Shown: piece by piece, positions 1-64,000 of the stretch
Layout of the letters: every line of letters begins with the position of its first letter
Position numbering within the stretch: position 1 is the first letter of the stretch
Assembly: GCA_030272155.1 (NCBI GenBank)
Contig: CP126199.1
Coordinates: 1,674,001-1,738,000 of the forward strand
Reading direction: 5' to 3'
DNA: 64,000 bases
Source of the DNA: Tetradesmus obliquus
Taxonomy: Eukaryota; Chlorophyta; Chlorophyceae; Sphaeropleales; Scenedesmaceae
The notes under the pieces: model-generated
What the model saw: the letters and a program-made list of their open reading frames with translations, nothing else
Databases searched by the model: none
Told to the model about the DNA's origin: nothing
Program-made: the position numbers and the translations under genes

Positions 1-2091
1 CTCACTGTCACCAACTGTTTATTACGTGCTGTGTCCTGCGTGGCGCAGGGAGCGCGTGCGCGCCGCATATGAGGCTGCAGGCCTGGGCATGGAGGTGCCC
101 CCTGAGCTGCCGCGGCCGCTCAAGGTGGCGCAGGCGGTGGTGGCGCGGCACCCCGGCACGCGCAGCCTGCATGACGGCATCGTGCTGACCATCAAGTCCA
201 GCAAGTACCGTGTGCAATTCAACAGGTAAGCGCCAAGGAGGTGGTGCGCGGCATCTCTCGCAGGCATGCTTAGTCGTGAAAGAACACGTGCTTTGTGTGC
301 AAAATGCGTACATCAGGTCCAGCAAGTGCTGCGTGAAGTTGTAAACAGGTGGGAGCCGGGCGGGTGGTGTGATGGCATGCTCTGCAGCCAAAATGGATGT
401 AGGCATGGCTTCTGGATGTATGCGACAGCATGCTTGCGGCCCAGTCCCAAAACATGCACTGCATGATCGGCAGGTCCACACTCTGATCTTGCCTCACTGC
501 CTTCATAATCATGACTTCTATGCTCGCAGGTCTGAGCTCATGACAGAGGTAGTCAGGGACACTGATGTCATGCCGCTAGACCCTTCAGAATGCCTGCCCC
601 TCACAGGCATGCTTCACACACCGCAGCTGCTCAACGGCCGGCCCGTGCCTGGCGCAGCAGCAGCAGCAGCCCTCACCAGCGCAGCAGCACAAGCAGCGCT
701 GGCGCGCCGGCGGCAGATGGCAGCAGCAGCAGCGGCGGCTGCAGCAAGCCACAACGCAGCGGCGGCGGCGGCAGCAGCTGCAGGGCACGGGCTGGCGCAG
801 CATGTGGCTGTTGGTGCAGCAGGGCTGGGCGGGCTTGCTGTTGTGGGTGGGCTGGGTGGTGCAGCAGCAGCAGTTGGCGGCTTGCGGTTGCAAGACGGCG
901 GCAAGACTGACCAGCAGCTGCTGGCAGAGCTCTCAGGTGAGAGGCGTAGTGGGGTTTTTTTGTTGAAGTGCATCACAAGAGATGATAATGCTTTGCCAGG
1001 CATGCGCTGACAGCAGTAGTATAGCTAACAACTGGAAGTGATGTTGTTGGGTGATGCTCGCCAGGCCTGGGGTGTGCATGCATGCATGCATGGTCTCGTG
1101 ATGATATGTGGCACACTCGCTTGTGCTGTGCCAGACACAATCTGTTCATGTTTCATCACATACACAGGCGTTTGCCGCACGCCGTGTGCTGTAAAGAGGA
1201 AGATCGCACTTTGCATGTAAGCGTGCGATCAATGTGGTTGGCGAATGCTGTGCTGCAGGTGTGCTTGATCGCAAGGAGGGGCTGCTCTCTAAGCTGCGCA
1301 GCATGAACAGCACTGCAGAAGCGGAAGGGCATTTGGACCCTTCCACACACAGGCCTGCAGAAAGCTTCCAAGCCAGCTATGCAACAGTGCTTTCAAACCT
1401 GCAGTCAATCAACAGTGAGCTGCAGGCGCTGCTTGCAAGGCTGCAGAGCAGGCCGCACCTGCAGCAGCAGCAGCAACAGGCGCTGGCAGCGAAAGTGGCA
1501 GCGGCGGCAGCGGCAGCAGCAGCCGCACCTGCAGCAGCAGGTGCCGCTGCTGCGGATGAGGCAGCAGCTGGTGCTGCTGCTGCTGCTAGCGGGAGCGGCG
1601 CAGCAGCAGCAGCAGCAGCAGCAGCGGGTCCGCTGTCGCGGCAAGCGTCAGCAGCAGGGCCAGCTGCTGCAGCTGATGATGCAGCAGCAGCAGCAGCTGC
1701 ATCAGAGGAGCTGCCTGCAGCAGTGCTTGTGAGGGATGCAGCAGCAGAGGCCCGCAGCATGGTGGCACGCATACGCGCCACGCAGCAGCTAGAGAAGCAG
1801 CAGCAGCAGCTCGAGCCGGCAGATGCTGCAGCAGCAGCTGCTGCTGCCAAGGACGATGCGCAGCTGGATGGCGTCATTACAGGCTGCATTGGCATGTTAG
1901 TAACGGTCCACAAGTTGACGAGTCCTCGAGCAGCAGACCAGCAGCAGCAGCAGGATGCTGCCGGCATTGATGCTGCTTTAGAAGCAGCACTGCAGCTTCT
2001 GAAGCCTAAGGTTGCTGCTAACAGCCAGGCTTATGCCGACATAGTGAGCAGTGTCGGGCAGCTGAAAGCGCAGCTTGCACGCGCGCATTAG
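1..2091 (+). CDS. ALY: LIN9 / ALWAYS EARLY (MuvB core) homologue, 5'-truncated by window edge
   Basis: Exons about 49-225, 530-936 and 1259-2091, all GT-AG and in frame, giving about 470 residues of C-terminal protein. The first exon encodes the conserved block PRPLKVAQAVVARHPGTR followed by LHDGIVLT. The second opens with a VVRDTDVMPLDP stretch. Both match the region after the DIRP domain in LIN9 and plant ALY proteins. The last exon begins with a helix like LDRKEGLLSKLRSMN and ends in a LKPKVAANSQAYADIV-type helix as in ALY. In other organisms LIN9 is a scaffold of the MuvB/DREAM complex, which controls cell-cycle genes in the nucleus. Between the conserved blocks the protein is swollen by Ala/Gln tracts. 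The DIRP domain and start lie left of the window. The stop is TAG at 2089-2091. The true start of the first visible exon is uncertain; a gcgcag acceptor ends at 48. Confidence 0.82.
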
Positions 2092-2897
2092 CTCATCATT
2101 TGCGGGCATGCAGCTTGCCAGCGTGTGGTGAAATTGTTGCAACTGTGGAGTCGCAGTAGAGCTCGCAGTGGGTGAGTATTTCATGATGATGATGATGATG
2201 ATGTTGCCACCAAGTGGGCTGAAAATGAATCGAGGAAACATCAAGAGTGTACAGAAACGCCGTTGTGTGGTTGGGTTTGGTGTGTGGCTGCTGCTGTCAT
2301 AAGCCATGCACCAGGCTTAGATACGAGCTAGGCATCACACCCGACAGTGGCTGTCTGGGCTAGCTGCAGCTGCATGACGTCACCTGGCAAATCTAGGCCA
2401 TCCTGCAAGTTGTCGGGTGTTGTGCATCGTGTGTATGTTGCCAACTGCTGTTGCTCTAATGTGTTGCGAGTGAGCAGCAGCAGCGCTGCGTGCTGAATTG
2501 ACTGTGACAACGCCCTGGCAAGCAAGCGCCATGGCAGTGTCTTCCAGCAGCAATGTCAGGCAACCTTTTTTGGCATGTGTTTGGCTGCAATTTCCATCAG
2601 TACTGCTCTTTGGAGTAACCTCAGGCCCAGGCTTATTTGATGGGGTCAGTTGCATGCATTGATGCATGTTGTTGTAGGTAGCAGCAGTTGGTGCACTGTT
2701 TGTTGTCGAGGTGCAGCTTTCTATAGTGTTGCGTGTTGCATGCCGGCCTCGATTGCTGTGCATGCTTGTTGGGTAGCGCCGCGGCATGCTCGTGAGCGGC
2801 AATGATCCTAGGCGCTACTTGCGCACATATTTTGCGGTTGGTGTTCGTGGCATGCAGGCCTGCAGGGTGTTGTTGCTGCTGCTGCTGCTGCTGCTGC

Positions 2898-2928
<31 letters not shown>

Positions 2929-4256
2929 AAGTGTGCAACTGGCCCGTGGCTTGCCTCACGGCCAAGCCGATAGCCATGCATCGGCAGACGCATGTCAGTG
3001 CGCTGTTGTTTTCAGGGCATGGTGCGGGCGGCAGGATCAGGCGCTTTCAGATTTTATTGCACTTGATGGCACGGTGGTGGCATTCTGGCGCTTCTTAGGA
3101 GCAGCGCGTTCCTTCAGGGCGTCAGCAGTGATCACGTTGCGGCCACCGCAACAGGGGCTGTTGTTCAGCCGTGGTCTGACCAGCACAGTGTTGCATGGTG
3201 GTGGCGATCCAGCGACAATGTTTGGCCTACCCTGCCGCCCAGAACATTGCATGCGTGTCTTGCAACCACCAGAGGAATTCGGCAACTTTCTTTATATAGA
3301 GGTGTTGCATGGCATGTCACACAGCCTGCTGTTGTTTGTGAGTAGGTAGTGTTGTAGTCAGGGGGTCTGCAGGGGCCCATAGCCATGGTAGGCAGCAGCT
3401 GCTCCAGCATTCGTTCGATGCCTCGAGTAATTTGCATATAACGCATCATTGTGTGCGAGATTGCGCTGGTGGTTTCGCATGCATGGGGATGCAGGGGTAC
3501 GTGTGGCAGTTCACCTGCAGGTTACCTGCAATTCTTTTGGCCGTGTGTTGACCAAGCAGGTGTAATGCTATACGTTTGAAACTTATTGAGTTGTCCAGTG
3601 TACGTCTGTAACGCTGCTGTTGACATTCAAAAACCCCGGGTGCGGGGTCGCCGAAAGCCCGGGGGTGAGATGTTCACGGGGTTATCTTGGCTGACGTAAC
3701 CTGAGGCATGCGCTGGATCAAACGATGAGCATTGCTTACCAACTCTAATGGTGATCCAACTTCCTGCAATACATGCACCGGGAAGGCCTCGCGAACTCTG
3801 CACCGATCTTCAGCAGTCGAACTACGCTAAGTAAACGTTGGTAACCTCAAAGGGAATCGCCTTCAGCAAAGTGGGTGTGGGGTCAGGCGTCGGTTCGTCG
3901 TGTGGTGGGTTGCTTCTCGCCTTCACTTCCCACTGCTTTAGGCAGCCGGTCTTCGGCGCTTTTCGGTTCCAGAATGGCTTCAAACAATGAATCGGTTCCC
4001 TTGTTAATGTTAATTGAAATGCCAGGCTGGTAGAAGCGTATGTGCTGGCGGTTGGAGGCCCCAGGCCCGGGTCAGTGTGCAAGGAGGGCAGAAGAACTCT
4101 GTTTCACAGCCGTAACCTCGCTTTGCTGCAGCAGCTGCAGATCATTGTCATCTAACCCCATCTTTGTATCGTTTGCAGGTGCGTCAACATCAGTTTGGTG
4201 TGTATTGGAGCACCTACAGCAGCAACTGCCTGCTGCAAGTACGCCAGTAGTACAGC
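2092..4256. other. Intergenic / long 3'UTR between LIN9 and the first protease
   Basis: No convincing gene. It contains an ATG-repeat patch near 2183-2202, a (CTG)n run at about 2876-2925, and TGTAA motifs at 3561-3565 and about 3606 that could end the LIN9 transcript. A GC-rich inverted stretch (CCCCGGG... / ...CCCGGGG) lies at about 3633-3666. An ATG-initiated 187-codon frame at 2786-3349 is mostly Leu/Ala from the CTG run and resembles no family I know. The AT-richer segment at 3800-4050 may hold the protease promoter, but I see no clear TATA box. Confidence 0.5.
3561..3565 (+). terminator. Candidate TGTAA poly(A) signal for LIN9
   Basis: TGTAA is the usual chlorophyte polyadenylation signal. 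This copy is about 1.47 kb beyond the LIN9 stop, so the assignment is tentative; a second copy follows near 3606. Confidence 0.3.
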
Positions 4257-7072
4257 ATGGGCAGGCTAGCCCTGCTGCTAGCTATATGTGCTGTATGCGT
4301 AGCTCAATCAGCCACAGCGCATTTGAATGAACAGACGAGAGATTTGAGGCGGCTGCAAGAGGAGCCAACTGCCAAGCAGCCGGCATTTGATACCCCAGCA
4401 GAACAGGTGTCACCCGAACCACAGCTGTCACCAGCAGCTGAAAAGCTGACACTGCACCAGCCAGACAACAACGTGTCTGAAACAGCAGGGAAACCAGCAG
4501 CAGATGTATCAGCCCCAGCGCCTATCTTTGCAGCAGGCGGTGTTGCAGCGCCGCCTGCTGCCGGCGACCCAGCAGCAGCAGCAGCAGACGTGGCAGCTGC
4601 TGCAGCACTGCTGCTGCAGGCAGCCTCAGCCATCCCCACAGAAGCACCAGCAGCAGCTGCTGTTGCTGCTGCAGCCGCAGCAGACCCGGCTCCTGCAGAA
4701 GGCTGGCGCCGCTGCAGCGCTCGAGAAGGCAGCAGCGGCAAGCGCGCTGCGGTCGAGCGGCAACTCAAGCGCCTCATTGTATCACGCGCTGCACGCGCCA
4801 GCGCTGCTGCTGCTGCTGCTGGAGAGGCCGTCACCGCTGAGGCTGCTGCTGCTGCTGCCAGGACAAGCAGGCGGCAGGCTCCTGCAGGGCGTGTGATCCC
4901 TGTGTACTTCCACATTGTCACATTTGCTGGCCAGGGGGGCGTGTACATGTACCAGATTGACAGCCAGATGGCGGTGAGCGATGATGCGCAGCATGCAGAT
5001 GCAGATGCGCAGCATGCACATGCAGATGCAGATGCAGCATGCAGACAGATGCGCAGCATGCAGATGCAGATGCAGCATGCAGACAGATGCGCAGCATGCC
5101 GATGCAGGTGCAGATGCGCAGCATGCCGATGCAGATGCAGATGCAGATGCAGCATGCAGACAGATGCAGCATGCAGATGCAGGTGCGCAGCATGCAGATG
5201 CAGATGCGCAGCATGCAGACAGATGTGCAGCATGCAGATGCAGATGCGCAGCATGCAGACAGATGTGCAGCATGCAGATGCAGATGCGCAGCATGCAGAC
5301 AGATGTGCAGCATGCAGATGCAGATGTGCAGCATGCAGACAGATGCGCAGCATGCAGGTGCAGATGCGCAGCATGCATGTGCAGATGCGCAGCATGCAGA
5401 TGCAGATGCTTTGCATGCGGTTGCATTGTACGCCATAGCTCCCTCTGCTTCATCCCAGCAAACGCCAAGAAAAGCAACTCCTGCGTGTGTTTCATGCCTC
5501 TCTTGCTACACTCTGATTACTGCACCATCAAGACTCCTTCATCAACACACATCCGCACTGCCGCTGCGCCCGCCACAGGTTTTGAACTCAGCGTTCAACA
5601 GGCACGGCTTCACCTTCACCCTTGCTGGCGCGCAAACATACCGCGCAGCGTCCCAGTCCCTCTACAACGCAGGCCCCGGCAGTGCGGCGGAATTTGAAAT
5701 CAAGCGACAGCTGCGCATGGGGGGTGCAACAGACCTCAACATCTTTACATGGGCTCCAGGCGATGGCCTTTTGGGCTGGGCAACATTCCCATGGGATTAT
5801 AAGATTGGAAGTCCAAGTTCTGCGCTTGATGGGGTGGTGGTGCGCACTGCAACACTGCCTGGAGGCACTGCAAGGGACTACAATCTTGGCAACACTGTGG
5901 TGCATGAGGTGCGTGCGGGTGGATGACAGTGCAGTTCAGACAGCCATCAGCGTCAGGGGCCAGCCGCGCAGTGCGACTTGCACAATTGTGTGCATGCATA
6001 TAGGTGCAGCAGCTACACTGTTAGCAGATCAACAGCTGTGCGATGAAGGCATTGCTGCCAGGACCGGTGCATAAACTGGGTGCGGCACAGCGGTACAAAG
6101 TGACGCGGTTGCAGACGCAGCTCAACTAACACCTGCAGCTAAATGTGCACGGTATGCGGCTACAATCACAGCACTCATTTTGCTTGTGAAATTGCTAGTG
6201 CAAGCCTCCTATTCCCACACGTTATCACAAGCGAATCACCCAACTGCCGCCTGCTGTCATGCTATCTGCAGGTTGGCCACTGGCTAGGTGAGTTCAGCAG
6301 TTGCAGCGTTGATCGTGCTTCCGTGCATGGTGATGCAGCCGTTGCCATCCAGCAGAACTGACTTATTACACGAGGTCCAACTGCAGTATTCCTTTGAGAC
6401 ACTGCTGCTTCATTTCATTTGACCTGTGTCAACCGGCAGCCGCTTAGCGCCTATGAGTATCATTCCAACGCCCACAGCCGTTGCCAGCGCTCTGTTCCAA
6501 ATCATATTCTTCCAGTCAACCACTGTGTGCTTGTTGACATGCTTCCGCACCTGCAGGGCTCTATCACACCTTCACAAATGGCTGCAACTGGGGCGGTGAT
6601 CAGATTGACGACACACCTGCAGAGGCATCAGCAGCATCTGGGTGCCCGCTGTGGCGGGACAGCTGCCCAGGGGACGGCCGGAGGGACCCGGTGCAGAATT
6701 ACATGGACTACTCCTTTGACAGGTACGGCTTGATTGGTGACGGGATGAGGTGGTAAGGGATGGCCGGCGGGCCTGGTGCAGAACTACATGGCTTACTCCT
6801 TTGACATGTGGGTAGGGGCATAAACAGGACACACACCCAGACCATCATCATGTTAATGTATTGGTGTTTTATTGATCAACAAGTGAACATTATGCAAATG
6901 CATGGATGAAGACACTCGAGGCACATGACGAACCCTTAGGGTGACGTTTGGTGTGCTGCCTTGCGCATGCCTGCCTGCTTCTTGCACCTGCAGCTGCATG
7001 AACCAGTTCACTGCTGGCCAGCGCGCACGCATGTGGAGCGCGTGGGACGCCTACCGCCAAGAGAAGCGGTGA
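4257..7072 (+). CDS. Secreted M43 (pappalysin-like) zinc metalloprotease, copy 1
   Basis: Exons 4257-4973, 5579-5908, 6272-6287, 6557-6722 and 6994-7072 give 435 aa. The N-terminus has a signal peptide (MGRLALLLAICAVCVAQSA), then an Ala/Gln-rich pro-region with RR and KR basic sites to about residue 200, then the catalytic domain. The zinc motif HEVGHWLGLYH is at residues 348-358 (HExxHxxGxxH). GDQIDDTPAE, paired cysteines (GCP, DSCP) and a Met-turn NYMDYSFD follow, all typical of MEROPS M43B (pappalysin/ulilysin). The last exon ends with SCMNQFTAGQRARM. It probably acts outside the plasma membrane; the substrate is unknown, and cell-wall or matrix turnover is only a guess. The second zinc histidine lies in a 16-nt micro-exon. 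Intron 1 is an expanded minisatellite, and intron 4 holds a decayed copy of the exon 4 end. The gene is paralogous to the next one downstream. Confidence 0.88.
4983..5415 (+). repeat. Minisatellite filling intron 1 of protease copy 1
   Basis: About 430 bp of imperfect units built from GCAGAT and GCGCAGCATGCAGACAGAT blocks, about 21-33 bp per higher-order unit. It starts about 10 bases after the exon 1 donor. It lacks stop codons in several frames on both strands, which creates long spurious reading frames of the MQMRSMQ, ADAQHAD and CRCRCAACR types. The frame of exon 1 stays open through the whole repeat to 5438. Confidence 0.9.
6757..6808 (+). repeat. Decayed copy of the exon 4 3' end (protease copy 1)
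   Basis: This intron 4 segment repeats, with mismatches, the end of exon 4 (about 6668-6722) that encodes the Met-turn region. In the copy NYMDYSFD becomes a YMAYSFD-like reading, followed by tgtggg instead of the gtacgg donor. Confidence 0.8.
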
Positions 7073-7220
7073 ATGCTGCTGCTCCTGCTGCGCACACAAG
7101 GTCCTCGGGCACAGCGACATCCTGCTTTGCTGGAGGTCTAAGGTCAAACCTCAGGGCGTTGCGGTGCACAGCTGCACATTAAGGCCAGACAGATGTGCAG
7201 CCGGACACACGAGCAGCTTT

Positions 7221-7256
<36 letters not shown>

Positions 7257-10164
7257 ATTCACAGCAGGATTCATTTATCGCAGGAGGAGGACAGCAGCAC
7301 TTGCATACACAACGCAGAACTTCACAGAAAGTGAGAAGCCCTGTGACATGCTGGTTGGTGCAGCTGCAGGCGCAAGGCACTTGCAATGCAGAGCACTGCG
7401 TGCATTGCATGCCTGTAGAAGCATGTCGGGCGCACAACAGCTGTGTGGAGGCTGTAATTCTGCATGCACAGCAGATGTTTCATACATGATTATGCTTGAC
7501 CTTATCAAGCAAAGAACTGGGGCGGGGCTTCTCTTTTCCTGTGCATAATGCACAGTACGCCACTCATTGCTTGCACCCTTGCACCTGGAGTTTTGAGCAG
7601 CAACATGGCATCAAGCCATAACCAGCAGGTATGCAGGTGCCTGAGTGACAATGCACATGATGGCATCGGCGCAGCAACTGCATACAAGTATATGCTTTGC
7701 GCACATCATTGTTGATGTTCAGCTGTACAGTTGAGCATGGTGGGGATCCGTATATACATGCCAAAAACGTGCCGCGCGATGCATGTGCATGTCATCCAAA
7801 CCATTCTACAGACTTATTACCGCTCCGGTGTCAGGCTGTGAAGGCTTGCCACATGTGCGCGGATAAGCATCAGGAGTGCAGAGCGAAGTTGGCAGTAGCT
7901 TAACTGCATGCATGAACCCTGAATACTGAACGGAGTACACACTACTGCTCTGCAGTGTCGGGGTGCGGCAGTGTCGCTTCCATGATAGTGTATGGCGCAG
8001 GCTGCTTACGCACCATCAGCATACAATGGAAGAGAGCTGTGAACCCAACTCAAGCGCCAGCCGCAGCAATGCAGCTGCCATTCAATGGCATGCTGTTGCA
8101 CTGAGGGCATTTTGGCTTGTCAAGTTTATCATACGGTATATGTGCACTCCCTGCATTCCTTGTCACATTCCTGCAGATTGATGTTGATTCTGCTGCTTCT
8201 TGCCATGCAACGTACGCCAGCCACTGTTACAGGCGCCGGCGTCAGCAGATCATGCTGAAGCAGCCAATTGATGGCATCTACCCTTTTGGGAAGCGTGGCC
8301 TTGCATAAGCTGTTCAGAAGAAGATTGTTGACGCTGCAGCTGGCAGGATTCAATCAGCAATGGCTGCTTATGTGCATTGGTAAGCTAATGCACTGCAATG
8401 GCATTTTTGAGCTGCTGCCACTAGCGGCTAGCCGGGGGTGCCGTGCCTATACACAGGGGCAACCTCTGCATCGCCTGCTGCCTTGGAGCAATACCTCTGT
8501 AAATTCGTTCAGTGACACGCTGCAGTCAGATGCGTTTCATGTTACTTGATGACGTTTAAAATGACGAAAAACTTGTGCTGGCTAACATGCAGGGTAAATA
8601 AGACGATTCTAGGCATGGTAAAAGCATAGCTGCGCACCTTCAAGCAATGTTGGTCCAGAAACCCCCCGCCCTAGGGCTCCTGGCGCTCCGAGTGGGCTGA
8701 GCATGCAGGCACAGCAGTCCAGTAACAGGCCCTGAGGGTGTGCTCAGGCGTTTCATGAATCGTTGTCTTTTCCAATCCTAGCAAGTCGAGGACATTGACG
8801 CACATTTCCATGAGAGTGCTCAGGATGTCTAGATGCTTACATGCCATATGCAATCTCTCTGTGAACAGCACTGCATGCTGCACGAGGGTGGATGCATGCT
8901 GGAGCACCGCGCGTTGTTGTGACAATCATTGCAGTATGATGCTGCAGCAGGTGAAGGGTGGGAAGAGTGCTGCTCTGGCCTTCACTAACTCGCCGTACGG
9001 TAGCTGTAAACACACTGGTGTAGCGCTGCAGCTGCTCACATCTCAGCTCTGCGCGTGGGTACTGCTGGTGACGGATTACCACACACTGCCACCTCCGCAC
9101 GCCCGGCGGGGAAACAACACTGTACACAGCAACACGAACGCCGCTTTTCATACCATCAAACACACTGCATACGTTGGTCAGGTTGTTTCAGCCGATACGA
9201 AACCTACCCTACCCTCCTCAACATGGACGTGAGACCAGCTATCCGAAACCGGGAGAGCCTGAGGCCGAGTACAGCCATTTAACTGCTTACTTTCACTACA
9301 GAAACTGTTTCCATGGTCCTTGTAGTGCCGTATGTGCGACTCCAAGATGCCGGGCCGCACTTGTCATGTCTCTCTTCGACTTGCAAGTCATTAACGGTGT
9401 CTACATGCTTCCCGGACACTTCGATCCTTCTCGTACATCTTTTATAGTGTAATGATTGACATTTGTCGCAAATTGAACGCCAAGTACACACGGCTTCGTA
9501 TTGGACGCATCAGCTCCTGCAAGCAAGGTCCTACTGTGCCGGCGAAAGCACACAATTTTTGAACTTTGTCGCTTAGCTGGTTTTATTCAGGCGCAACGGG
9601 CGCGGCAGCAGGTGGGTGTTAGGCACGGGGCATGCAGCAGACGATTTACGCGCCGCGTGTGAAACTTCAGCTGCAGCTGTTTCTAAAGCACTGCAAGGCT
9701 TAGTGTGCGATTATGTCAAGCTGCATCTGATATGCAACCTGCCAGCAGCATGCCCTCATGGCATGGCCGTTGGCATGGCATGCGCACATGCTGCTGCACA
9801 TCAGGCCGCAACTTGCCGCGGACTCTGCTTCAATGAGAGCATGAAGAGCTCAGAATGGATTGATACAACGTTTTTTAGCACTGTATGGGCGCCAGAAGTC
9901 CCTAGCTCACTGTCACCTGCATGATTGGTGTTTGCAATGACACTGTCATTGCAGCATGGCATGCTTGACTTGTATCCCCCTGGAATTCCACGGGGTTGAA
10001 GAACCCTGTCACATGCTTGACAAGCATTGCTTGTGCCCTGTCTGCTACTGCAGCTTCATCCCATCCTCAGCCTCAAGCAACAGGACAGCTTTGTCACCCA
10101 TTATTCATCAAACCCATCAGCTGTTCCAGCTGACTGCTGCTTCCAGCAGCAGCAAGCAGGCAAC
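7073..10164. other. Intergenic between the two proteases
   Basis: No supported gene. It contains a TGTAA at 7453-7457, a (CAG)n tract at about 7220-7253 and a lower-GC stretch at about 9100-9600 that may be regulatory. Its only ATG frames are short or low in complexity. A degenerate dispersed sequence at about 8575-8660 recurs near 12150-12235, inside the second protease gene. Confidence 0.5.
7453..7457 (+). terminator. Candidate TGTAA poly(A) signal, protease copy 1
   Basis: TGTAA 381 bases after the stop codon at 7072, the first such motif downstream. Confidence 0.5.
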
Positions 10165-13001
10165 ATGCCCAATCAGCATTGCTCAGGATGGGGCCTGGTC
10201 ATGGCAGTGTGGGTCAGTAGCTTGCTCATCGCTGGCCATGCAGTAGCTGCTCACAGAAGCCACCATCACCATCGCATTGCCAAGCACTTGAAGTCTTCCC
10301 GCAGGCTGCAGCAGCAAGAAGTGCCAGCAGCAGCAGGCGCAGTGGCAGCAGATGCCTCCATCGCAGATGTCGGCGCTGCTACCCCTGTAACCGATCTACA
10401 AGCTGCCGCTAACGCGCTGCTTGAGACAGCCGAACCCATCCCTAATCCCCCGGCAACCCGCAACACCTCAAAGAAAGCAAAAGCAAGGGCAGCAGCATTT
10501 GCAGACACAGAAGTAGAGCCTGCAGGAGGATGGCAGCGCTGTGCAGCAGAAGCCGGCAGCCGCAGCAAGAGGGCACAGACTGAGCGCCGCTTTCAGAAGA
10601 TGGTGGCAGCTATGGCAGCATCACCAGATGGCATTGCTGGAATAGCAGCAGAAGCCATGCGCGACATCCAGGTGTATATGCATGTTATAACACTCAACAG
10701 GACGGCTGGCATGGTCTACAGGGACCAGGTGGACGCCCAGATGCGGGTGAGTTACGTTACTAACATCACCATGTTATTGATAGCGTAACTGACAATGCGT
10801 CTTGTGACGTTGGAGGGCCTAAGTTTCGAGGCATCGCTCCCAGTTGGCGGCAAACATGTGCGCTCACTTCCTGTCACAAATCACATCCCTTGCCGCAGGT
10901 GCTCAACAGGGCTTACAATAAGTGGGGCTTCTCCTTCACACTCGCAAAGGCAACCATGTACAGCACCACCTCAAAAGCACTATATACAGCCAGCCCAGGC
11001 CTGCAGCCCACATCGCCAGAGTCAGTTATTAAGAAGACGCTCAGGCAGGGCGGTGCAGCCACGCTGAACATCTACGCATGGGCTCTGGGGCAGTCCCTGC
11101 TGGGCTGGGCCACTTTTCCCTGGGACTATGCGGCTGGCACGGCTGCTAAGTATGATGGCGTGGTGATCAGGGCCTCCTCTATGCCCGGAGGTAAGCAGCT
11201 TTGTGATTGAGTCAAAAGACAGGAAGCAACAGCACGCAGAGGACAGTGATGTCTCCAAATAGTCGCTCTTGCTGCAATGCAGCAATATACGATGCATCAG
11301 TGTTTATGATCGCACACAGCTCAGCTTCACATGTGTTGTATGTGCTGGCGTGCAGGCACAAGCGAGAACTACAACCTTGGAGACACTGCAACACACGAGA
11401 TCGGTCACTGGCTTGGCCTGGTGGGTGCCTTGGGTAGCTGCACCTGCCTGCTGATCATTGCCATCAGCATTGTGTAGGATTGCCAAGTCACGGGACTTGG
11501 GGCGTTCCGATATAGAACCTTGCCTGCTCGTATTCAAGAGCTTGGCAGCCACCGCCAGCAGCAGCAGCAGCAGCAGCAGCCGATATGCAATTGCACGGCA
11601 CACTACACTCTTTTGCTGCACTTATTCTGACGCTGCGATTGTCTGCCCTGCTGCTCACACGCATGTACGACGTCCCTTTTCTCTACAGTACCACACCTTC
11701 CAGGTGAGCCTGTCATCAGCTGAGGAGCATGCAGCGGCCTATGCAACCAGGACGGAAATGTCGCAGGGCCCAGCAATGGTTGTTGTTGGCAGCAGAAGTT
11801 GACATTTCATTTTGCATTGCATTATGCATAAACAGCTGCACAGGCATGCAGCTTGCAGTGTTGGACAAGCTCATCAGTAGAGTGCACACCGTGCTCATTG
11901 CTTGTCGTAGCACACAACACCCAGAGTCGTGGGTGTTTATATCTCACAGTGTCAATGGCACCCACTTTTCCGCTGCCTGCATGTATTGCAGGATGGCTGT
12001 TCAGGTGCCGGTGACAGTGTTGATGACACGCCTGCAGAGGCCTCCGCTGCCATTGGCTGCCCCAAGGCCCGTGACAGCTGCCCGCAGCTGCCAGGAGCAG
12101 ACCCAATCACGAACTTCATGGTGAGCTAGGGTTGAAGTAAAATGACGAATTCTAGACAAAGCCAGGATCTCAAAGGACGCTGGTCATGCACAGCTGCGCA
12201 CTTGCAAGAAATGCTGAGCCAGAAGACCCTCGCCAATGAAGTTTGGCGTCTTCCTCCAGCTGGCTTATTGAACAGCAAGCAGCATGCGATGTTCGGCTGT
12301 ACACAGACACCGCAGAGCATGAGTTGTAGGGGTGGTTGTAGGCTGTGGCTGCAAGGCGATTGCTGCGTAACATGGGTGGCAGCTGCACTGCGTCTGCAGT
12401 AGTGATGTCTTGCTTGTCCAGCAGTGCTGTTGCAAATGACCACACACTGATACAACCTGCTCTTCCTGCGCTGCCCTTTGTAATGTCTGCATCCTGTTGC
12501 TCTGCTTCCAACAGGACTACTCCTATGATAGGTGAGAAGCAGCGCTGTGTAGCCTGCAGGTGCTGCACTCCCTGGCAAGCAGTCACAGGTGTAGAGCATT
12601 GCGTGCTGCAGTCAGCTGTCACAGAATGCCGGCCCACCACACACTTGCATGCTGTTGTGTATCACTGTTGCATGTCTTTTGCTTGTTGCCAGTTCAATCA
12701 CACGTCCTGCTTGTCATTAATGCCAGCAACAGACAAAAAACTACGTGCAGCTTCATCAGCAGTGCTTCACTCACCATCCAGTGCTTGCTGCATGCTCAAT
12801 CATTTAACCTCCATGCTGCAGCAGCCTCGGTAGCTCCACTCACCTCTCGAGCCTTCTGCACGCCTGACAGCTGCTGACCCTGCCGCTGACCGTCTGCTGC
12901 TGCATGTTGTTCCTGCTTGCCGCAGTTGCATGGAGACGTTCACGCCAGGCCAAGGTCAGCGCATGCGGCTGCATTGGGCCACGTACCGCGCAGGAAGATA
13001 G
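10165..13001 (+). CDS. Secreted M43 (pappalysin-like) zinc metalloprotease, copy 2
   Basis: Exons 10165-10746, 10899-11190, 11356-11420, 11689-11703, 11992-12120, 12515-12531 and 12926-13001 give 391 aa. A hydrophobic N-terminus ([18 protein letters not shown]) serves as signal sequence. An in-frame ATG at 10201 is an equally good start; further in-frame codons lie upstream to 10027. The zinc motif [11 protein letters not shown] is at about residues 305-315, followed by [10 protein letters not shown], a Met-turn region NFMDYSYD and the terminal block [14 protein letters not shown]. It is clearly a tandem duplicate of the protease upstream: the introns before VLN and after DYS(F/Y)DR match in position and phase. 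The region held in one exon there is split here into exons of 15, 129 and 17 nt. A His-rich HRSHHHHR segment follows the signal. An extracellular role is inferred. Confidence 0.86.
11689..11703 (+). other. 15-nt micro-exon carrying the third zinc ligand (YHTFQ)
   Basis: Flanked by acceptor ctctacag and donor gtgagc. It supplies Y-H-T-F-Q straight after HEIGHWLGL, which completes HExxHxxGxxH. Skipping it keeps frame but removes the third zinc histidine. Confidence 0.75.
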
Positions 13002-13342
13002 TATTACAATAGTGTTTCAACAGTGTTACAATATGGTCAACATGACAAGCCGCTGCTGGCTGCTGCAGCTAGCAGGCACATTCAGCGACAGCAGTTGTGC
13101 TGCTGCTTGTAGCAGCAGCGTAGTGACAGCATGCAGATTGGCTGCCAGGCTGCGTGTATGTGTATACGAGGCAGGTGCAAGGATAGTGCCGCCTGTGTAC
13201 TGCGCTGGTTTATCAGGTACCTGAACCAGCCATGGCATCTGCTGGCTGCTGGATTGATGTACTTATCACTTCTGTACCTGCTGTGTAGTGGATGTATAGC
13301 ACTTACTGAGCTGCTTGGGCATGATCATGCACGATTGACTGT

Positions 13343-13347
13343 TGTAA
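13343..13347 (+). terminator. Candidate TGTAA poly(A) signal, protease copy 2
   Basis: TGTAA about 340 bases after the stop at 13001. Confidence 0.5.
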
Positions 13348-13582
13348 GATGACAGTTTTAGGCATGGCAAATGCACAACTCCGCACCTGTTGTATTCAGG
13401 CATAGGGGAAAGGCCAGCGTCCACCTCTGCAGAGCTTTGGATTTGTGCTCTGGCATTGTGATCACAAGGATGATGTCGCACATGCATGTACATTGCGGCA
13501 CATGCCGCATTGTGGCATTGCATTTTTGACAGCCGCCAGCATCTCTGGTGGATGTTGCGGCAGCACCAGTATGGGACTGTGT

Positions 13583-13718
13583 CATGTCACGTGACAATCA
13601 GGCGGGGTGTGCAGGACATGTCACATGACAATCAGGCGGGGTGTGCAGGACATGTCACGTGACAATCAGGCGGGGTGTGCAGGACATGTCACGTGACAAT
13701 CAGGCGGGGTGTGCAGGA
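13583..13718 (+). repeat. Four tandem 34-bp repeats centred on a CACGTG palindrome
   Basis: Four head-to-tail copies, nearly identical; copy 2 has CACATG. Three carry the perfect 12-bp palindrome TGTCACGTGACA, which contains a CACGTG G-box/E-box. Each unit ends with AATCAGGCGGGGTGTGCAGGA. A fifth copy is truncated at about 13719. Confidence 0.95.
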
Positions 13719-14194
13719 CATGTGTTTGTTCCTCCACATGCATTGCTGGCAACAGCACAGCGCAGCCAGCGTTGAGTCACTGTGCTCAGTTCGAAAGCGT
13801 GTTCTCAGGCTGATATGAGCTCGTGCTGAACGAGTGTTGCCGCAAAACATGCGGCAGGGTTGATGCCCTCAGGCTGTGGGACCTCCCACAATGTGTATGT
13901 CAACATTGCGGTTTGACAGGTCTACCTTTCCCACAGGGAGCATTACAGTGCTCTTTGTTCAGCAATAAGGCGCAATCGGAATGTGGGCATGTCATGTTAA
14001 CATTGTGGCCATGACTCATCTGAGCATGCATGTTACTGCAGTACCTGTTGTGAGCCAGTCTACCAGTGCCACTAAGAGCACTACAGCACTCTACGTGTAG
14101 CAATCAGGCGCAATGCGGACTCCGCATCCTGCATTCAGATGCAGGCATGTTTTTTGGTGGTCATGACTCATCTAAGTATGCATGGTTTGATGGT

Positions 14195-14344
14195 GCTGCA
14201 GTACCTGCCGCAGCTTTTGCGTTGCGTTATCGATGCACCAGGCATGATCATGGTCATGACCTGCTGAAATGGTACTGCAGTACCTGCCGCAGCATTTGCC
14301 TTGCGTTATCGATGCACCGGGCATGATCATTGTCATGACCTGCT
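14195..14344 (+). repeat. Tandem duplication of about 79 bp
   Basis: The block running from GTACCTGCCGCAGC through a GTTATCGATGCACC core to GGTCATGACCTGCT occurs twice, at about 14201 and 14280. A more distant relative lies at about 13930-14060. Confidence 0.8.
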
Positions 14345-15020
14345 CCTTTCAATGGTTGAAGCTCAGCCAGGTCTTGTACCTCAGTTGCACTGCCACAAAT
14401 GCAGTTGCCCCGCTGGCCCCATGGGGCATTGGCAATGCGGCATACGCCTGTTGACTGGTACTACGCAGATCTGTTCACTGGCACGCCAGCGGCCGGTGAT
14501 GCGTCGTGTGTCAGCTGTAGGAAGTGACAGAGGCTGCAAATGTATTCATGGTACTGCCAAAGCAGTAGCATTTACTCAGGTAACATGAAGCTGCTTGTAA
14601 CTCTGCTTTTGACTTGCTGTGTTGCTAGGTTTCACGTGCTACTGCGTTTCTTTGCTTTCTACATGTCTGCTGCGGCAGCAGCCAGTGATGCCCCGCAGAG
14701 CTGCCGGCAGGCAGCTAGTGACCCAACAGCAATACCGCATTGCAATGTTGTGGCAGCAAGCTGCGGCCACCAAATGACTCATGATCGGATCTTCTGTAGT
14801 GGATCTTCTCTAGCCCAGCATTACCCAATCAGGGTGGTGCTCAAAAACCAGTGCTCAAAACCTGGAAAGACACTTTGACTTGTTACACTTCAGCTACAAA
14901 ATCCATGATCCAAACCAGCTACATCCGTCCTTCACAGCCCACACCCGCCTCCCGCACACATGTCTAGAACTCAGAAGCCGATACAACACCCTGCGGCAAG
15001 CAGCATGGCAGCGAACGTGG

Positions 15021-15025
15021 TTACA
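15021..15025 (-). terminator. Candidate TGTAA poly(A) signal for bL33
   Basis: TTACA on the + strand (TGTAA on the - strand), about 415 bases downstream of the bL33 stop. Confidence 0.45.
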
Positions 15026-15438
15026 ATCAGAAGGTAGATCATTTCAGTAGGTTGGAATTGATGCACCTGGGAACAGCACACATATCTTGCCAACATGGAT
15101 GGTCTATGAACACACATGCTGTTGAAGCATGCACACTGCTGCATGAAGCAAGCAATGCGCCTTTCTGCACGGCATTCCGTCAGCAAGCGCATAGCAGCTT
15201 AGCCTGGCAACCATCACTGGCCACGGCTGCCTAGAATCGCCTGACATGCAGCTGCACACAAGCTGCTTGAATATCCCCGCTTTCTTCCTTATGCAGTTGC
15301 TGCATGCAAGTACAGCCAGCTGCAACACAGCCCCCCTTTCAGCTCTACATGCTCGAAATGGATTACCCTGCCAGCCACGCAGCAACCTGCCAGCCTAGCA
15401 GCTGCCACTGCCACTCACCATCCGCTGCTGCCGCCCAT

Positions 15439-15646
15439 TTACTTGACCTCCCTGTGCACTGTGTACTTCTGCAAGTGGGGGTTGTACTTCTTGAGCTCCA
15501 GGCGCTCTGGTGTGTTCCTGCGGTTCTGCGGGCAGCAAAACCACCGCCGTGGCGAGCAGATATAGAGCACGTTTGACATTGAACCGAACCAGGAGAGGCA
15601 GGCAACGGGTAGAGAGGACGGCGTCAGCAATGTGAGCTCTAAGGTG

Positions 15647-15678
<32 letters not shown>

Positions 15679-16246
15679 CCTCGTCTTGTAAGGACCTGTG
15701 GGTGTCAGCTGTGTTGGGGTGCTGCACACTCAGGCTGCACCAGCAGCCACAGCTAGCACGCAAGCAACTGTAGCTGCCCTGAGGCTGGCGGAAACTCATC
15801 ACTGTTATCACGCAAGTATCGAAGTATGATGCTGCAGCAGCAGGGACTAATTGCCCAGGCCTGCCAACAAGCGCTGCATAACTGCTGTGCAAGAGGCTGC
15901 TGCAGAGCTGCATGAAGCACGAAACTGTTGATGAAGTGTTGACGTTCCAGGCATTTGCTTTGCTGTCACATTAGCACTGCTGACTGCTGCTGCCACCGCT
16001 GCTGCTGCTCCACCTGAAGCTGGTCCACACCTTCTGTGTGCAGTAGCGAGAGGGTGTAGCACCAATGCCACGGGCCTCTGTGCACTCCAGGGTGACGATG
16101 ATACGCACACCCTTCTTCTTCGCCATGGTCACCACGCTCCTGAAGCTAGTGGTGCTGGGGGCAGGAGCAGCAGCCACCCTGTAGCTCATGCGGTTGCCCA
16201 GCAGCGGGTTGCTGAGGGCACCTGCCTTCATGATAGAGGCCTGCAT
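15439..16246 (-). CDS. PRPL33: Plastid large ribosomal subunit protein bL33c, nucleus-encoded
   Basis: Exon 1 is 16246-16031 and exon 2 is 15525-15439 (- strand), giving 100 aa. About 40 residues rich in Ser, Ala, Arg and Pro form a plausible transit peptide. The mature start is [17 protein letters not shown]. Exon 2 encodes [18 protein letters not shown] then TVHREVK, the standard bL33 C-terminus. It is expected in the 50S subunit of plastid ribosomes. Where many bL33 proteins have C-x2-C after VTLE, this one reads ECTEAR, so one zinc-ribbon cysteine is missing. The gene is divergent from the ArsB-like permease, with 420 bp between the start codons. Confidence 0.92.
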
Positions 16247-16666
16247 GATTGCTGCTGGTTGCTGCGGTTGCTAGCGCGAATGCAAAAGCTGGCTGCTTGA
16301 GCAGTGAACTCGTGGCGGAATCGCTCTCGCCGGCTTCGAACACGCAACAACACCTCGCAGCACAAACAACAACAACGAAAGACTTAGTAACAGCAAAACG
16401 AAGCCAATGGACCTTCAAGCACAAAGCTGTCATTTCGCCCACCCCTTTCCAAGGGCTTAGCACCTCAAGTGCAGCAGCAGAAACCGTAGTATGTTTTTTG
16501 CAGAATAAAAAACAGAAGATTCCGCTGGTGTGTGCTTACCTTGGTCAGAAAGATGCGAGAGTCCCTCCCAGCTTATGCCTCCCAGCTTACGCTGTTGCAT
16601 CGCTAAAATGATGTCTGGTTTACATGTTGAAGTGTAACAGATGCAACTGAACAACACGAACTGGTC
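16247..16666. promoter_or_regulatory. Short divergent promoter between bL33 and the ArsB-like permease
   Basis: Only 420 bp separate the two ATGs, so the region must hold both promoters and 5'UTRs. I see no clear TATA box or named element. Confidence 0.5.
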
Positions 16667-19600
16667 ATGCAGTTTCAGGAGGTTGCTGCCCTGGTCATCT
16701 TCTGTGCAGTGATAGCTTTGGTAGTGCTGCTGGTGCTGGTGCCCGTCTCGGTGCAGCTGCCGGCATGGAGGAGGGGCTCATCAGGCTTGAAACTTCCTCT
16801 GCACTATTCTGGAGTGCCGGTGGTCGGCGTCCTGGCTATGCTGGCCACTGGCAGTTTGAATGGCAGGACACTTGCTGCTGGCATCGTTGGCGACGCAACG
16901 CTGAAGCCATATGGCATCCTCATCCTGTTCATGGCCTTGGCTTACATCTCGACAAGCCTTGACATGACTGGCTGCTTCGGCTGGCTGGTGAGACAGCAGG
17001 CCGGGCCTGGTCTGAAATTTGACCTGTATCAGGAACAGCCAAGGCCATATGTCAGCATGCAGTGGTAGCTGCAATTCAATTGGTCAAGGGGCATCAGTTG
17101 TGTTGGTTTGACCACCAACGCTTCCCATTGACTGGCAGTTGACCTGCGCACTGCTTGCAGGCACTGCACATCACGCGGCGCAGCAAAGGCAACGGCAGGC
17201 TGCTGTTCCTGCTCTACTTTGCAGTCAGCAGCATCATCACAGTCTTCACCAGCAACGACATAGCCATCATGACCCTCACGGTGAGTCCAAGCCTGGCTGG
17301 AACTCAGCAACAGCAGCAGCAGCAACGGCTTGAGTAGCAGTTGTTTTACATCCTGCCAGAAGTGCCTGGATTGGCAGGCTAGCACCTAGCTGGTGCTGTG
17401 CTGCTGTCCTGCAAGCGCCACACATTTGAAATCCAGCACTGTGTTGCTGCACTGATGCTGATCAGGTGATGCCCTGCAACAAGCCAAGCAGCTGCAGCAG
17501 GATTGACTTGGCTATGACACGGCCGAGTAGCCTCCTTGCAGCAGTGTCTGTCTGCCTTTTCCTGCAGCTGACAGGGCTGCCTGCTGCTGCTGCTCTGCTG
17601 CTTCTCCCGCCTATCACAGCCCATCATCTACTACTTCTCCGCAGCAACAGGCACGGATGCAGTGCCATACCTCACAGCCATGTTCACAGCAGCCAACATC
17701 TGGTCCATGCTGCTCTTTGTCGGTGAGTGCCCAGCTGGCGACAGCGCTGCAGACTGCTGAGAACAGACATTTGAATCGCACACAGCAGCTGCGAGGCGCT
17801 CAAATGGGGCACCTGCACCTCCTGGGGGCACTATAGAGACCCAGCAGCACATTTTAGAGCAAGGCTTATGTATAGGAACTAACAAGTTGCTCATGTCGTG
17901 CAGCGCATGAGGGATTGCGTGCGTCCGTGCAGCCAGTAAATGACATGTGGAAATGGGGGTCCCGCTGCCGCACTGCTTGCAGGAAACCCCACCAACATCA
18001 TCGTGGCTGTGGCCTACCAGATGAGCTTTGGGGATTACAGCAGGTGGATGGCGCTGCCAACCCTTGGTGCGTTGCAGCAGAAGGTCTGCACTCAGCTTTG
18101 CTTGTATAGTGCAGCCCTGCTGTGTTTACTTGCAGCGATGGGCGGCATCAGCGGTAGAATTGCTGCAGCTGGCATGCGGCTGGTTATTGTGCCGATGAGC
18201 TTTTGTCCCAACAGCTAATTCACTGTCGTGCATATGTCCGTGTTCTGCCTTGCTGTTGTTGCATCGCCCCCCCCCCCCCCCCCCCCAGGTGCCGGTTTGG
18301 GTTGCCTAGCAGTGCTGCTGCTCGTGCACGCGCGCCGCATGCCAAAGCACCTAGCCCTACCAGACCTGCAGCCTGCGCTACTGCTGCTGGATAAGCCAGG
18401 CGCAGCTTTTGGCAGTTTTAATATCTTGGGTTGCTTGGGGCTGCTTGCTGCAGCTCCATCACTAGGATGGGAGCTCTGGCCTGTTACACTGGTGTGTGCC
18501 GGTCTGCATGCAGTGTACAACTTTGTAGCGTATGTAGTATTGAAGGGCCGCTGGTGCAGGCAGCTGCAGGCACCGCAACCGCAGCCTCTGGATGTTCCTG
18601 CAGCAGAGGCAGCTGCAGCCAGACAGTCGCAGCCAGCGCATGTAGCAGCAGTAGCTGCTTCAACAGCAGCAGCAGCAGCAGGCACAAGCGAGCCTGCCGC
18701 TAGAGCTCTACGGGCTGTGCCTGACCTACCAGCAGTGCACGGACCTGATGCCAGCAGCAGCTTGCAGGAGCGCGGTGGTGCAGCAGCAGATGAGGAATGC
18801 AGCCACAGTTTGCCGGCACAGCAGGATGTATCCAGTGTTGAGCTGACAGGCGTTGCTGCACAGCAGCAGCAGCAGCAGCTGGAGCAGCAGCAGCAAGAGC
18901 AGCAGCTGTCACAACACAGCCAGCAGGACAGCCTGGTTCAGTTACCTGCTGGGAAAGCAGAGCAGCTGCGGCGGCAGGACACAGCAGGTGCATCAGAAGT
19001 TGACGTACAAGTCGGCATTTGTGATGGCAGCAGCAGCACTGGTGGCGGTGCAAAGCCTGCATTTGCAGACACAGCAGCAGCAGCAGGGGCGGCTGCTGGT
19101 GCTGCAGGATTGCTGCAGGATTTGCGGGCTCCTAGCTTTGGCAGGGTGCTGCGGGCGCTGCCATATGAGGTAGGTGTGAGGCTTGCTGGCTGCAGTTGGT
19201 TGTCAAGTCTTGTTGCAGCGTGAGCGTCGCTTGACAAACATGTTGCGTGACACGCTGCCAAGGTGCATGGTCAGCTGCAGGTGAGCGAAGCGACTTTCTT
19301 TGAATCATCTGATTGGCAATAAGAAGTCTTGTCAGTGGCACTCACCAAGCTGTGAGCTGCAGCTGTACCTGTGCTGGGCTTGCGCACTTGGTACCTTGTC
19401 CTGCAGGTGGTGTGCAACTGCAGCAGCGCATGTTCTGAACTCACACCATGTGTACCCTTTGTTCCTGCAGGTCGTGCCGTTCGTGCTGGGCATGTTCGTC
19501 CTGGTGGAGGGCTCATGTGTTTGCTGTACAACTTCAGCAGCGACTGTGTTGAAGTCAATACAACCTTTGTACCTTCCCTGCAGGTGGTGCCAATTGTGCT

Positions 19601-20598
19601 GGGCATGTTCATCCTGGTGCAGGCTGACACGATTGCTGTTCAACTGGTGAAGCTTCTTTGTTGAACTCAAACCCTTTGTACCTTACGTGTGCCTTTCATG
19701 CAGGTTGTGCCGTTTGTGCTGGGCATGTTCATTCTGGTGGAGGGCCTGAATGCAACAGGCTGGGTGGACCGGCTGGCATGGTGGCTGGGCAGCGGTGTGC
19801 GTGGCAGCGTGTGGGCGGCGCTGTTTGCTGTTGGGTCCTTCAGCGTGCTGCTGGCTAATCTGGCAAACAACCAGGTGGGTGCTGGGGCTGTGTGCGTGGG
19901 GGTGCCAGCGTTGCAGCCTTGGCTAAGCGTGCGGCATGAGCAACATGCGCCTGGTGTGCAGTGCAGTCTTGAATTGTGGGGTGTTGCAGTAGGTCCAGCA
20001 GCTGTGCTTGCGTGCATGCTGTCAACAGCAGATGCGTTCGCCCAGGTGCAGCCTTCCCTGCACATCAACTGTCGGCATTTCGGCACATAACCATTTGTGC
20101 TGCTTGGCATGCCCTCACAAAGCCCCTCCCCGTCACTGATATGTGTCAGCGCTGCACAGGTTATTTGACTCTTTGCTTGCGCCGCTCTGTCTGCTGCAGC
20201 CGATGACGATCCTTATGACCAGGGTCTGTATGAGCCCTGTGTTTGCACAGGCAGCAGCAGCGGCAGCAGCTGGCGCTCCAGCTGCTGGCGGCCTCATCAG
20301 CAGCGGCAGCAGCAGCAACGCTGACCTGTCAAGCCCCACCAGCATGGCTAGCATGGCAGATGGCAGCAGCAGGGTGCCGATTGGCGCCGCTTTTGCTGTC
20401 GTCATCGCTTCAAACGTTGCCGCCAACTTCACGGTGATGGGTGCGCTTGCAGGAATCATGTTTGTGAACATCCTGCAGCGCAAGGGACTTCGCACTGTGA
20501 ACTATGCAACATTCAGCAGGCTGATGTTGCCGTCTGGCCTGGTGAGCGCTGTGCTGGCGCTGGCTATCCTAGGTGCTGAGCTGGTGCTGTGGCAATAG
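16667..20598 (+). CDS. ArsB/NhaD-type (ion transporter superfamily) permease
   Basis: Exons 16667-16987, 17161-17280, 17620-17722, 17983-18066, 18289-19169, 19704-19874 and 20200-20598 give 692 aa. There are many hydrophobic segments. Family-like signatures are FTSNDIAIMTLTPIIYYFS, the half-site GNPTNIIVAVAYQMSFGDYS, and LANNQPMTILMTRV in the second half. The fold matches the ArsB/NhaD/citrate-permease superfamily; arsenite or Na+ export are possibilities, and the substrate cannot be read from sequence. A roughly 250-residue Gln/Ala/Ser-rich, probably cytosolic insertion (within about 18540-19120) sits between the two membrane halves, unlike bacterial ArsB. The acceptor of exon 5 follows a run of 20 C. 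Intron 5 carries two extra copies of the start of exon 6. A reductase-like CDC25/ACR2 gene lies 6.5 kb downstream. Confidence 0.8.
18267..18288 (+). other. Homopolymer 3' splice site: C20 then AG
   Basis: Twenty consecutive C followed directly by AG at the acceptor of permease exon 5. The complementary G20 could form a quadruplex. Confidence 0.85.
19400..19745 (+). repeat. Upstream copies of the permease exon 6 start
   Basis: Copies at about 19471-19512 and 19584-19622 precede the intact exon at 19704. Each has a tgcag acceptor and encodes VVPFVLGMF(V/I)LVEG-like residues before lapsing into intron-like sequence. Periods are about 113 and 120 bp. The preceding intron motif (cctttgtacctt) is repeated too. 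A weaker fourth trace lies at about 19400-19425. Confidence 0.9.
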
Positions 20599-21612
20599 AG
20601 CCGCTCTAGCGGCTGCGTGCCTGGTTACTGCTGCTTGCTTTAGCACGGCAGTTTGTGCAGGGCTCTCTTGTATAGCGTTGTTGTAGCTGCTGCACCTGCA
20701 GATGGGCTGGTATAAAGCAGGTGTTTGCACATATGCACCTATTGCTGCCTGTGAACTCAACCTCATCTCATTGCTGGCCGTGCTGTGACAGCAGCATACA
20801 GCTCTGATGCTGCTGAGATTGCAGCCTTGATGCTGTCGTCGTTGCACATACCTGATTATTTTGCAGAGTGCAGACAGTTTGTGCCTATAGTGTCATACAG
20901 GCAGTTACCTGCAGGCAGGAACTGTCTTACCTAGCTGTACACAGAAGTAGCTGGGCTGTTCAGCCTGCCGTACAATTACATCACCTGTCAACTCAGTATC
21001 TGTGCCATGCGGCTCGTGAGATTTTGTGATTTGAATGCGTTGGCTGCCTGCAGCTGCTGTATGGTTTGTGTATTGCATGGTCAGCGCCAGCTGTTTCTTG
21101 CACCAGCAAGCAGTGCAGTGCGCTGGCTTGAATGGTACAGCTTCTATTGTCACTCAGCTATCACTCCGCCCGTCAGGCGTCTGCTTGATCATGTTATCAG
21201 TTGCATATTCGTGCGTGTGTTGGCAGGCACAGCATAGACATGTTAGAGAGACCACCATTGCACTGTCAAGTGAGAGGTGCATGGCCCAGTCACCATGGTT
21301 GCTGTTGTGCAGTTGAGCACGGCAACCGTGGTGATTTGTAAATTGTTAACATCATGACCCAATGGTACGTTGTCTCCTTTCACCAGGCTTGCCACACCGC
21401 GGTTTGCCAGGGACGAGGTGTAACCACATGAAGCCGTAAATTTGGCACAGGCAGTCTGCTAGCTTTGTATCGCATTCAAAATCGTTGATTAAGATTGGAT
21501 TGACAGTAACGATCGTCGATAAAATCACTTGAAGCAGCGCTGCCTTCCCGCTGCAGTCTCTCGATGCACTGACGTCAAGTCAATTACTTTATCTTAGCAT
21601 TGATTTGATATC
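20599..21612. other. Intergenic between permease and HCF173
   Basis: No gene seen. TGTAA motifs at 21337-21341 and about 21419 may end the permease transcript. An AT-richer block at about 21440-21610 is the likely HCF173 promoter/5'UTR. Confidence 0.5.
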
Positions 21613-24600
21613 ATGCAGATATTTAGTCATCGGCAAATAGCGAGCAGGACGCGCGTGACTTGTCCTGGGCCCCGCATTGCACCACACAAAGTTCAGCACA
21701 GCAGGCTCGCACCCCCAGCACGCGCTGACAGCGGCAAGGAGCCCAGTGAAAAGGAGCTACAAGAAAAGTTTTTCAGCGCACCCAACAAGCAGCCAGGACA
21801 GCCAGCCCCCGGCAGCAGCAAGCAGGAGCAGCAGCAGCAGGGCAACCTCCTGGAAAATCCGCTAGTGAACCCCTACGCGCTGGGACGCCAAGCTCGGCGC
21901 GCGTTTGACGATGTGTGGGAGCAGCTGAGTTCAATTGCCCAGCCCACGAAGAGTTATGTCTTCGATGAGGTGCTGGACCCCAGCCTGCAATTGGAGGAGG
22001 ACCCAACTGCTGCAGGAACTAAGGTGCTGGTGGTTGGAGCCACAGGCAGGGTGGGCCGCATCCTTATCCGCAAGCTGCTGCTGCGTGGCTACAAAGTGTG
22101 TGCGCTAATCAGGCGCCGCGAGGGCATCCGCGAGACCGCAGCTGAGATTGAGGGGCTGCCAAGCGCTGTTGAGATCATCAACGGCGATGTGGGAGAACTC
22201 AAGGACTGCCAAAGGGCAGTGAAAGGTGTTAACAAGGTGCGTAGTATTATAGTTGAAACGCATGCACAGGAAGCAGCATGTTGCAGCTGTTGCAGAGTGC
22301 TGGCATGTCAGGCTGCGGTCCTGACAAGCCAAGCTGCCTGTGCATCTGTTGTGATGCATCATCCGCTGCATGAGTTGTTGGCTTCTTTCATCATGCAGGC
22401 CTATGTAAGAGGTTGAGCATGCAACAGCTGCACTTGAGCAGATAACATGTGTTGTGTAGCGTTGCCAGCAGTGGTTTACACAGCCATAGGTGATGTCTCA
22501 GCTATGCTTGTAGTTTGCTTGCACGGCTCCCTTGCCACAGCACTACACTGTTCAATGGGCGTGTGTTTCTGCTACCTGGCCTCTTTTCCTACGAGCTAAC
22601 AACCTCATCACATTCTCTGCCTGCTTATTTTGCATCTCATTCCTCTGCCTGCCCGGCCAGATCATCTACTGCGCAGCAGCAAAGACCGCGTTCACAGCTG
22701 ACCTGCTGCGAGTCGAGGAGCGGGGAGTGGCCCACATGGCAGCAGCGATGCAGGATGAGCTGTTCAGGCGGGCACGCGCAGAGGGCTCCAAGCACAGCCC
22801 TCACGCAAAGAAGGAGGTCGCAGATTTTGGCAAGATTTACCACCAGCTGCGCTGGGACATCGGCTTTGTCGGTGTGCAGGTGGGGCCCGGTGACATGCAG
22901 CTGCATGTTTGTGTGGGGTTTGGGAGCCAAACACTCACGACCATGAACTGCAGGCTGCTTGGTACACAGTGCTCTGTCTGATGTGTCTGTCATCCTGCAA
23001 GGAAGTGTTCAGCACCAGCAAGCAGACTTGCTGTTGCTCCCAGCTGTAACCCCCTATGCCCTGCTGCTGTCTGGGATGTGCCGCCATTGCTGGGTGTTTG
23101 CTGCTTCATCTCCACAGGCTGCTTCATCGCAACAGGGAGAGGGCAGCTGCAGACATATTCAGCTTCTTTGTCCCCTGAAACCACATGTGCCTTTCCAATG
23201 CTTGTGCTGAGCCTCTGTCATGCTTGGTTTTGCTTTGCAGGGAGAGGATGGCAGCATCAGCAGGGACAGGGAGCGCGCCAACCTGGCAGCAGCAGAGATC
23301 AGCGAAGGCAACAACCTGGTGTTCACGGGCGCGCTGTTCACGCGCGGCGCGTTTGCAGAAGTTGGAGCGGAGCTCAACCCGCTGCTGCCGGGTGGGGAGT
23401 CACGACTTGCAGGCACGGAGGGCATCACTATGCGGGTGAAGACGGAGGGGCACACGTATGCGTGCGTGCTGCGCACAGGTGGGATGCTGATGCAGAGTTT
23501 TGGGTGGTGTGTGGTGTTGGAAAGCAGAGGAGGCAGCACTTGCAGGAGAGCAGGGTTTGGCGTGTGGTTGTAACAGCGGCAAGGATGGGCTTTGTGTCTT
23601 GCTGACAGCTGCTGCTGCACTTGCCGATTCATGCTGCTGATGGTACCCTACTGCTGCATCATAAAGTCACATGCATACACGAAGTGCCTGCTGCTGCTGT
23701 TGTGTCATCCATTGTTTGATTTCAACCCTGCACAGCTGCATGCTCTCTGCTGCCTGACAATCCCTTGCACCGCGCTGCAACCGCCTCACCACCTTGCAAC
23801 CACAGCCGAGGGTCACACCTATTCGGCGCGCTTCCCCACACGCACCGCGCGCTACAGCACCGTGCGCCTGCCTTGGGTACTGTTCAGGCCAGAAGCAGAG
23901 GGCCTGCCTCCCTTTGACCCCGCAGCAGTAAAAAGCATCAGCCTGCGCTATGAGCTGCGCAAGCCAGTGCCGGCAGCAACAGCAGCAGCAGCAGCGGCCG
24001 CAGCAGCAGCAGCGCCAGCAGCGCCGCTCGTGCCTGCAGGAGCCAGGCTGCCGACTGCGCCGACGGGTGGTGCCGCGCCGTCGGCTGCTCTGCAGCTGCA
24101 GCGGCAGCGGCTGCTGGCCCAGCAGGCTGCAGCTAACACAAAGTTTGAGCGGTTCAAGATGGAGGTGGACTGGATCAAGGCCCTGCCATCAGGTGCGAGA
24201 GCTGCAGCTTGTAATCCTGCAAGTTCCTGCAAGTTCCAAAGCTGTTCAAGGCAGTGCTGGTAGAGGCCAGCTGTGAGGCGGACGCGACAGACCCAGCACA
24301 TCCCCGAGGCAAAGCATTTTATGTGTTCGATGATTGCTTCTGGGTTCACACAGCTGCTGTGACCTGGGGTCGGGCGTTGACTAGAACGGATAAGTGCGCA
24401 GCCACTGCCACACCTCTTCTGTTGGAAACCTTCTGTTGACCCTTTGGAGTGCTCTTTGACCGGTGCTGCTGCTGCTGCTTCAGGTGTGGAGCCAGAGTTC
24501 ATCTTGGTGTCCTGCAGTGGAGCAGCGCGGCCAGGGTTAGATGCCACAGATGTCTCGCGCATCGTTGCTGCTAAGCGCCGCGGAGAGGATGCGCTGCGTG

Positions 24601-25523
24601 CAACAGGCCTGGGCTACACTGTGATGCGGCCAGGACCTCTTGTGGTGAGTTCCTAGTTCTGTTGTTTGTGTTGCAACAGTTGAGTCTTCAGGTTTGATCA
24701 TGCGCTCTGTGCAACAGGCGTGGTCTACACTGTGATACGGCCAGGACCTCTTGTGTTGAGCTACTAGTGCGTCTTGTTCTTTCGGCTGTGGTCTTGTATG
24801 TGCAGAAGAGTCTGCCTATCACGGTGCTTGTGTCTTGTTGTCGTGATGCGGCCAGTGACCAGCGTGTGCTTCTTTTCTTCTGTTATTTTGCAGCAGCCAA
24901 GTTGTGGAGGTTTCATCGTGTCCTGCCTCTTACAGTACAGTTTGGGTTGGGGTGGGCTGCTGATGTATGTTGGTTGACGCCTGGTCAACGCTGGTCAAGG
25001 TTTGACTTTGTTCCGTTGACTTTTGCTGCTTGCAGGACGAGCCTGGAGGCTACAAGGCGCTGGTGTTTGACCAGGGTGACCGCGTGGGCCAGAGTGTGAG
25101 CGCAGCTGATGTGGCTGACATCTGCTTGCGGGCGCTGCATGAGCCTGAGGTGAGCAAAATTCTTGTCATATGTTACAATTTGAAAGGGTGCAAGTGAGCA
25201 GTATGTATGTGAGATGCTGCGCTTGTACGATACAAACCAAGAACAGGGGTGCTACCGTGGCTGTCTGTGCGAGCTGCGGTAGAAGCCATAGGTGCCAGCT
25301 ACAACAGCAAGTTGGTGGTGTGTGCGTGAGGCTGTGACTTGCAGGAAGCCTTGTTTTGGCTTTGCTGCCGACCGGTTGGCTGCCGCAACATCAACCTCTT
25401 GCAGATGTCATCACGTAATGCTTGAGATAGGTGTACGTTCTGAACCAGTGGCTGCCTCGCTGGTGGCTGCTGCTGATGTTCCTGCGTTCTCACACTATGC
25501 ACGCCCGCACCTGCTGCTCACCC

Positions 25524-25564
<41 letters not shown>

Positions 25565-25715
25565 CCGCCTGCAGGCGCGCAACAAGACATTCGATGTGTG
25601 CTACGAGTATCAGCCTGATGAGGGCCTGCAGCTGTATGAGCTTGTGGCAAGCATCCCAAGCAGCAGCGGCAACTACCTCGCAGCAGCGCTGTCCACCCTG
25701 CAGAAGAACACATAA
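21613..25715 (+). CDS. HCF173: HCF173-like atypical SDR with CIA30 insertion (psbA translation factor)
   Basis: Exons 21613-22236, 22661-22879, 23241-23478, 23806-24192, 24484-24644, 25036-25149 and 25575-25715 give 627 aa. The N-terminus looks like a plastid transit peptide. The Rossmann motif VGATGRVGRILIRKLLLRGY starts at about residue 141, and the first SDR half ends in IIYCAAAKTAFTADL. A CIA30-like domain follows (FTRGAFAEV, then VRLPWVLFRP). The SDR fold resumes with EFILVSCSG, GYTVMRPGPL and DQGDRVGQSVSAADVADIC. The end, NKTFDVCYEY then LQLYELVAS, matches plant HCF173. In plants HCF173 binds the psbA 5'UTR at thylakoids and starts D1 synthesis. Lys/Gln-rich linkers and a poly-Ala insert enlarge the CIA30 region. 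The exon 7 acceptor follows a long CTG tract. Intron 5 contains copies of the exon 5 end. Confidence 0.92.
24699..24870 (+). repeat. Downstream copies of the HCF173 exon 5 end
   Basis: 24711-24767 repeats the last part of exon 5 (about 24600-24656), with CTACACTGTGATACGGCCAG for the original and the donor changed from gtggtgagt to gtgttgagc. A shorter trace (GTGATGCGGCCAG) lies near 24843-24860. Confidence 0.88.
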
Positions 25716-26874
25716 GTGTTATTGTCAGCTATGAAGCATGCGTGGTGGGTGTGTAGGTGTGCTGATGGTGTGGATAGGGGTGGGGAGTGGCACAGAAGTG
25801 ATCCTGCATGGCGGATAACAAGCGCGTCAATGTGAGGTACATGGTGGCTGCAGCAGGAGCAACTGTACTGAGAAGTTTGAGCAGGCTTGTGTGTGAGCTG
25901 GGGTGCAACATTGTACTGCAGGATTGGGCAGCATTGATGCAGAGGATGGATGTTGGCGTTGTCGTATCAGCCAGCTGATGAGCATGCATCTGCTGCCGCG
26001 GTTTTTGCGTGACAGCGGTTTTGCACCTGTCTGCGTAAAAACCCAGCCAGCAGGAGTGGTTTAAGCACAGGTGGCTGTGCTGCTGTTGTGGAGTGTGCGA
26101 CGCTCCTGAGCAAGGACGACGAGTAGCTTAGACCAATCCCTTTACTAAGTGTCATCACAGCTGGCATGCTCCTGGTGGCCACTGTGTGACACAGCGTGGT
26201 GTGTGGTGTTATGCAAGACTGTCGGGAGTGCCCTACAGCAGGCGGTGTGTCTCCCGGAGATGCATTTTTGGGCATACAAACTGCGCTTGTCTGGCGTTGG
26301 CTTGCACAGGCATACCTGAATTGTCGCACTGCAGCAGGCACTGTTTGGTATCAGATGCAGGGCAGCATGGCATTACTGCTTCAGTGATTGCTTGTTTGTG
26401 TCAGCATGCATGGGAGTCACATCCCCTTGGGCGCAATGCTGTGGCACTCTCGAGAGTGTTGCTTGCTGGAAGAGTTAATGGGACTCTAGACCAGTTGCAG
26501 TTGCTTTTTGTTGCGTCACAGTGCTGACATGTATACACGAAGGGATGCCTGTGGTGCCAGCTGGGCAATTTTGCCTTTCATGGCTTGCCGTCGGGTTCTT
26601 ACGATACGTGAACTGAAAGAGGGGCAAGTGACTCACTCTAGGGTGATAGATTGCCAACCCCTGTAACAGACCTCTCTCTCTCTGCTCGACTCACTCTTAA
26701 GGTATAGCTTGCCCACCCCTATAACAGACCTCTCTCGCTGCCCCAAACATTGAGTGGGATCATCCCACTGCACCTGCACTTCGCCCCAGCCTGCCAAATA
26801 CCCGACCCAGCAACAGCAGCCTGCTCAGCCCCCTTTCTTAATGCTGCTCAGCTGGCACGCCTGCAGCCGTGGCC

Positions 26875-26918
<44 letters not shown>

Positions 26919-27088
26919 CTTGGGCGCCGCGCCACCCTCAACAACGCCGCTGTTGGAGCCATTCGGCTCCTCAAATCAGCAGCTGGCAGCTTTGTTTTGT
27001 CCAGCCTCCATCCCACAATTTGTCCAGCCACCATCCCACAACACCTGCACTGCACCCAAGGCCCCAAGCCGCCTGGCGAGCAAGCTTC
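25716..27088. other. Convergent intergenic region
   Basis: Between HCF173 (+) and the rhodanese gene (-). It contains a two-copy repeat at about 26630-26735 (CCCCTRTAACAGACCTCTCTC) with a TGTAA at 26662-26666 that could end HCF173. No gene supported. Confidence 0.5.
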
Positions 27089-28336
27089 TCAATGCTCCTC
27101 AGACGGCACACCTGCAGCCGCCGCTGCTGCTGCTGCTGCTGCTGCTGCCAGCTTCGGCGCCGCACCACCCTCCACGACGCTGCTGTCAGAGCCATACAGC
27201 TCCCCAAACTTCTCAAAGCCCCCATCCATGACAAGCACTTGCTTGTTAATGCCCAGCTCCTGCAGGCGCTGCTTCAGGGCAGCAGCGGACTGCGGGCCGC
27301 GCTGCAGGCTCTTGGCGCAGTGCACCACCACCTGCGGCACAGCACCAATACGTCACAAACGACGTGTTTACACCAACCTTTGTGAAATGTACCAACAGCC
27401 TGCTTGCAAGCACCTAACTCTAAACTCTCTGTCAACAGCAGGAGATAAATTGCATGGGTCGGGTGCTCGCACTGACCAAGCAGAACTAGAAAGCAGTTGT
27501 GTCAGGCTCCTGGCGCAGTGCACCACCACCTGCGGCACAGCAGGCGAGTGGGTTGCATGCATGGATGGGTCAGATGGCTGGCATCAACGTAGCATGATTA
27601 GGATGCCGTTGTTGCAGGCTCTTGGCGCAGTGCACCAACACCTGAGACACAGCAGTAAGACGCATCGCTTTTGGTACCAGCTAATGTCCATTGCTTATAT
27701 TATATGTACAGTACAAACTCTCCTTCTACAGCAGGCGAGTGGGTTGCATGCGTGGGTCAGCTGGCTGACACTGACCAAGCATATGCAGGGAGTCGTTGTG
27801 GTGGGCGCTGCCGCTGGCAAGGAGCGCCAGGAAGAAAGTGGGAAACCTCTGCTTTGCATTTGTCGCAAATGTGGCACACGTGCAGTTTCATTGAAAAAGC
27901 AGTGGCAGCTGCTCACCCTGTGCCAGCGCCACTGCACCACAGCAGGGACACCTGGGGATACCGCTGCGACAGGTTACTGAGGAGCTGCGCACTTGCTGCT
28001 GGTCCATCATGGTGTGGTCACAAGGGTTGCTGCTAACCAATCGTGAGACGACCGATTGTTGCAAGCTGTTGAGCACTTAAAGACTGCACTAGACAGAAGC
28101 TTGCCGGGTTAACTGCACCTACGCACCCAGCTGTAGTACCGTACCAGTAGGGACTACTAGGGCTGGCTGCATCACTAAGCCTTAGTATCCGGGATGCTTA
28201 GTATGCTCTTACCTGGCTCTTGGACTGCAGCTGGTCCACAAGTTTGTCTATCAAGGAGTTGTCACTGAATGATGTGCTGTCCAGGTTGAGTGCACCCTTG
28301 ACGTGCCCAGATGAGAACTCCTGCAGCAGCAGCGGC

Positions 28337-28373
<37 letters not shown>

Positions 28374-28777
28374 CCGTGGTGTGACCAAGCAGCAGCAGCG
28401 CCAAGAGGGCAATGTGAGACAAGCTGCGCTGGCAGCAACTTCTGTCGCCAGCACTGCATTTTAGTGCATGATTCAGATCTGACTGAAGCATGGAATACTG
28501 CTTCAGAGACATGCACACGCATGGCACGCTTGCAGCAGGTGTCAGTTCCTCCAACAGCGCGTTCCAAAGGCCGTCGAAAGCCTAATGCCATAACGCGTGC
28601 AATGGTGGTATATAACTTGCATATCAGCGTTTTTATAGTGGCTGCATAGCCCACAGCCCTCCAGTCAGGACCCACCTCGCTGTTGCGCACATCAACCACT
28701 GCGATCTCCTTGTTGTCTGCGCGCACAGCCTCAGCAACAGTTAAAGCATCCACACGCTCTAGCGCCGCGTTCGTCAT
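27089..28777 (-). CDS. CDC25/ACR2-like rhodanese-fold phosphatase, candidate arsenate reductase
   Basis: Exons on the - strand are 28777-28676, 28320-28213 and 27331-27089, giving 150 aa. The protein opens MTNAALERVDALTVAEAV, then VVDVRNSEEFSSGHVKGALN, a rhodanese fold. The active-site loop is HCAKSLQRGP: C-x5-R with Cys75 and Arg81, as in CDC25 phosphatases and plant ACR2/CDC25-like arsenate reductases (HCALSQVRGP in Arabidopsis). The last helix region, LVMDGGFEKF, fits the family. The small size (plant proteins are about 130-150 aa) favours an ACR2-like enzyme over a cell-cycle CDC25. The C-terminal zinc cysteines of plant ACR2 are absent; the tail is poly-Ala. The role, whether arsenate reduction or phosphatase, is inferred. 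The first codon of the longer upstream frame is GTG, so the ATG at 28777 was chosen. Confidence 0.82.
27502..27950 (-). repeat. Copies of the rhodanese exon 3 start inside intron 2
   Basis: The block at about 27303-27345 (5' end of exon 3 plus acceptor, read on the - strand) recurs at 27502-27540 and 27613-27655, and weakly at 27915-27945. A linked intron motif (GCAGGCGAGTGGGTTGCATG) recurs at about 27540 and 27731. Confidence 0.87.
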
Positions 28778-29587
28778 GCTGCTAAATCGCTGCGTAAACG
28801 GCAACGAAGACAAGCACCTGGCTGGAAGCTTCACTTGTCTTACGGTGAGAAAGCTGAAAATGTGAAGCTTGACAAGATTAAATCACGCTAACGCGTCTTA
28901 CATGCATAAAGGCAGTGCCAGAAGCATTAATCAGACGAGCGTCCCCAAACGTTAATGACAAGCGTCCCCAAACGTTCCACACATGGCCAATCAGGACGGC
29001 GACCTTCCACAAAAAGGGAATCTGGAGCACACAAGACCCTCAATCCGCGGACAAAAACAGACGGCAACCTCCAAGCCCTGCCACATGTGCAGCCACAAAC
29101 ACCCACAACGTCGCTCATGTTGCTCAACAGTGCTGCAGCTGGTGAGCAGCTGCCAGCTACTGCCTTGAAAAAGGCTCGTTATCACCCACCCCTGGTGTGC
29201 TCATTCAAACCTGTATTGTGTTCAGTCTTTCAGAACACCGTCCAACGCCTGTCTACACACTTCTAATGTACATCAGCACGCTCATAGCCCGCTTGGCTTG
29301 AAGCCATACATGCAGCTCTTACTGCAGCTACTGCGCGACCCTCGAGCACAACACACATATTCCTTGCATAGGTGTATGTATGCCCTTCAGGAACCAAGTT
29401 TTAAGACACAACGCCTGTAAACAGTGAAGAAAGCAAGCGCATATGTCCTGCATGCTCCTGCCAACGGCACCTCTGTGCACACTGGCCGGACCACAACAGC
29501 AACAAACCAAGTTCGACCAAGACATCACACAACCGTTAAATTGTGCCCTCACCACCAACATCTTGCGAGGCGACCTTGACGAGTGCA
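28778..29587. other. Intergenic between two minus-strand genes
   Basis: Promoter side of the rhodanese gene and 3' side of the acetyltransferase. A - strand TGTAA (TTACA at 28898-28902) may end the acetyltransferase transcript. CCCCAAACGTT occurs twice, at about 28944 and 28966. No gene seen. Confidence 0.45.
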
Positions 29588-29619
29588 CTAGCGACTGAAA
29601 CCTGCATAAGCAAGAGCAG

Positions 29620-29654
<35 letters not shown>

Positions 29655-29976
29655 GCCTGCTGCTTCTGCCGCGCTTTGCTTGGGCTGGAACTACCTTCAC
29701 TGGTATGCACCAGCTGCTGCTGCTGCTGCTGCTGCCCTGCCATACCCCTGCTTTGGCCATTGAACAGCCATCGCAGCATGCGCTGCGGAGGCGGCCGCTG
29801 CTGCTGGTGCTGGTACTGCACGTGCTGCGTGTGCTGCAGCTGCTGCTGCGGCTGCTGCTGCTGCCGCTGCTGATGTTGCTGCACTACAGCATGACGCTGC
29901 TGCAGCTGCAGGTGCGGATGTGGCTGCCAGTGCTGCGGATACAGCGGCTGCTGCTGCAGCGGCGGCAGCACCTCCA

Positions 29977-30007
<31 letters not shown>

Positions 30008-30118
30008 CAAATATTCGTTGCTGCCACCAGCAGCTGCAAAGCCAAAAGACATGACGCTGTCCTGTTGATGCCGTGGCCTGCTGAATCCAGCATACTGCTG
30101 CTGGAGGTCTTGCTCCTG

Positions 30119-30167
<49 letters not shown>

Positions 30168-33100
30168 GTCACGTGCTGTCTCTGCTGCTGCAGCTGCTGC
30201 TGCTCAACAGCCATAGGCTCCAGCTCCTGCCCCTGCTGCTGCAGGCCGCCTGTGACAGACTCACTGCTGGTCCTGCTGCCATTCGCTGCTGCTGCTGCTG
30301 CTTCTCCTGCAACAGTTGAGCTGTCTGGGAAGCAGTCCCCTGCTGGGTACTGCTGCAGCTGCTGCTGCCTGCAAGCACAAGCAGGAGCACCCAGTACACA
30401 GCAGTAGTGGGGTGAGTAGAGCCCAGCAGGATGGGTTCATCCTAAACAAAATTTAGCACGCAACCCTGATAAATCCATGTCTGCAGCAGCATCTTGTATT
30501 AGACAGGGGGCTGACACTGCACTAGGGCAGCGCTATGCAGCACACAGACGGCACAAACTTACCCTTGCCACACATGCAAACTCGCAGCAGCAGATGCTGT
30601 TGCTGCTGCTCTCCTTAATATGCCCTGAGCCCTGCACAAGCTGCTGCAGGACGGGACTGCCACACACAGGCACCTCTTCCCAGCCCTCAACCCCACCCCA
30701 CTGACTTGAGCACTCCTCAGGACTTCCAATACAGCGCACAATACGAGGCGCCCCCAGAACCACGTATGCACTAAACCAACCCATGATGATCCACCTCCCA
30801 AACACCGCTACTCTGCCAAAACACGCCGCACCTGCAGAAGCCCGGCATGCAGGAGTGGATGCGTGCGAGAGCGGAGCGCACCGGGCTCAGCGCCAGGCTG
30901 AGCACGTCCCAGGGCGTGGCCAGGCCTGCAGCCCCGCCCACGTACTGCACGTACAGATACGCGTCGTACACCTGCAGGCCCAAAGGCAGACAGCAAGCAA
31001 AAGCACTGCACATCAGATGATGCTGGTCGGCTCAGTAGAATGGCAAGCTAGCTAGGGCAAGAGCAGCTGGAGAACAGCTGAAACACAGCGTGTGGGTGCA
31101 TGGGTGTGTCCACTGCATGAGGCTTGTGGCTGCTGGCCTGCTTGCCTTGCACCCTGCTTGACTTTCCACCAAACTCACCAACCGTCAACTGCACCAAAAG
31201 AAAGCAAGCAAGGACATAGATTGCTGGCATCAGCATGTCACAGCCGCAGCACAGCCCAAGCTCACCTGCGTGTTGGGGTCGGGCTGCAGCAGGCAACGGC
31301 ACCTACCCCGCCGTCATCAGCAAGCTGCAGCGTCTAGAAAGCATACCAAGTTGTAGAGTTGGTGACTAAGCTCACCTGCGTGTTGGGGTCGGGCTGCCTG
31401 CCGGTGGAGATGAAGTAGAACCGCGAGAGCCGTGCCACGCACGCGAAGCCCTGCATGCTGTACAGCCCCATGGCCTGCGTGTTGTAGGTGATCACGTGCA
31501 GGAACAGCGCGCGGCACCTGCAGCATGTAGGTGAATCAAGTGATCAATTGAGTAGTCATATACATTCGCCAATTTGGTGATGGCGTGCAGGAACAGCGCG
31601 CAGCACCTGCAGCATGTGTGTGAATCAGGTGGCCAATTGAGTGATAATAGACTCTTGCCAATCAGGTGATGGCGTGCACGAACAGCGCGCAGCACCTGCA
31701 GCATGTGTGTGAATCAGGTGATCAATTGAGTGATAATAGACTCTTGCCAATCAGGTGATGGCGTGCAGGAACAGCGCGCAGCACCTGCAGCATGTGTGTG
31801 AATCAGGTGGCCAATTGAATGATAATATATTCTTGCCAATCAGGTGATGACGTGCAGGAACAGCGCACGGCACCTGAGGGCAGCAGCAGCAGCGCCAGGC
31901 AACAAGGCAAGGCGGCAGTGTCACGCAGCAGTGCTTTGAAAAACCAGTGGCCAACCCGGAAGAAGCTTTCAGCCTGCTTGCACACACCTAGCAGTTGGCC
32001 GCACATAGCGCAGCCAATCACAGAACATTGTGGAGCCTGGAGTGTGCATGCCCGCACCTCGTCTCGCATGCGCGCTGGCAGGCTGCCTGTATGAGGCTTG
32101 AAGCAACGCCGCGGCCCCTGAAGCCCTCCAGCACACAATAGAATCCTTGTTCTACAGGCCCTCTGCTGCTGCTGCTGCTGCTGCTAAACACTCGACCCTT
32201 CAGCATAACATCCAACTGACACGTTGCCTTACCTGGTCTCGCATGCGCGCTGGCAGGCGGCTTGAATCAGTGATGACGCGATGCCGCGGCCCCTGAAGCC
32301 CTCCAGCAAACGGTCGGTCCCTTGTTTCAAAGGCCTGCAGCTGCCGCTGCTGCTAAACACACAACCCTGAGCTAGTCACCCGGCTGACAATGCACACACT
32401 GCCTCACCTCGTCTCGCATGCGCGCTGGCAGGCTGCCTGTATGAGGCTGGAGGCGATGCCGCGGCCCCTGAAGCCCTCCAGCACGCCCAGCGTCAAGATG
32501 TATAGTGACGTGTCGTGGTCAACAACAGGGCTCAGCAGGCCCATGTGCTGCCGGTCCTGCACGGCGGCGGCAGCAGTGATGATAACGGCGGCGGCGGCAG
32601 CAGCAGCAGCAGCATCAGGGTGAGGATAGATAGCGCCATGTCGTGGTCTACCATGGGGCTTAGCAGGCCCATGTGCTGCCGGTCCTGGTAAAGCAGCGGC
32701 AGCGGCAGCAGCAGGGTGAGGATACACAGCAACGTGTCGTGGTCAAACAGATGGGCTTACCAGGCCCATGTGCTGCCGGTCCTGCATACAGCAACAGCAG
32801 CAGTGGTGGAAGGGGCAGCGGCAGCAGGGTGAGGATACACAGCATGTGTCACAGTGAATGACTGGCCTCAGCAGGCCCATGTGCTGCTGGCATCGAGCGG
32901 CAGCAGCAGGCAACCGGCAGGCATCTGCTGCAACTGCAAGCAGCAAGGCAACGTCAGCAACGGCTGCTGGTCACAGTGGTCACATCAGCAAACAGATGTG
33001 GCGGAATAGCACAGCAAAGCGCAACTGGCGCTGCCTGCTGCTCCTGCTACCAGCGCTGCTAACCTGCTGCTGCTGCTGCTGCTGCTGCCGCCGTCGTCAA

Positions 33101-33134
<34 letters not shown>

Positions 33135-34100
33135 ACCGAGACCTCGCACTCGTGCAGGAACACTGTCTTGGCTGTGATGAAGCCCACCAGCTGCTCCTCG
33201 GCATATGGCCCTGCTGCTGCAAACGCTGCGCATGACCAGATCCTGCAGGAACAAGCACACAGAGGTAAGCATGCAGCAGCGTGTGGGGCAGCCCAATGAC
33301 ACAGGTTATGCAGCACTTCTGATAGCTGCACGTTCACCTGCTGCTGCGCTGCTGCTGCTGTAACATGTACCAGGCACCATGACGGACTGCACGCCCAGAT
33401 CTCGTCATGCCCCGATCTGCATGCCTTGACTTGCAAGACTACTGGCGTGTCAGGAGACCGTAGCACAGCAAACATGTATGGAACTGCCTAGCTGCTGCAC
33501 AACATGCGGATCAAAGAATTGAAAGGCTGCTGGTTGCATGCCGACTGACCTGTCTAGCCCATTTGTTGCTTTGTGAAAGAAGGCATCATCATAGTCAATC
33601 GGGAAAAGAGCAGCATGTGCAGCCTGCAGCAAGCACGGCAGGGCACAACAGGCAGTAATACGCTTGCTGCTGCGGATGCGCTGCTTGCTTGAGGCATCAC
33701 AGGGTACAATGGTCGATGGCGCTGCAGGAGAGAATGATTGCACGGTTTGATTTACAAAGCTAGCAGGCCTGACCAGTGGGAAGTGCTGCTGCTTTCTGTG
33801 CAGCACACACGCGCTGTGCAGCAGCATGCCCAAACACTACTGCAAGTGCTTGCTTGTGCGCTTCAGTAATGTCTGCTGGGGATGGATCACAACACATGCT
33901 CAACAGTTCAGCACTGCTGTCAAGGCATGCACCGTTGGGACTGCAGCATGTGAGCATGTATCCATGCCGCTTGTGCTGCTGCTTCCTGCACTCACCTTCA
34001 CAGCATGGAAGTCCTCAGGCATCAACGGTCGGTACTTGACCGTCAAAGTGCCGCTTGTAAGCTGCTGCACGGCCAGCAGGGGCTGCTCAAGAGCGCGCAT
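29588..34100 (-). CDS. NAA60: NAA60-like N-alpha-acetyltransferase (GNAT) with long Q-rich tail
   Basis: Exons on the - strand are 34100-33996, 33623-33550, 33242-33137, 32556-32408, 31517-31376, 30971-30832 and 30368-29588, giving 498 aa. The core follows NAA60: YRPLMPEDFHAVKAAH, then LFPIDYDDAFFHKATNG, LVGFITAKT, YILTLGVLEGFRGRGIASSL (acetyl-CoA motif RGRGIA at residues 125-130), and ALFLHVITYNTQAMGLYSMQ. The segment PWDVLSLALSPVRSALARIH corresponds to the C-terminal membrane-associating helices. NAA60 acetylates N-termini of membrane proteins at the Golgi (animals) or plasma membrane (plants). Human NAA60 has 242 residues; here about 260 extra Gln-rich residues follow, encoded by CAG tracts in the last exon. 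Exons 4 and 5 are each flanked by partial copies of themselves on both sides. Confidence 0.9.
31262..31880 (-). repeat. Echo copies around acetyltransferase exon 5
   Basis: The start of exon 5 (about 31497-31530) recurs at about 31583, 31672, 31761 and 31850, at a regular 88-90 bp, each with the acceptor region CACCTGCAGCATGT(G) except the last, which reads CACCTGAGG. The exon's 3' end plus donor (31373-31408) recurs once at about 31262-31290. Confidence 0.92.
32055..32900 (-). repeat. Echo copies around acetyltransferase exon 4
   Basis: The 3' end of exon 4, which carries the RGRGIA coding block and donor (32405-32500), recurs at about 32234-32314 and 32056-32135. The 5' end (CAGGCCCATGTGCTGCCGGTC on the + strand, at about 32536-32556) recurs near 32666, 32759 and 32873. 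Only 32408-32556 joins both halves in frame. Confidence 0.92.
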
Positions 34101-35367
34101 GGCTCCGGCCCCTGCTGCCCTGCCTCACAGCACAGCTCCACTGCTGCTTCAACGTCCGAACCGCACTAGATGTTATCCTTGGTTACTGACCAATGCAATA
34201 CGATATCACTAAAGTTTGGTGTAACGAGATTGTGTGCGGAGACGAAGCCAGGCGTGTGCATGCACGGGGCTCTTGAAGGCAGATGCAAGCACAGCTGAAG
34301 CACTTGGTATCTGGAGGCAGGTGAGCAGTTGGTTCAACGTCGATTATGTCCGTCAAGGCACGGGATCGGCTGAGGTACTCGACGGCTTCAGGTACAAAAA
34401 CTTCATTGACATTTGTCAGTCTGTTGGCACAACTGTTTCAAGCTGGAGGATATGGGTGCAAAGGTGCAGGGTCATGGAGAGATCGGTAAAATATAATCAG
34501 TGGCAAGGCGGTTCGATCTAGCACCAATGGCAGCAGCAGCATGTGGTAGTTTGTGATTGGAGGTCAACGTCAACATTGCTGTGCTCCCCACAACAGGCCA
34601 GCACCTATAACACCGTCAAGTTTCTCTCAATCAATCCCCCAATTTACCATATCTACAGTCAGAAAGCGGCTGAAACCAGAGTTCAAGCACATCTGAGTGA
34701 AACCATGCCAGCCTGATCAGAAGCAGGTGCTGTGCCGCGTACTGCGATACCAGTGGTTGTAAATCCTTTCATTTACAAGTTGCATGCCAATGGAAACCAA
34801 ATTATTCAATAATCTATGTTTGTGGTCGGTTGGATGACCCAGAAAGCTTGTATAGGATGGGCAGAACAAAGAGGGGGGGGGGGGGGGGGCAGCTCAGCAC
34901 AGTGTAAGCCGGCTTGTTGATGTCGCCGACGGGGCGCAAACAGCGTAATTTTAAAAAAGTTTCGAAGCTTTAAAAAAGGCGAAACAAGTGGGAGGAATGT
35001 TTGAATCCACCTGAAGAAGAGGGGTTATGACTAACCATGGAACGAATATACGTGGTAGTTTCATGCCAGCCAAGCAATGGCACCCCTCCGTGGTCATGCT
35101 GCCCGGTCAAACTGGCCATTGCTTCTGTGTCTATGCTTGGAGTGCTCTGCATGTCTGCAGGACGTGCAAACCATTGCAACAAGAAGCGGCCGTTCCAGAC
35201 CTGAAGCTGTACACCGAGTTCACTTGTGTTGAGGTTGCTAATCATACTGAGGATTTCGCTAATCGTTTTGACAGTTCAACAAGAGGGCTTCGCCCACTTC
35301 TTGATCGCTGCACTCACCAACAGCAGCCTGAGCAGCAGCTGATTGCCTCGAAGCCACAAGTGCGGCC
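34101..35367. other. Divergent intergenic region between NAA60-like and CHR genes
   Basis: No gene seen. Includes a G17 run at 34873-34889. It must contain both promoters; no element is clear. Confidence 0.5.
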
Positions 35368-36002
35368 ATGGCGCCAATTGCCCCCACCAACAACGAGAGC
35401 ACGATAGTTGTCAGCCACAATGACGCAGAGCATGCCCCTGGCCTGCACCAGCGGCGGCATGGTGCCCTAGAGGTGGAGCAGCAGCACGACAGCAGCAGCC
35501 CTGACACATCATCACCAGATGTGGAGGCAGCTATCAGCAGCAACCCCAGCAATGACAAGGACGCAGCTGTCCCCGAAGCAGTAGAACAGCAGCAGGTGGA
35601 AGAGTACGCAGCTGTCAGCTATGGTGACATCGCCAAGCAGTTTTCCATTCTGGGCTGGACTGCCTTCGGCGGGCCAGCTGCACACATCGGCATGTTCCAG
35701 CGGGTAAGCAGCAACCCTGTCACTGATCAACAGCTACACCTCGTGCTGTGTGCAGAGCCACAGCCTATCCTCGGGCGCTGCAGGGGTTGAACAGAAACAG
35801 GGCATGGGCTGCTTGGTCAACCTTACCTGATTACTGAGCCTCGCTGAGAGTGTTCAGCAGCAGCAGCATTGCAGCAGCGCTGCAGTGCCTATCTTGCACG
35901 AAAGTCCACCCTCTGTTCATACTTGCTATTGTGCTGCACTTAATGCCATCAAGGTCCAAGCAACCCATACTGCCGCCAGACCCTGCCACCTTTTGTGACA
36001 GC

Positions 36003-36064
<62 letters not shown>

Positions 36065-39000
36065 AGCGCCTGGTGGAGAAGCTGCGCTGGATGAGTGACG
36101 AGGTGTACGGGGAGCTGTTTGCGCTGGGGCAGTTCATGCCAGGGCCCACCTCCACGCAGGTGTCATTTGCAATCGGCATTGTCAAGAAGGGCCTGAAGGG
36201 TGAGCAAACAGCGCTGCCTTTGGTTAGGTGGTTTTGATGTTGGATTTTCATTTATCCGCATATACAAAGGAAGGCCAGAAGGGTGAGCGCATGCAGCCAT
36301 GCAGGGCAGTTGTGGATGGCAGATGCGCAGCGGTCAGCAGGGGCGCTGTAGGTCGGCCGTTGTGCAGCATCTGTTGCAGCCGAGCTAGTTTGCTGGTAAT
36401 GGGTGTTGCTGCTGCTGGTTCAGGCTTGGTTTGATTGTAATGGAAAGCAGCACTTGCAAGATCAGCTTGCGCTGCAAGCAAGAATTACCGTACACAGCTG
36501 CACTGCGTATGCCTGCGCAGGTGAACTCCCGCTGCTCACACTACTGCTGCTGCTGCTGCTGCAGGTGGTCTGCTGTCTGGTGCGCTGTTCCAGTACCCTG
36601 GCGCGTTCATCATGACAGCAGTGGGCGTGTTTGCAGCAAACAGCCTGGTGGATCCCACAGGGCCCCTGGCTGGCGTGGCCTCAGGTGCGTAGTGAGAGGT
36701 CCCCTGTTCAAACCTGCGGTTGTGCATTCATTGCGTCTTTGCAGCAGGTTTGTTGTTCAAACAGCCTGGTGGACCCCACGGGGCCCCTGGCTGGCGTGGC
36801 CTCAGGCACGTGAAGTGGTCGCCTGTCCAAATCTGTGTTTGTGCATGCTTTCCGTGTCCGAACAGCCAGGTGGACCCAACAGGCCGCCTGGCTGGCGTGG
36901 CCTCAGGTGTGCCGCAGGCGGTTGTGCGTTGCACCTGCTTGTGTGATTGCTGGTTGTGAATAAGGCTTTGCTGCGTTGGTCAGGGTGCAGTTGATCCAGT
37001 CGTAGCACTCTACAAACTACACACTTCATCAACGGCATGCCCAGGTGCCACAGCTTGCATGCTGCATGTGCTGCGTCCCAAGCTGCTGCCTCTAGCTGCC
37101 TTCATGACGCGACCTGCTTCTGCATCAACCTCAAATGCACGTCCCTGCAGGCGTGGCAGCTTTGGTGTGCCACATCCCAACCTGCCTCTCATGTACTCAC
37201 ACACTCGCCCTGCTGCTGCGGCACTGCAATGCGCATGTGCACCCCTGCAGGCGTGGCGGCTGTTGGTGTGGCGCTGGTGGCGTCTGCTGCCAAGGGCATG
37301 GCCTCAAAGTTGTGTGCCGGGCCGCTACTGTCCATCATCTGCACACTGGCTGCTGTCATCGCCTACTACTGGCCCAAGGCATACACCTTCCCTGCGCTGA
37401 TTGCTGCTGGCGGGCTGGCCACCCTGGGCTGGAGCTACTACAAGAAGCAGACGCCGCCGCCAGTCAAAGTGAGCGTTATATAATAGTCAAGATAACAATG
37501 GCTGCTGCAGAGCTGGACGAGTGTGGTGTTTGAGTTGTAGCAGCCTGGTTTGAGGTTGGCGGCCAGAAGCCGACATTGCCGTCAGCAGGGTGCACGGACC
37601 GTTCAGCATGTGCAAGGGTGGTGCTTTACCGCTGCCAACGACTTATCTTGCTGCCAACTCACCCTGCTGCTGCTGTTGCTGCTGCTGCTGCTTCCCAACC
37701 GCGAATTACCGCAGGAGACGGACGCCTCTGTGCGCAGCCACGGCCTCAACATGGTGTGGGGCGGCATCACAATCGCAGTGTGGCTGATCGTGCTCATCCT
37801 GACAATCGTCCTGGCTTCAACCCTACCAAATGCACCGCTGCCACTCAAGTGGTGGGAAGTCTTCTACCGCACGGGCAGCATCATCTACGGCGGCGGACAG
37901 GTCGTGCTTCCAATGCTGTACACCGACGTCGTGCAGAAGACGTGCGATGCAGCGGGCCAAAACTGCAGCGAGGCAAATTCCTGGGTGACAAGCGAGCAGT
38001 TTTACGCAGGCCTCGGGGTGGCGCAGGCAATGCCGGGGCCCCTGTTCAACTTTTCGGCATACCTTGGAGCTATCATTGCGATGCGCGCGGGGTATTCCTT
38101 TGCTGTGGGAGCTGTGCTGGCGTGGTTTGGGCTGTTTGGGCCGGGCGTGCTGCTCATCTTTGGCATCATGCCTTTCTGGGGCAAGTTCAGGACCTGGTCG
38201 ATGTACAGGAGGGTGAGTGGCGGCGCGGTGTAGTCTGCCTGGCTGAACCCTGCGTCAACTGTGTGCTGCTGCTCATCTTTTGCATCTTGCCTTTCTGGGG
38301 CAAGTTCAGGACCTGGTCGATGTACAGGAGGGTGAGTGGCGGTGGCGGCAGTATGTGTGCAGGCGCCCCGCGCTGAACCCGCGCACGATACTTAAGCAGC
38401 GAGCGGTGATGTGCATCAAGTGCTAGGCATGATAGATAGTGCGGCCAGACCAGCAGTTGAGGCGTGCAAGCGCCTGAACAATTTGGTACATCATCGCGCA
38501 GTGTGCCGGCAAGCGCTCCTTATCTGCGCTTTGTGCTGGCATCCACCTCTCCCCTCTTGAATTCTGTGTTGCCCAGCATTCAGCAGATTGCTAGCTCAAA
38601 CCAAACTTGCAAACAAACAATCTTTGCATGCTGTTCTGTGCTGCAGGCCCTGCCTAACCTGAATGCTGCTGGCGTGGGGCTCATCGTTGCCAGCGTGTTC
38701 AGCCTCACCCTGTGCATCAACCAAAACTCAACCTGATATGCGCATGTTGCCCTTGCTCTGCCCTGCAGGCTCTGCCAGGCTTAACGCTGCTGGCGTGGGT
38801 CTCATTGGTGCCAGCATGTTCAGCCTCACCATGTGCACATGATCTCAAACCTGTACCTCATGTGTTCTTTGCCCTTGCTCTGTCCCGCAGGCGCTGCCCG
38901 GCCTCAATGCTGCTGGCGTGGGCCTCATTGTTGCCAGCGTGTTCAGCCTCACCATGTTCACAGCAAACAAAGCATGACCTGGCTCCTGCAGTGCTGCTCT

Positions 39001-39350
39001 GTGCTGCAGGCGCTGCCTGGCCTCAATGCTGCCGGCGTGGGCCTCATCGTGGCCAGTGTGTTAAGCATCACCCTGTTTCTCTATAATCAACCTGTACCTG
39101 ACGTGTGCTGTGCCTTCGTTCTGCCCTGCAGGCTCTGCCAGGCTTAAACGCTGCCGGCGTGGGCCTCATCGTTGCCAGCGTGTTCAGCCTCACCTTTGGC
39201 GCCCTGAGCGTGAGCGAATTCAAGATGACCTCGCTGTGCATTGGCATCGTGGCATTTACTGCGGTGGACCAGCTCAAGTGGTTTGAGCCTGCCGTGGTGG
39301 TGGCTGGGGGTGTGATGGGCATCATCGCGTGGGCGGGCAAGATGATGTGA
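35368..39350 (+). CDS. CHR-family chromate transporter
   Basis: Exons 35368-35703, 36067-36199, 36565-36684, 37251-37468, 37715-38212 and 39132-39350 give 507 aa. The N-terminus is a hydrophilic, Ser/Gln-rich leader of about 90 residues. The first CHR half shows LGWTAFGGPAAHIGMFQ and ALGQFMPGPTSTQVSFAIG. The second half shows YRTGSIIYGGGQVVLPMLY and GVAQAMPGPLFNFSAYLGA. This is the two-domain long form of the family, with the GGP and PGP motifs in each half. CHR proteins export chromate in bacteria; eukaryotic algal members are less understood. The last exon ends FEPAVVVAGGVMGIIAWAGK. Almost every exon edge has extra tandem copies, including three copies of the stop-codon end. The acceptor of exon 2 is preceded by 20 CTG units. 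Confidence 0.93.
36004..36066 (+). repeat. (CTG)20 immediately before a TAG acceptor
   Basis: Twenty perfect CTG units end at 36063 and are followed by TAG, then coding exon 2 of the CHR gene. The repeat takes the place of the polypyrimidine tract. Confidence 0.93.
36756..36905 (+). repeat. Downstream copies of CHR exon 3 end
   Basis: 36759-36805 and 36861-36905 repeat the last part of exon 3 (about 36640-36684), encoding NSLVDPTGPLAGVAS. The first copy has gc instead of gt at the donor; the second keeps gt. Confidence 0.92.
37145..37172 (+). repeat. Upstream copy of CHR exon 4 start
   Basis: CCTGCAGGCGTGGCAGC followed by TTTGGTGTG repeats the exon 4 acceptor and first codons (37245-37275), about 100 bp upstream. 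Confidence 0.8.
38262..38342 (+). repeat. Downstream copy of CHR exon 5 end
   Basis: Near-perfect copy of 38142-38220, including the FWGKFRTWSMYRR codons and the gtgagtggcgg donor, offset by about 121 bp. Confidence 0.95.
38642..39131 (+). repeat. Four upstream copies of CHR exon 6 start
   Basis: Copies begin at about 38645, 38768, 38890 and 39009, before the real exon at 39132. Each has a ctgcag-like acceptor and encodes variants of ALPGLNAAGVGLIVASVFSL. Spacing is 119-125 bp. Confidence 0.95.
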
Positions 39351-39354
39351 GGAT

Positions 39355-39657
39355 GGTGCGCGGCAGATTGCGCCGCCTTGCATGGCAGGGGTGATGTGGC
39401 AGCAGCAGCAGCAGCTGCAGCAGCAGCAGCAGCTTCCTGTGCTGAAGCACGTCGAGTTTTGTAGTGGTGGCTTGACTTAGACTGTGCAGTGCCAGCGTCC
39501 CGTTGCCTTGTGGCATTCACTGCGGTGGACCAGCTCAAGTGGTTTGAGCCTGCCGTGGTGGTGGCTGGCGGCGTGAGGGGCATCATCGCGTGGGCGGGCA
39601 AGATGATGTGAGGATGGTGCGGGGCAGATTGCGTCGCCTTGCATGGCAGGGGTGATG

Positions 39658-39691
<34 letters not shown>

Positions 39692-40135
39692 TCCTCCCTG
39701 CAGCAGAAGCACAGTCAGGGTTGTAGTGGTGGCTTGACTTAGACTGTGCAGTGCCAGCGTCCCGTTGTCTTGTGGCATTCACTGCGGTGGACCAGCTCAA
39801 GTGCTTTGAGCCTGCCGTGGTGGTGGCTGGCGGCGTGATGGGCATCATCGCGTGGGCGGGCAAGATGATGTGAGGATGGTGCGGGGCAGATTGCGTCGCC
39901 TTGCATGGCAGGGGTGATGTGGCAGCAGCAGCAGCAGCAGCAGCAGTAGCTCCTCCCTGCAGCAGAAGCACAGTCAGGGTTGTAGTGGTGGCTTGGTGGT
40001 ACTGTGCAGTCCCATCATCGTGTTGCAGTGCCGCATTCACTGCGGTGGACCAGCTCAAGTGGTTTGAGCCTGCCGTGGTGGTGGCTGGCGGCGTGATGGG
40101 CATCATCGCGTGGGCGGGCAAGATGATGTGAGGCG
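39355..40135 (+). repeat. Three downstream copies of the CHR stop-codon end (period about 260 bp)
   Basis: The exon 6 3' end, from ACTGCGGTGGACCAGCTCAA through the TGA stop, recurs at about 39512-39612, 39772-39873 and 40031-40132. Between copies lie (CAG)n tracts and a GTTGTAGTGGTGGCTTG motif. All copies retain an open reading of the last codons and the stop. Confidence 0.95.
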
Positions 40136-42141
40136 GCTGCAGCGCACAACGAGCCTTCGTGGCAGGAGCGATGTGGCAGCAGCAGCGGACAACAATAGAT
40201 TGTCGAAAACTGGGGCAAAGGCGTTTGCTGTGTGGTGGCGTGATCTTGCAGCGCTGTCGCATGGCAATGCAGGGTACTGTGCTGCGTCTCTGTTTACTGT
40301 GACCATACTGCCGGTGCAGTAGTGACCCGGCGGCGACAGCAGGCTGATGACTACACAAGGCAGCTGATGGGTTGTTACGGGGTGTTTGGGGCTGACGGCA
40401 GGGGCGAATGTTGGTTGGGTGGTTGCAATAGCGGGACGGCTGCTGTTGCCTTCCTGCAGTGAGCTTCATTGCCAGTTGGTTGCTGGCCCAACAGTAAGTA
40501 GTGTGCTGTGTTTATCTTGCCTAGCTGTATGCAAGGCCACACTTTTTTCAGCTGGAGTGCAAACAGTAGTATGTGGCAGTGCATGCATTCGAGGGAAGGT
40601 GGCTGCAATGCAGCCACATGAGCGTCAGCAGCTTTTTTTTCTGCCAGCCAGCTCTTCAGTACAGTGACTGAGGCTTGAGGATGCGCATTGCGTCACACAC
40701 ACACACACGGCTTTGCGCAGCATTTAAACCCAATCATGGAGTAGTGCAAACTACTATCTGGTGGAAAGGCTCGTACTAGCTCTTGCTGTGACTTGCTGCA
40801 TGGAAGCATTGCGTGTTTGTGGAGCTGCAGCCGATTGCTGCTGCTGGTGGAGCTCTGATGTGACCAGTTGTGGTGGCGCTGCCGGTGGGCAAGAGGCAGC
40901 AGTGTGTGCATTTTGCGACGGGCAAGAGGCAGCAGTGTGTGCCTTTGCTCAGCAGCATAGCTTAGAGCTCAGACTGCGCAGTATGGTGTGCCCGGTTCAT
41001 TGAGTGGGTGTGCCGCTGGATAGAATCTTAGAGCTCAATTTCATTGCCGGCTGTGGTGCACTGCAGTGGCACTTTGTTGGTGACACACACAGCACCATAA
41101 TCATGCTTGGTATCCAGCTTGCTGCTCTGGCAGTTGGCTGTCACAGAGCGTTCTGTGCTGTGCAAGCATGCCTATCTTATGGCTGCATCTCCATCAGAGT
41201 CTGGACACTCATCTCTCTGTTGCAGCCTTGCATGGCAAAAGAGCGTATTGTGTTCTGCAGTCTGCTTGAACCCAACTGAGCCACACGCGGATCTTGTTGG
41301 TCATGTCTTCAAGGGCCTGCATTGCACACTACATCGTATCCAACGCACAGCTGGTGATATGCGTGGTCCTGCAGAATGCTTGAGCAGCAGTGACGTTCAG
41401 TTGATGCAACTGGCGGGCGTGCTGCTACAACTGACACGCCTGCTGCTGCCAAGCAGGTTATGGCAGACTGGTTAATAGTTTTATAGCTGTGCTCTTGCAT
41501 ATGGTACAACTGCATGTCGCTGCCCTGCAGCCAGACTGGGCACGACCATTGCATTCAAGATCATGTTGATGTCATGGCATGCATGTTGCATGACAAAACA
41601 GCAGTATTATTGGTCAGGCACAACCTGTGCTGAGTAGGTGCCCATGCTGCTCCTAGATTTTGGTGTAACACGTTTGAATGTTGGCGTCGTTGACACATTC
41701 TAACTTCACGCGCGCATGTTAACTACCTGATACGAGCCGCTCGTGACGAACTTCCCGCAGGAACTGATGAGCACTCAACATGAACGGAGGCTATCTCTGA
41801 AATATAGAGGGCGACTTGACTGCCGGTTACTGCGACGTTACTAATGCGGAATCGGCGAATGCTTTGTCCAATGCGGGCTACGCTGCTCCTTGACAGACCC
41901 TAAGCCCCAGCTGCATGATGAGCTGTTTTCTCTTACTGCTGCTTCGTATGGGCGCAATGGTACTACACATCACGATCGTGTTTTTCCAGGCTCTAGCGCA
42001 CCCAATGTAGCTTCCAGATACCACCGCTGTGCTGCTGGTGCTGCGTGCACCTCACAGTTGCAACTGCTGCTGCTGCTACTGCTTCTAGTAGGACTTCCTC
42101 ACAGCACCAGCAACAAGACCGCGCAACAACAGCCGCAAAAC
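40136..42141. other. Intergenic between CHR and PM20D1-like genes
   Basis: No gene seen. It contains a short GGGCAAGAGGCAGCAGTGTGTG duplication at about 40887-40942, a (CA)n run near 40697, and a TGTAA at about 41662. The AT-richer part after 41660 may be the downstream promoter. Confidence 0.5.
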
Positions 42142-45100
42142 ATGAACTTACAATCAACGTTAAGTTTGCTGTTGGTTGTTTCACTTCTGAGCCTGGCTGC
42201 GCGCGCTGACAGCACACCAGCTGGCACCACAACAGCAGACTCTCTCTTCCAGCCATGCCCCTTTCCAGCCTTTGACTCAGCACTGCAACGCTTCAGCAAG
42301 GTTTTAACCTTCAAAACCATCAGCAGCGCTCACACAGACAACATTGCACTGCATCCTCAGGAGTTCCCAGCCCTTTGGTGAGCTGCAGTGATGTCTTCAG
42401 CAGTGGCAGTTGTGCAGCAGCTGCTAAAAGGCAGTGCTGCAGAAATGCAGAGCAGACAGGTGCTAACAGCAGCTGTTGGTGCTGCTGATGCGTGTTTGGG
42501 TGTTGCACTGATCTTGCTGTGCTTGTGGTGCTGTTTTTGAGCTGCTGCAGGGAGTGGGCAGCTGCAGAGTATACAGAAGTGTTTGAGCAGCTGCAAGTTG
42601 AACAGGTAAGAGCTTGCCCAGGCGATGCCTAGGGTTGAAGGATATATACACTTAGCAAAAGCATATCGCAACATAATGCGTACTGGTGGTGTGCATGGGA
42701 TGGGGTTACATTCATGTCACGCAGTACTGTACTGGATTGCCTTTGACACAGCAACATCTGTCGTACAGCATGCTGTGCAACACTCCTTGAATGAGCAGCT
42801 TGCAAGCCGTTGGGCCACCATACACCAACAGCATGGGCCTTGCCAGTGGTAGCAAGGGACAGCCCTTTAGTATGCGGTCTTTGAAAGAGAGTGAAGCCTT
42901 GTGAAAGTGTAAAAGTAAAAGTGTAAAAGTAAAAGTGTTATGTGCCTGGTACTACCGTAGTATGGCAGCAACCCCAGCCCTAATGCTGCGCCTGGCATGC
43001 ATGTGGCGCTTTCACAACGGCACCACCATGCTGACAAGTGTCAAAAGTCCGTACCATGCGCTGCTGCTGCTGCGGCGGCTGCTGCTGCTGGCTGCTTGCA
43101 GGTTGGGGCTGGTGGCTTGAGCCGGCTGGTCACGTGGCAGGGCAGTGACCCCAGCCTGCTGCCAGTGCTGTTTGTGAGCCACGTGGATGTGGTGCCAGTC
43201 ACAGAGGAGACGCTAAAGGTGTGAGATGCCACGCTGCTGCTGTTATGTTGTTTGTGTGTCTCTGGTGTTTGCTTGTGCGCCCTGCTGCCGGTGCTGTTTG
43301 TGAGCCACTGGACGTGGTGCCGGTCACGAGGAGACACTGAAGGTGAGGGGCTGCATGCTGAGGCCTTTGCTATAGACCTGCTGCTGCAACTGCTGCTGCT
43401 GCTGCCCGTGTTGTTTGTGAGCCACGTGGACGTGGTGCCAGTCACAGAGGAGACATTGAAGGTGTGAGACAAGTAAAACTGCATGCTGAAGCTCTGATCA
43501 AGGCTCTAGAGCAAAATATCTTCTGCTGCTGCTGCTGCCTGGATGTCCTGCATTTCCAAAAGACCTTGCTATTACATGCCACGCTGCTGCTGTTATGTTT
43601 GGATATGTTTCCGGTTTCTGTCGTCTTAAACGGCCTTCGCTGCTGCATGCCACACAATTAAACCAAATTGCAATGCGTGTCCTACTCGCCACACATGCTG
43701 CTGACCGGGTGTTGCTGTCTTTTGCAGGACTGGACGCATCCCCCCTTCAGTGGTGCTGTCGAGGATGGCTACGTGTGGGGCAGGGGAGCCATGGACATCA
43801 AGGTGACACTGGCACTGTTATTTCATATGTTATATAACATGTTAAAGTGTTAGCTGTATTGTTATGACATCAATTACCTACACGTTATCGACAGATGCTT
43901 GCCCAGCAGCTGGTGCCATTCATTTTGTTGCGTCATCCTCCAGCCTGCAGGGTCGCTTGGGTCGCCATGCTGTGCAGCAGTGGATGGAAAAGGGGCTGCA
44001 CCAGTGCTGCATTTAGACACGCTTTCAACCCAGTGCAACACCCATGATGCAGCCTGGCACTGCCTGCGGAGGCTCTGCAGCACATCGGCACTTCCGATCA
44101 CACTCACTGTGCCATGCCGCTGCTGCCGTGCACCTGACACATGCATCCTTGTGCCACAGGGTGTGGCAATAGCTCTGCTGGAAGCCGCAACTGCGCTGCT
44201 GCGGGATGGCTTCAGGCCCGCCGCACGCTGCTGATTGCCGTATGTGTCGTGCATGCCACTACTGCTGTGTACCTTACACATTCACCATTGATCTGCAGGG
44301 CACAGCAATAGCTCTGCTGGAAGCCGCAACCGCACTGCTGCGGGAAGGCTTTGAGCCACCACCACTGCTGCTGTGTACCTCACACACGCACCCTTGCGCC
44401 GCAGGGCGTAGCGATAGCGCTGCTGGAAGCCTCGAACTGCACTGCTGCGGGAAGGCTTCAGGCCCGGCAGGATGCTGCTGATTGCCGTATGTGTTGTGCA
44501 TGCCACTACTGCTGTGTACCTTACACATTCACCATTGACCTGCAGGGCACAGCGATAGCTCTGCTGGAAGCCACAACCGCGCTGCTGCGGCAAGGTCTGA
44601 AGTCCCGCAGGACGCTGCTGATTGCTATATGCGTCGTGCATGTCACTACTGCTGTGTACCTTACACATTCACCGTTGACCTGCAGGGCGCAGCGATAGCT
44701 CTTTTGGAGGCTGCAACTGCGCTGCTGCGGGAGGGCTTCAAGCCCCGCCGCACGCTGCTGATTGCACTGGGGCATGATGAGGAGGTGGGGGGTGCCAACG
44801 GCGCGGGGCAGATGGCTGCGCTGCTCGCTGCAAGAGGAGTGAAGCTAGCCATGGTGTGGGATGAGGGCAGGTGAGGCGGTGCAGGCAGCTGTCTACCACC
44901 CCACCCCACCCCCACCCAACCCGCATAAGTTGTTCACATCGCGAAAAGCTGTGGGGCACGGTAGGCTTATATCTCTAGAGGCACTACTTGCTGGGGCATG
45001 ATGAGGAGGTCGGGGGCGCAAAAGGCGCGGGGCAGATGGCTGCGCTGCTTGCTGCGCGTGGAGTGAAGCTGGCTATGGTGTGGGATGAGGGCAGGTGAGG

Positions 45101-46018
45101 CGGTGTGTTGTAACGCCAGCAGCAGCAGCAGCAGCAGCAGCACTGCAGTAACACAGAGCCGTCAAAGGCAGAGATCCAGCGGGTTGCTTACTTGTGCCGA
45201 TGTAACCGCCCGCACTGCCTGCTGCTGCCGCATCCCTGCAGCCCAATCATTGTTGGCGGCCTGCTGCCATCCTTGGACGCCCCAGTCGCCCTGGTGGCGA
45301 CAGCCGAAAAGACCTACCAGTCGGTCAAAGTAACGATACATTCGCCCGGCGGCCACAGCAGCATGCCGGCAACAGACGGCAGCAGCATGGCAGCTCGCTT
45401 GGGCCGGCTGCTGCTGCGCATTGCCACTGTGCATCCGCCACTCAAGCTGGTACCGCCAACCAGCCACTTCATACAAGGGCTTGCAGGCATTGCACCAGTA
45501 TGGCTGCAGCCGCTGCTGCTTGCAGTAGAGCATCTGGCTCCGCTGCGCTGGTTGTTTGTGCGGCTGATGGCTGCAGCTGGCGGCGATGTTGCTGCGATGG
45601 TGCGGGCGACGGCTGCTGTCACGCATGTGCAGGCTGGCGTCGCCGGCAATGTCATGCCTCAGGTGAGATCAGTAATAACTGTTGCAATGGTAACTCATTC
45701 GGCACACTGCACAACAGCAAACTGGCTGGACGCTGTTCATACGACAGGTGCAAGGTATCGCTTGTGTCAGTGCAGCACCTGCAGGTCACAGCTATCAACT
45801 CATGCTATGCTCCCCTACTTCTGTGTACACGGCAGTGCAGCGGACACCTTGCAATTAGCTGCGCGCCTGCAGCACGAACATGGCCGCTGTGCAAGTATCT
45901 GCTTGCTGCGGAGCCAACAGGTTGCTAAGCAACTGTGATGCATGGCTATCCATGCAAGCTGGCTAGCCATACACGCTCAGTGCTGACATACCATGCCTCT
46001 GATGCACTCCCCTGCTGC

Positions 46019-46051
<33 letters not shown>

Positions 46052-46698
46052 AGGCAGGCACCATCACAATCAACTTCAGAACGCTGCCAGGCGAAACATC
46101 AGACAGCATCCAGCAGCAGCTGCTGCATTGGCTTGGGAAGGATGCTCAGCATGCCAACATCACCTTCACTGAAAAGTGGGAGACACCTGCTGCTGTCACT
46201 GATCCTGAGGGGCCTCACTTCGCGCTCATCTCATCAGCAATACGAGAAGCATGGCAGTTGAAGGGGCACAGCAGCAATGCGGAGGCGCTGCCCGTAATAC
46301 CTTACCTGCTATGTGGAGGCACGGACTCCAAGTGGTATGCAAACCTGACCAGCAATATCCTGCGCTTTGCGCCGTTCAGCATCAACCGCAAAGCAGGGGA
46401 TTTGAAGCGGGTACATGGTACAGACGAGCGGCTGTTGGTAGGGGACTTTGGCCGCATGCTGTGCACGTTCAGGGCAGGCTTGCGGATGGCAGGGATGCAC
46501 ATGCAGTTGGGGAGCAAGGCTCAAGCAACAGCATCAGCAGCAGCAGCAGTGGACGCAGCAGCAGCAGCAGCAGCAGCACAAAGAGTGCCTGCTGGGGCTG
46601 ACGACAGTGTGCAAGCTAGTCATGCTGTCAGTACAGATGCAGGCAGTTTAGCCGGCACTGTCGGCGCATACGGCAGCAGCAGTGCAGACGAGTTGTAG
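42142..46698 (+). CDS. PM20D1-like M20 metallopeptidase (N-acyl amino acid synthase/hydrolase family)
   Basis: Exons 42142-42377, 42551-42605, 43102-43218, 43728-43802, 44686-44870, 45242-45662 and 46054-46698 give 577 aa. It begins with a signal peptide ([16 protein letters not shown]). M20 metal-site motifs are visible: SHVDVVP (His124, Asp126), WGRGAMDIK (Asp159), LGHDEEVGG (Glu193/Glu194), and later GHSSMPA in the dimerisation domain. The stretches [30 protein letters not shown] and [12 protein letters not shown] fit PM20D1 best. Animal PM20D1 condenses or hydrolyses fatty acids and amino acids outside cells. The C-terminus ends in ADEL after an Ala-rich tail, which might be an ER-retention variant. 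Exons 3 and 5 are surrounded by partial copies. The region between exons 2 and 3 is slightly shorter than in animals, so a small exon could be missing from the model. Confidence 0.88.
43279..43468 (+). repeat. Two extra copies of PM20D1-like exon 3 end
   Basis: 43279-43343 and 43403-43468 repeat the coding block [19 protein letters not shown] and its donor (real copy 43160-43225), about 120-125 bp apart. The middle copy has a one-base deletion in the His codon region; the last is fully open and keeps gtgtgag. Confidence 0.93.
44150..44685 (+). repeat. Four upstream copies of PM20D1-like exon 5 start
   Basis: Copies start at about 44160, 44299, 44404 and 44547, before the real exon at 44686. 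Each encodes variants of [16 protein letters not shown]. Copies 1 and 3 end in GTATGTGT, a strong donor, so they could be spliced as about 80-nt exons; copy 1 is frameshifted. Confidence 0.94.
44985..45105 (+). repeat. Downstream copy of PM20D1-like exon 5 end
   Basis: Repeats 44755-44880 (GHDEEVGG through MVWDEGR) with its gtgaggcgg donor, offset by about 229 bp. The catalytic Glu pair is preserved. Confidence 0.95.
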
Positions 46699-46851
46699 CA
46701 GATAGGCATGTGTTTGGTGCGAGCAGGAGTCCTGTTGCTTGTGAGGCCACTGATCTGAACTGTGACGCTCTTGGCTGCAGCTGACGAGTCATGTGCGGCA
46801 GCAGTGCCTACTACGCCACCTACTGGTGTATTATATGTGCAGGATCAGCGG

Positions 46852-46856
46852 TGTAA
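46852..46856 (+). terminator. TGTAA poly(A) signal of the PM20D1-like gene
   Basis: TGTAA 154 bases after the stop codon. Confidence 0.6.
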
Positions 46857-46986
46857 CTTCATCAGTTTTTTGTATTTGGCTGGTACGCCACTGCCTCCAC
46901 TGCAGCCGTCTCTGCTAAGTTTCTGTTGTTCACAAAAATTTTGCATGTCTCTGTTGTGGCTTGTGGGACAGCCACAGTTGTGGCAG

Positions 46987-47110
46987 CTTGACTATGTCTG
47001 CCAGGCAGACACAACTGCAACTATGTTCAGCTTGACTACGTGTGCCAGGCAGACACAACTGCAACTATGTTCAGCTTGACTACGTGTGCCAGGCAGACAC
47101 AACTGCAACT
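46987..47110 (+). repeat. 44-bp tandem repeat, nearly three copies
   Basis: Units start at 46987, 47031 and 47075 with CTTGACTAYGTSTGCCAGGC; the end of the third diverges. Confidence 0.95.
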
Positions 47111-47530
47111 CTAATGTTTCAAATCGGACGACACCAACCGCGCGCACTCATCACTGTTACACTGAAGGTCAGAGCAGTCAACATGCTCCTAGCAAGGGCA
47201 TCGCCATCTGGTGTTCAAACAAATTGCTGACAAACAGAGTCCATACGACAGCATCAACACCAGAGTTTTCAGCAACTGAACTAAACCATCCGCAAGCGAA
47301 CATACCACTACATGCTCTTGCCCAAGTGAGAGCCCTGCAGCTGCACTGCAGCGTAGGTCAGATCTCAGCAGCAGCCAGTGCACAGTTGCACGTCAAGTTC
47401 AACTTGGCAATATGCCATGCATCATACAGCCATGCCCGCAAGTTGCAAGCCGAGCTTAGCAGCTCAAACAGGCAGTGCTCCACCAGTCCAGCATCTTGTA
47501 AGATGCTGTCAACTCACACACAAACACTGT

Positions 47531-47606
47531 TGTGCCACGGCCCACAAGTTGTGCCACGGCCCACAAGTTGTGCCACGGCCCACAAGTTGTGCCACGGCCC
47601 ACAAGT
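47531..47606 (+). repeat. 19-bp tandem repeat, four perfect copies
   Basis: TGTGCCACGGCCCACAAGT repeated at 47531, 47550, 47569 and 47588 (last base varies). Confidence 0.97.
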
Positions 47607-47996
47607 GGTGCAATGCACAGACATGAGATGCAAGCTTCACCACAAGATGAAGTCAATGCCACACGTTGCGGTGCAGCGGGCGATGCTGCCCAGAGCTGTA
47701 GAGGTTTGAAAGTCATTTTTGTGATGCAAATGCAATGAGTGTCAGGCAGCATCTCAGCTGCAACTGCAATGAGTGTCAGCCAGTGTCTCAGCTGCAAGAA
47801 GTCCCTGCTCAACTTCGTTGAACGAAATGACAGCAAGACATGTTGGTGTCTTGCATGCCTGAAGCATGCTGCAGTAACCAAACTGTACACGCTGTCCCAC
47901 AATTGTTCGAAATGTAACAATCCCACATGCGTGCCGGGCACTTGGCAGTGCTGCGGACAGTAAGTATGATACAATCCAGTCAAAGACCACGCTGCT

Positions 47997-48001
47997 TTAC
48001 A
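47997..48001 (-). terminator. TGTAA poly(A) signal of the BAG gene
   Basis: TTACA on the + strand, 86 bases downstream of the BAG stop on the - strand. Confidence 0.6.
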
Positions 48002-48086
48002 TCACAGAACTTCGGCTACCAACTAGATAAAACAGACTGCTGCATCTCAAATGCGGCTGCAAGTGAATAGGCTACTCATCACGCAA

Positions 48087-48159
48087 TCAGTTATAACCAG
48101 CCAACCGCCTCAGGCGTTGGTAGCTGCTGGAAGTGGCTGGCCGCCGTTGCTGCCGCTTG

Positions 48160-48225
<66 letters not shown>

Positions 48226-49444
48226 ACCACAGGTGCTGGTGCAGCTGGCGGGGCCTTGTATGCTGCCTGGATCTCATCCAGCAGAGCATTAGCCTGGGAT
48301 GACAACCTCTTGCGCAGTGACCGCAGCTCGACTGCTGACCCACAGCTGACAGCATCTAACAAAAATAACACCTTCATAACAGGCTCTGATAGCTCCAGGT
48401 ACTGCTTCTGTGTTATGGAGGCACCTGCTGCTACTGCAGCTGCAATAGCTGCTGCCAGCTGAGTACGGGTGTTACGCAGCTGGCTGGCAGCTGCAGCCAG
48501 CTGCTGCAGTGCTGGCCTGTGACGGGCCAGCCGACTCATGCGCCATGCTGCTTGGATGACAGTGGCAGCTGCCTGTGGAGTCATACTGCTGCTGCTGCGG
48601 TTGCTGTTCCTGCAAGCTTTGGTGGGCTTTTGCTGCTGCTGCCTTGCTGCTGGGTGAGCTACTGACTTGCTGGAAGCCTCCTCCTGCTTTTGCTGCTGTG
48701 GAGATGCTGCTGCAACGGATGGGCTGCTGCCGCTGGCAGCGCTGTTATAGCTGCTGTTGGCAGTTGGTGGTGGTGTGGTGGGGCAGCTGCAGACGTCCAT
48801 TGGCTCAGAGGTGTCATCAGAGGCAGTACTGTAGCTGGCGCAGCTGGTGCTACTGCCGGTGCTCTGCGGTGCTGCCTGCTGCGGCACGCGCTGCTGCTGC
48901 TGCTTAGCTTTTCGGGGCAGGGGTTGTGGCTGAGCTGATGGGTGCTTCCTGCTGCTCTGCTGCTGCCTGCAAACAACGGAGATTGAGCAGCAATTGCTGT
49001 TTTAACAGTGGTGAGGGGTAGGTCCGAGGTGGCAGGTAGCAGGCATGCTGCTGAATGCTGTGGTGCAGATGATGCAAGCAAACATGCTGCACACAACAAT
49101 ATGCTGACCATTTCAATCAAAGCTGCTGCTCTTAGGCGCCCTGGCAGCGAAACACGGAAAGTTCCTGCAAACTTCAGCCGTGCTGTTCCGGTCCTGCAGC
49201 TGAGCTGCTAGAGTCGGGCTGCTCACCTTGGAAGCTCTTGTGCGCCAGGCATGGCTCTGTGGAATATTTGTTCAGGGCTTGTGCGTCTCGAGGGGTGCCG
49301 AGGAGCACGACTGTGCGGGCTGCAGAAGCCATCTGCTGTGTCGCAACCCCAAGGCATGCTAAAGGTGGCATCCGGAAAGCGCAGCTGCTGCTGTGATGCG
49401 CCCCAAGGATCGGAAAACATAGAGTGGCCGGGGAACGCAAACAT
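48087..49444 (-). CDS. IQ-motif / BAG-domain co-chaperone
   Basis: Exons on the - strand are 49444-49227 and 48966-48087, giving 365 aa. The N-terminal 75 residues contain FPGHSMFSDPWGA and are otherwise unrecognised. A disordered Gln/Ser/Pro-rich middle follows. An IQ-like motif (AATVIQAAWRMSRLARHRP) leads into a BAG-type three-helix region: QYLELSEPVMKVLFLLDAV, then LRSLRKRLSSQANALLDEI. The IQ+BAG arrangement is that of plant BAG5-BAG8 proteins, which bind calmodulin and the HSP70 ATPase domain and act as nucleotide-exchange factors. A run of about 20 Gln (CAG repeat) lies near the C-terminus, before a basic end. It is divergent from a DNAJB gene with 507 bp between start codons and a heat-shock element between them. 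Confidence 0.82.
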
Positions 49445-49676
49445 GTCTGCTGTCTATCGATCGATGCTGGGACGAACTACGTATCTAGAGCAACGCAGCT
49501 ATCAAGAGACTAACGGTGAAGTCAGAAGAGGTTTGTTGCCGATCAGGTAGCAAGTTCGTTCAATGCACGCTCTTTCCTCAACGAACTTTGTGTGATGAAG
49601 TTGTCTTTGTCGAAGTCAGATGTGGACTTGTTTGTAGACGCTTTAGGTAGATGAAGATTTTCACAGGGCCAGGGAG

Positions 49677-49684
49677 CTTATATA
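49677..49684 (-). promoter_or_regulatory. TATA box of the BAG gene
   Basis: On the - strand this reads TATATAAG. It lies about 235 bases upstream of the BAG ATG and about 35 bases from the heat-shock palindrome. Confidence 0.6.
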
Positions 49685-49713
49685 CGCGGTGGAGCAGCAC
49701 GACAAGAAGACAC

Positions 49714-49741
49714 GAAGAGTGTGGAACGTTCCACACGTGTG
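49714..49741. promoter_or_regulatory. Heat-shock element in an 18-bp palindrome, plus G-box core
   Basis: GTGTGGAACGTTCCACAC (49719-49736) is a perfect palindrome centred on GAAcgTTC. Another GAA at 49714 is in 10-bp phase. CACACGTGTG (49732-49741), with a CACGTG core, overlaps its right edge. This is the inverted GAA/TTC arrangement bound by HSF trimers. Confidence 0.75.
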
Positions 49742-49775
49742 ATATGTGTGACATCGCTCCTGTGGTATTTCTGTT

Positions 49776-49783
49776 GAACTTTC
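49776..49783. promoter_or_regulatory. Second GAAnnTTC heat-shock half-site pair
   Basis: GAACTTTC, two correctly spaced inverted units between the main palindrome and the DNAJB TATA box. Confidence 0.5.
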
Positions 49784-49802
49784 TGGGCGATCTCGCTGCA
49801 CC

Positions 49803-49809
49803 TATAAAG
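49803..49809 (+). promoter_or_regulatory. TATA box of the DNAJB gene
   Basis: TATAAAG, about 145 bases upstream of the DNAJB ATG and about 65 bases right of the heat-shock palindrome. Confidence 0.6.
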
Positions 49810-49951
49810 CTCGTTCATCACCAGAATCGACCTACTACTGAATCCTTAAAGTCTTAACAAGTGAATCTCTGAACGCCCTACGCGAATCAACGACACGCTG
49901 ATTGCTTGGTTTCTCGCACGCGAAACATAGCTATAGACACACCTAATCAGA

Positions 49952-51145
49952 ATGGGTCTTGACTACTACAAAATACTAGGCCTAGACAAGGGTGCGTCTG
50001 CAGAAGACGTGAAAAAGGCCTATCGGAACCAGGCTCGCAAATGGCACCCCGACAAGCATCCCAACAACAAAGACTTCGCAGAGGAGAAGTTCAAAGAGAT
50101 CGCTGAGGCGTATGACGTCCTCAGTGATCAGCAGAAGAGGCAGATCTACGATGTCTATGGCGAAGGTAAGGGCACCAGAAGCAACATCAGCAGCACCACA
50201 CCAACAGCAAGCCCCTCAATGCACCCGAAAATCCACTTGCAACGTTCATCATTGCATCCTGCAGTGTACCATCGCTCCCTGCTCATGCATACCGACATTT
50301 CTATGTACTCACCTTCAATTCTGCTGCCTGTGCACCTGCAGAGGGCCTCAAGGGCGGAGCACCCATGCCAGACAGCAGCAGCACAGCAGGCAATGCTGCA
50401 GGAGGCATGCCAGGTGGCGTCCAGTACAGCGGCGTGGACCCTGACACAGCCCGCAGGCTGTTTGAGAGCCTGTTTGGCGGCGCTGACGGCGGCGCAGCTG
50501 GTTTCGGCAGGCCTGGCAGGGGCGGCCCTTCGCGCGTGTTTTTCTCTACAAGTGAGCAGCAGCATCAGCCGCAGCAGCAGCATCAGCCGCAGCAGCAGCA
50601 GCAGCAGCGAGTGGGAGTTGCTGTCTATCATTTGCTTATGGCAAGGGACAACCAGACTGTAGGGCATCGAATGATGTACCAGCACTGTCAGGCTGTCAGG
50701 AACCCTCCGGAAGATTCCGGTGCAAGCGCAAAGGCATGTTCATCAGCCGCAACTGCTGCCGTGCCATGACATGTCTACTGATAAATTATTCACGCACCGC
50801 CCTTTGCTGACATCTCTTCTGTCTATTTGCTGCTGTACCTTACTTGTTTTCCGAATCTCCGGCAGGCGGCGGCGACAGCCCCTTCTCAGCCAGCAGCAGC
50901 AGCAGGTTTGGCGGCGGGCCAGGTCACCAGGACAACAGCGACGACGACATGATGTGGGAATCAGGAGCAGCAGCAGACAGCAACCCATTCGCCTCTGCCT
51001 TCGGCGGCATGGGTGGCATGAGTGGTGGCATGGGGCAGCAGCAGCAGCAGCAGCATCCTTTTTTTTATAGTGCGGCGCAGCAGCGCAAGCGCCCTGGCAG
51101 CAGCGGCAGCCACAGCAGCACCTCCAGTGGCTGGGGCACTCAGCG

Positions 51146-51176
<31 letters not shown>

Positions 51177-52115
51177 GTTGAGCTGCGGCTGTCACTAGAG
51201 GAGCTGTATAAGGGAGCTACTAAGAAGCTCAAGGTGTCGAGGCAGGTGTTTGAGGCTGCTACTGGGCGGGCTGTGCAGCAGGCTGCGCAGGAGGTGCTCG
51301 AGGTGGCAGTGAAGCCAGGCTGGAAGGAAGGTGAGGCATATGATGATACATATTGATGATGGTCATGTGATTTCAGGGCAGCAGTGCATTGTAAGCTGGT
51401 ATAGGCACGCATTGGCATGTGTTGTTTGCTAGCCAGTGGTGTGAAAAGCCTGCCTTTGCTTGTGGCCAGCAGCAGCTGCTTGAAAACGTTATGCATGTGC
51501 CTGTGTGCTAGGGCCAGCGTGCATGCCTTGTAGCTTCGATGCCCAGCAGCACTGAACTTTAACAAATGAAAGCCAGCAGGGTTAGCTGGCGTGCGTTTCT
51601 GACACAATGCGAGCTACAGCAGTGCTTGGTTTGTGTGCCAGTGCTGCTGTGCTTGGCCGCGCCCGCCTGTGCTGCCGCCTGACTCGTATCCTGCTTATGT
51701 TCCTTGTTTTTCTTCTGCGTTTCCTGCAGGCACGCGCATCACCTTTGCAGGAAAGGGCGATGAGCTGGCACCCGGCGGGCCTTCTGCAGACCTCGTGTTC
51801 ATAGTGAAGCAGAAGCCCCACGCGAAGTTTACACGCGACGGCAACGACCTCACCACGGCTGTCACATTACCGTTAGTAATAGCCCTAACCGGTGGTTCAG
51901 TGACAGTACCGCTGCTGGATGGCCGCAGCATTGTAGTGCCTGTTGTGGCACCGGTCACTCCAGGCAGTACAAAAGTGGTGGCTGGGGAGGGCATGCCGAT
52001 TAGTAAGAAGCCTGGGACGAAGGGTGATCTTCATGTGAAGTTTGATGTGAACATGCGTGTGAAGTTGAGCCAGCAGCAGAAGGAGCAGCTGCGCAGCATT
52101 CTGCCAGAACAGTAA
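49952..52115 (+). CDS. Type II HSP40 (DNAJB/Sis1-like) co-chaperone
   Basis: Exons 49952-50165, 50342-50551, 50866-51330 and 51730-52115 give 424 aa. It has an N-terminal J domain, [16 protein letters not shown]..., with the HPD motif in [11 protein letters not shown] long Gly/Ser/Gln-rich G/F-like region follows, including [11 protein letters not shown] and RVFFS; there is no cysteine-rich zinc domain. Two C-terminal beta-sandwich domains follow ([51 protein letters not shown]). This order defines the DNAJB1/Sis1 class, which hands substrates to cytosolic or nuclear HSP70 and triggers its ATPase. The central region is stretched by CAG-encoded Gln. It is paired head-to-head with a BAG-domain gene. 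A nearly intact copy of its last 66 codons plus stop follows 261 bp downstream. Confidence 0.95.
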
Positions 52116-52162
52116 GGTGCTGTTAATAACAGCCCCAGCAAGCGGTACCATCAACAGTGCAG

Positions 52163-52376
52163 CTGGATATTTACCATGGATGGCCGCAGCATTGTAGTGC
52201 CTGTAGTGGCACCTGTCACTCCAGGCAGTACAAAAGTGGTGGCTGGGGAGGGTATGCCAATTGGTAAGAAGCCTGGGACCAAGGGTGATCTTCGCGTGAA
52301 GTTTGATGTGAATTTGAATGTGAAGTTGAGCCAGCAGCAGAAGGAGCAGCTGCGCGGCATTCTGCCAGCACAGTGA
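52163..52376 (+). repeat. Tandem copy of the DNAJB 3' coding end, offset 261 bp
   Basis: From GATGGCCGCAGC onward the sequence repeats 51902-52115. It stays open to its own TGA at 52374-52376 and encodes 66 residues differing at a handful of positions (e.g. SKK to GKK, NMRV to NLNV, SILPEQ to GILPAQ). It has no J domain and probably lies in the 3'UTR. Confidence 0.94.
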
Positions 52377-52547
52377 TGTGCTGCAAGGGGTTGTGCATGA
52401 TGTGGCTGGGGAACAACTGATGAACAGCATATCTTGCAGGAGGCCTGTGTTATGGTTATTGGAACATGCTGCTGTTGACGGCGGAACATGCTGGTGTTGA
52501 CAATGGCTGCTGGGTCTGGCAGGTGAAAGGCAGCAGTTTGTGTGCGC

Positions 52548-52552
52548 TGTAA
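52548..52552 (+). terminator. TGTAA poly(A) signal of DNAJB
   Basis: Lies 433 bases after the real stop and beyond the duplicated C-terminus, so the copy would be within the 3'UTR. Confidence 0.5.
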
Positions 52553-54486
52553 TGTGCACTGAGCAGCTGTTGCCCTCGTGATTATTTCTTTGCATGAGAG
52601 CTTTACTGCAGGTTGCTTGTCGCTCACGTACACAGGTTTGGGCAGCACATGCCACCAGCTTTGTACCTGTGGCTGCATATTTGTTACCTCTGCTAAGCAG
52701 GTTATACAATCGAAGATGTATTTGATGGTCGGTTGTACAGTTGTTGAAGTCGGTCTGACACATAATTCGTTTTTATACATAGTATGAGCACCCCAGTGCG
52801 CAGTAATGAAGCTGGCAAGCTTGTCTTCCAGGCACTGTATGCTGTGCCATTGCTGTTTGCAGAGAACCGTGTGTGCATCTGTCTCATCTAGAATCAGCTG
52901 TGCAGTACCTTTGCAACCTGCTGTTGCAACCTGCGAGCTTGCAGGAAGCAAAGAAAAAAGAAAATAAGAGAGTTAACTTTGATTTTATGGTTGCACTGCA
53001 CTGGGCCAATGCCCTTTGGCGCTGCAAAGCGCTGCTTGCATGGGTTGAGATTAATGTGTTATGTGACTGTTGATGGTAGCTTAGGTCAACAACTATAACA
53101 ATGTGTTGCCATGTGCAGCAAAGTGTGTTGTTCACATCAAGAGGCAAGCTCTGTGTTGTCAGCATCAAAGCTCATCAGTGTCAAGCTCCTTGGTTCGTAC
53201 GCACACTCATGTGTACTGAGGCGGCTTGTGCAGTAGTGTGCAGCCTGCAGATGTGATCCAGTTGTAAAGGGAGAGTTGTAGTTCTTACATCAGCCAGCGC
53301 TTGACACGCGTTCGTCTCACGGTCATGGTGTAACCCCTTCAAACATCAAGGTGAATTGTGGCCTGGCTGACTGATGCATTTGAACCGCAATTCCGCCGCA
53401 TGCCGGCCGCATGACACAGATGAGCCGCGCCACGGGCGAGAAACAAAATGCGGCAGCATCAGCGTACGCCACAGTATGCCAAGCAAACATGGCCTGGCTT
53501 TCAGCAGCACCATGCAACAGCCGCCACAAATGCTGATCAGCGGTTGAACTGTAGAGAACCAGCAGTCAGCAGCACTGCCTCAAAGGCAATCAGCAAAAAA
53601 AGGCAATCAGCTGCAGTGCTCCTCACATGCAATCAGCAGCGTGCCGCCAGACAGGCGCAGCAGTATGCGCCAGCAGCGGCCGCCAGGCAAACAATGCAGT
53701 GCATCGTAACAGCAGCTGCTGTGCCTGCAGGCACACAACTGCCAGCAAGAATAAGAATGTGCCAGCAGTCGGTTGAAGTAACAGTTGCTGTTGCCCGTCG
53801 TAGCAGGGGCCTGTGCACTGCTGCCGCCCGATCAAAAGGAGCCAGGCACGACAGATTGCAAACCGCAGCAACTAGTTGACTAGATCAGAACGAACAGTAT
53901 CAATAAACAGCTGCCATTGGCATTCAATTAAGTGTGACCATAGCATCCCCAAACGCCCTTGCGAGGGCATCGTCAAAACACCTGGCAAGGCAAAGCAACG
54001 TGCAACAACAACTGCAGTTTGCACGTGGGGCTCACAAGCTAGCGGCTTCAGCATGTGCCATGCCATCACCTGGCGCAACATGCAAGCGGCTGCACCTGCA
54101 CGCTGCAGTGCTCGAGCGGCAATGCACAGCAGCGGCGGCAGCAGCAGCAGTGTGGACCGACACAACCATCCGCAGTACACCCGTAGTTGCCCCACCAGCG
54201 CACACATCCTCTTGGTCCTCAATGGCAACATTTCAAAAGTGACAATGTTATCGCACTGCGTGCCCTGACAAGCCGCCGCTCGCGCCTAGGGGTTGAAGAT
54301 GCCCCCTGGATCAGAGGCAATAGCAAGCGTACAGGCATGATCGCAGCACGGCAATTAAGCAAAAAGAACGCTCCAGAATATCTGCATAAACAAGCGTCAC
54401 GTGCAAGGTGTAAGGTGCCGTGCTAGGCACCTTTGCATCACAACAGAGAGGCAAGCGTCACAAGCACAAGTGTTATACACATCGGT

Positions 54487-54560
54487 GCAGCTGCAGCACA
54501 GAGGCGCTGGCAGCCGGCAGCTGCAGCACAGAGGCGCTGGCAGCCGGCAGCTGCAGCACA
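54487..54560 (+). repeat. 30-bp tandem repeat, about 2.5 copies
   Basis: Unit starts GCAGCTGCAGCACAGAGGCG; copies begin at 54487, 54517 and 54547 (partial). Confidence 0.95.
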
Positions 54561-56644
54561 AACACACCCAGGCGGGCTATGCGTTGCAGCACCGGAACAG
54601 CAGCAGAGTTATGCCAAATGGATGCGACCCATTCTCGTGAACAATGCCGGTACTGTGGCTCAGCACCTAATGCGCAGCACATGCGCTGCTGCTCAGAGCA
54701 TTTCTACAGCCCACACAGCAGGGGTACCGCCGATGCAACTGCACACGCGTGCGGCAAGCTCACCCCTGCAAATGACCTGCAGATCATCTCAAAAAAAAGA
54801 TATATGCATCATATTATACTGTGCATTCTCAGTATATAGCAGATTGTATGTGGTCCCCTGCAATCAGCTCACACACAGGGCACATCATAAGGCAAAGATG
54901 CTCTGCAAAACATGCAACATGATGTACACCTGACATGTTACATGTCACATGTAAAGCTGCAGCCCACATGCATGCACCTTCAGTCTCAATTTAACATCAC
55001 GTTTTCAACAGCAATCCTCGTACATCAAAAACAAACAAAAGACGGATCAATAAGCTGTTGCTGTCAATCAAAAACATCATCCAGTAGCCACCCAAAGCCT
55101 GGCTGCAGCAGCAGCCAGCGCCACTTTCCACAGCAAAGAGGGCTTCAAAATGTTTTTGAACTGTTTTTTGGCGGGCTGCAGCTTCGAAGCAGCAGTGACA
55201 CAAGCAGCGTCCTGCAGTCTGCTGCTGCAGCCCATGCAGCAGAGTAGTCCTGCAAGCAAACATGCAGCAAACCTTGCAGCAAGCCTGTATCATCAGTGTG
55301 CAATCAAGATTGCAGCACCGTTGCCCTGTTGCTCAGCAGGGCAACCAATCCAAAACACAACAAAGCCTCCTGGCAATGCACTTAGGACATGCACTCCTCG
55401 GCAGTATATGACAGAACACAGGAGCGGGGCGCATACCTGCCAGTTTGTCAAATGTATCAGCGACTGCATCACGAGAGAGTGTCAGCTCAATCTAATGCAA
55501 GCAGCATGTTGAATTATCACAGCGCAAGTGCTCAGCTATCCAACGCCGCTGCCAGACAACCGGTGCAATATGCGATTGCATCTGAAAACCACATCATGCA
55601 AGTATGTAAACGGAATAGTAAACTGGCCCTGAATGAGTCAATCACAGGTTCAAGAGCGCAAAGAGAAAGCCACAGCACGCCAAAGCAAACAGACAGCACC
55701 ACAAATGACCATTCTGGAAGTGTCATCCCAGCAGGCAACGCGGCGAGTCCTATGATGCCTGGATAGCAAACGCTGCGCCGCCCGCAGTATACTCTACCGT
55801 GCCAGGATACCGTATCAGAGGCTGCGCCGCCCACAGAGGGTTTTGCGGCGCCTGGACATCCGAGGCTGCGCCGCCCGCAACCTACTTGCATATGCATGCT
55901 TCACCAGCTGCTGCACACAAGCAGGGTTGCGGGAGCGTTCAGTGCATCTGAACGCGACCCCCCAAATGCCCGCATGCACCACGGCTCCAAAAGCACTCGA
56001 GCACAACAAGTTTGCACCCGTACATCCCTTATCAAACCAAACAGCATGCGGCACCGCGCTCGAAAAGAGATGCCACCCAACAACGGCTGTCACGCTGCAC
56101 ATTGACTGCTAACTGTCACGCCTCATGTGCATCAACATGCAGCATCAAAACACCCTACAACATCAGTACACCCACACACATCAGTGAACCCGCACACATG
56201 CATTTTTGGCTCTAACGCTAGCGCCAAACACTGCTGCAGGTGCCGCACACAGCAAAAGAGGTTGGCTGCCTGCGCCGCACCCGGCCATTTGAAAGGCCAC
56301 ACAAGATCCCAACAGGCACATAGGAAAGATTCAAGCAGCCACTGGTTGCAGTCAAGTTTCTGTTCGTGTTGCAGCATAATGCAGCACCCTGCGCACCAAC
56401 CACAAGTTCAAATTGTGCAAGTGTTGTATGTCACACCACCTGGCTGCACACAAAGCGGCGCAGCTGTTGCAAGTCCCAACCAAGAAGTTTGCTGGCTCGC
56501 ACGCAGGGCTACAAGCATACAACAAGCAACTTTCAGAACAAAACCCATCACAGACCCAACAGCAGCAGCAGCAGCAGCAGCACTGTAACAGCTGAAACAT
56601 TCAGTTGCGCAGCACCTGCTGCCACAGCACACCAAAACCTCCTC

Positions 56645-56791
56645 CGCAAATATCTGCCAGGCCCACAGCCTGTAGCTGCCCATACCACTGCTGCAGCTGC
56701 AGGACTCTGCAGCAGCTGCCACAACACAACAAAGCCGTTCATAAATCTGCCAGGCCGAGCGCCTGTAGCTGTCCCTACCACTGCTGCAGCG
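56645..56791 (-). repeat. Two copies of the bZIP-like gene's stop-codon end
   Basis: The last codons and stop (about 56843-56896, encoding WWGQLQALGLADF on the - strand) recur at 56739-56791 and 56645-56700. The first copy keeps a TGA-like end; the second is more diverged. Confidence 0.87.
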
Positions 56792-56843
56792 GCAGCGGCA
56801 GCTGCTGGACTCTTCAGTAGCTGCCACAGCACAACAAAGCTGT

Positions 56844-57745
56844 TCAAAAGTCTGCCAGGCCCAGCGCCTGCAGCTGACCCCACCACTGCTGCAGCTGCGA
56901 GTCTAGCAGCTGCCGCCGCTGCTGCAGCGATTGCTGCTCCCTGCTATGCAGCAGGTCCTGTGCATTGCCGCCTATAGCGCATCCAAAGCAGCAGCCCTCT
57001 GCGTCACCTGATTCTTCTGCTGCTGCTGCTGCTGCTTTCGGCTCTGCATCTGGTGCCTGCTGGTCCTGGGCGTCCAGCAGCTGCTGCTGCTGCAGCTGCT
57101 TGTGGCGCTGCCGCTGGTGGTGCAGCTTGGCTGCTGACGCAGCAATCGCTCCAGTCGCAGGCAGGAAGGGGTAAGACGCCACGATACTGCGCAAGGGCAG
57201 AGCATATGGCAATTGACAATTGGGTGATTGGGTAATTGGGTAATCAAGCAAATGGCAGTTGGGTGAGAGGCACGATGCTGCGCAAGGGCGGAGCATATGG
57301 CCAGCAGCAGGCGGCAGCAGTCGAGTCATTAGCGTGCAGTGGAAAGTTTGCAAGCAACTGCAGCATGTGAAACGCTGATGCATCCCGCTCAGCAGCCTTG
57401 CTGTGCTGCAAACTCCTAGACTGTGGCGACCGCACGCAGGCAGAGTGGCTACTGCACGCACTCCACCGGCAGTGTTGAAAGGTTATGTGTATGCAGGTCA
57501 ATCATTGCAAGCATAATGCAACATAATGAGCAGCCAAGCCTCCCTCACCACTTTGCAAGCTGCAGGCGCGTGAGCGTGTTACAGTTGAAGACCAGCAGCA
57601 GCATGCCGTGCAGGGGCAGCCGCCCCACGTAGCGCTGCAGCAGACTTTCCGCTGCTGGCGGTGCGAGGCTATCATCAACTGCCGCGGCAGCCGACACATC
57701 AGATGCCTCCGCTGTTAGGCCATCGCCGCTGCTGGCATCGCTTTG

Positions 57746-57786
<41 letters not shown>

Positions 57787-58552
57787 ACAGCGAAGGGGCA
57801 TTGCTGCCGTCGCCGCTGCTGCTGTTGCTCTTTGCAGTGGCGCCGCGCGAGCCGCCTGCTTCAGCAGCAGCAGCAGCAGCAGCAGCGCCGCGTTCTGCCT
57901 GCGCTGCGAGCACCACAGTGCTGGGGCAGGCTGCGTTGCGTGCCAGCTGCCCTCCCTGTGACATGACTGCCTCGTCAAGCCTTCCTATCTCCTCCAAGAC
58001 AGCTGCAAAGTGCTGCGCCTGCTGCGGGGTGAGCTGCATGCGTCGCACCACGCGGTCATGGTGGCCCTGCAGGCACAGTGATTTCAATTTCGAGTATGCT
58101 TTGAACATGCTTCAATTTGAATTTGAATTTGATTGCCGCACCATGCGGTCATGGTGGCCTTCCAGGCACAGGGGTTTTCAACTCTGGGATTCAATACGAC
58201 TTGTGTACCAAATTTGAATTGGAGATCGTACATGCATAGGTAAAATAGGTCGCTGCCACCAGCCATGAGTGCTGCCATGTGCGCGAGTTGCACCTTGACT
58301 GAATGGTTCACACCTCAAGCGGCGCCATGCAGGAAGCAGTCTAGCACACTACGGGCCGCCACAACATACAACATGACACCATGCACACATACCTCTGGCA
58401 CAGCACATGGCAGCTGCGTTGTGTGGTTGATGGTGCATGCCATGTAGACAGGCACCGGGTGCAGAATCAGCGCCAGCGTTGACAGCGTCACCCACTCATC
58501 AACCAACAGCTCCAGCTGCTGCATGTGGCTCAGCGGCTCGCTGCTGCTGCTG

Positions 58553-58597
<45 letters not shown>

Positions 58598-59925
58598 TCC
58601 AAGCCTGCGCCTTGCTGCTGCGACAGCGCTTGGGGAACCTGCTGGCTGCTGCCTGTGTGGCTGCCTGCGCTGCCGTGCCTTGCAGGAAGCTTTCCTGCAA
58701 GCGGCGGGCCTCCTGCAGGCCCACCATGCTGCTGCTGCTGCTGCTGCTTTGCTTGCATGCCCTCCTCGTCCCTGTCCACCAGCTCCAGCAGCAGCAGCAG
58801 CTTGTAGAAGCTCTCCGTGAAGAATGCAGACCAGTCAGCAGCCGTCATGCTGAGCACGCGCTGCTGCGCTGCCTCATCCGTTGCGGCTGCTTGCAGGAGG
58901 CCTCCAACATAGCTGCAGCTTGCAGGATAGCACTGCTGCTGCTGCTGCTCGGCTGCTGCTGGCACTGGCCGTATGGCTGTAGCAAGGCAGGCCACGGCGG
59001 CATCTTGCTGCTGCTGTGGGCAGCTGGCGGTGGTTAAGTGTCGCTGATCAAGAGGCCGGACGTCCTGCTCCATTCCGTCAACTGATCCGTGGCGTGTTAG
59101 GGCTTGCAGCTCTTCCTGCAAGCCGTGCTGCTGCTGCACCCTGTTCAGCTGCTTCAGCAGCTGCTCATGCAGGCGCTGCAGCAGCTGCTGCGGCTGTTCT
59201 GTGTTGGGCTGCTTCGCTGTGCTGTTGCTGATGCTGCATGGAAGCCCTGCTGCTGCTGTTGCTCCAGCGGCCAGCCCTGCGTGCTGCTGCTGCTGCTGCA
59301 GCTGCTGTTCAGCAGAGCGCAGGATTTGGTGGTGGAAGAGAGACATGATCTGCTCCTGGTGCACTGTCAAGTCCAGCAGCACCTGCAAAAAGCATGAGAT
59401 GGCACATCACATCACACTATACCGCATTTTCAGATGTGATGCAGCTGACGAGCAGGGATGGATGATTTGTGGTGACAGAAGTCGCCCCCATCATGGGTGG
59501 TGAAGCAACGCCCTGGCACTGCCATGGCACTGCTAAGCTGACGCCTCCACCAAGCCCTGATAAACATGGCTACACAGCCGGTGAGCACGCAAAGGAGACG
59601 CATGTAACGTTGTAAAAATGCAGACACGCTGCACATCGGCTGGCTTATACGAACGAGTTCGGTGCTGCTGGTGATGCTCCTGCTGCTGCTGCCCCGGGGG
59701 CCGGGGCACATCCGGACACTCGTGCAGACGGCAATGCAGCATTCTTACCATCTCCCGCTGCTGTGATTCTTTAACTTGCTGCTTGGCGGCCTCGGCTTGC
59801 GCCTGGAGGGCACGAACCAGCGCCAGCAACCTTTTGATTTGGTGCGTGTAGGTGCAGCCGTCGGCCTTCTGCCGCTTTGTACTAACACCATTTTTGACTG
59901 GCTTCCTTGGCTTTTTCTGCGGCAT
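56844..59925 (-). CDS. Q-rich algal regulator with basic/coiled-coil N-terminus (bZIP-like)
   Basis: Exons on the - strand are 59925-59749, 59382-58393, 58066-57549 and 57186-56844, giving 675 aa. Exon 1 starts MPQKKPRKPVKNGVSTKRQK and continues into an amphipathic helix (IKRLLALVRALQAQAEAAKQQV). The basic stretch lacks the canonical bZIP N-x7-R. Conserved-looking blocks follow: LDLTVHQEQIMSLFHHQIL, ADWSAFFTESFYKLLLLLEL, MQQLELLVDEWVTLSTLALI, VRRMQLTPQQAQHFAAVLEE and NTLTRLQLAKCIVASYPFLP, separated by Gln/Ala/Ser tracts. The order (helix, TPQQ block, FN.LT..Q.A...V.SYPF end) resembles the C-terminal half of green-algal bZIP proteins as I remember them. A nuclear regulatory role is only inferred. 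The upstream in-frame codon is GTG, so the ATG at 59925 was used. Exon starts 3 and 4 have partial copies. Confidence 0.6.
57260..57305 (-). repeat. Upstream copy of the bZIP-like exon 4 start
   Basis: ACGATRCTGCGCAAGGGC with its flank (real copy 57181-57210) recurs about 87 bp away on the intron side. Confidence 0.85.
58131..58175 (-). repeat. Upstream copy of the bZIP-like exon 3 start
   Basis: The GCGGTCATGGTGGCC block with CAGGCACAG flank (real copy 58045-58080) recurs about 95 bp upstream in gene orientation. Confidence 0.85.
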
Positions 59926-60725
59926 CACCGGGGTGCCGGGTGGTGCGCAGTGAGGACGCACCGGAATGCCTGGAGAAGACGAGTCCGTGGCCGATGCAAA
60001 TAAATGCTGAAATATGTTTAGGTTTGCATTAGTTCAGGGTTGCCTCAACACACTCATTAATGGTGCCCGGGGCCGGTGGCAAACACGACCGCTAAACCAA
60101 GCAGCGGGTGACACATAATCAGAAGCTTCGAGATCGCTCAAACTACCCGCAAATCCGTTCAGTGATTGATGTTTGTCTGGTTTGGATTTGCATATGCCGG
60201 AGCCCTGGAAGCTTGACAAGCGCAACGTCCAGCGGCAGCAGACCACGTGCCAGCCTGTTTATCTAGTCTGACGGCATGACAAAAACCTGCGTACAACAGC
60301 TGGAAGAATATTCCAAGAAACATAAGGTGCACGGGGGCAAACCGCGACCACAAGCCATGGGCAAGCCAGCGTGAAAGTAGTAACCAGTAAGTAACCACCA
60401 CACACTGTGCTGCCCATGGCATCGGGAGTAGGAGCGTAGCCATAGTTTACTGTAGAAGTGCTTCTGTCTACAACTGATACCCCCTTCTAACGCCATTCAA
60501 GGGGGTGGCAAGGACTGGCAAAGTGGGGACGCGTCATCTACCCCCTCCCTTGCCGCATTATCGCTGGTGTGAGGTTCACACCTGCTACCAAGCCGAAAAC
60601 AGAAGCAATCATCATCAGGTTACCATTTGAGCCATAGCAACGTTGCCATCGGAACCAGAAGCAATTTGACTTCAGCTGCGTCATTGCCAATTGCTCTGTG
60701 CCCCATTTGCAGAATCTACAACCAT
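59926..60725. other. Intergenic between two minus-strand genes
   Basis: Upstream of the bZIP-like gene and downstream of bL28. Nothing gene-like seen. Confidence 0.5.
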
Positions 60726-62201
60726 TCACTGCGACTGCTCTGCTGCCTTCTCAAGTGCTGCTGCTGCTGCTGGAGGCAGCAAACTTTTACTGCGCCTGCC
60801 GCCACCCGCTAGCTGCGCTGCTGCCTTCTTTGCTGCTGCTGCTGCGCCCGGCAGCTGCAGCTGCTGCTGCCCCTGCTGCTGCTGCCGCTGCTCGTGCCAG
60901 TTGTGTCTGTACAGCAGCCCTATCTTGAACTTGAGGTCTGAGCCTAGATCTGAGTAGAGCAGCGAGTCTGGCGTCTTCAGCAGGTAGCGATCAAGCCCGC
61001 CTGCCCTGTCAATGGCCCTGCAAGCAGCAGCAGCAGCAGCAGCAAGGGCGAGCACACCCGGGTCACAAGCATGCAAAGGTTACACACCAGCGTGCAAAGG
61101 TTACACACCAGCACACACATGTTAGTGGCATGTTCGCGGTGCACTGCACTCCTAGTGCTGCTGCAAGATAGTACGACTCCAGCCACGCCTGCACCTGAGT
61201 TGGGCCAATGCAGCGCTGCAAGCCAGCTGCATGCTGGCTGCAACAACGGCGCACCATCTGCAGCTGCCACAGTCCACGTGCCACGCAGGTGTCAACCTGC
61301 AGTACTGGCAAGCTCCTGCGCTGCTGCAGCTGCACAACAGCGCTGATGCTTGCCACACCATTGCTGTCAGCAAGGATTTCGCAACACCATCATCTTAGTC
61401 AGCTACTGATACATCATATGTCGACCACTTCGCTCGAACGCTTACATGCAGCCTCTCCGTCATTGACAACGACACACAGGCTAACAAGCATTCTGTTCAA
61501 AAGCGTCGTGAAGTGCTGGTTGCTCCTCGTCGCTGCTGCGTTGTGCTGCAGGCTCTGCCGCACCTGAGTGCCGTTGTTGTCACATTCAGCTGCAGCTTCT
61601 CCCCAAGCGCCTGGCTGTAGAGCCTCCGCTTGACTACATTTGGCTTTCGAATCACCCGACTCCTGCAAGTGCCAGGATATTTCATGCCAGCAGTAAGAAA
61701 GCCAGGCATGCAAGCAAATGCATGGAGACAGAGCACTGATGGATGCAAGCCATGTGCCTTCTGGACAGCATTGCTGCTGCCTTGCAGCTGTTTCCCCCAA
61801 CCACACAGGTTAGCTGCTGAATCGCGCGTGTGCCACAACCTCGCCCTACTCCATGCTGCAAAACGCAGACGCTGGATACACTAATGTGTGTAAAGACTTG
61901 CTCTGAACTTTCGGCAGCAGCTGCTGCTGCAGCCGCTAGATGCTGCTGCTACGCTTGTGCATGGTGCTGCAGCCTGCCACTGGTGCTGACCTGGATTCGC
62001 TTGCAGTGCATTCAAGCCGTCTGCGACACATGTGTCGCTGCACAGTGCAAGCATTCCTGTCCAGCCTGCTGCTCACCGCACTTCGTAGCCTGAGCTGACC
62101 CTGTTTGCCACGTCTATGCGCTTCCCGGCATACAGGCTCTTCCTGGCCTTTGCAGGAATGTGTGACACTGCCCGCAGCACATAGCCTACAGGGTGCGCCA
62201 T
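60726..62201 (-). CDS. MRPL28: Large ribosomal subunit protein bL28, mitochondrial type
   Basis: Exons on the - strand are 62201-62077, 61662-61564 and 61017-60726, giving 171 aa. The N-terminus MAHPVGYVLRAVSHIPAKAR could form a mitochondrial targeting helix. KSLYAGKRIDVANRVS matches the bL28 opening. KPNVVKRRLYSQALGEKLQL, then VTTTALRAIDRAGGLDRYLL, is the classical core; GGLDxYLLKT is typical of the alpha-proteobacterial/mitochondrial lineage. A Gln/Ala-rich tail of about 45 residues is extra. It is expected in the mitoribosome large subunit; plastid location is less likely. It is divergent from a uridine kinase gene. Confidence 0.88.
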
Positions 62202-62706
62202 CGCTGCCTCTACTGCAGCTGCTGCTGCTCCTGCTCCAGCTGCTGCCCAGCAGCAGTGTCTGCTGCTCCTTGGTGCCTCCTCTGCTGTGATGTGGGCGAT
62301 AAGCTGCTTTTTCGTTCTTGCTTGATGCTGGTGATGAGGATTGCTCAGGGAAAGGATAATTGTGTGCCAAGTGTCGGACACAAATCTCACAGCTGCTGGT
62401 TGACAGCGTCGCAGCAGCAAAGCTCAACTATCGCAGGAAATAGATAACGGCGACACTCATCGCATGCTGGGCTGCAGTGGTCGAGCCTAATGTTGTTACT
62501 GCAGTTGTCATGAACGTTAGCACCGACGTTTGGCGCTTTGCGGCCGCTTTTGGCCACGGTGGCGGTGCACCTCCCTCGTTCAGAGTTCGAAATCAAACAT
62601 ACGCAAGGTCAAAGGCCGCTCGTATTCATCTGACTGCACAGTGACTGGGCAGCTAGTCGATCAGTGATCACCATGGCACTTTGAGGCTCGTTCACCACAG
62701 AACGAA
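62202..62706. promoter_or_regulatory. Divergent promoter between bL28 and uridine kinase
   Basis: 505 bp between the two ATGs; both promoters must lie here. No clear TATA box or named element. Confidence 0.5.
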
Positions 62707-63533
62707 ATGAGTGATACTGAGCTGGGATGTTTGGGCAGTTTTCCACCCCCTGCACGCTCCGCGCCATTTATCATAGGTGGGTTGGGACTGTGTTCTTACT
62801 GCCAGCGACACGGTGCACTACCAGCATAGACACATCTAATGTTATATTAGTGGTAATTTCGTATCAACTGCCGGGCACTAGCCACAGGCGCTGCCACTGC
62901 TTGCCAAGTGCAGTCAGGACTGCTGACGCGGCATGCATGCATGTGTCCTCACCCTTCCTTGTTCTTTGGTGTTGCTGGTTGCTTCTGATCCGCAGGCATT
63001 GCTGGAGGCACAGCTTCTGGCAAAACAACAGTATGCCAGAAGATCATGCACCGTTTGAATGAGGCGTGTGTGGCGCTAATACACCAGGACAGGTGCGGGA
63101 TGCGGGATGCGGATGCAGCCGCTGCACACTCTGCTGTTGCTGTGTTACATTAGATACCACATGCGCCAGCAGCCTTAGGCAGTAGAGTCAGCCAATGAGC
63201 TTCTTGCTTGCTGTACCCCTGCTGCTGGCACGCACTGCTGTTACAAGTAGTGTCAGTTGCTTTCTGCTGAAGGTAAGCAGCAATGCTGTGAGCAACAGCT
63301 TGCTACATAGCTGCTGCTGTGATGCTGCTGACCTGTCAATGCATGCCTTGCAGCTTCTACCGCCCCCTCACACCAGAGGAGATCGCGAATGTGAAATGTG
63401 AGCAGCAGCAGGAGAAGGAACAGCAGCTACAGCCGCAACCACGAGGCGGGCAGGCCTTGTGCAACAGGCAGCAGCAGCAGCAGTGGTGTCAGCAGTGCGG
63501 GAGGTGCAACCACCACAACACTGCTGAAGCAGC

Positions 63534-63573
<40 letters not shown>

Positions 63574-63920
63574 GCCACTGGCGAAAGGCACCTCAGCGCA
63601 GAACTGGGGCAGCAGCCAGGCCTTGCACAGCAGCATGCGAGCATTCGCAGTCGAATCAAGATTACAGCAATAGTTCTAAATCATATACTTACGTGTACGC
63701 TGACCATGTCAGGCAGCTGCATAGGATTCCACATTGGCAGCAGCAGCAGCAGCAGTAGGACAGCCGCCGCTATGTCATGATGACATCTCTTACGTGTTGT
63801 AACAACCCACTTGGTTTGATCACTGTCAAGTCAATGCTGCCTGCCGCTGCAGCGTACAACTTTGACCACCCGGATGCTTTCGAAAATGAGGCGTTGCTCA
63901 AGTGCCTGGCAAACCTCTCG
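62707..63920 (+). CDS. UCK: Uridine/cytidine kinase, N-terminal part (runs off the window)
   Basis: Exons 62707-62776, 62996-63092, 63354-63397 and 63853-63920, then donor gtgagc; later exons lie outside the window. The 93 codons begin MSDTELGCLGSF. PFIIGIAGGTASGKTTV carries the P-loop GGTASGKT at residues 27-34. HQDSFYRPLTPEEIAN supplies the catalytic Asp of the DSFYR motif, and NFDHPDAF is the substrate-binding signature of uridine kinases. The enzyme phosphorylates uridine and cytidine in pyrimidine salvage; plant relatives are often fused to a UPRT domain, which cannot be judged here. Intron 3 holds long CAG and GCA tracts. Confidence 0.9.
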
Positions 63921-63957
63921 GTGAGCAGCAGCAGCAGCAGCAACAGCAGCGTCAGCG

Positions 63958-64000
63958 TGACGATGAGGCGCTGCTTAAGTGCCTGGCAGACCTCTTGGTG
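63958..64000 (+). repeat. Downstream copy of the UCK exon 4 end
   Basis: ATGAGGCGCTGCTTAAGTGC and onward repeats 63886-63922 (coding NEALLKCLANLS plus donor), about 73 bp downstream; it runs into the window end. Confidence 0.85.

Follow-up and report, generated by a model that had tools for sequence, protein, structure and literature searches.

Tandem (mutually exclusive) exon duplication concerns whole exons with both of their splice sites, and in intragenic minisatellites mosaic copies follow one another head-to-tail in unequal numbers. In intron gain by tandem genomic duplication, the new intron has unit length and arises within an exon, where an AGGT has been doubled, as set out in the consulted part of PMC3443670, where Hellsten 2011 and Gao and Lynch 2009 are cited as sources for intron gain by duplication. 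Break repair makes small tandem duplications, a general mutation class according to the consulted part of PMC8355091.

We have analysed the window, a 64-kb stretch of Tetradesmus obliquus DNA, together with samples from other contigs. An exon's outermost 25-60 coding letters, at its start or its end, often recur together with the splice site some 120 letters off in the adjoining intron. These exon-edge echoes are real and are not peculiar to the window. As in the intron gain of PMC3443670 (consulted part), a genic segment is duplicated in tandem by a small intragenic event, splice signals are doubled and coding is unharmed; unlike there, partial exon copies lie inside introns, the introns are lengthened, and there is no interior splice pair. 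Tandem coding copies with splice sites are also found in the mutually exclusive exons of PMC9013439 and PMC9741552, as far as the consulted parts of these papers describe them. In contrast to tandem exon duplication, however, only one exon edge is involved here, there is no second splice site, and frameshifts are tolerated. With minisatellites the echoes share head-to-tail arrays of unit copies whose number varies between loci, and mosaic copies; what sets them apart is a unit size concentrated at 100-150 bp throughout the sample, together with an exonic half that stays conserved and an intronic half that decays. Break-repair duplications, in the consulted part of PMC8355091, are short and tandem as well, and here no repair pathway is assigned to the ~120-bp size. 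The many intronic splice-like sites beyond those regularly used recall the dual-specific splice sites of PMC10809524 (consulted part), except that here exon starts with GT are no commoner where an upstream echo is present. Among the matches listed, no prior account of exon-edge echoes was found in the open-licence literature.

We consider that the pattern is best explained by frequent, edge-blind tandem duplication of ~120 bp, after which the copies are maintained in their exonic part only, probably via exchange with the live exon, and we give this combined reading a probability of about 0.5. The part concerning frequent small tandem duplication is well supported, and the mechanism proposed for maintaining the echoes is tentative. 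Small tandem duplications, usually of 100-150 bp, arise frequently, as their unit size and spread over the sampled contigs show, and blind to exon edges, as shown by the placement of recent events in nine arrays. A unit that spans a splice site leaves one complete exon and pushes a partial copy into the intron, where it is spliced out, as one gene shows at the protein level. The intronic part of the unit then erodes fast, while the exonic part and the splice consensus stay near the live exon, as the comparisons below show. Echoes probably go on swapping sequence with the live exon and among themselves, through unequal crossover or gene conversion; the exchange would halt where intronic homology is lost, so that the copies would be renewed again and again and screened by selection working via the live exon.

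In the window, self-BLAST returned 42 non-simple repeat pairs above 60 bits. Of these, 41 are direct repeats separated by no more than 781 bp; the remaining pair is inverted, 11.6 kb apart, and has high three-base periodicity. The introner hallmark, the same sequence in many unrelated introns, was not seen in the window, its repeats being local and direct with this one exception. A fuller scan gave 26 tandem arrays (40.6 per 100 kb), and 20 predicted exon edges, with exons from a self-trained gene finder, carry 39 echo copies. Four of these 20 edges belong to the chromate transporter terminal-exon/3'UTR array, where copies are predicted as each other's exons, and one (44981-45094) is a copy itself called an exon. 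The genes concerned are the protease-like, permease, HCF173-like, rhodanese-like, NAA60-like, chromate transporter and PM20D1-like genes and a minus-strand gene at 57549-58066. Gene names are those of the earlier note, except for the chromate transporter (PF02417, UniRef) and the M20 peptidase (Pfam of homologues). That note had described exon-edge repeats in at least ten genes of the window, which holds for most of the genes it named, including the DNAJB array, and the UCK case was not confirmed. Its description of boundary-crossing tandem duplications that leave one intact exon is borne out by the arrays at predicted exon edges.

The chromate transporter gene, on the plus strand, carries four arrays. 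Its first five exons are exon 1 (35368-35703), exon 2 (36067-36199), exon 3 (36565-36684, the live copy of its donor edge), exon 4 (37251-37468) and exon 5 (37715-38212, with the live donor edge). Two donor-edge echoes of exon 3 (36758-36906; self-BLAST and edge scan) comprise one whose donor is now GC (36758-36805) and one with donor GT (36861-36906). The donor-edge echo of exon 5 (38267-38342), at a spacing of 119, is 97% identical over 76 bp, while the remainder of its unit has diverged. Before the live exon 6 with its stop (39132-39350) stand four echoes of its acceptor edge (38632-39131; unit ~122 bp), their intronic halves eroded and one of them with a 1-nt deletion. Three extra copies of the exon 6 end, stop and 3'UTR (39510-40186) follow at a spacing of ~261 and are 87-92% identical to the first. 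The spliced, echo-free model equals A0A383W4R4_TETOB save for 1 residue in 507 aa, and the absence of the echoes from this public protein indicates, for this one gene and at the protein level, that the partial copies are spliced out.

Elsewhere on the plus strand, the protease-like gene has a donor-edge echo of exon 6557-6722 (6757-6806; edge scan), the permease an acceptor-edge array of exon 19704-19874 (19408-19745; unit 114), the HCF173-like gene a donor-edge echo of exon 24484-24644 (24700-24778; spacing 111), and the DnaJ-like (DNAJB) gene a copy of its last-exon end (52177-52383) within an array at 51916-52383 (spacing 261, 92%, self-BLAST). On the minus strand, two acceptor-edge echoes of exon 27112-27331 lie in the rhodanese-like gene (27503-27662). 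The NAA60-like gene, also on the minus strand, has four acceptor-edge echoes of exon 31376-31517 (31576-31876; unit 89), and its exon 32408-32547 has two donor-edge echoes (32052-32308; unit 175) and three acceptor-edge echoes (32616-32909; 72-78% identical). A short acceptor-edge echo of the minus-strand exon 57549-58066 (58137-58159) came from the edge scan. In the PM20D1-like gene, on the plus strand, the two donor-edge echoes of exon 43102-43218 (43285-43469) show 11 silent and 0 replacement differences, one of them having indels, and exon 44686-44870 has four acceptor-edge echoes (44108-44685; unit ~139) and a donor-edge copy (44991-45105; spacing 224, 91%). Among public T. obliquus proteins, the best match to this M20 peptidase model reaches only 46% identity, so that the gene model is not confirmed and the comparison speaks neither for nor against it.

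Across 314 kb of sampled DNA, 58 of 205 acceptor edges have an upstream echo and 57 of 196 donor edges a downstream echo, each against a chance rate of 0.9%, and inverted controls gave 4/205 and 4/196, so that echoes are far above chance. These counts, like those of the hold-out and of intron middles, used an echo threshold of 18 (20 in the analyses of conservation, spacing and intron length); exons shorter than 70 bp or with a coding score below 4 and queries with periodicity above 0.55 were excluded beforehand. With echoes at about 28% of the tested edges, duplications are very common, as the earlier note had held. Its further view of a very active local process is not supported, the 40.6 arrays per 100 kb of the window being typical beside 16-84 in five other 50-kb blocks (18, 8, 10, 26 and 42 arrays). 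Tandem arrays make up 14% of the sampled DNA, and the echo pattern is present on each of the seven contigs sampled. Neither the peak of the lag spectrum at 100-150 bp nor its second one at 220-260 appears in block shuffles. Introns with echoes (70 of 225) have a median length of 486 bp, compared with 336 bp for those without, which is a correlation in which echo-bearing introns are longer by about one unit.

Echoes of 5' edges lie upstream in 58 cases and downstream in 13, and those of 3' edges lie downstream in 57 and upstream in 15. The rule that 5'-edge copies always lie upstream and 3'-edge copies downstream is therefore a strong excess and not an absolute one. This placement had been taken as a trace of selection, but it follows from tandem geometry, because any tandem copy of a boundary-spanning block yields the same arrangement. 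In a 20-kb hold-out, expected-side echoes occur at 1/9 acceptor and 3/8 donor edges, and the acceptor edges alone show no excess there (1/9 upstream, 2/9 downstream).

Arrays were taken as recent and full-unit when 85% or more of the spacing aligned at 92% identity or better, a limit that the 3'UTR array of the chromate transporter (91.8%) narrowly misses. Four of nine such arrays cross an exon edge, with 3.9 expected by random placement. Moreover, 60-mers from intron middles have echoes at 19/118 and 18/118 per side. These two results give no support to a duplication process that prefers exon edges. The earlier note had named, as the count that would tell against it, boundary-crossing duplications being no commoner than intronic ones, and for recent events, in nine arrays, this is what the count gave. 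When all ages are pooled, echoes are ~1.8 times as frequent at edges as in intron middles, in keeping with an exonic part that is lost more slowly. An early over-representation at edges (acceptor 24 vs 13.1, donor 26 vs 10.0) is not used as evidence of targeting, because it mixed ages and detectability and dropped minus-strand genes in merged plus-strand chains. That count classed 130 arrays, 68 of them with no predicted exon. A minimum spacing of ~100 bp seemed specific to edges (0/50 edge arrays vs 14/68 exon-free arrays), but it was gone with better controls, in which spacings below 100 bp account for 9% of 33 intron-interior and 4% of 105 edge cases (p 0.36).

Over 172 pairs, mean identity is 0.89 in the exonic part and 0.53 in the next 40 intronic bases, compared with 0.23 at random, and the drop in similarity comes only a few bases from the splice site. 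Such a drop, beside exon parts up to 100% alike, could suggest that echoes are made or refreshed with exonic sequence alone, from an RNA or cDNA template or in a splicing-coupled process. We regard this as quite improbable, since the splice consensus, which is absent from spliced RNA, is copied or kept (AG in 77/90 acceptor and GT in 69/82 donor echoes, which also upholds the earlier description of introns rich in decoy splice sites) and since intron-interior echoes have similar spacing. In addition, the identity of some units extends right through the intron (C1 spacings 118 and 119), and in 47% of pairs the intronic parts exceed the random 95% level, often being weakly related; both points indicate DNA tandem duplication at birth. 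An assembly artefact or collapsed haplotypes would be a most improbable source, considering that copies differ at ~20% of third codon positions, that eroded introns lie between them, and that the pattern recurs on all seven contigs, of 5-11 Mb each. Deep allelic divergence as the source of the silent differences is unlikely too, the public chromate transporter differing at 1/507 residues at the protein level. Exon parts that are 95-100% alike, most silent sites included, stand beside eroded introns, and intronic similarity does not track exonic identity (60 pairs), which means that the exonic part has been refreshed or held whatever the age of the copy. This near-unchanged state also weighs against plain neutral relics, that is, random tandem duplications whose edge copies stay visible longer with one copy constrained.

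The neutral-relic explanation is already strained and, in our judgement, doubtful. Differences between echo and exon are mostly silent, with a pN/pS of 0.26, where a neutral echo would have ~0.5 or more; the clean set comprises 145 echoes, 39 of 184 being left out for overlap with predicted exons, and the full set is nearly equal (0.260 vs 0.263). Where an edge has at least two echoes, the ratio is 0.225 (CI 0.18-0.28), and it is still 0.33 (CI 0.24-0.48, 34 echoes) in frameshifted echoes alone, which means that the low values are not due to current translation. Single-echo edges are easier to reconcile with neutrality, their pN/pS of 0.373 (CI 0.27-0.52) being near the neutral bound and the splice dinucleotide being kept in 71% of 42, as opposed to 93-94% in multi-echo arrays. 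Recent events that ignore edges agree with neutrality as well, as do tolerated indels (34/43 are 1 nt, 2/43 a multiple of three) and the replacement:silent ratio of 2.0-2.75 in far echoes, close to the neutral 2.52. Copies nearest the exon, whose substitutions resemble those of the exon most, have a ratio of 0.67 (CI 0.45-0.97), which counts in favour of the main reading. Stops occur in 4/145 echoes, against 16.8 in simulations that put every change on the echoes and 10.6 in those that put 60% there; at 40% (mean 7.0, minimum 2 in 200 runs) the observed four lie within range. Conservation of splice sites and amino-acid sequence, strongest in the nearest echo and in multi-echo arrays, would suit echoes acting as alternative splice sites or exon-edge modules, used in minor transcripts or splicing regulation under direct selection. 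We hold such functions to be unlikely: the reading frame is not kept, with net frameshifts in 32/145 echoes (14/36 indel-bearing alignments were viewed), and the public chromate transporter lacks any echo of its gene. In pair tables of 136 of the 145 clean echoes, 62 with spacing below 190, spacing is a multiple of three in 39/136, not above chance, and echo inner ends show no GT/AG excess (12/34, 10/28; below shifted windows), on which grounds we reject echoes as cassette exons or as insertions in frame. A search for interior splice pairs in register found none (0.02 above threshold vs 0.00-0.02 shifted, 62 pairs), and an apparent signal of this kind came wholly from exon edges, where AG and GT are side by side anyway. 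The unit is not an intron either, given this result and predicted introns of 200-1200 bp in 206/248, in gene chains cut at introns above 1200. Recursive splicing at AG|GT is likewise not supported, exons starting with GT in 10/52 cases with an upstream echo and 32/153 without.

Four-gamete conflicts occur at 22 of 38 site pairs, with 23.3 at random, and on these 38 pairs the copies are therefore not tree-like. Adjacent silent mismatches cluster (115 vs 87). Against exchange, long conversion-like tracts were not found, the longest identical runs being as permuted (P 0.66 for third positions, 0.12 for all), and a comparison of echo halves for conversion showed no difference. By our derivation, simple exchange in one lineage has a pN/pS floor of ~0.5; the values of 0.26 and 0.225 lie below it, and thus some selection on echoes is needed, either direct or via their use as donors, the latter being weak by a rough estimate.

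Tentatively, echoes could be exchange partners or local spares of the live exon, untranslated and yet with coding sequence and splice site under selection, because sequence passes to and from the exon; we consider this possible rather than probable. If it is true, a copy that is never translated would change in the manner of coding sequence, and some one third of the genome's introns would hold such a copy, provided that the sample is typical (70/225). Coding-like substitutions in untranslated copies are a puzzle for the rule that low pN/pS means translation. The conservation of these seemingly dead copies and the ~120-bp unit size had both been missed by the earlier note. If our main reading is right, one tandem-duplication process would shape gene architecture across the whole alga, offering a natural system in which to follow how splice sites are chosen when one intron has several near-identical ones, and letting the origin of small tandem duplications of preferred size be measured. 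Echoes are also a warning for exon annotation. On the chromate transporter, the only gene on which the gene finder was fully checked, 5/6 exons were exact and three echoes were miscalled as exons.

The chromate transporter gene of the window (six exons at window positions 35368-39350) carries copies of its exon edges, as the earlier note had claimed for at least ten genes. Its exon model is supported by the comparison of the spliced product with a UniRef protein: the 507 residues align end to end with A0A383W4R4 from Tetradesmus obliquus, and one residue differs. The last coding bases of exons 3 and 5 are copied together with the donor in the following intron. The first bases of exon 6 and its acceptor are copied four times upstream, and the end of this exon, including the stop codon and the 3'UTR, is repeated three more times. 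None of this gene's copies is present in A0A383W4R4. We refer to such a partial copy as an echo and to the intact, spliced exon as the live exon.

Our sample consisted of the window (G000:C9:1674001-1738000) and five 50-kb blocks on contigs 1, 2, 3, 4 and 12, in total 314,000 bp or 0.3% of one genome. The assembly comprises 104.66 Mb in 17 contigs, and the published T. obliquus genome is given in PMC5966456 as 107.7 Mb, with 15.7% coding and a mean intron of 462 bp. The exon set is entirely predicted: a simple gene finder, self-trained on the sample, retained 317 exons, with the splice consensus CAG|GTGAG (donor) and CTGCAG|G (acceptor). Tested on the chromate transporter, it called five of six exons exactly; the last began 10 bp off and ended too short, and three echoes were miscalled as exons. 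Public proteins confirmed this gene model but not a second one. Gene names in the window come mostly from the earlier note, made from sequence only.

When the outermost 60 coding bases of sufficiently long exons were aligned to up to 700 bp on each side, 58 of 205 acceptor edges had an upstream echo versus 13 a downstream one, and 57 of 196 donor edges had a downstream echo versus 15 an upstream one. These rates are far above that of the control alignments, 0.9% of 4010 of which reached the echo threshold; inverted controls gave 4/205 and 4/196. The placement described earlier, with 5'-edge copies before the complete exon and 3'-edge copies after it, is a strong excess and does not hold "always". 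Selection is not needed for it, because a block that spans a boundary yields this arrangement whenever it is copied in tandem. Echoes were also found for 9 and 10 of 89 mid-exon 60-mers and for 19 and 18 of 118 intron-middle ones (inverted, 5). In a 20-kb hold-out on contig 7, the expected side had echoes at 1/9 acceptor and 3/8 donor edges, and the opposite side at 2/9 and 0/8. Introns carrying an echo (70 of 225) had a median length of 486 bp, versus 336 bp without.

Tandem Repeats Finder and self-BLAST showed numerous local direct repeats in the window, spaced about 80-260 bp at exon edges. Contrary to what had been proposed, the process is not local to the window: 26 arrays were found there and 18, 8, 10, 26 and 42 in the blocks of contigs 1, 2, 3, 4 and 12 (130 in total, 45,359 of 314,000 bp). 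The phenomenon is genome-wide, with a fivefold difference in array density among blocks. Shared 12-mers peak at distances of 100-150 bp, with a second peak at 220-260; runs numbered 52 in the 110s and 55 in the 120s, versus 16 and 14 in block shuffles. Nor are recent events tied to exon boundaries: among nine recent arrays (identity of 92% or more across no less than 85% of the spacing), four cross a predicted exon edge, and 3.9 are expected at random. Spacing of intron-interior echoes (33 echoes, 271 60-mers) resembles that at edges. Duplication ignores exon edges, and there is good support for its being frequent and edge-blind, in units of 100-150 bp.

The two halves of the copies differ in preservation. 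Over 172 pairs reaching the edge, mean identity was 0.89 in the exonic part and 0.53 in the next 40 intronic bases (random, 0.23), with the drop occurring within about six bases of the splice site. Among 24 inspected pairs with exonic identity of at least 94%, many had a barely alignable intronic half, with third codon positions mostly matching too, and a few units were identical over their full length. Across pairs, intronic similarity showed no relation to exonic identity. The splice dinucleotide was retained in 77/90 acceptor and 69/82 donor echoes. The echo copies are not handled like junk.

Less probably, the echoes are plain neutral relics. Their differences from the live exon are coding-like. 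By our own derivation, neutral decay of echoes combined with silent-only change of the exon would give a pN/pS floor of about 0.5; for the 145 echoes outside predicted exons we observed a lower value, 0.263, with mismatches of 8.2, 6.6 and 19.7% at codon positions 1, 2 and 3. The value was 0.373 (CI 0.27-0.52) at single-echo edges and 0.225 (CI 0.18-0.28) at multi-echo edges, and the third-position excess was 1.82-fold (CI 1.47-2.27) between echoes versus 2.65 between echo and exon. Stops occurred in 4/145 echoes, and simulations gave 16.8, 10.6 and 7.0 with 100%, 60% and 40% of changes on echoes. A direct function of the echoes is also less probable. To judge from their sequence, they are not translated as such: 36/145 contain an indel (34 of 43 indels are single-base) and 32/145 a net frameshift, the frameshifted echoes alone having a pN/pS of 0.33, and echo spacing modulo three (0, 1, 2) is 39, 48 and 49. 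We found no splice-site excess at their inner ends, no hidden one-unit intron within units and no sign of recursive splicing at echoes.

We consider that edge-blind tandem duplication of 100-150-bp units makes the copies, and that their exonic half must be upheld by exchange with the live exon, by selection on echoes, or by both. Exchange fits three observations: the copies are mosaic and non-tree-like (22 of 38 site pairs conflicted, 23.3 being expected at random), exonic and intronic similarity are unrelated, and the nearest echo is more exon-like than farther ones. In 38 multi-echo groups, the replacement-to-silent ratio was 0.22 for the exon, 0.66 for the nearest echo and 2.12 for farther echoes (neutral, 2.52). 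However, no long conversion-like tracts were seen, and exchange by itself is insufficient for so low a pN/pS. Therefore, we give duplication with upkeep by exchange and/or selection about even odds (roughly 0.5).

Several other repeats and elements were observed. A gene at G000:C1:1019250-1022989 on another contig (L004, L005), which we take to be ClpP-like from its sequence, contains several arrays, one with four near-identical 118-bp donor-edge units, intron part included. The block G000:C12:700001-750000 (L023-L027) has 42 arrays in 50 kb, twice the window density. It includes a 3.2-kb open frame (L023, G000:C12:700197-703364), whose translation presumably resembles a retroelement and which was excluded from gene-finder training. 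In the window, a dense 21/40-bp minisatellite at 4983-5425, in which a GATGCGCAGCATGCAGATGCA-like unit occurs about 20 times, runs through the terminal part of a long open frame at 4251-5435. Long CAG/CTG/GCA trinucleotide runs occur across the whole window, in both introns and reading frames. Highly regular minisatellites at 13583-13723 (34-bp x4.1, 98%), 47529-47611 (19-bp x4.4, 98%) and 54487-54560 (30-bp x2.5, 100%) are probably of very recent origin.
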